64,000 bases of DNA, from positions 62,001 to 126,000 of the forward strand of contig CM026553.1 of the NCBI GenBank assembly GCA_015143295.1, given 5' to 3'. The notes beneath the pieces are model-generated. The model did not search any database and was not told the DNA's origin. It saw nothing but the letters and a program-made list of their open reading frames with translations. Origin of the DNA: Tetracentron sinense (taxonomy: Eukaryota; Streptophyta; Magnoliopsida; Trochodendrales; Trochodendraceae). The position numbers were made by a program, and so were the translations under genes. Every line of letters begins with the position of its first letter. The first letter of the stretch is position 1. This document shows, one piece after another, positions 1 through 64,000 of this stretch.

Positions 1-1929
1 AGGTCGAATGTGACCTCTCACACCACAAAAGTGACATGTGGGTATGAATCTTGGGAGAGGAGGAGGATTTCTTCTAATAGGAATTTGATTCCTCAAAGCA
101 TTCACTCTAGGAGCTGTATTTCTAGGCTTTACAAAATTTGTATAAGCCTTAGTACTTGATGTAGAAGGTAAATTTTCTTTAGGATCAGAATGTATTGGCT
201 CAAACACTGCACTAGCCATTGTACCAACAGCTAAAGGACCAGCTGGTGTGTCAGCATGTCCTATCCCAGATCTACTCGAATTTGATCCATACTTTCTAAC
301 TAATTCATCTAGGCAGCTAGTGTTACTAAACATTCTTACTTCTTTTTCAAGAGTATAGACCTTCTGAATCAAGTCAGTCTTGTCTTTAAGGGTAATTTGA
401 TGCTCTTTTTCAAGAAATTTCACCTTATCAACAAGAGAGTCTTTAAAAGTTTCCAGCTCCATTTGCAGAGTTCTTAACTCTTCAATTTCTTTCATGGAAG
501 TGTCTCTTTCAAATTCTAATTTTCTGACCACATTAGTCAATGAGACATTCTCTTCCAAAAGACATTGAACTTTCATAACTAATGCTCCTTTTTCATTTTC
601 CAACTGACTAACTAGAGCACTCTTCACTTCTGCTACTAGTTTACAAATATCTCTTTCATTTTGAATGATTTTGAGTTTTTTACTCAAGGAGATTTTTGTT
701 TTAGTCAGCTTCAAACTTTCAGCATACAACTTATCATAAGTTGTTTTCAAATCTTCATCACTTTCAGAGTCAGTTTGACTCTTCTGTATGTCCTCACTAG
801 ACTCAGTATGAACACTCTCATCACTTCTATCCTTTTCATCAACCGCAGAGGTAGTCTCAAGAATCCCAGAAAGGAAAACAGTGAAAGCCGTATGATTTCC
901 AGTATCTTCACTTGAAGAGGAACTGTCCGATTCTTCATTCTCGGAATCACTGTCATCCCAACAGGCATTCATCACCTTGCCCTTACTCTTCTTCTTGTTA
1001 GGACAGTTAGGTGAAATATGACCGAAGCCATGGCATTCATAACATTGAACACCTTGGGATTTCTTGTCGCCACTCTTGGAATTTTTCTTGTTTTCCCAGG
1101 GCTTAGACTTTGACTTCTCAAAAGATTTTCCTCCCTGTTTGGGATTAAACCTCTTTTTCGTTCTAAAAAATTTTTGAAATTTTTTAACGAAGAGAGCCAT
1201 TTCTTCCTCATTCATATCTCCATCACTGTCATCCTCATCCAAAGTTTCCTTGATGGATTTCAAGGCTAAAGATTTGTTCTTCTTGGATGGATGGAGATTG
1301 AGTTCATAGGTTTGGAGTGAACCAACCAATTCCTCAATCTTCAGAGAGTCAACATTTTTACTCTCTTCGATTGCAGTGACTTTGGGTTGAAATCTCTCTG
1401 GGAGAGATCGAAGGACTTTTCTAACTATTTTGGACTCAGATATTTTCTCACCTAAATTGAAACTAGCGTTGACAATGTCACTAAGTTTTGCATAGAATTC
1501 ATCAAAAGTGTCATTGTCTTCCATGTTTAAATGTTCAAATTTGGTGGTTAACATTTGGAGTTTTGATATTTTAACAGTGGTAGTACCCTCATGGGTAATT
1601 TCAAGAATGTCCCAAGCCTCCTTTGCTGTTTCACTTGAAGAAATTCGTCTGAATTCCTCAGCAGTGACTGCAGTAAAGATAGCATTGAGACCTTTAGTGT
1701 TCCATCCACTTGACTCAAGCTCTTCTCTGGTCCATTCATCATAATATTTGACGACAGTCAAATCACCTACAGTTTTTATGGGCGTAGTCCACCCATTCTG
1801 TATAGACATCCAAATTCTCTCATCAATAGATTTGAGAAAGGCTCTCATTCTAGCTTTCCAGTATGCATAATTATTTCCATCAAAAAGTGGGGGACGAGAG
1901 ACGGATCCACCTTCTCTTAGAGTACTCAT
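1..1929 (-). CDS. Sirevirus-type Copia Gag (E1), N-terminal part of a gag or gag-pol ORF running off the left edge
   Basis: I read this frame from an ATG at 1929 to base 1 (643 codons) without a stop, so it is open but unfinished here. Gag packages element RNA into cytoplasmic virus-like particles. The N-terminus has the Copia gag (UBN2-like) signature: LFDGNNYAYWKARMRAF near residues 16-32, then EAWDILEITHEGT and LRSLPERF. A CCHC zinc knuckle CYECHGFGHISPNC lies near residue 295. A Ser/Glu/Asp-rich segment and a long heptad-like coiled coil follow (about residues 360-530), then a second knuckle beginning CHFCGVRGHIRP at the window edge. Two knuckles separated by a coiled coil is the Sirevirus plan. 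The start follows the PBS at 1983 by about 55 bases. An unbroken frame suggests a younger copy than its neighbours. Pol lies outside the window. Confidence 0.88.
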   Translation of the reverse strand, partial: MSTLREGGSVSRPPLFDGNNYAYWKARMRAFLKSIDERIWMSIQNGWTTPIKTVGDLTVVKYYDEWTREELESSGWNTKGLNAIFTAVTAEEFRRISSSETAKEAWDILEITHEGTTTVKISKLQMLTTKFEHLNMEDNDTFDEFYAKLSDIVNASFNLGEKISESKIVRKVLRSLPERFQPKVTAIEESKNVDSLKIEELVGSLQTYELNLHPSKKNKSLALKSIKETLDEDDSDGDMNEEEMALFVKKFQKFFRTKKRFNPKQGGKSFEKSKSKPWENKKNSKSGDKKSQGVQCYECHGFGHISPNCPNKKKSKGKVMNACWDDSDSENEESDSSSSSEDTGNHTAFTVFLSGILETTSAVDEKDRSDESVHTESSEDIQKSQTDSESDEDLKTTYDKLYAESLKLTKTKISLSKKLKIIQNERDICKLVAEVKSALVSQLENEKGALVMKVQCLLEENVSLTNVVRKLEFERDTSMKEIEELRTLQMELETFKDSLVDKVKFLEKEHQITLKDKTDLIQKVYTLEKEVRMFSNTSCLDELVRKYGSNSSRSGIGHADTPAGPLAVGTMASAVFEPIHSDPKENLPSTSSTKAYTNFVKPRNTAPRVNALRNQIPIRRNPPPLPRFIPTCHFCGVRGHIRP

Positions 1930-1982
1930 GATCACGGATAATACAGGATCACACTTAAGGGATTAGCCTTATCAGTGAACTT

Positions 1983-1994
1983 GCTCTGATACCA
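1983..1994 (-). other. Primer-binding site of E1
   Basis: On the minus strand these bases read TGGTATCAGAGC, complementary to the 3' end of plant initiator tRNA-Met. The site sits between the LTR on the right and the Gag ATG, as expected for minus-strand DNA priming of a minus-oriented element. Confidence 0.85.
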
Positions 1995-1997
1995 ATT

Positions 1998-3437
1998 AAA
2001 ATTTATCCAGATCAATGATCTCTAAGACCTAGAGGGGGGGTGAATAGGTCTATCTAATAATTTCTAACCAATTTTAATTTTTCAATTAATATGTTTAGAA
2101 ATCAATGAACAATTCAATCAGACAATCCACACAAATCAAACACAGAAGATTTTTACGTGGAAAACCCTAACGGGAAAAAACCACGGGACCTTATCCAGCA
2201 ATAAACTTCACTATGAAAAGATATCAAGTACAAGACAAGACCTTACCAAAACAGAAACAACGTTCCTAGGAATAGACTCTTACTCTTGATTTCCACGAAC
2301 CAGCAGGTTCGATCTCCGCCGTAGCAGCTTCGATTCCACACCGACCAAATCTTTTCAAGCTACTTCAAAACCATGATCACACACGATCGATCTCCTTCCA
2401 CGAAGGCTTCGGATCAAACACCGGACACACACACAAGGTGTAGGGTTGTGAATCAATTTAGAAAATTTCAAACCCTAGAGGGATCTCATACAGATTTGAG
2501 ATCACACAATGCAAGATCAAAGGTTTAGATTTATACTTGCATTCTCTAGTATCAAAGAAAGAGGAGGGATCAACAAAGATCTAATAAAAGCAATAAGAAA
2601 AACCCTAGAAGAGTTTCTCAGACCTCTACTCTTTCAAAAAATATCAAAGACCCGAATTAGGTCTCCAAAAAATTGTTTATATAGGGTTTAAAAAAAGAAT
2701 CCAGAAAAAGAAAAATTCTTTTTACGGGGACCGATCGATCGGTGCTCACTACCGATCGCTCGGTCCAAAACGGATCGCTCGGTCCAAATGACCGATCGCT
2801 CGGTTATAAATCATCTCTCTGGAAAAATACCCCATACAAACTTTTTATCCAGTCGATAGCCACCGATCGCTCGGTAGGCCACCGATCGATCGGTCCCAAT
2901 ACCGAGCGATCGGTTGAGACAGAATTGTTTTCAAACCATGATTCATTTCATTTTTATTTGATTCAAATGAGATCAAACAACTTTGTTAGGTTTAAAACTA
3001 TCCTCCTAGGTATGTTTAGAGTTATCTAAGCCAAATCCAACCTAGGTAGGGGTCTCTAAGTCCATTACCTGTCTAGATCCAGAGTAGGAGCTTTTTCTTC
3101 TCTTTCTTCAATCTTCTTTAAGCTTTAGCTCTTCTCTTCTGACAAGTTGAACATGACTCGACGACTCGACTCACATGACCTATCTAATGATCACGGAATT
3201 TGCCAACACCTATTTAGGGATTTACAAGCTTCAATGATCTTGACTAGGACTTGTTCTTGCATTTAGGCATTAATATGGTTCAGCTCATGCTTTTTGGTTG
3301 AATGATACTCTAATACTCATCTTGACCTAATTTTCATAGAAACTCAGAAGTGACATTAGTAACACAATATCCATTCCTTTATTGTGTTATCATTAAAATC
3401 AATGATGTTGCCTTAGGTCAAAACCTAAAGGTTAACA
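1998..3437 (-). repeat. Sirevirus-type LTR: 5' LTR of E1, abutting the polypurine tract of E2
   Basis: The minus-strand start TGTTAACC is at 3437, next to a polypurine tract that belongs to E2. The other end meets the E1 PBS, but its exact edge is unclear because no clean CA is seen. It carries the G-run TAGAGGGGGGGTGAATAGG and the ACGTGGAAAACCC...GGGAAAAAACCACGGG pair, both common in Sirevirus LTRs. A minus-strand TATA box (TATATAA, about 2679-2686) lies 45 bp downstream of the palindrome cluster at 2730-2914. Bases 3227-3437 closely match the outer end of the E2 LTR (8354-8564), while the rest differs. The LTR is therefore either a related subfamily or a recombinant between E1 and E2. Confidence 0.75.
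2730..2914. repeat. Palindrome cluster in the E1 LTR, core ACCGATCGnTCGGT
   Basis: Seven copies of a 14-bp palindrome or one-mismatch variants occur at 2730, 2751, about 2770, 2790, 2863, 2881 and 2901. Variants read ACCGATCGATCGGT, ACCGATCGCTCGGT and ACCGAGCGATCGGT. The same motif fills U3 of the Gypsy LTRs at 38222, 45619, 55207 and 61534. Confidence 0.9.
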
Positions 3438-3452
3438 ATCTCCCCCTTTTTG
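3438..3452 (-). other. Polypurine tract of E2
   Basis: The minus strand reads CAAAAAGGGGGAGAT directly before the LTR start TGTTAACC. This is the expected plus-strand primer of an LTR retrotransposon. E3 has the equivalent tract at 41387-41400. Confidence 0.8.
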
Positions 3453-4680
3453 ATGATGACATAATAATGAAATTAATTGAGACAAAACTCCCCCTCAATA
3501 AATAATATCTATTAAAGAAATAAATAATATTTATTAAAGATTTGAGGTAAGCTCCCCCTAAACATATGCATTTATTTTAATATAAGAATTTTATTTCATT
3601 TGCATATGGTTTAGTTACCAATCCTAGTTATGTGATATTAAGTAATGAGATAAGCCAATTTTAGCATTTTGATATCTTCTTGCATAAGGCTTTTAAGCAC
3701 AAGGATCTTAGCATATTAAATCAAGTAGGGGTTTTAGACGGGTTTCATTCCATTACATATTTCTCCCCCTATGGCAACATCAAAAAGCATGATCAAGTTG
3801 AAGCATCAAAGCATTTCATTCAATATCAAACATTTCAAAGCACAAAGACAGACAGACAATTTTTTTGTCTATTCAGTCGATTAGAAGCTTCATTTGATCG
3901 ATTGGATAGAAGAAAAATGGAATAATTTTTCTGTTTTCTTCTAATTCCAATTCATTTTACAACAAATGAACATCTAAATACTTTATTAAGCATCATTATT
4001 CAACACAAATCATATCAAACATGATCATAACCATGTCAAACTAGATCATTAAAATCAATCAATGCAAGGATACCAATAAACATTTTATCAATCAAGATTC
4101 ATGATATCATACAAATGGTGAACAGAAATGTTCTAATTTCTGAGCTTTTTGGGCAGTTACTCTGTAATAGCCAGTGAGGATATCAAAGACTTACGATGCC
4201 ACTCAGTTGAACATTTATGCAGTGAATACATATCATAGCATATATAGCATAAATTTAATATAATTCAAGCATTGAATTCACATCATTCAAGGTCAAATTT
4301 CAAAGCATAAAATCTATATATCTTTATTACTCTCTTAATCATATCATCAAGCATATATAGAAAGTCAAACATCAATCATTAAATATCATCCAAACAATCA
4401 AAATCATCTTAATTTAAGCATATACATCATATAATTCAAGTATACAAGTAAGAGATTCATTCATATATCATAATTATGCTCATTGAGCAGTATTCATCAT
4501 CTCATATCATATATCAAATATACTTGATTATCATACATAGGCATTCAAAGCATATATCAAGCACATATCAAACATGATTTAAACATATATCTTTCAACAA
4601 TCACAATTTATGCAAAATCATTCTCATAAGGAAATTAATGTAAGATTGACAATAAGCACATTTCCTTAAGGTGAAACCTA
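3453..4680. other. Non-coding 3' internal region of E2
   Basis: No reading frame is supported. The tract is AT-rich, with many CATATCAT/ATTCAAGCAT-type words. It holds one long imperfect inverted repeat near 3863-3905 (arms of the CTATTCAGTCGAT / ATCGATTGGATAG type). It is conserved in E3 (41400-42600), so the element keeps it in place of pol. Its role is unknown. Confidence 0.7.
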
Positions 4681-6360
4681 TCCAAATGTTTTGGTTGCAC
4701 CGTTTGGCACCCAAACCATCTTGGGTCCAATAACATTACCTTTGGAAATGCTAGTTCCCTTAGGCACCCAAACTTGCATAACCTTTTTGTTTCAAACTAA
4801 ATTATACATATTCTTTGTAGAGCAAGAGGTAAAAAAAGTTTTCATAATCTTTTTGTTTAATATTAACATTATAACCTAATCCAGCCTTATTAAACACACA
4901 CTTTTGATTTACTAGCAACATATTTAAGCTTTTTTGTCCTATAGAGAATTTTGATAGTGTGCTTGTCAAGTTTTCAACATTAGTATTTAAAGATTCACAT
5001 TTATTGCATGCAATAGTTGATACTTGAGATTTTTGAAAGATATTTTTTTTTCACTTAACACAATCTCGTTCTCTTTTACTAATTTATCATTCTTATTTAG
5101 TAGGTATTCATTTTCACTTGAGATTGATAAATTTTTCTGTTTAAGAGTCTCATTTTCTTCTCTTAGAAATTTATCTTCATTTTGCACAAATTCAAGTTTA
5201 TTTTGACAAGAAGAGTTTTCTTTCTTAAGCATTTTAATTTTCGATGACATTTTTGTATAATTTTCATAAAGTTCATCAAATGCATCTCGAAGTTCATCAA
5301 AAGATAAAGAGTTATTTTGGGAAGAGTTTACTTCATCCTCATGGACCATGAGGCATAGATTGACATTTTCTTCCTCACTTGAGGTAGCATCCGAACTTCT
5401 ATCGGAGTCATCCTAAGTTGTGGCTTTCATTGCCCTTCTCATGTAGGTATGTCTTTTCTTGAGTTGGGGCACTGTGGTTTGATATGACCGGGCTTTTTGC
5501 ACTTGTAATAAACCACATCTTTTCGTTCATCACTTGATTTGTTCTTCTTACATTTGATGACTTTCTTTTGAAATTATTTTATGAAGGTCATTTTCTTGAT
5601 ATTCTTCTTATGTTTCAAGAACCTTATGAATTTCTTGATCATCTTCTCAATCTCCTTTACTTCACTACCTATATCACTCTCTTCATTGTAGTAGGAGGAT
5701 TTCAAGGCGTGACTGTTCTTGGATATAGGCTCTTCATTGATTTGCTCCCTCATAATGACTTCATGAGTCATTAGAGATCCAAGTAGCTCATCCATGGATA
5801 GAATTGTGAGGTCCTTAGCTTCTTGAATGACCATTTCCTTTGGAGCTCATTCCTTTGGTAGAGATCAGAGAATTTTTCTTACATTTTCTGCATTTAAATG
5901 AACTTTGCCAAGAGATTTTAGCTCATTAATAATGTTAGTAAATTTATCAAACATAAAAGCAAGAGGTTCATTGTACTCTATTTTAAACATTTCATATTTG
6001 TGAACCAACATGCTAATTTTGTACTCTTTAACTTGGTTGGTTCCTTCATAGGTAATTTGGAGTTTATCCCAAATTTCCTTAGCCGAGTCATAAGCCAAGA
6101 CTCTATTAAATTCTTGAGGACTCAATGCGCAATAGAGATTGCTTTTAGCCTTGACATTGAGTTGAACAAGTTTAATATCGGCTTCCAACCATTCATCCTC
6201 TTCTTTAGGAACTAGAATTTCATTAACAATTTTTGAGAGGATGTGGGGATCATTTATTATAATTTTCCAACAATGATAATCTAAAGCTTGAATAAAATAC
6301 ATCATTCTTACTTTCCAATAAGTATAATTTTGACCTTCGAACCAAGGAGGTCTAAGGGTG
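4681..6360 (-). pseudogene. Degenerate Copia Gag of E2
   Basis: The longest pieces are 6305-5865 and 5834-5574, then 5349-4987. The first holds the Copia gag (UBN2-like) core, with FEGQNYTYWKVRMMYF just upstream of the first Met and EIWDKLQITYEGT inside. Stops near 5867 and 5849 look like CGA to TGA and TGG to TGA changes. The zinc knuckle near 5480 reads YYKCKKPGHIKPQC: its first Cys is Tyr, while the E3 copy keeps CYKCKTPDHIKPEC. The third piece is a Lys/Glu/Asn-rich coiled coil. The frame ends in VPKG-type repeats near 4690, typical of the end of Sirevirus Gag before pol. No clear start codon remains at the N-terminus. Confidence 0.8.
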
Positions 6361-6426
6361 GATATTATTCATTTTTGGCAAAATATCTTTTCTCTAAGAT
6401 GGTTAAACCTATGTATAGAGACCTAG

Positions 6427-6438
6427 GCTCTGATACCA
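6427..6438 (-). other. Primer-binding site of E2
   Basis: The minus strand reads TGGTATCAGAGC two bases after the LTR end (CCTGGGCAACA). It matches the initiator tRNA-Met tail. Confidence 0.88.
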
Positions 6439-6440
6439 AT

Positions 6441-8564
6441 TGTTGCCCAGGTTGTGGACCCTAGAGGGGGGGGGGGGGGGTTAATAGGATCTATGGCAAT
6501 TAAAAAATATTTACTCTAAATTCCCTAAGCGGAATTTCAACTTTAAGGCAAGTTAAAGGGAAATAGAGAATCTAACAATTTTGCTTAAACAATAATGGAA
6601 ATCAATCAAGTAGAGAGAGTTAGAGAGATGCAAACACTTGACATTGGATATTGTTCACAAGGTTCGGCAACCCGCTTATGTCCCCGCCTTAAGCTATTCC
6701 TGCTCCAAGGATTCCCTGCTATTTTATTCCCAAATCGTGTCCTCTTCTTCTAGGTGAAGAGTAAACCGTTACACTCCCTTACAGGCTAGGAGACCACCTT
6801 TACTATCCTTTTATGGGCTGAGGATGAACCGTTACACAATCCTTTTGTCGCTTAGGATTAAAACTTTACAATCCTTTGAGGTTATGGATGAACCTTTACA
6901 ATGTAGTGATTTTTTGGATCTTGAATCCGAAATACAAACTCCTTTAAGAGTTAGATAAAAATGGAATAACAAACTCTAATAAATCTCACAAAAGATGGAT
7001 TGGATTTCAGCTCAAAAACAGAGTATAGGGGATTTCAGATTTTTCACAATAGATTTGAGTCTTGAATCTTGGTGAATGATTGGGAATTGATAGATTGATC
7101 ACACTTCATGTTCAGTTAATAGAATATCTCAATTTATAGTGCATTTAAGAATATAGCCGTTGGAGAAGCAATAGATGCGAAACCATCATTTAAAATATAG
7201 CCATTACAGGCTTTTTTTTTATGTTCTGGAGTTCATCCAGTCGATTAGGAGAGTCCTCTGATCGATTGGATGCGTCTTCAGATTGGCTGGATAGAGTTAC
7301 ATTTTGCCTCTCGGTGTTTTGACTATAACTTTTGCTTGACTTATCGGAATTAGGTGATTCAAAAGCCTATTCCACTTAACATTAAAAGGGAAACATTTTT
7401 TTCTCTAATAATCAAATCCTAATTCTTCATTTTTCATGGCCAAAAAGGCTCCCGAAGTTGACTGGTGCATCCAGTCGACTGGATAGAGCAAAGTTTTATC
7501 TCCTTTAGTATTTTGACCATAAATTTTTATTTTCTTAATGAAATTAGGTTTTTCAACTTCCTATTCCACTTAAAATTTCAAGGGGAACAATTTTATGTCT
7601 AATAGTCAAATCCTAATTCTGCTTCTTTCATGATCAAAATAGGTCCATAAAATTTCTGGATTTGGGAAAAATAGCCAGAACAGTTTTTGTGCAAACTTGG
7701 TCTATCTAGTCGATCAGAAGACCCTTGTGATTGGCTGAATACAGTAAATTTGAAAAAAAAAAAAACTAAAATCCAATTTTCTTAACATTAATGATTGTAA
7801 TGATTTCCAAGGCCACTTAGCATACCTTTAGCACAATTTTCAAATATTCCAAAGTCTTTTAAATTAGTAGATAAACATGATTAAGAACTCATAATGATCT
7901 TTGGAATGATCTCATATGAATTCAAAATAGTTTCCCACATGAACAGAACATGCACACAAATTTTGAAAAAATTTGTTCTATCCAGTCGATCACAAGGCTT
8001 GTCTGATCGACTAGATAGACCATTTTCTTTCCTGAATCCATTTTTCAAAACTTTTAAGATAGGATATGATTCCAAGGTTTTGTACTTAACCTTTATGAGA
8101 AAGATGATCATATTTTAAGGTCCTTAATCATATTATTATATTGGTTTAAGGAACCTATGGTCAATCTAAGGTTATTGAGCTTTTATTCAAACCATCTAAC
8201 GAGGACTTTTTAGAAAAGTCCTAAACACTCTCAGCTTAAACTAAGACACTAAAAACCTTGAGAGTTCTCTTCTGATCTTGGATCTGATATTGCTTTGTGA
8301 TGATCTATCTTCTTCAATTTCATCTTTGAGCTTTTTTCATCTTGAATGATGTGAGCTTGAATGATCTTGACTAGGAATTGTTCTTACATATAGGCTTTAA
8401 TATGGTTCAGCTCATGCTTTTTGGTTGAATGACACTCTAATGCTCTTTTTAATCTGATTTTCATAGAAATTCAAAAGAGATATTAGTAACACAATATCCA
8501 TTCCTTTATTGTGTTATCATTAAAATCAATGATGTTGCCATAAGTCAAAACCTAAAGGCTAACA
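6441..8564 (-). repeat. 5' LTR of E2 (2,124 bp)
   Basis: It runs from TGTTAGCC at 8564 to CAACA at 6441 on the minus strand, giving TG...CA ends. The E3 LTR (37077-41386 minus its insertion) has nearly the same length and sequence. A minus-strand TATA (ACTATAAATT, 7131-7140) separates a leader from U3. U3 carries repeated CCAGTCGATC / GATCGACTGG inverted repeats (near 7240-7275, 7470, 7710-7740 and 7978-8018). A G-run at 6463-6480 marks the R/U5 side. The stretch 7315-7361 resembles a box in the Gypsy LTRs (see findings). Confidence 0.85.
7978..8018. repeat. Inverted repeat with 15-bp arms in the E2 LTR
   Basis: CTATCCAGTCGATCA and TGATCGACTAGATAG are separated by 11 bases and match as inverted arms except for one mismatch. 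The E3 copy lies at 40794-40834. Confidence 0.85.
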
Positions 8565-9060
8565 GGTGGAGTGAATGGTCCTATGACATTTATTTCCCAT
8601 ACCGCGAAAGGCCATGAATATATTGTCATGTGGAGAGGCTTGAGAGCCCGATGTATGAAATCAACATAAAGCTGACACACTTTGCATTTTGTTGCATAGT
8701 TGAGACAATCAGTGATCATCGTAGGCCAGTAGTAGCCTAATCTTTTTAGCTGCATTTGGAGCTTGGGCTCGACTTGGTGAGCACCGCAGATCCCGTTATT
8801 AGTTTCTTCCATGGGTTGATCAATCTTGTTTCATGAGATACACCTCATTAAGATACCATCTAAGGACCATTTATGCAGAGTATCTTCCAGCATCATGAAC
8901 TTTATGACATGTCGACTATATACACACAAATTTCAATCATCTTTTTTATGATTGACCTCTTAAACTTTACGGTCATATTACCTCCATTCTTGTATGAAGT
9001 TTACGATTTTGTGTGGGGGACTATCCTTCCAATCTGAGTAAACTCAGACTGTTAATTGCC
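8565..9060 (-). pseudogene. Tat-type Gypsy integrase remnant (T1)
   Basis: Read from right to left, the frame near 8880-8560 gives LHKWSLDG, then GICGAHQVEPKLQMQLKRLG, then CLNYATKCKVCQ, and ends near WEINVIGPFTPP. This is the HHCC zinc-binding region of a Gypsy integrase and the start of its catalytic core. The spacing and wording are those of Tat-lineage elements. It stops where the E2 LTR begins, so E2 inserted into it. Bases 8880-9060 are too decayed to translate with confidence. No RT or RNase H follows to the right, so T1 is also rearranged on that side. Confidence 0.75.
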
Positions 9061-10560
9061 TTCCCGATTTTAGGAAGAACCTCTGATTAAGAAGAAGAAT
9101 AAAGAAGAACAACTATTTGAATAAAATATATTTTATTTATTCAATGGGGTTGCCCAGATCCCATGTAGGCATTATAGGGTACCTTATAGAGGTCTTTGCA
9201 TCAAAAGAAAGAAAAGAAAGAGAGGTGGTCATATTGGGGGTTCACCTGATGTTCGCCATTGGTGGGAGATCCTTCTTCTTCCTCCTTGGGTTACTGTTGT
9301 TTTTCTGCTTTTTTTTAGTCCGTTTTTGTATTCTCTTGTGTGTGCTTTTTTTTTTCTCTATCTTTGTGAGGGTTTCTTGTGAGAAATCCTCTTCTTATAT
9401 TGTTTGGAGAGTTCTTTTTGGACTTCCGTTTGACTTCCTCTTTTTTAGGAAATCAAAAGAGGCAAACTCTCTTTAGAGAGGGTCATCTGTCCAAGACAGT
9501 TGGTTTCTCTTATCTTAAAGAAACCGTACGAATGAGAGTCCTTTTTCTTGAAGGACTCCAAATTGGTTTCCCTTTCTAGGAAACCTGAAATGATAAAACT
9601 TTCCCCCCAAAGGAGAAAGAGTCATATCTTCCTAGAAAAGGGAAGAGATTACTTTCTCTTTCGGATAGGGTGTCATATGACACTCTTTTATTGGAGAAAA
9701 AGAGGGGATCTCTATCTTGGGATCCCCTAAAATTGGCAGAGTCATTTTTGTTAAGGATTCCTTATCGTATTGCGGTCAGATACTGACTACCATTTGGGAA
9801 AGGACTGGCCTTGGTTAATCCGAAAATTAAGGAGGTGATATTCATGGTCTCACCCGTGGTCTAGGTTAGGTCCAAACATATTTGGACTGCGGACTAGGGT
9901 CTGACCTTAATCAATCCGCAGACCAATGCAGGGTGGGACCATGGGTCCAATCCTTGGTCTGGGTTAGGTCCATGACCTTTTATGGTCATAGACTGGGCTA
10001 GTCATTGAATGGCCCATAGATGGACTTATAGAGTCTGTCCGCAAAGCTTCAGTGAGGGTCTATCCGCGAGGGCAAACCCTAACCACGTGTCAGTCCCCTA
10101 AGGACTGATATACAGGGGTATTAGCGGGGCATTATTACCTTACTGCCAGCATTAAATGCTAGTCAGGTTGGCGGTGAGCCAACCCTTAGCCAGCTGGAGC
10201 ACGTGTCTTTGGTATGCTTGAAGCTTAACCGCCCATTCAATGGGTGGTGATCCTGTGTAAGCATGTGCACCATGCACCCGCCTTGCAGGTTGTGAGATTT
10301 CACTACCCATAAATGCCCTTCAGGATCTAAACTACTGAGAAAGGTTCAGCCATTTAGATCCTACCATATGGCAGTGAGTGTGTAGAGGCGTACTGTCTCT
10401 CCACTATGCGGGCTGTACCATAACGGACAGCCCACTAACCATTAATAGGTTTCAAGAAACCTTCATGGTTTTGAGGAGTCCCCATAATGAGGGATGTGAG
10501 CACGGATTTTACTCACCGTGTTTGATTTTAGAGTCGCCACTTATTAATTATGAGGGATAA
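9061..10560. repeat. Tat-type LTR-like region, hairpin-rich (T1)
   Basis: No reading frame looks real. The region is built of short inverted repeats over most of its length. Beyond the dense block at 9431-9795 there are GTCCAAA/TTTGGAC near 9872, CTGCGGA/TCCGCAG near 9889-9923, ATGACC/GGTCAT near 9973, TCAGTCC/GGACTGA near 10090, GCATT/AATGC near 10150, GGTTGGC/GCCAACC near 10168 and CCCAT/ATGGG near 10233. Near 10530 GAGTCGCCACTTATTAATTA appears, a sequence type I associate with Tat/Ogre LTR and leader regions. Orientation is not determined. Confidence 0.55.
9431..9795. repeat. Array of about a dozen different hairpins
   Basis: In order the arms are TTGACTTCC/GGAAATCAA, CTCTC/GAGAG, CTGTC/GACAG, GGTTTCT/AGAAACC, GAGTCCTT/AAGGACTC, GGTTTCC/GGAAACC, CTTCC/GGAAG, GTGTCAT/ATGACAC, GGGGATC/GATCCCC, AAGGA/TCCTT and GTCAG/CTGAC. 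Loops are about 1-10 bases. The arms differ from hairpin to hairpin, so this is not a tandem repeat. T3 (35290-35960) is built the same way with other sequences. Confidence 0.8.
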
Positions 10561-12905
10561 GTCCCGGTTCATAGATAAGGTCTTTATGATCTGCATTTAG
10601 AGTTCTAGGTAAGAGGTTCGATTAAGTCCCAGGGAAGGTGTTAGGCACTCTGGGACCCCCATTTTGTAATGGTTACCTACTCCCTAGGTATAAACTAAAT
10701 TAATGTCAAATTTTATTCAAATGTCTTAGTTTTTAGATTAGACTAATCCAATAAAGGAAAAAGCTAACTAGGGTCAAACCCGTGCAGGGTGGCCTACGTA
10801 CTCACGTGGGGTGAGATCAGATCGAGCGTAGTTCTGGAGGCTAAGGGGAGTGTGTGTGTGCACCGAGGTGGCTTAAAGGTCTACCCCGGGGGCTAGGGTT
10901 TGGTTGACCGGGTTGGTCAAGTGATTGTTTGGGCCCGGAGGCCAAGGTCTAGTCCGGTAGGCTAAAGGCTTAATCCGGTAGACTAGGTTGGGCCCGATAG
11001 GCCAAGGGCAAGCCCGGTAGGCTTAAGGATTGCTTAACCAGAGTTAATAGAAGAGTTAACCATAGTTAGGGTTACTAACCATGGTTAAAAAGGTTCAATG
11101 TCAAATTTTTGGTATTTTTATATTTTTTTGATGTTTTTGGAAATTTTTAGGATTTTTCCCAAGGTTAAATGGTCTTAACCATAGTTAAAAGTTAACGGGG
11201 GTTAATTTTAACCCTAGTTAAGGATCTGGGCAAGTCTAAAGTGGGGCCCAGATAGCATGGCAGGGCCTAGAATGACCTATGCAAAGCCCAATTGGAGAAA
11301 ACTGGGATTGGCGGCAGACTATTAACCGTCAATTCCAATTCTTCACAGAATTGGAATGACGGTAGATTATTCACCGCCATTCCCAGTCATTTCTGGAAAT
11401 GGCTTTACTGGTCAGGGGTGAACCCATAGGGTCTTGGGCCCTTAAGGTCAATTAGGGGCTTTGTCAAGTGTCTTGGGCCTGCTTTGGACCTTGGGTCTGG
11501 TCTGAAATGGGCCCACAACATCCATTTTTGCACTGTACTCAAAAGTCCAGAATGTCGGTAGATTGTTTACCGATTTTCTTGGCAGTTTCCAAATTTATGC
11601 ATTTTAACCATGATTAAGCTAACCTAGTGATCCCGGAAGGACCAGGGTAGGTAGAGGGAAGTCTTAGGGACCTAGAATAGGCCCTAGAATGGATCAGGGC
11701 CCACCCAAATGGGGCCTACAACTATTGAAATGGGGAAGACCCAGAATGGCGGTATCATGTTTACCGCCATTCTTGAAATCTTCCAGAACTTGATTTCCCC
11801 CCATAGTATAGTATTATAGCACTTCTAGTGGGTTCTTAATGGACTGAGGACCCCGCAGAAGGCTTGGGGAATACCTGTGGGTGTAGTAGCCTGTGTGTCT
11901 GAGCTTTTTCCCTTGGGGGCCCCTTGTGCCTAGGATGAAGGCAAGGGTACCCCCTATGAGTTTCACAGTAACCAAAGTTAACCAAAGTTCCTTAGAATAG
12001 GACTAGGGGCTCACATGATATTTACAGAGAAGAAAGAAGTAGCGGGAAACCTTACCCTACTGCTACACTTCACCAGTGGCGGTGATGGTGGCTCCAGTGG
12101 TTGTGGGAGGTCGTATACAAGGGGGAGTGCCAAGGTCCAGTCCTCGCCTTCAGCTTCAATCTACCAACAGGTCTTGGAGAGTTTTCGGAATCTCCAGAGT
12201 TTCTCTAAGGTTTCCACAGTGGGGTTCTTTTCCAGAATTTTGGATAGGGGTTGGCATGGGGTTTGAAGGTTGAGGGAGACTTAGATTTATAGGAGATGGA
12301 GTTGGGGACCCATAGGGAATTAGTACAGGGGTAGACGGAGGTCTTAGAGGGGAGTGGGGTGGCCACAAAGTGTGCCTGAGCACTAGGGAGGGCTAGTGAG
12401 TGTTGTGAATACGAAACTGGGAATGACAGTAATTCCAGTATCGTCATTCCCTCTTAAAGGCAAATGGACAATGGCGGTAGAATAATTACCCGTATTTCTG
12501 ATTTATTCCAAAAAAAAGCTTGGACCAGCTTAAGTGCTCATGCACGCGTTACGGAATTTACCCCAAAAGGAATGTCAATAGATGGACAACCGATATTTTA
12601 TATTTTTGAATTTTTGAGGGCCTGGGCCCCCCTCCTAGGACTTGGCTAGGGTTCATGGGCCCTGTACGGGCCCAAGGATTGTTTATCTACGTGTTTTAGG
12701 TCCTAGGGGCCTTGGGTAGGTGTTTCATGGGCCTTGGGCCCATGCCCTAGGTTTATAGCGCTAGGCTAGGGTTCACCTAGGGTTTACCTAAGGTTTAACT
12801 AGGGTTAGAACTAGGGTTGACTTGGAGTGGATCTAGGGTTTAGCTAAGGGTAACCATGGTTAAAGGGCCTAACTATCGTTAAAGAGGGGTGTAAATTTAT
12901 GTGCT
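10561..12905. repeat. Tat-type untranslated region with palindromic and tandem motifs (T1)
   Basis: No coding frame is supported. GGAAGGTGTTAGGCACTC (10636) and GGCCTACGTACTCACG (10791) are phrases I associate with Tat/Ogre elements. Bases 10870-11040 hold degenerate repeats of GGCCCGGTAGGCCAAGG type. From 11300 to 12500 a motif GGCGGTA...TACCGCC recurs (11354, 11552, 11746, 12472). Bases 12760-12860 hold repeated CTAGGGTT words. The last 320 bases (12585-12905) are closely similar to 34958-35282, so T1 and T2/T3 are one family. Confidence 0.6.
11301..11387. repeat. Long inverted repeat, about 41-bp arms, 6-bp loop
   Basis: The left arm (11301-11341) begins ACTGGGATTGGCGG and the right arm (11348-11387) ends CCGCCATTCCCAGT. 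By eye about 33 of 41 positions pair. Each arm itself contains a GGCGG...CCGTC half-palindrome. Confidence 0.85.
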
Positions 12906-13063
12906 TACTGCTGCCCCTCTTTGTAGGAGAGTGCCAAGGTTGGCAAATGAACGACAAAGACTGGAATCACCTTATTTTTACATGAATGTGGGATTTTGGG
13001 AGAATGCAATATGATGTGCATGCTTGCTGTGCAAATGATGTGTCTGCCTATACCTGCTGGGGA
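12906..13063. other. Spacer before the minisatellite
   Basis: It begins TGCTGCCCCTCTTTG at 12909, a phrase typical of Tat LTR borders. It contains no gene. Confidence 0.4.
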
Positions 13064-13690
13064 TATGAGGACACACAGGGGACACACGGGATGTTGAGGA
13101 CACACAGGGGTGTCGAAAAGAGGACATGCAGGAGGTGTCGCGGTATGACGGGTTTATCAAGGGACACAAGGGATGTTGAGGACACACAGAGGTATCGAAA
13201 AGAGGACATGCAGGAGGTGTCGTAGTATGACGGGTTTGTCAAGGGACACACAGGATATTGAGGACACATGGGGGTGTCGAAAAGAGGACATGCAAGAGGT
13301 GTTGCGGTATGACAAGTTTGTCAAGGGACACATAGGATGTTGAGGACATACGGGGGTGTCGAAAAGAAGACATACAGGAAGTGTCACAGTATGACGGGTT
13401 TGTCAAGGGACATACAGATGTTGAGGATATACGGGGTTGTCGAAAAGAGGACATGCAGGAAGTGTAGCGGTATGACGATTTTGTCAAGGGTCACACAGGA
13501 TGTTGAGGACACACGGGGTGTTGAAAAGAAGACATGCAGGAGGTGTTGCAGTATGATGGGTTTGTCAAGGGACACACAAGATGTTGAGAATACATGGGGG
13601 TCTGAAAAAGAGGACATGTAGGAACTGTCGGGGTATGATGTCTTTGTCAAGGGACACACAGGATGTTGAGGATACACGGGGGTGCCGAAA
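13064..13690. repeat. Minisatellite, about eight 81-82-bp units
   Basis: The word ATGTTGAG (or ATATTGAG) recurs at 13091, 13173, 13255, 13337, 13418, 13500, 13581 and 13663, a spacing of 81-82 bases. Each unit reads roughly GGACACACnGGATGTTGAGG, then GGTGTCGAAAAGAGGACATG, then a CGGTATGACGGGTTTGTCAA-like end. Units differ by scattered substitutions. The open frames across it in several phases are by-products of a repeat unit near a multiple of three, not genes. Tat-lineage elements are known to carry such arrays in their untranslated regions. Confidence 0.92.
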
Positions 13691-14800
13691 GGGTTGTGGC
13701 ATATCTCGAAAGGACTAGCTAGATTGATATTGAATTGGCCTAAGGACGTTGGATTTTGATCACCTTGAGTGATGCTAAGAAGTTTTGTCATGCTGGGTAT
13801 GATGCTATGCTTGGATGCAAAATAATGTCATGCAGGGGATGAGGGCGATGATGTTTTCCCATGACTCTCCCCTTTTTTACTGAGACTGGATACGTGGTAT
13901 CGGCTCCTTCTGGTTGTCTTTCCGGGGCAGTTTAGTGCAAGTTGGTACAATCGGATCTTAGTACTAGAAACTTTGTTTTGAAAACATTTAGAAAAAAGTG
14001 TTGTGAACTTTTTGCAAAAGTTTTTTGCTTTTAACATAAAAATGCTTAGCTAGCTTTAAGATTTGCTAGTAAATTGCTTTTATCAGGGCTTAGTGGGGAT
14101 TTGTAAGTTGTCTTTTACTCTCAAAGAGTGATGTATGACTCAACAGAGGATTTGCTTTCACTGGGGAAGCTACTGGTAGATGAGCTTGTCTTGCTGCTGT
14201 TGAAGATTGAGGACTGTTGTTGGGAGTTCGCTGGAGCATAGAGGGCAGTTAGAAATTTCTACTGGGGCTCCACTGGGGAATAAAAAATTGTTGGAAATTT
14301 GTAGGTTGTCTTTTGCTCTCAAATTAATGAGCATGAATTTCTTGTTTGAAATTCATCATGACTTGAACAACTTTCTGACTATCCAACTGTCACCGTATCG
14401 TACTTCCTAATGTAGAGAATACTTTAGTGGAATCAAAACAGTCAGATTACTGCTCAATTATAAATGAACTCATCAGATCTCAGGATCATTGAAACTGTTC
14501 AATGTGAATAAGAGACCAACTATCTAATAATATGTTTATGCAAGAAGTCTCTCATTGCATGCAATCAGTCAGTGTACATTTAAACACCCATAGGTTGATG
14601 TGCAGTCTTCACTACAATATTTTATGATAGAACTATTTCTCAACTATTGAGAACATCTTAGCATAGTGGCAGCCATATAAGTGAAGTGCCCAGCTTCACC
14701 CATAGCTGTGACTATATAAGGTATAAGGAACTGGAAAGTTATATCTGTCTGTGATAATCTAATCACATAACTTTCCTTAGGATATATTGTAGGAAATGCT
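13691..14800. other. No gene; probable LTR/UTR remnants
   Basis: I see no supported reading frame. Bases 14400-14790 resemble, at a distance, the Copia-like LTR sequence at 26800-27059 (shared TAAGGAACnGGAAA...ATATCT wording). They may be a decayed Copia LTR ending where the C reverse transcriptase breaks off. Confidence 0.35.
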
Positions 14801-16746
14801 GAGAAAGCCATATCTTGATTGATGATAACATCCCTACCTCATTCCCAATGAGTAGAATGTCATCAACACATAGAATTAGGTATACTACTGCTCTCCCACT
14901 GTCCTTCTTGTAAATACAAGATTCTTCCAAATTCTTTTGGAATCCAAATTCTTTGATCGAAAGATCAAATCTTTGGTTCTAGCTTCTAGAAGCTTGTTTC
15001 AAACCATATATCGACTTATTGAGCTTACATATCATGTTCTCCTGGTTAGGAACAATGAAGCCCTCCGATTGCTTCATATAGATGTCTTCATCTAATATTC
15101 CATTAAGGAAAGCAATTTTGACATCCATTTGCCATATCTTATAGTCATGGTGTGCAGCTATAGCTAGCAATATCCTGATGGATTTGAGCATAGCTACAGG
15201 TGAAGAGGTATCCTCATAATCAACTCCTTGAATTTGAGTGTAACCTTTTGCAACAAGTCTAACTTTATAGGTCTCCACGTTACCATCGGCACCCTTCTTC
15301 CTTTTGTAAATCGATTTGCATCCAATTGGCCTTATACCATCTGGTGGATCTACTAAAGTCCAGACGCTGTTGTCATACATAGAATCTATTTCAGCATTCA
15401 TGGCTTTATTCCATTGAGATGCATCTACATCTAATGTAGCTTCCTAATAAGTATTAGGATCCATATCCTCATCATCACGGGTAACTAGATAAACCTCATT
15501 ATTGTAATACTGAAGTCTATCTGGTGATCTAGAAACTCTTTCAGATCTTCTCAGTGGAATAGAATTAGGAGAATCATTAATAGAAGGATTAGGTTCAGTT
15601 TGGAAACTGGCTGTGTTGTCTTTCATCTCATGAAATTCAACCTTCTTAAGGAGATCCATTTCTTCCTCCAAAAAGGTGGCATGAAGCCTAACAACTATTG
15701 TTCGGTCTGCCTTGGAGTAGAAATAGAAGCCCTAAGTTTCTTTTGGATACTCTACAAAATTCCATTTCTCTATCCTAGATTCCAACTTAGTGGGTTCGAG
15801 TTTGCGAACATGCGCAGGACAACCCCATACCCTTAGATGTTGTAAACTAGGTTTTCGCCCAATCTGCAATTTATAGGGTATAACCGGAATAGACTTAGAT
15901 GAAACTCGATTCAGAATGTAAATGGCAGTTTGTAAAGCATATCCCCAAAGATATGAAGGTCCATTGGCATGGCTCATCATAGAGCGAACCATATCTAATA
16001 AGGTTCGGTTTCTTCTTCCAGAAACTCCATTTTTTTTAGGAGAGGCAGGACTTGTCCATTTCGCGAGAATCCCATTATCCCTTAAGTAATCCATAAACTT
16101 GTTGGTGAGGTATTCACCACCTCGATCTGATCGAAGTGTCTTTATGGATTTGTCAGTTTGATTCTCAACTTCTAATCTGAATTCTTTGAACTTTTCAAAG
16201 GTGTTGGATTTGTGTTGCATCAAATAGACTATCCATACCTGGAACAGTCATCGGTAAATGTGATAAAATACTAGTATTGCCCTCGTGCAATAATGTTAAA
16301 TGGACCACATACATCACTATGTATTAGTCTTAACTTTTCTTCAGCTCTTCCTACCTTTTTAAGGTAAGGCTTCTTGGTCATCTTCCATTCCAGACAAGAC
16401 CCACAAGTAGGGAGTGGTTCTACCTTGAGAAAGTCCAGGGGATCATCTTTTACCAACCTCTTGATCCTATCAAGATTAATATGACCAAGTCTCTTATGCC
16501 AAAGATAAGTAGACTCTATGCAATGTCTCTTCATTCCAGACATTCTAGATGATGAGGCATTGTCACTTTGTAGACATTCATTATTTACCAAAAGGAATAT
16601 TAAATGAAGACCATTAATGAGATTACCAGTAATCAAGACCATTTCATCTTTCTTAATTTCAACAATTGAATTAAAAACGATAGAGAATCCACAATGTAAG
16701 AGTCTAGATACTGAAATCAAATTATGATGTGCAGAAGGTACATATT
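14801..16746 (-). pseudogene. Tnt1-like Copia pol of element C: integrase and reverse transcriptase, degenerate
   Basis: Read leftward from 16746 the order is GAG-pre-integrase with LWHKRLGHINLDRIKRL and CGSCLEWKMTKKPY, an integrase core, a linker (15671-15444) and the RT (15401-14801). The integrase shows HSDVCGPF and TLRSDRGGEY, but the third catalytic position reads NGVSGRRNRT: the usual Glu is Gly. It also has YLWGYALQTAIYILNRV. The RT shows GCKSIYKRKKGADG, VARLKSIR-like wording, WQMDVKIAFLNG, SIYGLKQA and CVDDILLIGN, a Cys replacing the usual Tyr. Stops include a TAG after GQY near 16288, a TAG after QASRS near 14979, and at least one frameshift near 16225. RNase H is absent. Its gag is displaced to 21556-22367 by the insertion of G. 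Confidence 0.85.
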
Positions 16747-17240
16747 ATAAAACTCCAAAGAAAATTTTCATCATACACAAGCATCATCCACATCATGAGC
16801 ATCATCCAATTCATGAACATTATACATGACATGAGCACCCTACGTAGCATCACACATAGCATCATACATGGCATGGGCATCATGCATAGCATTCACCTCA
16901 TACATATCATATACATAATGCACATCTCATATGCATCATACATGTCAAAATAATTTAAAGGAAATTGGTTAAATAACTCCAGGGTTGTAAACTAATCATT
17001 GTCTTAGCCATAAGTCAGTCAATGTCTTAAGTAGGTCATAGGTTAGTGTTTTAACCGTGTTTTAGAACGTAGCTTCGCTAGGAAACCAAAGGGTGTGCGA
17101 TACTATTATGTGTATATCTTGATATATTGATTATACATGGCACGCTCATATAAGCAGGAATTGCTAGTTGAATAATTATATTCAAAGAGCTTGGTTTTTC
17201 CGTTAGACTCACATCTCGCTATTGTCCTCAGGAGTTGATC
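16747..17240 (+). other. 5' flank of the gag-only element G, with CAT-rich tract
   Basis: Bases 16770-16945 are a degenerate CATCAT/CATACATG-rich tract. The rest is a leader-like sequence ending TTGTCCTCAG just before the gag start, similar to the leader end TTCATCTCAG in element A. No 5' LTR or PBS is present, so the left part of G is lost. The junction with Copia C lies near 16746. Confidence 0.5.
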
Positions 17241-18524
17241 ATGAGGCGTGGCACCCGAGGTAGAGGGTATCAGACTAGAGGGAACGGAGGAGGCATTCCT
17301 ATGGGAGATGAGCAGCCAGATTTGACTCAGATCCTTGGGGTTATGGCCACGGCTATGACTAGGCTTGCAGACAGGGTTGACACTCATGTTGCCGTAGTAC
17401 CTGTACCTCCTCCGGTACATCCCACAGCAGGACTTGAGGCATTCCGGAGACTGAGGCCTTCCACCTTCTATGGTACTCCTGACCCCATGGTTGCAGAAGC
17501 TTGGGTCATGCAGTTGGAGAAGACCTTTCGAGTTCTTCATTGCACGGATGAGCAGAGGGTTGACTGGGCTTCCTTCGTGATGGAAGGTGAAGCCGAACAT
17601 TGGTGGAGGTCTGCACTGAGGCAAAGGGATGCCGCCAAGGCAGGGACACCATGGACATGGGCAGAGTTCTTGGATGCTTTTTACGAGCAGTATTTTCCCA
17701 GGTTCGTGAAGGAGCAGAAGGAGAGGGAGTTCATGTTCTTGGAACAAAGAGAGATGAGTGTGGTAGAGTACGAGGCCAAGTACGTCGGGCTCTCGAGGTT
17801 TGCTCCACACCTAGTTGCATCCGAGAGTATGCGAGTCAGGAAGTTTGAAGGTGGCTTGAGACCCTCCATTAGAGAGCGGGTTGCTATACTGCAAGTGGAA
17901 ACTTGGAAAGAAATTGTAGGAAAGGCGAAGATTGCTGAGAGACATTTAGAGGAGTCTCTCTTGAGGAGTGACAGTAGCCGAGGGAGAGGCATGGTTCGAG
18001 GCCAGTCCAGTGGGCCAGTGCCACTAGAGAGAAGGGTTAGACCTTCCCCATACCAGACTACTATGTCTGTGCCAGTTCAGAGGTCCCCATTTACACCACA
18101 GGTTCCCCACCCTACTACTTCACAGGCCACGGGATATGGGTCTTCTGGATCGACTACCTCCGGGATGTGCAGCCACTGTGGGAGAAATCACAGGGGGGAT
18201 TGTCGTACACTCACAGGTGCATGTTATTATTGCGGTGATCGAGGACATCAGTTCAGAGATTGCCCACGCCGCCAGTTGCCATTGCCGTCACAAGGGAATA
18301 GGCCTCCGGCCCGAAAGGTTACACAGCAGGGGTCTTCTCAGGCCTCCAAGCCCCCGGGTAAATCGGTTCCTCAACAGAGGTATCCGCAGGCCTCTGGTCC
18401 CCCACAGCCCATACAGTCGCCTCGACAGGCGAATCAGGGCAGAGTCTTTGCCCTGACCGAGCAAGGTGCGCATGCATCCGAGGATGTTGTGCAAGGTACG
18501 CCGTTCCAGTGCTTGAACATATGA
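17241..18524 (+). CDS. Intact Tekay-type Gypsy Gag (element G)
   Basis: The predicted protein has 427 residues and no break. I chose the ATG at 17241 (MRRGTRGRG) because element A starts its gag with the same MRRG after a similar leader. The retrotransposon gag domain covers about residues 60-230: LRPSTFYGTPDP, WVMQLEKTFRVL, EGEAEHWWR, FYEQYFPRFVKEQKEREF and LSRFAPHLV. A Pro/Gln/Ser-rich linker leads to two zinc fingers, CSHCGRNHRGDC and CYYCGDRGHQFRDC. Gag would form the particle and bind RNA. After EDVVQG the frame stops and no protease, RT or integrase follows. The 3' LTR begins 183 bases later. Element A degenerates at the same codon (GTTGTGCAAGGTACG). An open gag with no pol suggests a non-autonomous element. 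Confidence 0.85.
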   Translation: MRRGTRGRGYQTRGNGGGIPMGDEQPDLTQILGVMATAMTRLADRVDTHVAVVPVPPPVHPTAGLEAFRRLRPSTFYGTPDPMVAEAWVMQLEKTFRVLHCTDEQRVDWASFVMEGEAEHWWRSALRQRDAAKAGTPWTWAEFLDAFYEQYFPRFVKEQKEREFMFLEQREMSVVEYEAKYVGLSRFAPHLVASESMRVRKFEGGLRPSIRERVAILQVETWKEIVGKAKIAERHLEESLLRSDSSRGRGMVRGQSSGPVPLERRVRPSPYQTTMSVPVQRSPFTPQVPHPTTSQATGYGSSGSTTSGMCSHCGRNHRGDCRTLTGACYYCGDRGHQFRDCPRRQLPLPSQGNRPPARKVTQQGSSQASKPPGKSVPQQRYPQASGPPQPIQSPRQANQGRVFALTEQGAHASEDVVQGTPFQCLNI

Positions 18525-18706
18525 TGTGTAAAATATATGATATATGTCGATACAACATGCTACTTATATTCTATATGTGTTGTGATGCATTACTTGATGA
18601 TTGTGGATGATAGAGTGTAGGAGTTAATAAAGCATGGGAAGAGTATCCTTGCTTCATTGTGTCGCGTATGAATTTCGAGGACAAAATTCTTATAAGGGGG
18701 GGAGGA
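18525..18706 (+). other. Gag-to-LTR spacer and polypurine tract of G
   Basis: There is no coding sequence. It ends ATTTCGAGGACAAAATTCTT then AAGGGGGGGAGGA, the standard Tekay polypurine tract just before the LTR TG at 18707. Element A ends ATTTCGAGGACGAAATTCTT then AAGGGGGGAGAA. Confidence 0.85.
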
Positions 18707-19515
18707 TGTAGAGCCCCGAAAATTTGATTCACTGTTCATGTGAATAGAGCCCTTGTATGGTATGTGTAAAGGCCTAATGCCTTACATGGTATTCTTGGTA
18801 TTATGATGAGTCAAGTGAGGGTCTTAGGTATGTATTTGGAGTCTCAAAATGAGAGTATAAAGATACTCTAAGTGGTTAAAAACAAGGGTATAAATACCCA
18901 AGGTGTTTAATGGGTTGTGAGTAAATAGTGTAATGAATAGTGCTAGTGCGCGAGGCATAAGGAGGCCGGGCCCTCTCATGCATATTGGTGTATGTTAAAT
19001 GATCACTTAGAAGGATTTAAAAATATATGTGGAATGATTAATGAGGTGTGAGTATGGTTTTGGACCCGAGGGAAAAGAGTGTGAAAACACTCGAAGTGTT
19101 CTAGATGTTGAAGAGGTATGTTTCGGCATTTCTCTCAACTTTACGAAGCCTTAGTTTAGGCTCCATTGCTCAGAATCAAGTGATTCTTGAGTTTTTGGAG
19201 AGGCATGTGAACCCTCTTCGGGGTTCATGTTCATCACTTTCCCTGATTTTGAGCTGGGGTTAATTCAAAAGTCCGACTTCCAAAGTCGGGACTGTTGGAA
19301 ATCTGGACAGTTAAAACCCAGTTTCAGATCAGTAAACTTTAGGGGTAAAATGGTCTAATAATAAATATGAATTAGAAGTTTTACAAAATATGAAAGTTGT
19401 TCTCCTTCAAAAGAAGAATCCAACGCAAGTTGAATCGTCAAAATCGGACGAGCGAGTCAAAAGTTATGGCCGAAATACCAAAGCGGGAAAAATCTAGAAA
19501 ATCATCCTGTCAGAG

Positions 19516-19622
19516 CTACGATCGATTGTAGAAGACCTACGAACGATCGTAAAGTTACAGAAATGCTGAAAACTCACTGGAGAAGCTACGATCGATCGTA
19601 GGAAGCCTACGAACGATCGTAG
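19516..19622. repeat. Palindrome cluster in the G LTR, core CTACGATCGATCGTAG
   Basis: Four near-palindromes are present: CTACGATCGATTGTAG (19516), CTACGAACGATCGTAA (19537), CTACGATCGATCGTAG (about 19586) and CTACGAACGATCGTAG (about 19607). They lie 54 bp upstream of the TATA box. LTR B (44714-44904) has the same core. Confidence 0.9.
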
Positions 19623-19673
19623 GTGCGCGAATCAAACTCTTTAGTGCGTGATTTTAGGGTTTTCATCCCTTGG

Positions 19674-19687
19674 CCTATAAATAGGGG
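19674..19687 (+). promoter_or_regulatory. TATA box of the G LTR
   Basis: CCTATAAATAGGGG is the canonical LTR core promoter. It lies downstream of the palindrome cluster and upstream of a purine-rich leader. Confidence 0.75.
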
Positions 19688-21111
19688 ATCATTTTTGGGG
19701 GTCTTGGGTTACCCTAAACCTAGAGAGAGATCTTACAAGAGAAGGGAAGAGAGTGGAGGATTGTAAGAGGGGTTTTTGGATTTGGAGAAGAAGAGCACAA
19801 ATCGAGCCTTGATCTCGCTCCTACGCGCCATTGGAGCTTGGATCTCCAACATCAAGCTTGGGTTTCGCTTCTACAAGCTTCTTCAAGCCTTTTCAAGCAT
19901 TGGATCAAAGGGATTTCATCCCATAAGGTAGATACACTCTACTAGGTTCTAATTTCATAAACCCTTAATGAAAAGCATGATTTTCTTGACAAGTATAGTT
20001 ATATATAGCCTCTTATATGTAAAAATACACTCTTCTAGCAATTGATTTCATGAAACCCTTTCTACATCAAGATAAAATCCCATGAATGATGGTGTGAATT
20101 AAATGTGATGATGTTATGCTTTCAACCAACAAATAAAAGATGGTAATTTTTGAGTTGTTCTATATGTTAGTATCCAAGATGAGAAGCATGTTAAAAGCAA
20201 CAAGTTTTGGGAAGAACAAGTAGAAAAACCTTATTTTAAATGTGATTGTAATGGTGTGATGTTATTGTATATGGATTATGGTGATGGATGAATTATGTTG
20301 AGTTTTCCCTAATGTCTACCATGTTATATCACAACTGCTATACGGACACATATGCATATGCATGATCGAGTTTTTCTAAATTATGGGTATCCCAAAAGAA
20401 GAAATACATGTATATAAGATGCAATACAAGAATAAGAAGAAGAAGAGTATAAGATGCAAATGAACCACACAAAAGTATAAGATGTAAATGAACCAAATGA
20501 ATAGTACAAGAAGCATAAGAAGTATAAGAAAAGTACAAGAAGTAAAAAGAGGTCTACGGAAAAGTATAAGAAGCACAAGATACATACGGAAAATACAAGA
20601 AGCACAAGATGTTACAAGAAATACAAGAAGATGGAAGGTATACGGAAAAAGCCGACAGGGATGCGACGATAGCAGGCCGCCTGAAAGGGAAAGGGATACT
20701 GGCATCGGACTCCGATGATAGCAGGCCGCCCGGAAGGGAGATGGATACTGGTCGTCTACCCTTAAGGTAGCCGAAGGTGAGGAGAACATTAGGCCACCCA
20801 GCTTACGTGGGTACGGGTACTAGTTTTCCTACTCCGGAGGTAGCAAATGATGAACACCAAGGTATTTTAAATACCCGTATATGCAAAGGTACAAGATGAT
20901 AAGAAGATGTTTTCGACAAAAGATGATAAGAAGATGTAAAAGACAAAAGATGATAAAAAGATGTTTTTCGATAGTATTTTCCGAGATATATGCACATGAT
21001 ATGATTTTGTTTTCCGCACTCTGATTTCAGGAATGCATATGAGATGATTAAATTATGATATGTACACGTTGTATTCTTGTTTACGATATTACTATCTAGT
21101 GGTTTGTATAC

Positions 21112-21132
21112 GCTGAGTATTCCATGCTCAGC
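21112..21132 (+). repeat. Conserved hairpin of Tekay LTRs (G copy)
   Basis: Arms GCTGAGTA and TGCTCAGC flank loop TTCCA. One pair would be a U-G wobble in RNA. Equivalents are at 24368-24388 (minus), 39723-39743, 53264-53284, 53840-53859 (minus) and 63076-63096. Confidence 0.85.
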
Positions 21133-21157
21133 AGTACATATTATGTCGGCAGGTCCT

Positions 21158-21331
21158 TTCGACATTTGTGGCGAGCGTCCTCAAGAACCATGGGTCGAGG
21201 AAGAGTATGTTGAGGAGGAGGAGACTTGGGGTAGTCTTAACAGCAGAGGGCTCAGGAGGAGCAGAGGGCTTTTGTTAGGTGGCCCCATCATGAGTGACGA
21301 GAGGGAGAGACATGTACATATATTTTGTTGA
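21158..21331 (+). other. Acidic mini-ORF segment in the G LTR
   Basis: After the acceptor-like GGCAG/GT, this frame reads FDICGERPQEPWVEEEYVEE and further acidic residues. It corresponds to segments in the S1, D, A and S2 LTRs. The C-terminal half is in another frame: a WPHHE-stop similar to the WPY ends elsewhere is found two phases away near 21280, so an indel is likely. No start codon lies inside the conserved part, so it would need an upstream exon or be non-coding. Confidence 0.5.
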
Positions 21332-21555
21332 GCGAGTATGTTCGCTCTTTATTTTGGGTCATGTATAAACTGAGACATATAGTATTGATAGAAATTTTGT
21401 AGTCCGCTTCCACTACCATATGTAGATTAGTATTACGCTTCCGCTATCACAGGTTTTATATGTTGTACAGGATTCATATGTCATATAAGATGGTTTGGTT
21501 ATGAGTTCACGTCGCCAAAGTATCCTAACTACTAGGGGTATTTTGGGTCGTGACA

Positions 21556-22367
21556 CTATAATTCCTCTTCTAATGGCCTATTTTACCACAGTGGAAACAC
21601 TTTCCCTTGCCTTTGTTTTCTTTGCCAGTATCTCCTGAATAACCTTTGGTAACTTTTGTCTTTCCTCTGTTATCTTTAAACTTACCTTTACCCTTATTCT
21701 TATTTCTAAACTTTTTAGATCGATTGGAGGTATCATGTTTATCGACAGTTAAAATTCCACCCTTTGTTGACTTTTTGATCAAATCTTCTGCAGACACAAG
21801 TGAGTTCATAAGCTCACTTAGTGACATCTCACTCTTGGTCATGATATAATTTAACACGAACGCATTGAAGGACGAAGGGAGTGACTGCAGAACAATGTCA
21901 ACCTGAGTGATGGCATCCATCTCTCCACCAAGAATATCCATTTCATTCAATAGGCCCATCATCTTAATGATGTGCTCCCTGACTGGAGTTCCCTCAGCCA
22001 TCTTGGTGTTAACAAGGGATTTCAATTTTACTTGTCGAGCTGACCTATTTTGCTCACCAAACATCTCATGTAGGTTTTGCAAAATGTCAGAAGCCTTATC
22101 CATGTGTTCATGCTGGCTTTGCAAGATGTTAGACCTCAAAGCCAGAATGTAACACTTGGTCATCTGATTTGACCTCTCCCATTGCTCTAACTCAGCATTT
22201 TGGGCCGGTGAAGCATCTGGAGGAATTTCAGGTTTAGGTGTTTTAAGACACAGGTAAAGGTTGGCTGCAACAAATACTATTCTAATTTTTCTTTTCCAGT
22301 CTACATAGTTAGTTCCTGCTAACTTTTCATCATGAAGAATTTCAGTCATAGGGTGAAGGCCTGTCAT
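21556..22367 (-). pseudogene. Tnt1-like Copia Gag of element C, truncated by insertion of G
   Basis: The frame runs from an ATG at 22367 for 265 residues. It holds the Copia gag domain: NYVDWKRKIRIVFVAANLYL near the start, EQWERSNQMTKCYI, LHEMFGEQNRSARQV and LPSSFNAFVLNY. A basic stretch KFRNKNKGKGKFKDN precedes the zinc knuckle, which begins CFHCGKIGH and is cut by a TAG (probably from TGG) at 21570. The protease expected next is missing: on the other side of G the element resumes in the pre-integrase region at 16746. Insertion of G was therefore accompanied by loss of host sequence. Confidence 0.85.
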
Positions 22368-23918
22368 GATCTAATTAAATGACAAATAAGATAGTATTAG
22401 GGATCTATTGTATTCATTAATACCTATTAGATTATGGGTCTGTTTCTAATGGTATTGCCAATTTGGGAAGAATCAATTGGCATTGAAAACCTAGACACTG
22501 GCTTAATGTGATCCTACCTTTGGGCACATTATCACATCGCCTTAAATAGGCAGATAGAAACTATCTTCTCCAATTTCAAAAATCATATCTTGTGAATCCT
22601 GGAGCATTCGATCTACTGTTTGATCTATAAGGGATGTTATACTCACGTTTTGACGTTATTGTATAATGTCTCTTATTCATGTGCCCACCTACCATGAACA
22701 TAATAAACACCTAGCGAAAGCTCACGCTTTGGCGTTATTGCTCCCACTATTTGCTTATATAGTTTTCACCATGTTCACACATAGGTGAGAGGGATTAGGC
22801 CCCGCTTTGGCCTGTCAGCTTACTCACATTCCCCACTATAGGATTACATAGTGTATGGCAGAAGATCATAATACTTAGGGGCTTGTCCCCAGTCTTATAT
22901 ACACATGATATATAGGGCAATTATTTCAACAGAATAATTAATCAACAGATATCATCTCATGATAAATAAACAACAAGTATCATCTCATAATAATAATAAC
23001 AGTAATAAACATTATATGAGATTAATAGTTATGGGTTAATGAAATTAAAATGCATGGATGCAAGAGAATGGGATAAGAACAAAGGCAGTTCACAAACTCC
23101 TTCGCAATTCCTTCCTCTATCATCATATCCAGATCAACATTGCAGAATCCTCCTTCACAGCATCTCCACCAATGCATGATAAAATAATGGCATTAGGGAA
23201 ACCAGTATTCCATTCGCCCTTTTCAGGGAAACCGAATGAATCTGCCCTTTACAAAATTGCCAGAAAATCCTACTACATATTATCCTCTAATATGAATGCA
23301 TGATAAACAATTGACCTATAATTATAATCTCATATAATAAGATGCAACATGGTGATGGAGTAATTTTTCTGATATTTTAAAAGATAAAAATTGATAACAA
23401 TTATCAATATGCTCAATAAAATTCTATATCTCATATAGATCAAATCCGGAAAATAAAACTATTATATTTTCCTACAATATATTTTAATAAAACTATTTTA
23501 TTAAAAATCCAGATAGGATATACTTAAAACTATTTTAAGTAATAATTAATATATATCTTAGGACTTTCCTAATATTACATAAACATATAGTAAAACCTAA
23601 ACATTATTAATTATTTTAAACCATTAATAAATGTACATTGAATGATCAAATCATTTAATATAGATTTTCAAAATAAACAATTTATTTCGAAAATTATATC
23701 ACATATATTATACTAGTTTTTTAAATTATTTAATTATCATTATCAAATCTCATTCGATAATATAATAAAATTAATTATTTATTTATTCATCTCATGAACA
23801 AATAAAATAATAAAAACTATGAGCATAAATAAATAAATAAAAATTAAATTCATCTCATGAATTAAATTATTTATTATCTATCCTTTAAAATAAACAAAAA
23901 AAAAAATCCTAACCATGA
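22368..23918 (-). other. Leader of Copia C and AT-rich flank, no gene
   Basis: No reading frame is supported. Bases 22560-22900 hold repeated phrases such as CTCACGTTTTGACGTTATTG and CTCACGCTTTGGCGTTATTG. Bases 23330-23910 are strongly AT-rich and end in an A-run before the PBS. It sits between gag and PBS on the minus strand, so it is best read as an untranslated leader with possible insertions. Confidence 0.5.
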
Positions 23919-23930
23919 GCTCTGATATCA
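23919..23930 (-). other. Primer-binding site, one mismatch
   Basis: The minus strand reads TGATATCAGAGC, against TGGTATCAGAGC in the other elements. It adjoins the LTR end at 23936. It could serve Copia C or a Tekay Gypsy element whose body is lost. Confidence 0.65.
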
Positions 23931-24193
23931 CTTGATGTCACGCCCCAAAATACCCCTTAGGAGTTAAGGGATACTTTGGTCGTGACTATGCTTAACCTGT
24001 CAAACCATCCTGCAATGAACAAGGTGAACTAATCCAATAATGACAATGTTCAGAGTGCGGAAGCTCATAAAAAATGTGGAAGCTCATGATCAACTTTCTC
24101 TTTTCAAAAAAAGGTAATCTGTATTCCAAGTTTACCTATACAATCACAAACATCAAAGCAAAGGTGGACATGCCCACCTATCAAAATACAAAA

Positions 24194-24340
24194 TCACAAC
24201 TCTCTCTCACAGCACTCGTCTGGGTACGGCCATCTATCTAAGTCTCTCGTCTCCACTTGAGGCTCTACTATAGGATCCACGTGAGGCTCCTCCTCACCAT
24301 AATCCTCCTCGATCTAAGGATCGAGAGCCCAGATGTCAAA
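24194..24340 (-). other. Acidic mini-ORF segment in LTR D
   Basis: From TTT at 24340 the frame reads FDIWALDP, a TAG, then IEEDYGEEEPHVDPIVEPQ, VETRDLDRWPYP and on to a TGA. The TAG replaces the Trp seen in other LTRs (TGG to TAG). Alignment with S1 is given in the findings. Confidence 0.55.
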
Positions 24341-24367
24341 CTGAGTACCTGCCAACATGAAAGTCTG

Positions 24368-24388
24368 GCTGAGTATGGAATACTCAGC
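24368..24388 (-). repeat. Conserved hairpin of Tekay LTRs (D copy)
   Basis: Perfect 8-bp arms GCTGAGTA / TACTCAGC (sense) flank loop TTCCA. It lies about 20 bases upstream of an acceptor-like GGCAG/GT. Confidence 0.85.
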
Positions 24389-27299
24389 GAGTACAAGCTA
24401 CTAGCTAAACAGTAGTAATAACATGTACAAGAGAACATTGATCTGTACAATCAGTAAAACAATATAAGATTATCATATGCATGCATGAATGCAAAAACCC
24501 GATAAAATCATACTTCAAAATCATGTCTTGTCTTATCTTGAAAACAGTTGTTTGGGTGTGTGTTCATGTGTTTTCAATCTTGCTTGTCATACTTGAAAAC
24601 AATGTGTGGTCTTGGGTCTCATTCGTAAGAATCACGTATGTATCATGTCTTGCTTGGAATCACGTGTCTTGTGTTCTTGCTTGACTTGCCATGACTTGAC
24701 TTGACTTGCCTTGTTTTCTTGTGAGCCAGATGTTAGTGCTCCGTGAATAAGAATACATATATATAGATATCTAAAGAGGGGTACACTAACATCCTTGACC
24801 GACCCTATGTCCGGCTTGATCAACTTGTTTTCTTGTGAGCCAGGTATGACATATCTTGCGATATGCCCTACCCTTGACCGGCTCGATGTCCGGCTTTATC
24901 TACCTGCTTTTTTACTTGTGAGCCTGGTATGACATATCCAGAGATATGCCCTACCCTTGACCGGCCCGATGTCCGGCTTTATCATTCGTATCGTGAATCA
25001 CTTTTGTTGTGGTAGTTCAAATGAAAGTATGCCTCTTTTTAATTTTAGAAACACAGTTCTTGGGGGGCATACATCGAATCCCAAGATCTGACTAAGATTC
25101 TAATTGATTTTATTGAATGAAGGTTAGAATAACATTCACCTTTGCGACTTTGAAATTGTTAAGTCAAATCCACGTTAGAATAGTACTCGCAAAACTTCAC
25201 AAGTGTCAAGTCTCCTGTCGATTCACACGAACCTTCTTTTTCCTTTAAAGCTTTCTCTAATGGAAGCTAATGGCCCTTCCAAATTTCCAGCTCTAGGAAT
25301 CTTGAATAAAGATCCAATCTTTATTGATCAAGAACCTTTCTTGATGAACAAGATGAATTCTTGCTTTCCCTCAAGATCCAATCAAGAAGACAAAAGAAGA
25401 GAGAGATGGGTGTGACCGTACACCTCAAGGAGAGAGAGGGGAGGGCGTGAGGTTTTTGGAGAGGGAGAGAAGAAAAAATTCCGGAGAATTATCTATCTTA
25501 AAGGGCTGGGCATCCAATCCTTTATATAAGTTCTCTCTTGGTTGCTTGAATTGTAATCCAATTATAATTCATTAACCTTATCCTAATCCAATTAGGATTC
25601 CTCAATAGTTTCATTTATTGATTATTCTCCTAATCCAATTAGGATTAATCTTAAAAGAAACTAACCTTATCCATTAGTAACTAATCTTATCCTTATCCAA
25701 TAAGGAATCTTGAATTAGTAACTAACTAATGGAATCCCTAACAATTAGGGAATCTTTAATTAGTAACTAACTGACTAACTAACTAACCTTATCCAATAAG
25801 GTGTTAATTAATTAGAAACTAATTAAAATAAAACTTTCTCCATAAAGTGGGCGTCCCACCCTAGGTGGGTCCCACTCCACACGCCCAAAGGGTTTCCAAA
25901 ACCCTTCTTGGTCACTTGAATTATTCTTTTATAATAATTCCCGATGGGTCCTACCCATTTGGTTTTTCACATCTAATGTGATTCCACCTTTTAGAGCTTC
26001 ACTATACCATATAGTGATTACTTAGAGAAATTAATTAATTTAATTATAAATTAAATTAAATACTTTAAGAAGGTCCTTGTGTGTGGGATCTAAAGGGATC
26101 TCCTATTTCCGGTTCTGGGACCAAGTACTTGACCTTTTTGGTTGAAGCATTATTACTAGGAAACACCTTTCCTAAAACTCCATTAGGATCATAGAATGTT
26201 ATCTAAGTCCCTGGACTTCCACCAATCACAATTAATGTCCATTAACACAATGTGATTAACCTCCAGAAATTAGAGAATTGCTTGTAAATACCATCTCACA
26301 ATATATTTGCAAATAAATCCTTCCACATTCCGATATCACTTGTAAGCTTCCGGGATTGGAACAATTCCACTGTCTTAGTCCCTAACTTATGAATAGAACT
26401 CTTTCTCATGATTACTTTTCATTGATCTGAACCTCCAAAACACTTTTGAAGAAACATTAGAAAAGAACTGACATATATATTTATATATATACTTTTCCAT
26501 ATTAAAAATATCAACTTCGATAAAGACCATTTTACCGAAAAGCACCAGTACTGGATTTAACAGTTCAGTTCAACAAGTATCACCTTGATATCATTATCTC
26601 CAATTAAGGAGTTGTGGATTCCTTATTGAGTGTTTACACACTTCTCCAAACATAGTGTACATGACCCAACGTACCCGGAGTTAGTCCTGTGTATTGGACA
26701 TTGTCGATTGGCACATCAAAGCCATATAGACAAATGTCTGAGAAAATGTTAACCTCTCAGGTCTAAGGACAATTTGTCAAATGGATAACCCTAATACAAT
26801 CTGACAGTGTATTCCATAGGGTATCCACTAGTGACCCCATTCAGTATTAATTATGTACTTGCTACATATACTCACATGTTAGTCAAGAGTCACCACTCTC
26901 TGTGAATGAGATTCATCACACTATCTCATAGAACTACACATGTGCAAGCCATGATGAAGTACGGCACCCAACCAGTACTCTAGAGGCTTCAAACAATATT
27001 AGGTTTACAAGGAACCGGAAAATCATATCTCCTCGCAACCTTTGCATGATTTTCCTACAATGTTACCTATGGAACTTTATGTCATCATCATATGAGATAG
27101 TAATTAATATAAATACCCTTTATAGTTGGTTGTGTGAATATGATGTTTGTCTAATCAACATAGAAAAGTCTCTTATTGGCTTTCGAGGGCATATATGTCC
27201 AACATCAAATACGTGTACTTTGAAAACATCGGTCCATGGATGCATGCGTGTTTGTGTGTGACAATGTGTGGCAATCATGCTAGCATAAGTGATCAAAAA

Positions 27300-28829
27300 G
27301 GGAAAGACATACCACATCTTAATCCTACTTAAATTCATGTGAGAATCGAGCCATAAGGAAAACATTACATCAACGAATCTGTTGTGATTCCTAGACATAT
27401 GACTAAAGGTGATTCTTCTGAACTGAGTGATCAACACATTGAGATAAGCTAGGTATGGGACTAGCTTGGCTTCTCAAATGGCCCAAGATTCGTTCGCTTG
27501 ATAAATTACTAAGGATGAGTCACTGTAGACATCTATCTCTTCGATTCTGATTCCCAGGGTTTCTCTTAGTCCGGTTATACATGCCTCATATTCTACTTCG
27601 TTATTTGAACATCTAAATTTTAGCTTGATTGAGATGGGGAGGTGGGCTCCCTCATGAGAGATTAGGACTACTCCTGCCCCATGTCCATGACTGTTAGCGG
27701 CTCCGTCGAATTATAACTCTCAACCGAGGTACTCTTGCTCTTCAGTCTCTGTATACATGATGGCTTGATCTGGGAATTGATCATGTACTGAAATGTAGTC
27801 CTATGCTAGACTGTGGGCTAGGTGGTCTACAATTGTCTACCCCTTGATTGAATTTTGAGTCATGTATATGATGTCATATTCAGATAACATCATAAGCCAT
27901 CAAGCTGTCCTCCCAGTGGTGCCTGGATTTTCAAATAGGTATTTGAGTGGATCCATCCGAGGATCAGTATTGCCGGAGAGGAAAGCAGGTAGTGCCATAG
28001 ACGTTAAGTAGCCCAGACTTATGCTAGACAAGTTTTCTCAAGCGGGCTGTACTTCTCTTCATACTCTAGTAATCGCTTACTGATGTAGTAAATGGCTTGC
28101 ACTGTTCTACCTGTCTCGTTATGTTGTGCCAGGACGCACCCCATGGAGATTTCTTGTACTGAGATGTATAGTAGTAGTGGGCATCTTGGCATAGGAGGCA
28201 TAAGTACTGGAGGGTGAAGGAGATACTGTTTCATCTTGTCAAAGGCTTCCTGACATTCATTTGTCCAGACTGTAAGTACATTCTTCCTGAGAAGCTTAAA
28301 GATTGGCTCGTATATCAGAGTGAGCTGAGAGATTAATCGACTGATGTACTGAATTCTGTCCAGGAATCCATGGATTTCCTTTTCAGTCTGGGGAGTTCAC
28401 ATTTCGATGATAGCCTTGGCTTTAGCTGGGTCAATCTCAATACATCTTTTGCTGACTATGAAGCCAAGGATTTTTCTTGACATGGCTCTAAAAACACATT
28501 TGACAGGTTCAGTCTTAGGCTGAACTCTCTGAGTCTGTCACATAGCTTCTTCAGGATTTTGCCTGGCAGTAGGTGATTTGACGATCATTTCATCCACATA
28601 AACTTCAGTTGTCTTGTGAATCATGCCATGGAATAGTGTTGTCATGGCCCTCTGATAAGTTGCCCCTACATTCTTGAGTCCGAAGAGCATAACCTTGAAG
28701 CAAAACGTGCCCCAAGGTGTGATGAAGCAGGTTTTCTCTATGTCTTATTCTACCATTCTGAAATGGTTATATCTAGAGAAACCATCCATGAATGAGAGTG
28801 TCTCATGCCCTGCAGTGTTGTCGACCAGA
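27300..28829 (-). pseudogene. Tat-type Gypsy pol of T2, C-terminal part: RT, RNase H and second RNase H
   Basis: From 28829 leftward the text reads VDNTAGHETLSFMDGFSRYN, then PWGTFCFKVMLFGLKN, a damaged YVDEMIVKS box (usually YVDDMLVKS) and FLDRIQYISRLISQL. The RNase H follows: MKQYLLHPPVL, GCVLAQHNETGRTVQAIYYI and YSPLEKTCLA (28234-28019). A second, archaeal-type RNase H is visible at about 27650-27400: FRCSNNEVEYEACITGLRET, IDVYSDSSLVIYQ and SHMSRNHNRFVDV. Two RNase H domains mark the Tat lineage. Stops and frameshifts are numerous. Integrase is missing because sequence left of about 27300 is Copia-like LTR. Confidence 0.8.
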
Positions 28830-30267
28830 ATTGAAAAAATTCGGTGAACCTCAAATCCGATGTTTGAGTTGAGAACGCACAAGTTCAAGGGGATGGTTAA
28901 GTATCTCTATAAGTCTGTCTACCCTTTTTAATAATTTAACAATTAAGTTATTAATCTTAAGGGATGATGAACTTAAAGTGCGGAATAAGGAAAACATATA
29001 AACCACAACACAAGGATTTTTTACATGGAAACTCTTCTGGGAAAAACCATAGGACCTAGTTCAGCCAAGAGATATCACTAAGACAAAGTCAACAAGAACT
29101 TACAAGACTCGAACTTGACTCCTTCGAACCCGACACTATGATCCTTTAATTCTTAGTCCTCCACGTCTCAAAAATTCATCACGTACTCACAAGTCCCGTA
29201 ATCAAGTGCTGTCGCTCATACTTCAGATTCCACCGACCAAATCACTTTACCACGATCCTTCTTGTATCGATCTCCTTTGCAAAGGCCCCGGAACACTCCA
29301 GCCAAGTTGTTCTATCCATAACAGGTTGATGGTTTGATGAAAATCAAATCTTAGATGGACTCCATCAATGGGAAAGTCCAAGCAAGCTAGAATGATGCAT
29401 TGGCTTGCAAAACTAGGATGAGAGAATGATTAACAAAGGAACGAGAGGAAAATAAATTTCATAGTTTCTATGACCTCTAAAGATACTCAAAAGTACTCTC
29501 CACACACTCCCCAAGTTGTACTCCACGAACTAGAAGGGTTCACCATAAATAGAGAATCAAAAATCATGATTTAGAAGTTGCCAAAACCCAAAAAGGCAAG
29601 AAAAATCGAATAGTAAAAAATCCCATATCAGGGTCGACCCTAGGAGACACTTGGGTCAAATCAATAGTGAAGTTCAGTCGACCCAAGTGTCTTCCAGGGT
29701 CGACCTTGGGTTTTTCCTTTCTCTGCCCAATTTTGTCATACAAAATTTTTTATACTCGGGGTCGACCCAAAGTGCTCAGGGTCAACCTTGAGGTGGAAAC
29801 TTATTTTTAAAATTGCATTTTTAACTCTTGATCCCTTCATAAAAGTTGTAGATCTTTTTGACGTGGTCGATTTGATATGTTATAGAGCAAAATCAGAGCT
29901 ACGGTTTGCGAGATATACCACCTACAAGTAACCTTGGTTTTTTAAGATTTTTCAGAACTTTTAACTTGTTTTGGGCAACATATCTAATCACCTATGGTCC
30001 ATATGATTAGTCTAAGTCAATTTCCACCTAAGGTATCATATTATGAATATTCTAAGTCAATTCCCACCTAAGGTAACATGGTATCTAGGTCACTTGCCAT
30101 CCTATGAGTGAAACGAAGGAAATGATTAACCGAGTCAATCAACCGAGTCTTCAACGGTCTTCAACTTCACTTGTCGTGGATGCTTGAAGGCAATGACACA
30201 AGATACACATCTAAACACCTAGACTCACTTGTTTTGACACCAGAATAAGCCAATACTAAAACATGAA
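28830..30267 (-). repeat. Solo Sirevirus-like LTR inserted in the T2 reverse transcriptase
   Basis: It interrupts RT between PHIDIL (right) and VDNTAG (left). The flanks ACCAG and ACAAG may be a decayed 5-bp target duplication. The text matches the E1 LTR in order: TTTTTTACATGGAAACTC...GGGAAAAACCATAGGACC, then CCACCGACCAAATC and a CGATCTCCTT-type segment. It has a palindrome set GGGTCGACCC / GTCGACCC at 29629-29780 in the position of the E1 cluster. Ends are not clean, so borders are good to within about 20 bases. Confidence 0.65.
29629..29780. repeat. Palindrome cluster, core GGGTCGACCC
   Basis: CAGGGTCGACCCTAG (about 29629), AGTCGACCCAAG (about 29677), CAGGGTCGACCTTGG (about 29694) and GGGGTCGACCCAAAG (about 29758) occur on both sides of CATACAAAATTTTTTATA. 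The same AT word sits inside the ACCGATCG clusters of E1 and the Gypsy LTRs. Confidence 0.85.
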
Positions 30268-31933
30268 CTTTACAAGAATGTCGATGTGCGGGAGAGGGAA
30301 GTTGTCCTTAGGGTTTACCTTGTTCAAATTCTGGTAGTTGATACACATTCGGACCTTGCTATCCTTCTTCGGTACCGGCACAATGTTGGCCAACCATTCA
30401 GGGTAGGTTGCTACTGTCTAGAAACCTGCTTTGATCTACTTTTCTACCTCTTCTTTGACTTTCTACGACCATTCGAGCCTCATCCGTCTCAATTTCTTCT
30501 TAAGTCATCTTACCTTAGGGTTTAAGGGTAGTCTGTGTACCAGCAATGTTGGGTCTAGGCCGGGCATGTCTCCATATGACCGGGCAAAGACATCACTATA
30601 GCTCTTCAGGAAGCTAATCATGTCTACTCTCAGTTGTGGGCTCATTGTCGTGCTGATCTTGAAGAGCTAAGGGTTATCTTCGGATCCAAGGTTCATGGGC
30701 TCGGTGTCCTCGATGTTAGACTGCAATATCCCTTCACAGGGCTCTAGGAGATCCAGGATCTCTTGAGGAGCTTCCTTTTCCTGCTCTTCATCATACTCAA
30801 CTTCTGAAAGTTCAAGAAGGGTTTTGGGGGTAGCCCTAGCGGAGGTGATTTCCTGGAAAATAAATTAGCTTAGTTTAGCATGCTTTAATGTTATTTTTGG
30901 GTGGCTTCAGGACACTAGGCCTTCCAGGGGAAGGATCCGTGTGATTTCTTCATTAGCCAATTTTTGAAATGTTAATGCAAAACATGATTTTGAGTCAAAA
31001 TATCAAATTTTCATTGATAAAAGCAGATGACTGTTGTTTTACAAAAGTATTGACTCAACCAAAAAGAGGCCCACAGTGGTCGACATTTTGGATTTTTCAA
31101 TAGGAGCAAAGAGAGAATAGAAGAAGGAGAAGAGTGATGCCTGGTCACTGCTTGATCGGACCAACTTGTCTTGTACTGTGCTTGCCCCGACCCTGAATGA
31201 CCTTAATGGTGAGAGCCTCGGTCCACCAACGGATTAGTGGTTGGTGATTGGATGATGCTTCAACGCTGTTGGAGAGGGTGCATACCTGCTCTCCCACTTG
31301 ATCTTTTGCTTCTGTAGCATCTTTGACAGTCAGCTCATTGAACATCTATGTCATGCTAAAATATTCTAAAATCCCTGAAGACTCGGCATTGGGCTGGGGG
31401 TTTGAGGTACTTGCAACTGGTGCAAGAGGGGTGTCAGGGTAGGTTTTGAAGGTTCCAACTGAGAAGGTTACAGAAATATGTGGTCGGGGTTCTAGTTTTG
31501 CCAACCGATTTTCTTCTTTGTTAGCTTAGAGAGAAAGTCCTCAAACTTGAGCCTATACCCTAATCCAAAAGGTGGCGTGTAGCAAAGAGGTTGGCTATGC
31601 TTTCACTCTCAAGGATGAGAGAGTGAGGGGTAGGTACTCGGTCAAGGTTAAAAGGTAGAGAGGGCATGTAAAGTATTCTGATAGGGCCAGAAGAGGGGAA
31701 GGCTTGAGCAGATGTTGTGGGCCAATTGGCAGGGTAAGGGATAATATAGAAAATCTACTATTTTTCTTATTTAAGAATAGAGATCTATACTGATGGTACG
31801 ATAGTCTGGATGTTTGACTGAGGGATGGGGATTATAACAGACGGTTGGTAAGAAGGTCTGATTACACAATCATTCACTGCCGGTGCGCTAAATCTTGGTT
31901 GCCCTGCCTTGGGCTCTTCCCACTCATTAAAGT
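30268..31933 (-). pseudogene. Tat-type pol of T2, protease to RT N-terminus, degenerate
   Basis: Near 30420-30270 the minus frame gives PEWLANIVPVPKKDSKVRMC, INYQNLNKVNP and DNFPLPHID, the RT N-terminal motifs. Upstream, near 30840-30480, come ILDLLEPCEGILQSN, LRVDMISFLKSYSDVFARS and MPGLDPTLLVHRL. These are the segment between protease and RT in Tat elements. Several stops break it. The protease active site (around 31000-31500) could not be read with confidence. Bases 30950-31930 hold no intact frame over 70 codons. Confidence 0.65.
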
Positions 31934-33150
31934 TTACTTGACTGTTGTGTGGGGGTAGTGGCGCCTAATTGATGCTGGTATTACTGGGGTTAGCTTAACC
32001 TTTCCCTCATCCAAGAGATCTTGGATGGTGTACTTTAGGCCAATGCAATAATTGTTAGCATAGCCTGGGCCTTGATGAAAAGCACAATGGTGACCAGTTC
32101 TGTAGTTCTTGTCAGAGGTAAGAGGGGAGTAGGGCCTCTTAGGGTGAGAAGACCCTGCTTGGTTAGGAATTCCAATAACTAACTGAGAGTGTAAGGTAAA
32201 AGGGTGAGCGACTTGAGCCGACAATCTGATTGGTGCTACAGGCGCCATCATTTGTACATCTTTTTTCCTTCTCTGGTCCCTGGGACCACTGTTCCTACTG
32301 ACTAGGGCTGTCATTCTAGGGAGAGCAAGCCCTAAACTAGAGTGGATAGCTGCACTCTTGATGGCTATCTCGATACAAGTACTTGTTTTGACAATGATGC
32401 CGAAGTCTACCACTGGTAATGTTACCATCATGGTAGAGTAGGGCTGCTTCAGGGTACTTATAAACATGCTTGCTAACTCCTCCTTGGGGATCAGAGTAGG
32501 GATCTTTACTGCCATCTCCCTATATTGGGTGGCATATTCCAAGAAAGACTCGTTGTTACGCTTGCTCATCTATTCCAACTGGATCCTTTAAGGTTGGAGC
32601 TCCTGATTAAAAGAATATTGCTCCACAAAGATATCCATGGTGTATTGCCAAGTCTTGATCCACTGTTTGTCCATTGATAACCACCAAGTGAGGGTTTCTC
32701 CCTTCAAGCTTTTTTGAAAGTACTGGATGAGAAGAGACTGGTTCTTGTTGTGTTGGAGCATGTCCCCCAAGTACAATTTTAGATGTTGCCTTAGGCAGCT
32801 TGTGTCATAGTACTTATTAAAGTCAGGCACTTTGAGACCTGGGGGAACAGTATCCCCAAACGAGAAGGTCAAACCTCTAGAGACAGACTGGAGTTCGTAG
32901 ATGCCCTTTCATTCTTCTCATTTCCTCCTTCATCTGCTTGATCTCTTTATGCTGGACCCTGAGAGACAGCATAGGGTCTAAAGAAGATGGCATGTCCTGA
33001 TTGACATGAGAGGCCTTGGGCTGCTCTGCTCCATTAAATTGTTCATATTGCACTTCACATTCGCCTGGTACGGGTCCTAGGTTAGGAATGATAACTAGAG
33101 TAAGCTGTGGTTCTATGTTTGGCTGTTCAGAGGATTCTCCATGTTGTCAA
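31934..33150 (-). pseudogene. Tat-type Gag of T2, degenerate
   Basis: Two pieces in the same frame (32872-32588 and 32569-31934) are parted by stops. The first reads LKVPDFNKYYDTSCLRQHLK, LKGETLTWWLSMD and FVEQYSFNQ, the gag core. The second reads RNNESFLEYATQYREMAVKI and MFISTLKQPY, and ends with a zinc-finger-like CAFHQGPGYANNYCIGLKY typical of Tat Gag (usually C-x2-H-x4-H-x4-C; one His is now Tyr). Upstream, 33150-32880 has a Met/Glu/Lys-rich stretch that fits the Gag N-terminus. Gag leads into the pol region at 31933. Confidence 0.75.
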
Positions 33151-33986
33151 TTGTCTCGGTAGCATTGAACATTCGGGATCCGAACTATAGGATCCAGGTG
33201 GTCATCTCAACCTTTGTAATGTCTAATTACTCTTGGTAGAAATGCAGTTGGGCCCTGATGACAAATATTTCTCTAGCGTCGCCTCTACATCTCTTTTGGA
33301 GAGATCGGACTGTCTACTCGACTTGTTCCTACATTGCTTGAAGTTCGAGGTCCCGCTCTGCTTCATGCTGCCTGAATGCTTGTTGGGCTTTCTGTAGCCT
33401 TATCTCTTTTTCCTAAACCCATATCCGTCTCTCCAGGAATGTGTCTTTCCAGGGAACCACCATTTCAACTATGAGAATGGTTTCTTTTGATGGAGCTTAA
33501 ACTGGTGTTGGCAGTTCCCTTAGTGCTGGCATACAGGATGGAATGTCAAGATCTTTAATCCAAAGTCGGTATGCTGAATCAGTAAGTGGTCCTGCTGTAA
33601 CTTCCAACTCTGGCCACTGTTCTCTTTTGGAGCTTCACCAATCTGCCTGGAAGCGGTGAGTTAGGCATTCAGAATTCACAGTGAAGTCAACACAATCATT
33701 TCTCAGTTTGTCTATTAACGGGATGCGCTGAGGGAGTTCAAACTAGTGAAGGACTTGGAGTGGTACATATGTTGCTGAGCCGGTTAGACCAGCAAGAATC
33801 ATGCATTGCCTTCCTGTTATAACAATGCAAGGTAGCTATATCAGGATTAGTAACTTCCATTTTCATATAATTTGCTCCTCTATCAGGTTTTGGAGAAGCT
33901 GGTAGAGAGTTCTGACATCTGTGGACACAATTTAGCCCTAATTCTAAGAAATCTTCCTGGGTAGACTGTAAGCTACATGGAGATCA
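33151..33986 (-). other. Degenerate coding remnant of T2 between ORF1 and gag
   Basis: No continuous frame is left. Short stretches rich in Arg, Lys and Glu remain. It probably links the ORF1 remnant and Gag, but I cannot assign a domain. Confidence 0.4.
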
Positions 33987-34732
33987 TCAGGCACTGAGAT
34001 AATCATAGGTTAAGTGTCCTACTAACCTTAGGTGCAACAGTAGTGCACTAGCATGGAAGATACCCTTTCTGCGATCTACGACTTGCTTGAGAATCCTGAG
34101 AAGCTCTGCTAGGATGACAGGGACAACTGTTCCGGAGCTACACATGTCTTCGATAACTCCTACCAATACTGAGTCGGGGAGGGTGCAGCACTTTGGGAGG
34201 ACCAACTGAGACATGACAATCAGTGCAAAGGTGTTGAGACTGGGAAGTTCAGCTGTTGGTGTCAGGGTTCCACTTGTGGCTGTACTATTTCTCAAGATAG
34301 CCTATGGGTATCTGATGATAAGAGTCATTAGCACCATGCTACAAGCAAGCAGACTTGATATGCAAAAACCTTGAGAGGTCTGCCTGGTATGTTGTCTTGT
34401 AGTTGTACTATGGCTCCGCCCTCAATGGTTAAACCTACGATGCGCTGAATTTCTTCCAGTGTTAGACACAGTTCATTCTTGACAAAATGGAATACTATGT
34501 ATGATGGGTTTTAACACTGGATGACAACATTTATAAGGCGCTAATCTGGTTTAACCATAGATAGGTCAAAGATGGACCCCATTCTGTAGTACTGAGCCCG
34601 AGTGAGACGTTGACTGGGAGTGAGGGCTTCAATTGTTTTCTAGAGGCTGTTATCACATACCACCTGAGAGGTCAAATGCACGGGCCGTGACGGTTCAACC
34701 ATTGACTTAACAAACCCTGAAGGTCCTCCCAT
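33987..34732 (-). pseudogene. ORF1 of T2, DUF7745-like, degenerate
   Basis: A likely start ATG is at 34732 (MGGPSGFVKSM). Stops interrupt the first part. Near 34490 the frame reads KNELCLTLEEIQRIVGLTIE. The longest piece (34295-33987) reads LNTFALIVMSQLVLPKCC, VPVILAELLRILKQVV and GIFHASALLLHLRLVGHL. This order, a Phe-rich helix, then VPxILAExxRxL, then FxxxxxLLxxWxxxH, is the pattern I associate with the plant DUF7745 domain that accompanies Tat elements upstream of gag. Function is unknown. The family assignment rests on recalled patterns and should be tested by a profile search. Confidence 0.5.
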
Positions 34733-35279
34733 TTACCTGGACAAAGACCGACTCTGCATGAGTGTACTGTGTATGCAGATGCAAATGCAAAGATACTAAT
34801 GATGATGATTGTATTTTTTTATTTTTGATTTTGATTAGGTGTGACATGGCACATGTGATCCGATAGGGCAATCGGATGGACTCTGCGTGAGGGCTTCAGT
34901 GCCATGTCAAACCCAATCAAAGATAGACTCTCTGTGAGGGCTTCAGTAGATGGGCTACCGATATTTTGGAATTTTGAATTTTTGAGGACCTGGGCCCCCT
35001 ACTAGGGCTTGGCTAGGGTTCATGGGCCCTGTACGAGCCCAGGGACTGTTTGTCTACAGGTTTTAGTTCCTAGGGGCCTTGGGTAGGTGTTGCATGGGCC
35101 TTGGGCCCATGCTCTAGGTTTGTAGGGCTAGGCTAGGGTTCATCTAGGGTTAACCTAAGGTTTAACTAGGGTTAGACCTAAGGTTGACTTGGAGTGGATT
35201 TAGAGTTGACCTATGTTTAGCTGGGGGTAACCATGGTTAAAGGGCCTAACTATGGTCAAAGAGGGGAGTAAAAATTGGG
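34733..35279. repeat. Tat untranslated region, second copy of the 12585-12905 repeat
   Basis: From 34958 the text follows 12585-12905 closely: GATATTTTGGAATTTTGAAT, CTAGGGCTTGGCTAGGGTTC, then CTAGGGTT-type repeats and GGTAACCATGGTTAAAGGGC. It ends AAAGAGGGGAGTAAAAATTG before a TGCTTAC that may start an LTR. Just left of it, ACTCTGCGTGAGGGCTTCAG and ACTCTCTGTGAGGGCTTCAG form a short repeat. No gene is seen. Confidence 0.6.
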
Positions 35280-36032
35280 TGCTTACAAGGGACTCTAATT
35301 GTCAATGAAAAAGTGGCTGGGGGAATTCCAAGCCATCTGGGTCGTCCATTTCAAAGAAATGGATGGTCTAAATCCAACGAAGGGTCTTATATATAAAGGA
35401 CCCTTAGCATTCGAAGAAGGCATTTTACCTTCTCCTTCTTCAGAATCAGAGAGGACTCTGATTTTTCTTTCTGAGTTCTCTCTTTCTTTCAGAGAAGATT
35501 CTCCTTCTTCTCTGATCCAAACATTCCTTCTTAAGGTTAGTTCGACCATTTTTTCTAAATTTGAAAAAAAGAAACCCTTTCTTTTGGGTTTCTCGACTTT
35601 ACACAAGAAGGGGATGAAGATTTTTCTCATCCAAAAGCTTCGAAATGTCCTTCTGGACATTCTAATAAGTTTTCTGGTGCCATTACCGGAATTCTAAAGT
35701 TTTCCGATGATGAAAACCTGAAGGGTTATCTAAAAGATAACCTCCTAACCAAAGACTTGTCTGCGGACTCACCTTGCCTAAGGACTTTGTCCGCAGACTC
35801 GAATTTAGTGTCCGCGGGTACCATACCATACCTGCATGCATTAATTATTGCCCGCGGACTTGAACTTTTCCAAATTTTAGTTAAGTTCAAAAGGTTGTCC
35901 ACAGACTTGGACGTTTCGTAATTTTGGTCAAGTCCAAAAGTTTGTCCGCACAATTGATGATGATTATTTTTTTAATCAGTAACTGATATATGTGTATCCT
36001 TACTGACATCATACTTTTTCCCTTTTTGCAAA

Positions 36033-36620
36033 ATGGATCTTTCATCACAGCATGCTTCGAGATGGGATGTCCTTGATTGGTTGAAGATCAGCGAAACTGA
36101 GTCTGCCTTCATTCGTTATTTGAAGACTGGAAGGGGTCTTATCATTTATAAAACTAAAGTTTTTGAGCTGTGTGACTTGGTAAAGCAGATAGCAAAGAAC
36201 AATGCTTTAATATTTTCTTGCAACCTTATCATTAATTTAATGATAGAACATCATAAGGACAAACTCGATATCTTGGAGCCTGTTAAAAGTCCAGATGTTC
36301 TTGACGGTGAGCTTGAGCATATGCTGAAGGGAATACTCTGCATTCTATCCATCTATCCCGATGAAGCTAGCCTGGGTTGCTTGAAGCAGCTGAACAACCT
36401 CCTCACTGATGTTGAGGGGTATACTTTTCAAGGTATTGCTTATTCAACTTTGCAGCTTACGACGGTTGACAACACTGAGAGACAATTCCTGGCTCTACTT
36501 CCAGACATCACCTCTGCTACTATTGATGGACTAGAATCCTCCCTTGGAGATGGATGCGTAACATCAACACCAAAGATGATGGTGAAAAGTCAGGCACAGG
36601 AGGAATCCTTTTCGGAATAG
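36033..36620 (+). CDS. Uncharacterised 195-residue protein in a Tat LTR-like region
   Basis: I do not recognise this protein. The ATG has a good plant context (AAAATGGAT) and the frame is unbroken for 195 codons in a window where most retroelement frames are broken. It is Leu/Ile-rich and probably helical, with DWLKISETESAFIRYLKTGR near residue 15, LVKQIAKNNALIFSCNLIIN near residue 50, and Asp/Glu/Ser-rich ends. I see no signal peptide, membrane segment or zinc motif. Upstream is a TATA box at 35387. Downstream is a 52-bp direct duplication (36679 and 36731) and an AATAAA at 36834. It could be an LTR-embedded accessory ORF, a captured host gene fragment, or chance. It runs antisense to T2. 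Confidence 0.45.
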   Translation: MDLSSQHASRWDVLDWLKISETESAFIRYLKTGRGLIIYKTKVFELCDLVKQIAKNNALIFSCNLIINLMIEHHKDKLDILEPVKSPDVLDGELEHMLKGILCILSIYPDEASLGCLKQLNNLLTDVEGYTFQGIAYSTLQLTTVDNTERQFLALLPDITSATIDGLESSLGDGCVTSTPKMMVKSQAQEESFSE

Positions 36621-36678
36621 CATCCATCAATATGGCGTTCTGCCCTCCAACCTTATATTCAAGGCACTACTTGTCTAA

Positions 36679-36783
36679 CTTAGTAGCTTGTTGGAGTTGA
36701 CAACATGTTCTCAAGATACTGCTTGTTTACCTTAGTAGCTTGTTGCAGCTGATAACATGTTCTCAAGATACTGCTTGTTTAAC
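36679..36783 (+). repeat. Tandem duplication, 52-bp period
   Basis: CTTAGTAGCTTGTTG ... ATGTTCTCAAGATACTGCTT starts at 36679 and again at 36731, downstream of the 195-residue frame. Confidence 0.85.
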
Positions 36784-38221
36784 TTGAGTGAGTTCTCCAA
36801 TTTATGTGGAGTTCCCTCATTTTACTATTCATGAATAAAAGACTTTACTTTGTTTTCAGTCTTGTACTCTTTCCCTTTTTTTGTTATAACTCCTTTGTAT
36901 CCTGAGGAATTAATGTTCTTTTAGAAGAACGAGCTGAACCCATTTTCAGGCTGCCTACGTAAGCCAAACCTAGTTCCAAATAGGGGCGATTTTAGACTCG
37001 TAATTTACGAGTAGATAGTTTCCGTTCATATCTAGGAAGGTTTAGACATGTAATTTGAGAACAAGTAGGTACTTTCTGTTACCCAGGTTATGGGCCCTAG
37101 AGGGGGGTGAATAGGGTTTATGACAATTAAAAAATATTTACTCTAAATTCCCTAAGCAGAATTTTAACTTTAAGGCAAGTTAAAGTCAAATAGAGAATCT
37201 AATAATTTTGCTTAAACAAGAGTGTAAACAATAATGGAAATCAGTCAGGTAGAGAGAGTTAAAAAGATGCAAACACTTGACACCAGATATTGTTCACGAG
37301 GTTCGGCAACCTGCCTACGTCCTGTCCTTGAGCTATTCCTGCTCCAAGGATTCCCCACGATTTTATTCCCAAACCGTGCCCTCTTCTTCCGGGTGAAGAG
37401 TAAACCGTTACACTCTCTTACAGGCTAGGAGACCACCTTTACTATCCTTTTACGGGCTGAGGATGAATTGTTACACAATCCTTTTGTGGCTCAGTATTAA
37501 ACCTACACAATACTTTGAGGTTAAGGATGAACCTTTACAATGTAGAGATTTTTTGGATCTTGAATCTGAAATACAAACTCCTTTAAGAGTTAGATAAGAA
37601 TGGAATAATAAACTCTCAGAAATCTCACAAAAGATGGATTGGATTTCACCTCAAAAAACAGAGTATTGGGGATTTTAGATTTTTCACGATGGATTTGAGT
37701 TTTGGATCTTGGTGAATGATTGGGAATTGATAGATTGATCACCCTTGATGTTTTAGTTTATGAAGTAACTCAATTTATAGTGCATTTAAGAATATAATCG
37801 TTGGAGACGCAATAGATGTGAAACCACCCGTTAAAATATAGCCGTTACAGGTTTTGTTTTATGTTCTAGAGTTCATCCAGTCGATCAAGAGAGTCCTCTG
37901 ATTGACTGGATGTGTCTTCAGATTGGTTGGATAGAGTTACGTTTTTGCCTCTCAGTGTTTCGCCTATATCTTTTTCTTGGCCTATCGTAATTAGATGATT
38001 CAAAAGCCTTGTAGCACCCCGGACTTTTCTGTACTTAATGAATAGCACTTTCATAGCTAATTGGTCTTTCACATAGTCTAATTAATAAATGCGGGAGAAA
38101 TTGAAGATTTTGAAATACCAGAAATGTTCCTTTTTGAAAGATGAATCCAACGCAAGTTGAATCGTCAAAATCCGACGAACGAGTCAAAAGATATGGCTGA
38201 AACAGCAAAAACCTACAGAGC

Positions 38222-38440
38222 ACCGATCACTAGGGATCGATCGGTCCGTCCACAACCGATCGCTCGGTCCAAACTGGCGATTGATCGGTCCAAAACCAAT
38301 CGATCGGTAGCTATCAACTGGTTAACTTTTTTGTATAGGGAATTTTTCCAGAGAGCATGTTTTTGACCGATCACTCGGTCAAGAACACCGGTCGCTCGGT
38401 AGGCGACCGATTGCTCGGTATTAACCACCAATCGATCGGT
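38222..38440. repeat. Palindrome cluster in S1, core ACCGATCGnTCGGT
   Basis: About nine copies or variants are seen, for example GGGATCGATCGGT, ACCGATCGCTCGGT, CCAATCGATCGGT, ACCGATCACTCGGT and ACCGATTGCTCGGT. Between the two halves stands TTGTATAGGGAATTTTTCCA, the same AT-rich word as in the other clusters. Confidence 0.88.
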
Positions 38441-39309
38441 CTATTGCGTTTTGCAGAAATTTCATTAAGGGTTTTTTCATCTTTTGGAGTATTCAACCCT
38501 TACCTTTAAGGCTTGCATGAGCCTTGGGTCCTCATTTGATCAGACTTGGAGTTTTTGAGAGAAAGGGGGAAAGTAGAAAGGGGTTTTAAAACCTAGGGCA
38601 TCATCTTGGAGTTAATCAAGGGTTTTGAAGACCCAAGATCATCCATTTGGCTTGGAATCCTCAAATCCACCCTCAAGCACGTGTGGAGCTCGTTTTCCAA
38701 GCTAGGGCAGCGTCTTCCCCGACATTCTCAAGGGTTTCTTCCTTCTTTTCAAGGTCAGTACACTCTTCCTAGCTACCTTGGTAATAACCTAGACTTCTTG
38801 TGAATATGGTGTGTTGTATCTTCCCCATTCATCCTTTGTGTTGATATATGCTAAATCCCTAAAACATAAACAAGATAATATGAATAAATGGTGGAATGTA
38901 TAGATGTAGGAGAGGATTTAGGCGATGGGATGCCATGTTGTGTTGTGTTGGATGATGAAAAATGGTGGGAGGGGGTATTGTACAAATAAAGAATGCACAT
39001 GTGATGCTTGATGAAATGCTTGAGAAAGAAATTATGAGTTTAAAGGACTAAAGAAAATATAGGATACCACTTGCTTGGTAAAATGCATGAATGAAAATAC
39101 TTTGAATTGAATGAAGTTTGAAAAGCGTGATTCATGTAGTTTCCCTAAAATGGCGATTGTGACCATATTTCTATATGCTTGTTTAAATTCTCATATGAAT
39201 GTGATAAGAATTGAAATGCTTTATGTTACTTCTCAAATCGTATATGTCATCATGTTTCACAAATGGCTATACACGAGCACACATGTATATAGAGAATGGT
39301 ATTGTCAAA

Positions 39310-39545
39310 GAGGTTGGTAGCCCAGGGATATACGGGTGCTAACCTTTGGCTCATAAGAAGAATATGAACTATCAAGGAGGTTGATTAACCTCTGGCTCAT
39401 AAGAAAAGTATTGGAAATGTCAAGGGGGTTGGTAGCCCAGGATTGTGCGGGTGCTAACCCCTGGCTCATAAGAAAAGACTCTAAAGTATTGTACTTTCAA
39501 GGAGGTTGGTAGCCCAGTGTTGTGCGGGTACTAACCTCTGGCTCA
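39310..39545 (+). repeat. Short tandem repeat in S1
   Basis: Three to four units share TCAAGGAGGTTGGTAGCCCAG, a variable middle and CTAACCTCTGGCTCATAAGA. They lie between the donor-like site and the hairpin, where the G, D and S2 LTRs carry unrelated tandem repeats. Confidence 0.8.
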
Positions 39546-39722
39546 TAAGAAATATGGAAATGACTCATATGTTTCATAGATGTGGTTTGGTTTTTATTAG
39601 AGTTGTGATTTAATAAATAGTTAGGTATGATGTCGTTTTAAATGAGTATGAACTGTATCCTTCCAGTAATTGCATATGATGCTTTGCTCGTTATTATTAT
39701 TGTTAGCTAGGAGCTTGTACTT

Positions 39723-39743
39723 GCTGAGTATTCCATGCTCAGC
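39723..39743 (+). repeat. Conserved hairpin of Tekay LTRs (S1 copy)
   Basis: Arms GCTGAGTA / TGCTCAGC flank loop TTCCA, 20 bases before the acceptor-like AG/GT. Confidence 0.85.
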
Positions 39744-39776
39744 CGTACTTTTATGTCGACAGGTACACGAGTCTCT

Positions 39777-39908
39777 TTCGACATTTGAGCCCCGGGTCCT
39801 TGGGTTGAGAAGGACTACGGCGAGGAAGAACCTTATGAAGACTCGGTAGTTGAGCCTCAGGCTGAGGCAAGAGACTTAGACCATTGGCCCTACGGGGGTG
39901 ACTATTGA
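39777..39908 (+). other. Acidic mini-ORF segment in S1
   Basis: The frame reads FDI, a TGA, APGPWVEKDYGEEEPYEDSV, VEPQAEARDLDHWPYGGDY and stops at 39906. The internal TGA stands where LTR D has Trp (TGG to TGA). It shares EEEP, VEPQ, RDLD and WPY with D. No methionine lies inside, so any product would need splicing to an upstream exon. Confidence 0.55.
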
Positions 39909-41386
39909 GCGAGATAGAGTTGTATTTTATCTTTTGTATTTTGATAGGCGGGCATGTCCACCTTTACATGCCATATTTTGTATAAACTTTGAATACTTGT
40001 TAAGTTTATAGAAGAAAAGAAAAAGTTGGTTTATGCTTCCACAATATTGTAGCTTCCGCACTCTATATTATATTCCTATTAGATCATGTTATGCCTTGTT
40101 CATTACAGGATTGGTTGCCAGGTTAAGTATAGTCACACCTAAAGTACCCCTTAACTCCTAGGGGGTATTTTGGGACGCGACAAGCCTATTCAACTTAAAA
40201 TTCAAAGGGGAACATTTGTGTCTCTAATGATCAAATCATAATTCTGTATTTTTCATGGCCAAAAAGGCTCCCTAATTTGACTCGTCCATCCAGTCGACTA
40301 GATAGAGCAAAGTTTTATCTCCTTTAGTATTTTGACCATTACTTTTGATTTTCTTAATGAAATTAGGTGATTCAACTTCCTATTCCACTTAAAATGTAAA
40401 GAGGAACAATTTTGTGTCTAATAGTCGAATCCTAATTCTACTTTTTTCATTGTCAAAATGGGTCCCGAAAATTTCTGGAATTGGCAAAAATGGCCAGAAC
40501 CCTTTTGTGCAAACTTGGTCTATCTAGTCGATCAAAAGACCCTTGTGATCGGCTGGATAGAGTAAATTTGCACAAAAAAACACTGAAATCCAATTTTCTT
40601 GACCTTAATGATTGGAATAATTTCCAAGGCCACTTGGCTTGCCTTTAACACGATTTTCAAGTATTCCAAAGTCTTTTAAATTAGTAGATAAACATGATTA
40701 ACAACTCATAATGATCATAGGAATTATCTAATATGGATTCAGAATGGTTTCTAATACGATCAGAACATGCAGACAAAGTTTGGGAAATTTGTTCTATCCA
40801 GTCGATCACAAGGCTTGTCTGATCGACTGGATGGACCATTTTCTTTCCTGAATCTATTTTTCAAAAACTTTAAGATAGGATATGATTCCAAGGTTTTGTA
40901 CTTAATCTTTATGAGAAAGATGATCATGTTTTAAGGTCCTTAATCATATTATTATATTGGTTTAAGGAACCTATGGTCAATCTAAGGTTATTGAGCTTTT
41001 ATCCAACCAACTAATGAAGACTTTTTACAAAAGTCCTAAACATTCTCAACTTAAACTTAAACACTAAACACCTTGAGAGTTCTCTTCTGATCTTGGATTT
41101 GATATTGCTTTGTGATGATCCATCTTCTTCAATTTCATCTTTGAGCTTTGAGCTTTTGTCATCTTGAATGATGTGAACTTGAATGATCTTCATTAGGACT
41201 TGTTCTTGCATATAGGCTTTAATATGGTTCAGCTCATGTTTTTTGGTTGAATGACACTCTAATGCTCTTCTTAACCTGATTTTCATAGAAACTCAAAAGA
41301 GACATTAGTAAGTAAATATTCATTCCTTTATTGTGTTATCATCAAAATCAATGATGTTGCCTTAGGTTAAAACCTAAAGGCTAACA

Positions 41387-41400
41387 ATCTCCCTCTTTTT
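41387..41400 (-). other. Polypurine tract of E3
   Basis: The minus strand reads AAAAAGAGGGAGAT before the LTR start TGTTAGCC at 41386. It matches the E2 tract with one change. Confidence 0.8.
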
Positions 41401-42600
41401 GATGATGACATAATAATGCAATGAATTGGGACAAAACTCTCTCTCAATAAATAATATTTATCAAAGATTTGACGTAAGCTCCGCCTAAACATATGCATTT
41501 ATTTTAATATAAGAATTTTAATTTATTTGCATAAGGTTTAGTTATCAATCCTAATTATGTAATATCAAGTAATGAGATAAACCAATTTTAGCATTTTGAT
41601 ATCTTTTTTGCATAAGACTTTTAAGCACATAGATCTTATCATATTAAACCAATTATGGGTTTTCGATGGGTTTCATTCCATTACATATTTCTCCCCCTAT
41701 GGCAACATCAAAAAGCATGATCAAGTTGAACCACCAAAGCATTTCAGTCAATATCAAACATTTCAAAGCACAAGACAGACAAAAAAATTTTTTTGTCTAT
41801 TCAGTCGATTAGAAGCTTCATCTGATCGACTGGATAGAACAAAATGAAATAATTTTTCTGTTTTCTTCTAATTCCAATTCCTTTTTTCATTTAACAACAA
41901 ATAAACATTTAAATACTTTATTAAGCATCATTATTCAATACAAATCATATCAAACATGATCATAACCATGTCAAACAAGATAATTAAAATCAATCAGTGC
42001 AAGGATACCAATAAACATATTATCAATCAGGCTTTAAGATATCATACAAATGGTGAACAGAAATGTTCTAATTTCTGAGCTTTTTGGGGCAATTGAATTA
42101 TAATAGCCAGTGAAGATACTAAACACTTACGGCGCCACTCAATTGAACATTTGTGCAATGAAAACATATCATAACATATATAGCATCAATTTAATACTAT
42201 TCAAGCATTGAATTCACATCATCCATGGTCAAATTTCAAATGATAAAATCTATATATCTTTATTACTCTCTTAATCATATCATCAAGCATATATAGAAAG
42301 TCAAACATCAATAATTAAATATCATCCAAATTTCAAGCATTTACATCATATAATTCAAGTATACAAGCAAGAGATTTATTCACATATCATAATTATGCTC
42401 ATTGAGCAGTATTCATCATCTCATATCATATATCAAATATACTTCATTATCATACATAGGCATTCAAAGCATATATCAAACATGATTAAAACATATATCT
42501 TTCAACAATCACAATTCATGCAAAATCATTCTCATAAGGAAATTAATGTAAAATTGACAATAAGCACGTTTCCTTAAGGTGAAACCTATCTAAATGTTTA
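41401..42600. other. Non-coding 3' internal region of E3
   Basis: It is the counterpart of 3453-4680 in E2: AT-rich, no gene. The inverted repeat at 41795-41836 (CTATTCAGTCGATTAG / CTGATCGACTGGATAG) pairs better than its E2 copy if G-T pairs are allowed. Confidence 0.75.
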
Positions 42601-42602
42601 GG

Positions 42603-44290
42603 TTACACCCTTTGGCACCAAAACCATCTTGGGTCCAACAACATTACCTTTGGGAATGCTAGTCCCTTAGGCACCCAAACTTGCCTAACTCTTTTGTTTC
42701 CAACAAAAGTACACATATTTTTTGTAGAGCAAAGGGTAAAAAAGTTTTCATAATATTTTTGTTTAATATTAGCATTATAGCCTAATCCAGCCTTATTAAA
42801 CACACACTCTTGGTTTATTAGCAACATATTTAGCCTTTTTTGTCTTATAGAGAAATTTGATAGTGTGCTAGTCAAATTTTGAACTTTAACATTTAAAGAT
42901 TCACATTTATTGCATGCAATAGTTGATACTTGAGATTTTTGAGAGATATTTTCTTTTTCACTTAACACAATCTCATTCCCTTTTACTAATTTATCATTCT
43001 CATTTAGTAGGTATTCATTTTCACTTGAGATTGATAAATTTTCCTTTTTAAGAGTCTCATTTTCTTCTCTTAGAAACTTATCTTCATTTTACACAAATTC
43101 AAGTTTATTTTGACAAGAAGTACTTTCTTTCTTAAGCATTTTAATTTTATATGACATTTTTTTATAATTTTCATAAACTTCATCAAATGCATCTTGAAGT
43201 TCATCAAAAGATAAAGAGTTATCTTGGGAAGAGTGTACATCATCCTCATGGACCATGACGCATAAATTGGCCTTTTCTTCCTCACTTGAGGTAGCATCCG
43301 AACTTCTATCGGAGTCATCCCAAGTCATGGCTTTCATTGCTCTTCTCTTGTAGATATATCATTTCTTGTGTAGGGGGCACTCCGGTTTGATATGATCGGG
43401 TGTTTTGCACTTGTAACAAATCACATCTTTCCCTTCATCACTTGATTTGTTCTTCTTGCATTTAATGATTTTCTTTTCAAATTCTTTTATGAAGACCATT
43501 TTCTTGATATTCTTCTTATGTATCAAGAACCTTGTGAATTTCTTGGCCATCTTCTCAATCTCCTCTACTTCACTACCGATATCGCTTTCTTCATTGTAGT
43601 AGGAGGATTTTCAGGTGTGACTCTTCTTGGATATAGGCTCTTCATCCATTTGCTCCCTCATAATGACTTCATGAGTCATTAGAGATCCAAGTAGCTCGTC
43701 CATGGATAGAATTGTGAGGTCCTTAGCTTCTTCAATGCCCGTTACCTTTGTAGCTCATTCCTTTGGTAGAGATCGGAGAATTTTTCTTATATTTTCTGCA
43801 TTTGAATAAACTTTGCCAAGAGATTTTAGCTCATTAATAATGTTAGTAAATTTATCAAACATAAAGGCAAGAGGTTCATTTTGCTTTATTTTAAATATTT
43901 CATATTTGTGAACCAACATGCTAATTTTTTGTTCTTTAACATGGGTGGTTCCCTCAAAAGTAATTTGGAGTTTATCCCAAGTTTCCTTAGTCGAGTCACA
44001 AGCCGAGACTCTATTAAATTCTTGAGGACTCAATGCGCAATAGAGATTGCTTATATCCTTGGCATTGAGTTTAATATGTTTAATATCGGCTTCCGACCAT
44101 TCATCCTATTCTTTAGGAATTTGAATTTCATTAACAATTTTTGAGGGGATGTGGGGACCATTTATTATAATTTTCCAACAATGATAATCTAAAGCTTGAA
44201 TGAAATACATCATTCTTACTTTTTAATAAGCATAATTTTGACCTTCGAACAATGGAGGTCTAAGGGTAGATGGGCCTTCTCCTAGGGAAG
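42603..44290 (-). pseudogene. Degenerate Copia Gag of E3
   Basis: Pieces in order are 44290-43755 (TLRPPLFEG, then ETWDKLQITFEGT, LRSLPKE and a stop), about 43740-43550, 43550-43359 (intact knuckle CYKCKTPDHIKPEC), 43337-43089 (WDDSDRSSDATSSEEEKANL then coiled coil) and 42968-42603 (coiled coil, CNKCESLNVKVQNL, VRQVWVPKG and a VPKG-type end). Compared with E2 the knuckle is intact and the stops differ, so the two copies decayed separately. No methionine precedes TLRPP in frame, so the start codon is lost or lies in damaged sequence near 44310. It ends where pol would begin in a full Sirevirus. Confidence 0.8.
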
Positions 44291-44362
44291 TTGTGTATAT
44301 ATTATTTATTTTTGGAAAAGAATCTTTTCTCTAAGATGGTTAAATCTAAGTATAGAGACCTA

Positions 44363-44376
44363 GGCTCTGATACCAA
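44363..44376 (-). other. Primer-binding site of E3
   Basis: The minus strand contains TGGTATCAGAGC just inside the 5' LTR, as in E2. Confidence 0.88.
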
Positions 44377-44413
44377 TTGTTGCCCAGGTTATGGACCCTA
44401 GAGGAGGGGTGAA

Positions 44414-45116
44414 TGTAACACCCCGAATATTTTGGCATGTATTAAAACCTTAAAGTCATTTTCTTGAGTTATAGGTTGGATTTCCAAAGTCAACTCTATT
44501 GAAAATCCGGGTTACTGAACTCCATTACGGATCAGTTAACTTTAGTGGTAATTTGATCCATAAATAAAGTAGAATTGGGAAATTCTAAAACACCAAAAAG
44601 TTTCCTTTTCAAATGAAAAATCCAACGCAAGTTGAATCATCAAAATCTGACGAATAAGTCAAAAGTTATGGCTAAATTACGAAAACGAGAAAATCTGGAA
44701 ATTTCTGCAATAGTTACGAACGATTGTCCAGACCCTACGAACGATCGTAGGTGAAGGTACGATCGATCGTAGAAAACTTACGATTGATCGTGGAATCTCA
44801 TAAATGGGCAAAAATCTCGGTAACTTTTACGATCGATCGTGGAAACTTACGACCGATCGTAGAATATTTACGATCGATCGTAGATATGCTACGATCGATC
44901 GTAGATCGCGAACCCAGAATTTTAATTCGTGATTTTTAGGGTTTCTTCTCTTTGCTTATAAATAGAGGGCCTCTTGGGGGATTATGGTTTACCCTAAACC
45001 TAAAGGAGACCTAAGAGAGATTAGAGAAGAAGAAGAGAAGAAGGAGAGACTTGGGGATTTGCCAAGAGGGATTTTGGAGCAAGATCAAAGGGAGATCAAG
45101 GGAACTCAAAGCTTGA
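44414..45116 (+). repeat. LTR B (Tekay type), first part
   Basis: It starts TGTAACACCCCG, inserted in the E3 5' LTR. It holds the conserved box (44621-44672), a palindrome cluster (44714-44904), a TATA box CTTATAAATAGAGG (about 44955-44968) and a purine-rich leader. It is cut at 45116 by element A and resumes at 63522. The far end is outside the window, so I cannot tell a solo LTR from a full element. Confidence 0.85.
44714..44904. repeat. Palindrome cluster in LTR B, core CTACGATCGATCGTAG
   Basis: About eight copies or variants are seen, including TTACGAACGATTGT, CTACGAACGATCGTAG, GTACGATCGATCGTAG, TTACGATTGATCGTGG, TTACGATCGATCGTGG, TTACGACCGATCGTAG, TTACGATCGATCGTAG and CTACGATCGATCGTAG. 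The last lies 53 bp before the TATA box. Confidence 0.9.
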
Positions 45117-45618
45117 TGTAGAGACCCGAATTTTTTTCATGTCTTTATTGCAATTATTAGGGGTATTATAGTCCTTGTGATTTTTTAATGTTTATGTATT
45201 TATATCTAATTGGTGTAGTGTGATCAGGGCTTAATCAAACTTGTAAGCAAAGAGATGTCATATCACACCTTGACCTTTAGGAAGCTCTAGTTTTGGCACC
45301 GTTTATTAGAATTGAGTGATTCTTGAACTATTAGAAAGGTATTGGAACTCTCTTCGAGGTTCATGTTTAATGTTTTTTTATATTTTTGGTCTAAGCTAAG
45401 TCAAAAGGCGGGTTTTTCAATGTCTTGTCCGATGGAATTGCAGATCAGTCAACTTTGGGGACTTTTGGTCCATAATTGAAAGGGAATTTGAAAATTCTAA
45501 AATGCCAAAAATGTTCATTTTCGAAAGACGAATCCAACGCAAGTTGAATCGTCGAAATCCGACGATCGAGTCAAAAGTTATGGCCGAAACAGTAAAACGG
45601 GTTAAAAATCTGTAGAAC

Positions 45619-45831
45619 ACCGATCACTAGGGATCGATCGATACAAAACCGATCGCTCGGTTAGAAGTAGCGATCGATCAGTCCAAAACTGATCGATCGG
45701 TATCTATTGACTGGTCCAAAATTTTGTATGGAGAAAATTTCCAGAGAGTGTTTTTGACCGAGAGCTCGGTCAGAAACACCGATCGATCGGTTGAGAACCG
45801 ATCGATCGGTCATAACCACCGATCGCTCGGT
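45619..45831. repeat. Palindrome cluster in the A 5' LTR, core ACCGATCGnTCGGT
   Basis: Nine or so copies occur, including AACCGATCGCTCGGTT, AGCGATCGATCAGT, AACTGATCGATCGGT, ACCGAGAGCTCGGT, ACCGATCGATCGGT (twice) and ACCGATCGCTCGGT. They end 65 bp before the TATA box. Confidence 0.9.
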
Positions 45832-46443
45832 CCTTCGTATTTTTTTAGAATTTCAGTAAGGGCTTTTTGGTCTTTTGATCCTCAACCCTTGGGGCTATAA
45901 ATAGGGATCTTATTTCGGGGTATTAGAATACTCTACGTATTTCTAACCTAATTTGGCAAAAAGGGAGAGAAAACCTAGGATTTTGAGAGAGGGATTTCTT
46001 GGAGAAGAAGAAGATAGCTTGGGTATCACTAGGAAAGCTTGGAGATCATCCTCAAAGCTTCCCCAAATCATCTTGGGAGCGATTTGGATCCAAGGGAAGG
46101 ATCCTTAGGGTCGATAAACTCTCTAACTCAACCCTATTATTGATGTTTTGTGAATATTGGTATAATGTAAATGATAGAAATGGAGATTGATTATGTTTTT
46201 CCCTAATTATATATGGATTAAGCTTGTTAGAGATAGAATTAGGTTTATATTATGGATGGATTGAATAGAGGAAGGGAAATACTATGCAGGATGGGATGAA
46301 TGTATGGATGTGGATCATGTTTGAGTTGTGGGGATGGATTATTGTGTTATGGAATGTTAAAAATGGGAAAGGGCAAAGTATCCATAATTAACGCACTCAA
46401 GGTGTTTGTTGACATGCTTATATGATGCTATTTTTTTTTTTTT

Positions 46444-46681
46444 AACTAAATCCCTCAGAAGGAGTGGGGGGTTTGGCAGACCCCTACCTGTTTATTAAAA
46501 ATAAAAATCATGGGGGGGACATAAACCTTACCCCTACAAACGACCAACCAAAGAGAAGGGGGGGACATAAAACCTTACCCCTACTCCACGACCAACTAAA
46601 GAGGGGGGATGAATCCACCCTAAACAAACAAATACAAAGCATGGGGGGGACATAAACCAAAACCCCAGCCAAAAGACCAAC
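46444..46681 (-). repeat. LINE 3' UTR repeat with G/C runs
   Basis: GGGGGGGACATAAACC-type units occur three times, with CTTACCCCTAC between them. On the plus (antisense) strand there are five G-runs within about 190 bases. Confidence 0.75.
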
Positions 46682-49600
46682 TTACAATCTGATATTAAAT
46701 AAAGATGCTCTATCTGTGTTCATCATGCCTTTAATAGGCATAGGACAATCACTGATTAAATTGAAGGTTTTATCGTCCTGATTTCTACAAGCTTCTTTGG
46801 ATAGATAATCAGCTATCTGGTTGTTTTCACGGTATGTGTGTTGAAACACCAAGTTACATTTATACTTCAAGTTTATAATCTTCTTCCACCAGTACCAGGT
46901 TTTCCATGGGGGCTCTAAGATACCATTAACAACATCAATAATAATTTTAGAATCACTTTCCACAATGATGTTGGATAATCCCAACTCCTCACATAGTAGA
47001 CAACCGTCCCAAACTGCCCTTATTTCAGCAATAGTGTTGGATTTCATCTCATAGAATTTGTAGTAGGCTATAATCATCTTTCCATTTGAATCCCGAATAA
47101 TACCGCCTCCTCCACTAACCCCAGTATCACCATTAGCTGCTCCATCAGTATTTAATTTAAACCAACCTGGGGATGGACTGATCCATTTAGTAAGAATGGG
47201 CCTTTTAAGTTTAGGATTGATTGGGATGATATCAAAATAGGCACATAAATTCACCTCTTCTGAATTTAAATCCTTAGTAAATTTCCACACTTTAGCAGCC
47301 CCTGTCACGCCTTCATTTATTCTTCTCAGGATATCCTTGAAATTCCTCTTGAAGTTATCATGTCTCGAAGCATTCCGAAACAGCCAAATCTCCCAACAAA
47401 TGTAAGCCGGCAAAACAGTGCAAAGAAATCCCATCATTGATCCATTTTTATTACCTTGGAAGATTCTCATTAATCTAGTTTGAATAGTATCCTCCTCAAA
47501 AATCTGAATATTCAAGGCAAAACCCACTCTACTCCAAATCTTCTTAGCGATCTCACCTTGGCAAAAAAGATGAGATAATGATTCTCTATTAGGAGTATAA
47601 CAACATTCGCACTTACTTGACAGAGATATTCCTTTATCTTGGACTCTTAAGTCTACCGAAATGGCATTGTGAAAAATTTTCCAGATAAGAATAGAGATTT
47701 TTTAAGGAATAGCCTCATTCCAAATACATTTAGCCTATCTAACTTTATGAGAAGTTTCGCGAACACATTCCTAACTAGATTCAAAGGAAAATTTTCCTGA
47801 GCTTTCTTTAGTCCATATGATTTTGTCAGCATGATGAGATAAAGTAATAGAGTGATTATTTATCTCCTGCATCACTCTAGTGGGAAGGATAACTAAATCT
47901 TCAGCCCGCCACCTGCCTCTGTTCCAGCTATCTCTGATCATAGGGAAAGTTGTTGGACATTCTGTAGCCAAATCAATTAAAGGAGTATCCTCATACCAAA
48001 TGTCAAACCAGAAATTTGTATCTTCACCATTTCCTATCAACCATTTACAATTAATCAAAGTTTTTTTGATCCATCGGCCAATCTCTAACCATGTTCTATT
48101 GCCCTTGAGGAGGTTGTCTATCATCCAGGGATGGTTATTCTTCAAATACTTGCTTTGAAAGTAATTACTCCAAATACTTTTTTCAGATATGATTTTCCAT
48201 GCCATCTTCATTCTGAACGCGTGCGCCACTTCCCCAAGTTTCCGAATACCCAAACCACCTTCATCGAGTGGTTTAGCTATTTTGTTCCAAGAAATCCAAT
48301 GAGCTCTATTGTTTCCCAAAGAGTCATTCCAGAAAAACGAAGCAAACATACTTTCCAGTCTATTAATAACTCCCTTAGGAATATTGGATCCCATCAAACT
48401 ATAAATTGGCAAAGAAGAGAGAATAGACTTTAAAAGAACAAGCTTCCCTCCATTAGACAAATGTTTACCCTTCCAACCTTCAATTTTTCTTCGGACTTTG
48501 TCAATAATATTATCAAAGTAGCTGATTTTCATATGACCAATGAAGATGGGTATACCCAAGTACCTGAACGGAAACATGCCGGTTTCAATTCCACTGGAGT
48601 TAATCAGCCTTCTCTTGTCCCTTTCAGAATTATTCTTCGCTACATACATAGCACTCTTCTGTTTATTTATTCTTTGCCCTGATGCTGATTCATATTCCGA
48701 TAAGAATTTGAATAGTTGGGTGATAGATCTCTTCTGCCCATTACAAAAAATAAGAGTGTCGTCCGCAAAAAGTAAATGAGAAATAGGAATAGCATTTCTC
48801 GATGTCCTGAAGTACCCCACCTTCTTATCAGCAAAATTAATTTTCAGCCCTCTGCTAAGCACCTCTTCAGCCAGAATGAATAAAGCCGGGGAAAGAGGGT
48901 CTCCTTGGCGTAATCCACGAGAAGACTGAAAAAATCCATGCAATTTTCCATTAAGAATAACCGAGAAAAAAGGGGAAGTGATGCAACCTTTAATTAGCTT
49001 TAAGAAATTTTCGTTAAATCCAAATTTCTTCAAAACTAATAGGATAAAATCCCATTCCATTCTATCGTATGCTTTGGCCATATCCAGCTTAAAAATCACA
49101 TTTCCTCCTCTTATTTTCCTATTAATGTGCGAAGTCATGTCTTGAGCCATAGAAATATTATCCACAATGTTTCTTCCTTTGACAAAAGCAGACTGTTCTT
49201 CTGAAATTAATTTTGGCAATATCAGACCCAATCGGTTAGCAATAACCTTTGCTATAATTTTGTAGAAAACATTGCAGAGACTGATTGGTCTATAATCTCC
49301 AAAAGTAACTGGGTTCGCAGTTTTTGCTATCAAACATAGCAATGTAGCATTTACAGCTCTCGGAATGAATCCATTATGAAAAAAATACTGAATCGCATCA
49401 ACTAGATCCTCTTTAATAATATCCCAACAATGCTGAAAAAACATAGCCGAAAAACCATCAGGACCTGGAGCACCTGATTTCTGAATCTCGAACACCACTT
49501 TCTGGATTTCTTCTATATCTGGAATTTTACAAAGTTTAGCATTCTCCTCTTCTGAAACAAGGGAAGGGATACATTCCACAATACTATCAGCCCCTGAAAT

Positions 49601-50824
49601 CCCTTCTGAAAGTAAATTTTTCTGAAAAAAGTGAACTGCTTCCCTGCCTTTATCTTCCTCTTGAGTCAACAAGTTTCCATTACTATCATGGATAGAATGC
49701 ACCATGTTTCTTTTACGATTATGTAGATAAATTGAGTGGAAAAACTTTGTATTTTTGTCCCCTTCTTTAAGCCAATGCTCACGGGATTTTTGTTTCCAAA
49801 ACATTTCTTCCATATCTAAGAAATCTTTCAACTTTGATTTAGCACTGCATAACTCCAAGTGGCCCTCATCCGTCCAGTTGATTTGCATATGGTTTTCCAG
49901 TTCTTCCACTTTACTTTCATGAGCTCTCAGATTAGCAAAGATATTTCCAAATTTATTCCTGTTCCAAGCAGATAACTCTACTTTAAGAAATTTTAATTTC
50001 AAAAAGAAAGAAAGAATAGGGTTACCTGGTTTTTCCGCTTTCCAACTTTCTTTCACTATATCCATGAAACCTGCATTCTTTGTCCACATGTTTTGAAATT
50101 TGAACGAAGATGGGGATCTTCTTAGATTACAAGCAGCTTCAATTAGGAGAGGAGCATGATCCGAAGGACTTTGAGGAAGGTGAGTAATAGTGGTCTGCCA
50201 GAACACATCAAGCCAAGCTGAGTTGAATAGCACTCTATCCAGCCTTGCCCAAATGCAATGAGCTCTGATACGATCATTGCACCACGTGAACCTGTTCCCT
50301 AAAAAACCCCCATCAATCAAACCACATTGGGAAATCATACTATTAAACTCATCAATCGCATTTAGAGCCGGACTTCTGCCTCCTTTTTTTTCCTCCACAT
50401 TACATACAACATTAAAATCGCCCCCTATAATCCAAGGATAAGATTTATCGGAACTTAAAATTTGCAATTCCTCCCATAATTGCCTCCTTTCCAATCTATC
50501 ACATGAAGCATAAATAAAAGAAAATTTAACCGGATTCGTACCTCCCTCCGCAAGAACCATCGAAATACATTGGCGAGATTTCTGAATGGAGAACACTGTA
50601 ATTTTATCCTTCCAGAACACCCGAATTCTGCTACCATCACCATCATTTTCTGTATGGTTTTTGAAACCCATATCACTACCATATCTATCTCGAAACTTTA
50701 AATTTTTTTTCGGGTCTAGAATCGCTACTAAAGAAATGTTTTTCTCCGTTATCACTGATTTCAATCTTCTACGGGAATTTGTGTTGCCCGCTCCACGAAT
50801 ATTCCATATGATTGTACTAAACAT
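46682..50824 (-). pseudogene. LINE ORF2: endonuclease, reverse transcriptase, RNase H, with three stops
   Basis: The ATG at 50824 overlaps the ORF1 stop (ATGTTTAG). The first 1,017 codons are open. The endonuclease (residues 1-230) has WNIRGAGNTNSRRRLK, GGDFNVVCNVEEKKGGRSP, ARLDRVLFN and SPSDHAPLL. The RT (about 460-720) has GPDGFSAMFFQHCW, YRPISLCNVFYKIIAKVI, KLDMAKAYDRMEWDF, LRQGDPLSPALF and the catalytic LFADDTLIF. A zf-RVT region follows. TAG at 47771, TAG near 47735 (probably TGG before) and TAA near 47702 (probably CAA) interrupt it. The same frame then continues to 46682 with an RNase H: KLNTDGAANGDTGVSGGGGI, TIAEIRAVWDGC, VESDSKIIIDVV and NNQIADYLSKEA, keeping the acidic residues. ORF2 would nick DNA and copy the LINE RNA at the target. 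Confidence 0.95.
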
Positions 50825-52469
50825 GATTAGATAATTGAGAATTAGCTACATATCCTGCTCTGGACTTCGATCTTGTTATTCTCGTCACCGCTTTTGGACT
50901 AGTTTCCTCTACCACATTGCTTGAATGATTAATGGGATAGCTCTTTAACCACACTGATTCAGCAATTTTCTTGGAGAACACCTTGCAACTTTGTAGGAAC
51001 TCCTCTTTATTCTGGTCCATTTTGCTTCTGCCCTTCTTGGAATCCGATCTATTCCCAACTTCATTTGTACTCTTTATTGGCACCTCTTCTTCCTTGGAAC
51101 ACCATCCCCTCTTTGGTTGTTCAAATTGTATTGCCTCAAGTAGATTTAGCATATCTTGGTTATTAACATTACCCTCTCCGACCTCAGCCTCTAGCCCATG
51201 ATTTACAAGAACCATGTGATCATTTGGTCCAGGTCTTATCAAATTATCTTGAGTCTGATCGGATATTTTGGTTCCCAAGTGTTTGAGAATTGGAACTTCC
51301 AATGCAGACTCTTCTTCTCCAATTGATTTATGCTCCTTCCTTTGGTTATCCTTCTCTTTTTCAACTTCTGAAACTTCAGTGCCATCAGTATCTTCTTCAT
51401 TCCTTTGAATGCAATCTTTCTTATTCAGATTCTCTTCTATTAATATGAGATCGCAGCTGTGATTTAACGAGGGATCTCCATCTTTCTCTTCCCTTTCCTG
51501 ATCACCACTCAGAACCACCTCTAAATTCTTTATTATTGGCCTCTGAATTTCTGTAGCATCCTTCTTTCCGAACACTTTTTCAACCCATCTCTTGGTATTA
51601 TTCTTTTGGTTTGGAACAGCTTCCTCGACTGATTTTCCAGATTTTTTCTTCTCCCTTGCTGCTCTTTTGTAATTCCGTTTCTCATCACTTCTGCACTCTT
51701 CACTGCTATGCCCGATCTTCTGACATCTTTCGCAAATAATATATAGGTTCCTTTTCGTACAGAATTTGTTGCCATCTACCCGAAGTATTCAGCCCTAACC
51801 AGAACCTATCAATTTTAGGTTTGGAAGCATCTATTTCCACGCACATCCTGGCCATACTTGGCCTCGATAGAGTTTTGGTTGGCCCATCTACCTTCAGCAC
51901 TTTCCCACGATACTACCAATGGCCTTCAGGTCCTTCGGATTGAAAAAATTGATAGGTAGCCCCGGCAATGTTATCCATATGGGAACCACCGTAGGTTCTG
52001 ATCCTGCAAGAAAAAAGGGTGTCCATTTGATAAACCGCACAAGCTGTCCCTCCATATAAACAAACTCTTTGATCCAAACTGATAGGAAATCAGCTTCTGC
52101 TTCAAATCTTATTAGCATGTGCCTCTCGTCCAGAATCCCTACAGCAATTCCTGACTTAGTGTGGATCGATTCTCTTATGAATTCTATTAATGCTTCAATC
52201 GAAGAGCGCCCAAACATGAATTTGGCAATCAAAACGTGTTGGAAAATTGCTGCAGAAGAGTTGATTTCTTCGGTTGAATAGAAAAGCGCTGGTTCTCCTT
52301 GATATGATGAAGTCTTCTTAACTTCAGTTATGGATTCAAAGCTGAAATCAACTGGATGAGATACTCCATTACCCGATCTGGAGATGTTTCCAACAACAGA
52401 CGCATAGGTTTTACCTTGCTGATCCGGTGGCCTTGGTGGGGATCTCCCTCTCATTGGGGCGGCTGCCAT
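50817..52469 (-). pseudogene. LINE ORF1: DUF4283 and zinc-knuckle RNA-binding protein, two frameshifts
   Basis: From the ATG at 52469 the frame reads MAAAPMRGRSPPRPPDQQGK, then DUF4283-type motifs LIAKFMFGRSSIEALIEFI, LIRFEAEADFLSVWIKEFVY and PIWITLPGLPINFFNP. At about 51901 one base is missing within GGAAAGTGC. The next segment (51900-51740) continues in another frame with VDGPTKTLSRPSMARMCVEI and RFWLGLNTSGRWQQ. A second shift near 51735 restores the first frame, where the knuckle CERCQKIGHSSEEC and a charged tail (51575-50817) follow. ORF1 normally binds LINE RNA to form the particle. Everything else is in order, so the breaks are probably post-insertion. Confidence 0.88.
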
Positions 52470-53263
52470 GAAACCCTAGAGAGTTGCACGAAAAACCTTG
52501 CTAACTTACACCACAAAAGTAAAACTTGCTATGATGCTATTGATTATTACTATTGATTATTAATAAAATAAGTTAAATGGATAATTATTGTTGTTATGAT
52601 AAATTATGCCCTATTCTCTTGTATGGTGATAGGCATTTGGGTAGGCCAAACCTTAGAGGAAAATCCTCCACGTTGGGAATTCTCTAACTAGGGAGATGTA
52701 ACCTAGCGGAGTTTCCTAATGGAAGATTGGAATTTAAGGGATGACTTATTTGAATTCCAATCACGACACTCAAGCGCACGTGCACTCGCATGGTAAGTAT
52801 TCAAGTCTCAAGAGTCCACTTGTCTCACAAGCATGCATGCATTGGATACGAACATGTTACGAATTATGCTATCTAAGAATGATCCCCCACTACGAACATC
52901 CACTCTACGCGTTGTTGCATTCATGTTATGCTATGAAAGAATGATCCCCCATTACCGAACATCCACTCTATGCGTTGTCGAACACTATGAATTATGCGTT
53001 GCTGGGACAAAATACTATGATTATGCGTTGTGGGGACAAACACACTATGAATCATGCATGTATGAGTCTATGCATATGTTAAGTTAAGTTCATGGATAAG
53101 AATTTCACAAGTACAGAGTCAAGATGATGTTATGACATGTTATATGCTCCGCACTCTGATTATGTCTATTTTACGTGAAAGTATTATGATTAAGCATCGA
53201 TAAACTAAGTTAGGATATTATTATTGCTCATGCTATTTTATGTTGTTGTTAGTTTGTTTATCC

Positions 53264-53284
53264 ACTGAGTATTCCATGCTCAGT
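53264..53284 (+). repeat. Conserved hairpin of Tekay LTRs (A 5' copy)
   Basis: Arms ACTGAGTA / TGCTCAGT flank loop TTCCA. The basal pair is A-T here and G-C in G, S1 and D. Confidence 0.85.
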
Positions 53285-53306
53285 CGACCTGTCATTGTCT
53301 TCAGGT

Positions 53307-53408
53307 TTAGGAGGAGAGTCGTGGACCGAGGAGGTGTACGCCGAAGAAGAGGGAGAAGGTGAGTTTCCTGAGGGGGAGGCTAGGGATTTTGATAGTCATC
53401 CCTATTGA
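53307..53408 (+). other. Acidic mini-ORF segment in the A 5' LTR
   Basis: Just after CTTCAG/GT the frame reads LGGESWTEEVYAEEEGEGEF, PEGEARDFDSHPY and stops at TGA 53406. The 3' LTR copy (63119-63220) differs by four amino-acid changes and no silent change that I noticed. Confidence 0.55.
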
Positions 53409-53704
53409 GTAGTTTAGTGTAACGACCCCAAAATCCTACTAAGGCTAAAATAGGACTTTGGAATCGTCACATTCACTTAACTTGCTTAAAACCATGCATA
53501 CAAGGCTATTACACAAGTCTCCAAAAATGAGAGTAATAAAATTCCGATATATATAACCCAAACCAACTAAATAACACGAGTCTATAGTCAACAAATACAA
53601 CTCACTCTAAACCAAAGAGTCTGATACACAACTAGAAAGAAATCAACTGAGATACATCCTCCAAAGGTCAAATACAAAACTCTCTCAATGAAAAGAAATG
53701 TAAA

Positions 53705-53818
53705 CTAAGAGGTGTAGCCACCCAAGTCTCTGGCTCCCTCCTCAGAAGGCTCACCTTCACCTCCTTCCTCTGTGTATGCTTCCTCAACCCACGGCTCTGC
53801 CGTGTACTCCTGCCCTAA
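53705..53818 (-). other. Acidic mini-ORF segment in S2, unbroken
   Basis: The frame reads LGQEYTAEPWVEEAYTEEGG, EGEPSEEGARDLGGYTS and ends in TAG. It has 37 codons after the acceptor-like site and no internal stop. It shares PWVEE-Y-EE and ARD with the other copies. Confidence 0.55.
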
Positions 53819-53839
53819 ACCTGCCAAGACAAAGTCCGG

Positions 53840-53859
53840 CTGAGTACAAAGGTACTCAG
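53840..53859 (-). repeat. Conserved hairpin of Tekay LTRs (S2 copy)
   Basis: Arms CTGAGTAC / GTACTCAG are perfect and the loop is CTTT in sense. The loop sequence differs from the other copies while pairing is kept and extended. Confidence 0.85.
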
Positions 53860-54115
53860 TGTATATAAAATCCAACCAACAATAATGATATACCTGCACT
53901 TAGTCAGAAACATATCCAATAGCATAGTAACATAATCAAAGTGCGGAAGAACGTGTGCGCATATACATCATATCATCACCTTGACTCGTGTACTTGTGAG
54001 AATCTTAGACTTAGAAAACCATACACTTATGAGGTACTGATGCTTACAAGACCACGTGCTTGTGAGATGCTTATGCTTATGCTTATGCACTTATTCAGAT
54101 CATACAAGGATGAGA

Positions 54116-54255
54116 CATGCCGTTCTTGGCGGATACGGACCATGCCTTGTGCACTTATTCAGATCACACAGTAATGAGACATGCCGTTCTTGGCGGATAC
54201 AGACCATGCCTTAGAAATCAGGTTGACATGCCGTTCTTGGAGGATACGGACCATG
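54116..54255 (-). repeat. Short tandem repeat in S2
   Basis: Three units of ACATGCCGTTCTTGGnGGATA, then CGGACCATG, stand in the slot between donor-like site and hairpin. Confidence 0.8.
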
Positions 54256-55206
54256 TCATGCTTATGCTTATTCAGAATGTCATACGTATGCCATGTTCAT
54301 GCTTGTGGTCCACATGTGTGACTTGTGAGACTCTTATCTTCGCATACACGTGCTTGTGTGCTTAAGTGTCGAAATTAATATTCGAGTTGGTAATTGCTTA
54401 GGTTCCGATCTCCCACCATGGAAACTCCACTATATGTCCCATACCAAATAGTTAGAGAATTCCCGGTCTAAGAGATTTTCCTCTAAGTTCTTACCTTCCC
54501 GACTACCAATTTCCATGCAAGTAATTGATATACTTACCAAACAATCACATATATATCTTATCATAATCCTTAACACAATTCATAATCAATTTACCACCAT
54601 TTCATAAGAGTATAATCGCATTTATCCATTCAAGCCTTTTCACAAACACCTTGAGTACACATATAATATGAATCAATTGTTTCTCTACTTTTCATGCATT
54701 CATCAAATCATAATTTCATCCATACAATCCATATATTCATCCACATCCACAAATTAATCCCATCCTCCATACATTCTATCCACATTCAAATCCATATTTC
54801 CATTCACATTCTCATCCATAATTAGCTTATTTCATAGAAAATTAGGGAAAATGCATCAACTATCTATTTCTACAATTCTTAGCACATCAACATTCATAAA
54901 ACCTTAAAATAGAGTTGATTAGGATAGTATATCGACCTTAGGAATCCTTCCCTTGGATTTAAAACGCTCCCGAGACGATTTGGAGAAGCTTCCCAAACTT
55001 TTCTTGCACTCTCCTATCAATCTCCTCCTTCTCCAAGAAAACCCTCTCTCAAAACCCTAGGGTTTCTCCCCCTTTTTGCCAAATTAGATTAGAACTAGGT
55101 GGAGTATTTTAATATTTCGAGTAGGACCCCCTATTTATAGCCTCAAGGTCTGAGAACAAAAAGACCAAAAAGCCCTTACTAAAAATCAGCAAAAATACTC
55201 GAAGGT

Positions 55207-55391
55207 CCGAGCGATCGGTGTTTATGACCGAGCGATCGGTTGCCTACCGATTGATCGGTGTTTCTGACCGAGCGACCGGTCAAAAACACACTCTCTGGAA
55301 TTTTTCCTCATACAAAATTTTGGACCAGTTGATAGATACCGATCGATCGGTTTTGGACCGATCGATCGCTGGTTCTGACCAAGCGATCGGT
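55207..55391. repeat. Palindrome cluster in S2, core ACCGATCGnTCGGT
   Basis: CCGAGCGATCGGT (twice), ACCGATTGATCGGT, ACCGAGCGACCGGT, ACCGATCGATCGGT, ACCGATCGATCGCT and ACCAAGCGATCGGT are present. The cluster encloses CTCTCTGGAA...CATACAAAATTTT, shared with Copia E1. Confidence 0.9.
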
Positions 55392-56176
55392 TCCTGCAGG
55401 TTTTGACTCCCTTTACTGTTTTGGCCATAACTTTTTACTCGTTCATCGGATTTTGACGATTCAACTTGCGTTGGATTCGTCTCTCGAAAATGAACATTTT
55501 TGGTGTTTTAGAATTTCCAATTTCCACTTAATTTATAGATTAAAATATCCCCAAAGTTGACTAATCTGTAATTTCATTAGACAAAACTCACTATTGACTT
55601 GACTTAAACTCAAAATGAGGAAAAACACTAAACATGAACCGCGAAGAGGGTTCCAACACCTTTCTAATGGTTCAAGAATCACTCAATTCCCATGAACGGT
55701 GCCAAAACTAGAGCTTCCTAAAGTTTAGGATGTGCTATGACATCCATCCGTTACAAGTTGATTAAGCCTAGTTTACATCACCATAATTAGATATAAATAC
55801 ACACACTTTAACACCTTATAAAGACTAAAATATCCTTAATACAATGCACTAAAAACATGAAAAAGATTCAGGTCTCTACATTTAGTGTTTCTTTTTGGAC
55901 GAGATGTTTATATTAGACTTTTTGACTTTTAGTTGATGTTGCCTTAGTTGTTTTACCCTACTAATGGTTTTAGACTATTTCGTTATGAGGAGCTATGGTG
56001 TGTGGACTATTATTGTACAGGATGGTTTGACTTTTTATGATCAAAATTTTATCATCCTCATTCTTGGAGACTCGTGTTAGCACGCCTTGTATGTATGGAT
56101 TTTAAGCAGGTTTATGTAATGTGACAATTCCAAAGTCCTATTTTAGCCTTGTAGGATTTTGGGGTCGTTACAGAGG

Positions 56177-56188
56177 TGGTATCAGAGC
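56177..56188 (+). other. Primer-binding site of A
   Basis: TGGTATCAGAGC stands four bases after the 5' LTR end, complementary to initiator tRNA-Met. Confidence 0.92.
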
Positions 56189-56377
56189 TCAAGGCGTTAG
56201 AGTCCTTAGGGCTAAGGTATTAAGTATAGGATATAGGAAGATGTTAACCTTAGGGAAGTAACATCAAACTTAGGACTTTAAAATTGTAGATGATTAAATT
56301 TTTGTTAAGCATAGACTTAAGCATTTATGTGAGCGTGTTTCTAAATGGATTGTCTTCTTCATCTCAGGATTATAGAT

Positions 56378-57613
56378 ATGAGGAGAGGTGGAAGAAATCA
56401 TAGGAATGGAGGTGGCAGTGTGACTGATGGGGATACTCCAGATGGTACTCCTCAGGCTAATGTGGGTCGGGCTATGGAAGCTATTGCTGCAGCCATGGAG
56501 AGACAAGCTGAAATTATGGCCCAGCAAACTGCATTACTAGCAGCTAGTCAAACTAGGCAAGAGATGCTGGTTGATGTTCACCCACCATAACATAATGGAG
56601 TGGAAGCTTTCAAGAGAATGGGTCCTCCAGCATTCTATGGGAGTAGGGATCCATCAGTGACAGAGTTGTGGATTATGCAGTTGGTGAAGATATTCTCTAT
56701 GCTCGAGGCCACTGATGAGCAAAGAGTGAGATGGGCCTCATTTATGATGGAAGGAGAGGTGGAACATTGGTGGAGGACGGCATCCAGGAAGAGAAATGAG
56801 GTACGGTTTGGACAGGAGTGGACATGGGGAGAGTTCCTCGATGTCTTCTATGAGCAGTATTTTCCGACATCCGTGAGGGAGCGGAAAGAGATCGAGTTCT
56901 CTACTCTTCGATAGGGAAGCATGTCAGTGGCCGAGTATGAGGCCAATTTTGTAGAGTTATCCTGATTTGCACCTCATCTGATCACTACCGAGAGCATGAA
57001 GGCAAGAAGATTTGAAGGAGGTTTAAGAAATCACATCCGAGACAAGATAGAGATCCTATGTCTTGGATCATATCGAGAGGTAAGCGAACGAGCTTTGATT
57101 GCCGAGAAAAGGTCGACTGAGTTTTGGAGGAAGAAGGGACTGCAAGAAGGCAAGTATGGCTCGCAGGATAAGAGGCCAAGGATGACAGGTCCAGCACCAG
57201 TGGCTAGGCTAACCTCGTATCAGAGGCCAGTAGTTGCACCCACCATTCACTGTGCTACTCCTCAGGTACCACGAGCCGCCCCATCTGCTCCATGGGCGAC
57301 TGCGTATGAGGTATTCCATTATTGTAGTAAGAGGCATGTGTCGGGTGAGTGTCGAGCAGTCACAGGGGGATGTTTTCATTGTGGTAGTATTGAGCATCAG
57401 ATTCGTGATTGCCCAGTTCGAGGTATGCAGATGCCACCATAAAGTCAGCCCCAGGGAGCTAGACCCCCAGTTAGGCAGCCTGTACAGCAGAGGACATCTC
57501 AGGGTCAAAGGCCCCAACAGCCTCGCCAGCCAGTTCAGGGTCGAGTGTTTACCATTTCCGAGCAGGATGCACAGGCGTTCGATGACGTTGTGCAAGGTAC
57601 GTTTAAATCCTAG
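56378..57613 (+). pseudogene. Tekay-type Gypsy Gag of A, four stops in one frame
   Basis: From ATG 56378 (MRRGGRNHRNGG) one frame runs to a TAG at 57611. It is broken by TAA 56588, TAG 56912, TGA 56963 and TAA 57440. Each is explained by C to T in CAA, CAG or CGA, and no frameshift is seen. Gag motifs are MGPPAFYGSRDPSVTELWIM, EGEVEHWWR, FYEQYFPTSVRERKEIEF, FAPHL and RRFEGGLRNHIRDKIEIL. A first zinc finger is eroded (HYCSKRHVSGEC), while the second reads CFHCGSIEHQIRDC. It ends DDVVQG followed by GTACG, the same point at which the gag of G ends. The leader end ATCTCAG before the ATG resembles a splice acceptor. Confidence 0.9.
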
Positions 57614-57699
57614 ATTAAATTATGTATAATGTTATTTTGTTTGTATGACTGTGATGTTTGCTACTGTGTACAAGCATGCAAAGTATATAATTATGGTTT

Positions 57700-60600
57700 G
57701 TGCACATGCTAAGCACCTTGTTAGTAAATGATTGTTTAGCTCGTGTGTTTATTGACACCGGATCGACTTATTCTTTTGTCACTCCTAGTTTTGCTCAAGC
57801 TTTCCCTTCGGAGCCAAGTATGTTAGACCGCAAGCTAGCTATCGCCACTCCAATGGGTAGTTCAGTCATCACTGATAAGGTCTATTGCGCTTGTGATATT
57901 CGGGTAGGTCCCAGAGAATTGCCAGCCAATCTGATTGTCCTAGATTTTCAAGATTTTGACATCATCTTAGGCATGGATTGGCCTTCCACCTACCATGGCC
58001 ATGTGGACTGTTTCGGGAAAGTGGTTAACTTTAAGCCAATTAGTGGGCCTCCCTTTCATTTTCGGGGTTTGAACAAGGGGGATGTAGCTAGATTTGTAGC
58101 CTTGAGCCTTTCTGCACCGGAAGCACCGAACTCCTTGAACATTCCAGTGGTGAATGAATTCCTAGATGTTTTTCCTAAAGATTTACTGGGTTTACCACCG
58201 GATAGGGAGATAGAGTTTGCAATTGAATTAGCTCCGGGTACGGCACCCATCTCTAAAGCTCCATTTAGGATGGCTCCAGCAGAGTTGAAAGAGCTAAAGG
58301 AGCAGATTGAAGAGTTGCTCAATCTTGGATTCATTCGCCCAAGTGTATCACCTTGGGGAGCTCCAGTCCTATTTGTGAGGAAGAAGGATGGTTCGATGAG
58401 GATGTGCATCGACTATCGGCAACTGAATAAGGTCACTATCAAGAGCAAATATCCTTTGCCTAGGATCGATGACTTGTTTGATCAGTTGTAAGGAGCTAAG
58501 TATTTCTCCAAGATCGACTTAAGGTCAAGCTACCATCAGTTGAAGATAAAGGCGGAAGATGTGCCTAAGTCTGCATTCAGGACCAGATATAGGCATTTTG
58601 AATTCCTAGTCATGTCGTTCGGTTTCACAAATGCCCCGGCTACTTCATGGATCTCATGAACAGAATCTTCAAGTCGACTCTGGACCGCTTTGTGATCGTG
58701 TTTGTGGATGACATTCTAGTGTACTCCAGGACACGGAAGGAGCATGAGATGCATCTCCGGGTCACACTGAAGATACTTCATGAGCATAAGCTATATGCTA
58801 AGCCATGTGGTGTCAGAAGAGGGGATTTCTGCAGATTCTTCCAAGATAGAAGCAGTGGAAGGATGGGGAAGGCCAAAGAGCGTTACAGAGGTGCGAAGCT
58901 TCTTGGGCCTAGCTAGATATTATCGAAGATTTGTAGAAGGATTTTCCAGTTTGGCAGCTCCACTCACTCACCTAACTCGAAAGAACGCCAAATTCGAGTG
59001 GAATGAGAAATGTGAGAAGAGTTTTCTTGAGTTGAAGAAGCGTCTCACCACCGCTTCGATCTTGACTGTTCCATTTGGTAGTGAAGGTTTTGTGGTGTAC
59101 AGTGACGCCTCACTCATTGGGTTAGGTTGTGTTCTTATGCAACACGGAAAAGTTATTGCCTATGCTTCTCAGCAGTTGAAAGACCACGAGAAGAACTATC
59201 CTACCCATGATTTGGAGTTAGCAGCTTTAGTTTTTGCTCTTAAGATCTGGAGACACTACTTGTACGGTGCACAGTTTGAAGTTTTCACCGACCACAAAAG
59301 CTTAAAGTATTTGTTCTCACAGAAAGAGTTAAATTTGAGGCAGCGTCGCTGGGTGAAATTCCTCAAGGATTATGATTGCTTTATCCAGTACCACCCAGGG
59401 AAAGCAAATGTGGTGGCAGATGTGCTAAGTAGGTGACCTACGGGATTCTTGGCACACTTGATGGTCCAAGAATGGAAGCTACTTGAAGAGGTGTCTAGCC
59501 TTGATGCGGGTTTCAGTGTTGGAGCGTCCGGAGCCTTGTTGGCTAACATTATGGTCAGGCCATCCTTATTGGACAGGATTAAAGACCTGCAGTGGAATGA
59601 TGGAAAACTTCACGTTACTATGAATAAGTCGCTTAGCAGTGGGTTTGAGGATTTCTCTTGGAGAGATAGTGGAGTCTGTTTCAAAGGTAGACTTTGTGTT
59701 CCGGATGATGAAGATTTAAGAAGGGAGATTCTGGATGAAGAACACAAGTCCAAATACACCGTGCATCAGGGAGGTACTAAGATGTACCAAAACCTCAAGA
59801 AGTATTTCTGGTGGAAAGGTATGAAGAAGGATGTGGCTACCTTTGTATCTAAGTGTTTGGTGTGTCAGCAAGTGAAGGCCGAACACAGGAGACCGGCAGG
59901 ACTTCTTCAGTCTCTTCCTGTTCCCGAGTGGAAGTGGGAAAATATCTCCATGGATTTTATTGTTGGTTTGCCAAAGACGGCCAAGAACTTTGATGCCATT
60001 TGGGTTGTGGTTTACCGATTGACTAAATCAGCTCACTTTCTTCTATATCAGACCACTTTCAACTCCAACCAATTGGCTAACCTCTATATTAAGGAGATAG
60101 TCCGTTTGCATGGAGTGCCAGTTAGCATCGTTTCTGATCGAGATCTTAGATTTACATCCAAATTCTGGAAGATTTTCAGCAGGCCATGGGTTCCCATTTG
60201 GATTTTAGTATGACATTTTATCCGTAAATAGATGGGCAAACTGAGAGAGTGAACCAGATCATAGAGGACATACTACGAGCTTGCATGTTAGACTTTCAGG
60301 GTAGTTGGGTTGATCACTTGCCATTGGTTGAGTTTGCCTACAACAATAGCTATCAAGCTAGCATTCAGATGACACCGTTTGAGGCACTTTATGGGAGGAG
60401 TTGTCGTTCACCTTTGTGTTGGCACGAAGTTGGCGAGAGGAAGCTTTTGGGTCTCGAGCTCGTTGGTCAGATTGTGGATAGAGTTCAGTTGATTAGGGAG
60501 AGGTTGAAGGCAGCTCAAAGTAGACAGAAGAGCTATGCCGATACTCGAAGGAGAAACCTTGAGTTCCAAGTTGGAGATTTTGTGTTTGTAAAGATCTCAT

Positions 60601-60989
60601 CTACGAAGGGGGTGATGAGATTCGACAAGCGGGGCAAGCTTAGTCTGAGATATGTGGGTCCTTTTGAGATTATCACCCGAGTTGGGGAAGTTGCTTATCG
60701 GGTCGCCTTGCCACCTTATATGAAAGGTGTGCATAATGTCTTTCACATCTCTATATTGAGGAAATACATTGTTGATCCTTCACATGTCATTCATTTGGAA
60801 CTGTTGGAAATTCGGGAAAATTTGACTCTAGTGGAGCAACCGGATCGAATCTTGGATCAAAAGGAGCAAGTTTTGCATTCTAAGGTCATTCCTCTTGTAC
60901 TCTTGCAATGAGAGCATCACTCTAGAGAAGAGGCTACTTGAGAGAGAGAAGCCGAAGTCCGCGAAAAGTACCCGAACTTGTTCACCTAA
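57700..60989 (+). pseudogene. Tekay-type Gypsy Pol of A: protease, RT, RNase H, integrase, chromodomain-like tail
   Basis: The protease shows [19 protein letters not shown] (57755). The RT shows [40 protein letters not shown] and [20 protein letters not shown]. The RNase H shows [40 protein letters not shown] and [14 protein letters not shown]. The integrase has its HHCC region ([28 protein letters not shown]), the core MDFIVGLP and VSDRD, then after a frameshift TDGQTERVNQ-like wording and LPLVEFAYNNSYQASIQMTP. The C-terminus (VFHISILRKYIVDPSHV, PDRILDQKEQVLHSKVIPLV) fits the Tekay chromodomain region. Lesions are TAA 58489, a frameshift near 58640, a deletion of about 45-50 bp near 58803, TGA 59434, a frameshift near 60178, TAA 60225, TGA 60909 and TGA 60939. 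Confidence 0.93.
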
Positions 60990-61019
60990 GGTACGTAAAT
61001 TTCGAGGACGAAATTCTTT

Positions 61020-61032
61020 TAAGGGGGGAGAA
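61020..61032 (+). other. Polypurine tract of A
   Basis: AAGGGGGGAGAA precedes the LTR TG at 61033, after the Tekay phrase TTTCGAGGACGAAATTC. Confidence 0.9.
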
Positions 61033-61533
61033 TGTAGAGACCCAAATTTTTTTCATGTTTTTATTGCAAGTATTAGGGGTATTATAGTCCTTGTGATGTT
61101 TTAATGTTTATGTATTTATATCTAATTGGTGTAGTGTGATTAGGGCTTAATCAAACTTGTAAGCAGAGAGATGTCATATCACACCTTGACCTTTAGGAAG
61201 CTCCAGTTTTGGCACCATTTATTGGAATTGAGTGATTCTTGAACCATCAGAAAGGTCTTGGAACCCTCTTCGAGGTTCATGTTTAATGTTTTTCCATGTT
61301 TTTGGTCTAAGATAAGTCAAAAGGCGGGTTTTTCAATGTCTTGTCTGATGGAATTACAGATCAGTCAACTTTGGGGACTTTTGGTCCATAATTGAAGGGA
61401 ATTTGGAAATTCTAAAATACCAAAAAAGTTCCTTTTTGAAAGACGAATCCAATGCAAGTTGAATTGTCGAAATCCGACGATCGAGTCAAAAGTTATGGCC
61501 GAAACAGTAAAACGGGTTAAAAACCTGTAGAAC

Positions 61534-61748
61534 ACCGATCGCTAGGGATCGATCGGTACAAAACCGATCGCTCGGTCAGAAGTAGCGATTGATCGGTCCA
61601 AAACCGATTGATTGGTATCTATCGACTGGTCAAAAATTTTGTATGGGGAAAATTTCCAGAGAGTGTGTTTTTAACCGAGAGCTCGGTCAGAAACACTGAT
61701 CGATCGGTTAAGAACCGATTGATCGGTCATAACCACCGATCGCTCGAT
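61534..61748. repeat. Palindrome cluster in the A 3' LTR
   Basis: It is the same set as 45619-45831 with point changes, for example ACCGATTGATTGGT for ACTGATCGATCGGT and CCGATCGCTCGATC at the end. Confidence 0.9.
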
Positions 61749-63075
61749 CCTTCGTGTTTTTGTAGAATTTCAGTAAGGGCTTTTTGGTCTTTTGGTCCTC
61801 AATCCTTGGGGCTATAAATAGGGATCCTATTTCGGGGTATTAGAATACTCTACCTATTTCTAACCTAATTTGGCAAAAAGGGAGAGAAAACCTAGGATTT
61901 TGAGAGAGGGATTTCTTGGAGAAGAAGAAGATAGCTTGGGTATCGCTAGGAAAGCTTAGAGATCGTCCTCAAAGCTTCCCCAAATCATCTTGGGAGCGAT
62001 TTGGATCCAAGGGTAGGATCCCTAAGGTTGATCAACTCTCTAACTCAACCATATTATTGATGTTTTGTGAATATTGGTATAATGTAAATGATAGAAATGG
62101 AGATTGATTATGTTTTTCCCGAATTATATATGGATTAAGCTTGTTAGAGATGGAATTAGGTTTATATTATGGATGGATTGAATGGAGGAAGGGAAATACT
62201 ATGGAGGATGGGATGAATGTATGGATGTGGATCATGTTTGAGTAGTGGGGATGGATTATTGTGTAATTGAATGTTAAAAATGGGAAATGGCAAAGTATCT
62301 ATAATTAACACACTCAAGGTGTCTGTTGACATGTTTAAGAAGGAGAAATGCTAGTATGATGCTATTGATTATTAATAAACTAAGTTAAATGGATAATTAT
62401 TGTTGTTATGATAAATTATGCTCTATTCTCTTGTATGGTGATAGGCATTTGGGTAGGCCAAACCTTAGAGGAAAATCCTCCACGTTAGGAATTCTCTAAC
62501 TAGAGAGATGTAACCTAGCGGAGTTTCCTAATGGAAAATTGGAATTTAAGGGATGACTTATTTGAATTCCAATCACGACACTCAAGCACACATGCACTCG
62601 CATGGTAAGTATTCCAGTCTCATGAGTCCACTTGTCTAACAAGCATGCATGCATTGGATACGAACATGTTACGAATTATGCTATGAAAGACTGATCCCCC
62701 ACTATGAACATCCACTCTATGCATTGTCGCATTCATGCTATGCTATGAAATAATGATCCCCCATTACGAACATCCACTCTATGCGTTGTCGAACACTATG
62801 AATTATGCGTTGCCGGGACAAAACACTATGATTATGCGTTGTGGGGACAAACACACTATGAATCATGCATATATGAGTCTATGCATATGTTAAGTTAAGT
62901 TCATGGATAAGAATTTCGCGAGTACTTAAGTCAAGATGATGTTATGACATGTTATATGCTCCGCACTCTGATTATGTCTATTTTACGTAAAAGTATTATG
63001 ATTAAGCATCGATAAACTAAGTTAGGATATTATTATTGCTCATGCTATTTTATGTTGTTGTTAGTTTGTTTATCC

Positions 63076-63096
63076 ACTGAGTATTCCATGCTCAGT
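63076..63096 (+). repeat. Conserved hairpin of Tekay LTRs (A 3' copy)
   Basis: Arms ACTGAGTA / TGCTCAGT, loop TTCCA, identical to the 5' LTR copy. Confidence 0.85.
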
Positions 63097-63118
63097 CGAC
63101 CTGTCATTGTCTTCAGGT

Positions 63119-63220
63119 TTAGGAGGAGAGCCGTGGACCGAGGAGGTGTACACCGAAGAAGAGGGAGAAGGTGAGTTTCCTGAGGGGGATGCTAGGGATT
63201 TTGATAATCATCCCTATTGA
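63119..63220 (+). other. Acidic mini-ORF segment in the A 3' LTR
   Basis: The frame reads LGGEPWTEEVYTEEEGEGEF, PEGDARDFDNHPY and stops. It differs from the 5' LTR copy at four residues (P/S, T/A, D/E, N/S). Confidence 0.55.
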
Positions 63221-63521
63221 GTAGTTTATTGTTTCTTTTTGAACGAGATGTTTATATTAGACTTTTTGACTTTTAGTTGATGTTGCCTTAGTTGTTTTAC
63301 CCTACTGATGGTTTTAGACTATTTCATTATGAGGAGCTATGGTGTGTGGACTATTATTGTACATGATGGTTTGACTTTTTATGATCAAAATTTTATTATC
63401 CTCATTCTTGGAGACTTGTGTTAGCACGCCTTGTATGTATGGATTTTAAGCAGATTTATGTAATGTGACGATTCCAAAGTCCTATTTTAGCCTTGTAGGA
63501 TTTTAGGGTCGTTACACTTGA

Positions 63522-64000
63522 AGACTTTAAGCAAGGATCATCCTCCATCAAGCTAGGAGATCCATACTCAAGAACTCACAATCAAGGGGTTTTCTTCAAG
63601 ATTTGGGGAAAATCCTTAAGGTTAGTACACCCTACTAACTCCCTTAGCAATAACCTAGGTTTTTCTATCGTGTATGAGGACTCTTGATCGTATGTTTTTC
63701 TTCCTTTTGAAATATATCATCTTTCCTAAATATAAACAAGATAAAGTAAAGGGTATGGATGTGTGGATGGGATGGTGATTGAGGCGATTGGATGCCGTAT
63801 GGATGTTGTGTGATGTGTGAAATGTAAAATGGTGGATGGGCATTCTACAAATAATGAACTTACCTTGATGATTTGATGAAAAATATGCACTAAAAAGAGT
63901 AAATGAAACTATTAAGGAATGTTGCACGCCAGGTGTTTGATAAAATGCCTAAACTAGGAGTAAACTAATTAAATGAAGAAAATGGAAGTAGGCCTTATGC
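63522..64000 (+). repeat. LTR B, second part, running off the right edge
   Basis: It continues from 45116 after element A and its CTTGA duplication. It holds the end of the leader and a donor-like CCTTAAG/GTTAGTACACC at 63620, then an intron-like AT-rich stretch. No gene is supported. A minus-strand frame at 63927-63655 has no recognisable features. Confidence 0.8.

Follow-up and report, generated by a model that had tools for sequence, protein, structure and literature searches.

Palindrome arrays of about two-turn pitch before the TATA box of Copia and Gypsy LTRs suggest a cassette common to both superfamilies

Introduction

The closest described system is that of the Sirevirus (Copia) retrotransposons, for which Bousios et al. 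(2010) reported repeated LTR palindromes, termed RM boxes, before the TATA box; in the accessible text of that paper the boxes are called Sirevirus-specific, and no common factor was found for them (PMC2829016). Symmetric activators in the regulatory regions of retrotransposons, Tnt1 box I among them, are mentioned in the same text. For maize, the accessible part of PMC10760457 reports palindromes (CACCGGACNNNGTCCGGTG) in Sirevirus LTRs, citing Bousios 2016, and describes Ty3 elements as generally without an obvious peak. A literature search that covered few subscription papers gave no account of Gypsy palindrome arrays or of a cassette common to superfamilies, and the accessible parts of PMC10794571 and PMC11963269 hold nothing on LTR palindromes before the TATA box. 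The first-pass annotation of the DNA studied here, which knew of no description of such clusters, was mistaken with regard to the Copia Sireviruses (accessible text of PMC2829016); for Gypsy elements and a cassette crossing superfamilies, no earlier description was found.

Results

The sequence evidence comes from one 64-kb stretch of DNA (the window), which holds a single copy of the Copia element Sv1. All eight palindrome clusters listed in the first-pass annotation were found, about 10 bases or less from where it had placed them, and the clusters in these LTRs are real. Sv1 is the element it called Copia E1, and A5 and A3 denote the 5' and 3' LTRs of element A. The features are as follows.

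1995..3208, minus strand: Sv1 5' LTR, approximate, from near TGTTGGC to before the PBS TTGGTATCAGAGC, its ends placed without support from a second LTR
2730..2914, minus strand: Sv1 cluster, seven ACC-core sites, 4 + 3 flanking the spacer 2805-2861; TATATAA at about 2683-2677
7236..8012, minus strand: E family LTR (Copia), first copy; LTR 8564-6441; TATA at about 7138
19516..19622, plus strand: G cluster, four TAC-core sites with a central 49-bp step; LTR start about 18707; TATAAAT at 19676
25560..26070, minus strand: LTR D array, 15 perfect inverted repeats, arms mostly different, 12 with 3-nt loops
29631..29789, minus strand: array of a solo Copia-type LTR (the 29.6-kb LTR), GGGTCGACCC core; LTR about 30275-28827
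37879..40830, minus strand: E family, second copy, split by S1 (38010-40182); near-palindrome at 40295
38222..38440, plus strand: S1 cluster, ACC core; solo Gypsy-type LTR 38010-40182; TSD AGCCT
44714..44904, plus strand: B cluster, eight TAC-core sites (one weak) with a central 49-bp step; LTR start 44414; TATAAAT at 44957
45117..63516, plus strand: element A, Gypsy, with matches to RVP_2, integrase H2C2 and SH3_Tf2-1; TSD CTTGA on both sides
45619..45831, plus strand: A 5' LTR cluster, ACC core; spacer 45702-45756; TATAAAT at 45896
55206..55391, minus strand: S2 cluster, ACC core; solo Gypsy-type LTR 53418-55880; TSD TTTAG; TATAAAT at about 55139
61534..61748, plus strand: A 3' LTR cluster, ACC core; spacer 61617-61673; TATAAAT at 61813

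Sv1 and E are assigned to Copia by gag, poly-C signal and PBS; in Sv1, the poly-C stretch CACCCCCCCTCTAGG lies near the LTR end and a Copia gag frame comes next. Element A, with a PBS near 56180, a purine tract before 61033 and a nested LINE-like element plus S2 inside its 5' LTR, combines its three Gypsy domains with a 5-bp TSD as in Gypsy chromoviruses. It may be of the Tekay/Del type; a frame with stops at the pol end resembles a chromodomain. Arrays are thus present in five Gypsy LTR types (A, S1, S2, B and G). The claim that the clusters sit in unrelated retrotransposons stands in that both Copia and Gypsy carry them; however, the five Gypsy types have related U3 flanks, and the Copia Sv1 cluster can be aligned with those of A, S1 and S2.

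Most ACC sites failed the threshold of the first palindrome scan because of their central mismatch, and motif searches took its place. The ACC-core motif ACCGATCGATCGGT gave 34 matches in the window with up to two mismatches (0.05 expected; maximum of 1 in 100 shuffles), and the TAC-core motif CTACGATCGATCGTAG gave 11 with up to three (0.10 expected). The GGG-core motif GGGTCGACCC is not unusual window-wide at up to two mismatches (14 matches versus 9.3 expected, with 14 or more in 10 of 100 shuffles); five of the 14 fall within 29631-29788. Of the dense stretches in the first scan, only the B cluster was of this kind; those in LTR D and at 23.2-23.9 kb and 14.7-15.6 kb were inverted repeats of other sorts. 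The LTR D palindromes noted earlier form a separate kind of array, with arms that mostly differ and loops mostly of 3 nt.

The Copia family E, overlooked in the first pass, has a fourth core, CCAGTCGACTGG. The cores read ACC-GATCGATC-GGT, CTAC-GATCGATC-GTAG, GGG-TCGA-CCC and CCAG-TCGA-CTGG; TCGA is common to them and the changes lie on both sides of it. Core and family do not correspond throughout: Sv1 (Copia) has the same core as A, S1 and S2 (Gypsy).

Neighboring core sites lie mostly 19-22 bp apart, i.e., two helical turns, across the four different cores. The steps in bp, with the long step of each array in parentheses, are 20, 19, (71), 21, 19, 21 in Sv1; 21, 19, (71), 21, 19, 21 in S1; 22, 21, (49), 20, 21, 21 in B; 21, (49), 21 in G; and 20, (62), 22, 44 in the 29.6-kb LTR, where we read the 44-bp step as two steps spanning a decayed site. 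The spacings of A, S1, S2 and Sv1 are inherited together. In E, which has 10 half-sites within one LTR, a dyad scan gave no 21-bp steps (37 to 213 bp) and the half-site scan alone revealed them: all six close pairs are 21 bp apart, in two copies of one family and at about four independent positions (8008/7987 and 7284/7263/7242 in the first copy, which has a full palindrome, TCCAGTCGACTGGA, at 7476; 37903/37882, 40824/40803 and 40550/40529 in the second). Since the pitch is nearly equal for GGG sites (10 bp) and ACC or TAC sites (14-16 bp), the length of the site does not set it. The dyad scan also gave dyads off the pitch, which were judged unlike the cores and are not in the step lists. Some overlap at the left ends of A5, A3 and S1 (steps 7, 9 and 17), a AAAATTTT dyad lies inside the spacer in A5, in S2 and in the 29.6-kb LTR, and single ones stand at the left of B and of the 29.6-kb array.

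In six of the nine LTR copies checked, the cluster ends 48-67 bp before the TATA box (Sv1, 48; A5, 65; A3, 65; S2, 67; B, 53; G, 54), and the 45-68 bp claimed previously is correct for the five families then named. The distance is 98 bp in the first E copy, the 29.6-kb LTR has only a weak TATTTAT 80 bp from the cluster end, and S1 lacks a TATA box after its cluster.

The likeness between superfamilies extends to the non-palindromic spacer. Over the cassette of array and spacer, Sv1 is identical to A5, A3, S1 and S2 at 136, 137, 131 and 130 of 186 columns (70-74%); for the spacer alone the comparisons score 52-68 versus 16-17 for shuffled sequence, with 0 of 2000 shuffles reaching the observed score in all four. 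The 60 nt flanking the cassette gave no match between Sv1 and A3 (394 and 215 of 1000 shuffles score as high; R-U5, 39 of 60). The entire upstream U3 of these two is above shuffles (56 versus 37.3, sd 6.4; 0 of 60), and so the likeness may reach past the cassette. A/S1/S2 and B/G have flanks in common but not the core. Their spacers gave no match in eight comparisons (lowest, 117 of 2000 shuffles), which is weak evidence because B and G, despite related flanks, also fail to align in their spacers (257 of 2000). As Sv1 is present in one copy in the window, other copies of it may lack the cassette. Insertion of part of an A-type Gypsy LTR into the Copia LTR is an unlikely origin, given flanks unlike those of A3 and a TATA box 48 bp on; a short conversion tract is possible. 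The 29.6-kb LTR carries a similar spacer at 29708-29757, which scores 38 against A5 (14.8 shuffled) and 28 against Sv1 (14.9 shuffled). A spacer in this Copia-type LTR hints that Copia may have been the donor, but A is the closer match to it, ahead of Sv1. Retention of the same spacer in E was considered weak and not used: against the LTR of the first E copy, 2 (Sv1), 19 (S1), 57 (A3), 120 (solo LTR) and 183 (S2) of 300 shuffles reached the score, and against the pieces of the second E copy 27, 37, 105, 186 and 139, respectively, for Sv1, S1, A3, the solo LTR and S2. Scans of IMG/VR with two cores, the spacer and an upstream motif matched 3, 1, 0 and 0 contigs, and the four matches were taken as chance.

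These comparisons bear on whether the arrays arose by neutral amplification, in which slippage or template switching multiplied a single palindrome at intervals of about 20 or 40 bp and homogenization kept the copies alike, its symmetry and position having no function. The likeness of copies within an array and the 19/21 alternation of the ACC sites, which amounts to a 40-bp repeat, are in keeping with such a process, as is the independent change of half-sites described below. It leaves unexplained, however, why four symmetric cores should stand before a promoter at nearly equal pitch and why Copia and Gypsy have a spacer in common, and we regard it as quite improbable.

The half-sites within families vary independently of each other. 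The first-pass annotation proposed that copies keep their symmetry, but complementary cells numbered 221 of 273 for the ACC core (222.6 in shuffles) and 78 of 96 for the TAC core (78.5), and pressure for symmetry copy by copy is thus unsupported, yet the consensus cores do differ by paired changes. Only five of the 39 ACC sites are perfect palindromes. The pair beside the central pair is mismatched in 18 of the 39 (over all 39: T-A 19, T-C 14, G-A 4, G-C 2); T and G are free in either half, as expected with each half-site read separately. Across the five outer pairs of these sites, 24 of 195 cells have a one-sided change, one has a two-sided change without pairing and none has a compensatory change. 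Symmetric differences are found only between the family consensus cores.

This pattern also weighs on a role in RNA, in which the U3 at the 3' end of the transcript would form palindrome hairpins that lead to small-RNA silencing or packaging, with symmetry kept for pairing. On the sense strand, the eight listed clusters fold with z of -4.7 to -9.1 against 100 dinucleotide shuffles each, and maize Sirevirus palindrome clusters have an excess of small RNAs (accessible part of PMC10760457, citing Bousios 2016). In element A, the only one compared, CpG columns make up 46 of 203 in the cluster and 52 of 1101 outside; between A5 and A3, transitions occur at 8 and 11 of these, respectively, versus 6 of 157 and 27 of 1049 non-CpG columns, a bias that suggests methylation. 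However, CpG decay in the cluster is no faster than outside, the antisense strand folds equally (z -5.9 to -9.6), as any palindrome would, and folding is weaker in the two stretches of E (sense z -1.5 and -4.6). Hairpins have no need for a regular two-turn pitch, and a paired two-sided change is absent from the outer pairs of all 39 ACC sites. An RNA or DNA structure, one of the three readings first proposed, is possible in view of the fold scores, but we consider an RNA role unlikely.

Discussion

Of those three readings, sites for a dimeric protein fit best with the 19-22 bp pitch, the four cores and half-sites behaving as separate units, and from these we infer binding. Our favored explanation, which we hold to be probably correct on the sequence evidence, is that the clusters are phased enhancer sites for a putative dimeric protein, carried on a cassette that crossed superfamilies. 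Each cluster would be a promoter-proximal enhancer in the U3 of its LTR, with dyad sites about two helical turns apart presented on one face of the DNA. A putative dimeric, possibly oligomerizing, DNA-binding protein on the array would help transcription start at the nearby TATA box. Array and spacer would act as one cassette, whose passage between superfamilies is proposed because homologous cassettes are found in the Copia LTR Sv1 and the Gypsy LTRs A, S1 and S2; template switching of co-packaged RNAs or recombination of nested copies may have been the route. Cores that changed array-wide in different families at a constant pitch would fit the use, by those families, of separate members of one protein family. 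No plant factor with the ACC, TAC, GGG or CCAG cores was identified.

VANDAL transposons encode VANC proteins that counter silencing by binding motifs of the same transposons, and by analogy the arrays might be bound by an element-encoded protein, hence one core per family. Family-specific cores changed array-wide with the pitch kept would accord with this. A scan of 10 of the 31 listed frames (four from A, one from G, one from E and four others) found only retroelement domains (gag, protease, reverse transcriptase, RNase H, integrase and zinc-knuckle) and one DUF, and one frame had no match; the scan took in the smaller part of G and E and hardly any of Sv1. As one Copia and one Gypsy element would also need the same protein, we rate this origin as very unlikely.

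More tentatively, and with somewhat less than even confidence, the phased-dyad promoter cassette may have been traded between Copia and Gypsy with its core swapped array-wide and its pitch and spacer kept, so that the superfamilies converge on, and borrow access to, one family of host dimeric factors. Gypsy arrays and a cassette common to both superfamilies would, if true, mean that regulatory modules are exchanged among retrotransposon promoters and evolve separately from the genes, and that Copia and Gypsy elements may be driven by one host factor. With a regular two-turn pitch and cores that change, the candidate factor should be within reach of ordinary binding assays.

Compared with the Sirevirus RM boxes, as described in the accessible text of PMC2829016, the arrays are alike in being palindromic, multi-copy, clustered in the upstream LTR half just before the TATA box and, as measured in A, CpG-rich, and in a core that varies by element (e.g., CGGTCGACCG in Vitis and ACAATCGATTGT in Tnd-1). 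The repeated palindromic unit recurs in our Copia LTRs (seven sites in Sv1, five in the 29.6-kb LTR at up to two mismatches), and TATA proximity is as in RM boxes for Sv1 and weaker for the 29.6-kb LTR and E. RM boxes number at least eight per element, whereas some LTRs here have fewer (Sv1, 7; G, 4); the seven of Sv1 come from the single LTR that the window contains, and the remainder of the element lies beyond it. RM boxes also have further copies upstream of an ENV gene, a part of Sv1 that would likewise fall beyond the window. The RM core is CGG...CCG except in Tnd-1, whereas our ACC core reads CCG...CGG and the GGG, TAC and CCAG cores have neither form. Like ours, the maize Sirevirus palindromes lie clustered in Copia LTRs and are predicted to fold strongly, but the maize Ty3 elements differ from the five Gypsy LTR types with arrays (accessible part of PMC10760457). 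With Tnt1 box I the likeness is one of description, symmetry in a regulatory region. Restriction to Sireviruses, as reported for RM boxes, agrees with Sv1 and E but not with the Gypsy LTRs A, S1, S2, B and G, and a cassette common to two superfamilies in this window is unlike the system described. Palindromic promoter arrays have hitherto been reported as a Sirevirus mark; the Gypsy arrays, the Copia-Gypsy cassette and a pitch of about two turns with four cores go beyond the known Sirevirus kind.

Retrotransposons carrying the palindrome arrays

The window consists of plant DNA in which LTR retrotransposons are nested in one another. The elements concerned here are the following:

Cluster at 2730-2914, minus strand: Sv1 (Copia E1 of the first-pass annotation), the 5' portion of a Copia element, with a roughly 1.2-kb LTR, a poly-C stretch ahead of the LTR end, PBS TTGGTATCAGAGC and gag frame
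8564-6441 (LTR) and 37.0-44.4 kb (other copy): E, another Copia family, present as two copies, with poly-C signal and Copia gag
From about 18707: G, a related LTR behind a Gypsy gag (PF03732)
29.6 kb: solo LTR, Copia-type by R-U5 alignment with Sv1
38010-40182: S1, solo LTR, kin of the LTR of A, inside the second E copy; TSD AGCCT
From 44414: B, another related LTR
45117-63516: A, Gypsy element with 5' and 3' LTRs A5 and A3; TSD CTTGA
53418-55880: S2, solo LTR inside the 5' LTR of A; TSD TTTAG

A homology search with the Sv1 gag identified 4889 homologues at E <= 0.001; all of the 120 matches listed carried PF14223, and the four among them that bore an organism name were from angiosperms. A passage of PMC2829016 includes a poly-C integrase signal among the marks of Sireviruses. 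The R-U5 alignment of the 29.6-kb LTR with Sv1 scored 265, against 69.5 for shuffled sequences (sd 9.1), and was reached in none of 60 shuffles. By eye, a LINE-like element with a 1024-codon frame (46682-52475, minus strand) was also observed in the 5' LTR of A, with the direct repeat TATGATGCTATT on both sides.

Core sites and their spacing

The first-pass annotation had described palindrome clusters ahead of the TATA box in these LTRs other than E, and core-site counts set against shuffles bore the clusters out. The cores are termed ACC (Sv1, A, S1 and S2), TAC (B and G), GGG (29.6-kb LTR) and CCAGTCGACTGG (E). The last is not unusual across the whole window, since its 4 matches at up to 2 mismatches (1.16 expected) were reached in 6 of 100 shuffles. 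Within the first LTR copy of E, 10 half-site matches were found against a shuffle mean of 1.33 and a maximum of 6 in 300 shuffles.

Core sites mostly lie 19-22 bp apart, centre to centre, with one bigger step in mid-array of 69-71 bp in ACC arrays, 49 in TAC arrays and 62 in the GGG array (dyad scan; S1 partly from the motif list). For S1, the dyad scan gave steps of 40, 92 and 40, three weak sites falling under the threshold; the motif list recovered these, yielding 19-21-bp steps and a 71-bp middle. The figures exclude dyads without a core, namely overlapping dyads where A5, A3 and S1 begin on their left side (steps 7, 9 and 17), a AAAATTTT dyad in three spacers (the middle gaps of the arrays), and one dyad each on the left side of B and of the 29.6-kb array. 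No regular steps were found in the dyad scan of E (37 to 213 bp). A half-site scan placed the close pairs of E exactly 21 bp apart in 6 of 6 cases across the two copies, the remaining steps being at least 192 bp except at two full or near-full palindromes. Two helical turns of DNA correspond to about 21 bp.

A cassette common to Copia and Gypsy LTRs

Array and spacer of the Copia LTR Sv1 aligned with those of the Gypsy LTRs A5, A3, S1 and S2 at 70-74% identity over 186 columns. With the palindromes masked, 45-53 of 88 columns matched, and the Sv1 spacer alone gave scores reached in 0 of 2000 shuffles in all four comparisons. Between Sv1 and A3, no match was found in the 60 nt past either cassette end or in R-U5. 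Their entire upstream U3 scored 56 against 37.3 shuffled (0/60) in a gappy alignment, and this similarity, somewhat above shuffles, counts against a match confined to the cassette.

B and G have flanks in common with A, S1 and S2, and a different core. Their short spacers matched the A/S spacers in none of eight comparisons (lowest, 117/2000 shuffles), a test that says little because the B and G spacers fail to match each other (257/2000). In the 29.6-kb Copia LTR, the A/Sv1 spacer accompanies another core (shuffles of 2000 reaching the score: A5, A3 and S2, 0; Sv1, 1; S1, 34). Taken with the cassette comparisons, this LTR suggests that a spacer can persist while the core changes, and a cassette while the surrounding element changes.

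A second cross-superfamily U3 match, some 160 nt long and located upstream of the arrays, linked Copia E with the Gypsy LTRs A, B, G, S1 and S2 (0/500 shuffles in nine of ten comparisons, 7/500 in the tenth):

7302-7660, minus strand: two stretches in the E LTR
19330-19510, 44524-44700 and 61350-61530, plus strand: Gypsy LTRs

Half-site variation and folding

Copies had been said often to keep their symmetry, with independent substitution in the two half-sites named as the contrary outcome. Shuffle tests of half-site pairing revealed no covariation in the ACC family (39 sites, five LTR copies: 221/273 pair cells complementary, 1549/2000 shuffles equal or better) or the TAC family (12 sites: 78/96, 1541/2000). 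Among 195 cells of the outer five ACC pairs, 24 had a one-sided change, one a two-sided unpaired change and none a two-sided paired change; the pair beside the central one held two G-C cells, from the same site in A5 and A3. Independent half-site variation, by the annotation's own reasoning, speaks against selection for symmetry in each individual copy. CpG decay accounts for part of the half-site change: the A5 and A3 clusters differ at 15 places, 8 of them CpG transitions. Over the 1.3 kb of A LTR compared, transitions occurred in 8/46 CpG columns within the cluster and 11/52 outside, and in 6/157 and 27/1049 non-CpG columns, respectively. Between families, consensus cores show paired differences flanking a constant TCGA.

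Fold z-scores of the eight clusters first annotated were -4.7 to -9.1 (sense) and -5.9 to -9.6 (antisense); two E stretches gave -1.5 and -4.6 (sense) and the separate LTR D -8.5. Such predicted folding makes a structure possible and does not imply that it is used.

Other repeats

The LTR D region (25560-26070, minus strand) holds 15 perfect inverted repeats (mean 1.9, maximum 6 in 200 shuffles) with mostly different arms, 12 with loops of exactly 3 nt and several containing CCAAT. An AT-rich stretch at 23250-23860 (minus strand), directly past a Gypsy-type LTR end and PBS (23927), holds 11, seven with 3-nt loops (mean 4.5, maximum 9 in 200 shuffles). By raw counts across the window, a 3-nt loop is the favoured one among perfect inverted repeats whose arms reach at least 8, with 23 cases against 2 to 10 for each of the other sizes between 0 and 15. 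Fifteen of the 42 with arms of at least 7 fall within these two regions. An 82-bp tandem repeat (13025-13690, 6 register copies) lies partly within a 147-codon open frame (13384-13827, minus strand).

Comparison with known systems

Judged from sequence, putative protein binding would be the likeliest use of the arrays, and a somewhat probable one. Template switching between co-packaged elements is proposed in a passage of PMC1950507, where it would yield chimeric LTRs and the two named examples are Copia. A literature search, mostly without subscription papers, found neither palindrome arrays described for Gypsy elements nor a cassette shared between superfamilies. The palindrome clusters are real and of a kind already known in Copia, palindromic RM boxes upstream of TATA being described in 13 Sireviruses, and termed Sirevirus-specific, in a portion of PMC2829016; the new parts are the occurrence in Gypsy, the cassette across superfamilies and the regular pitch.
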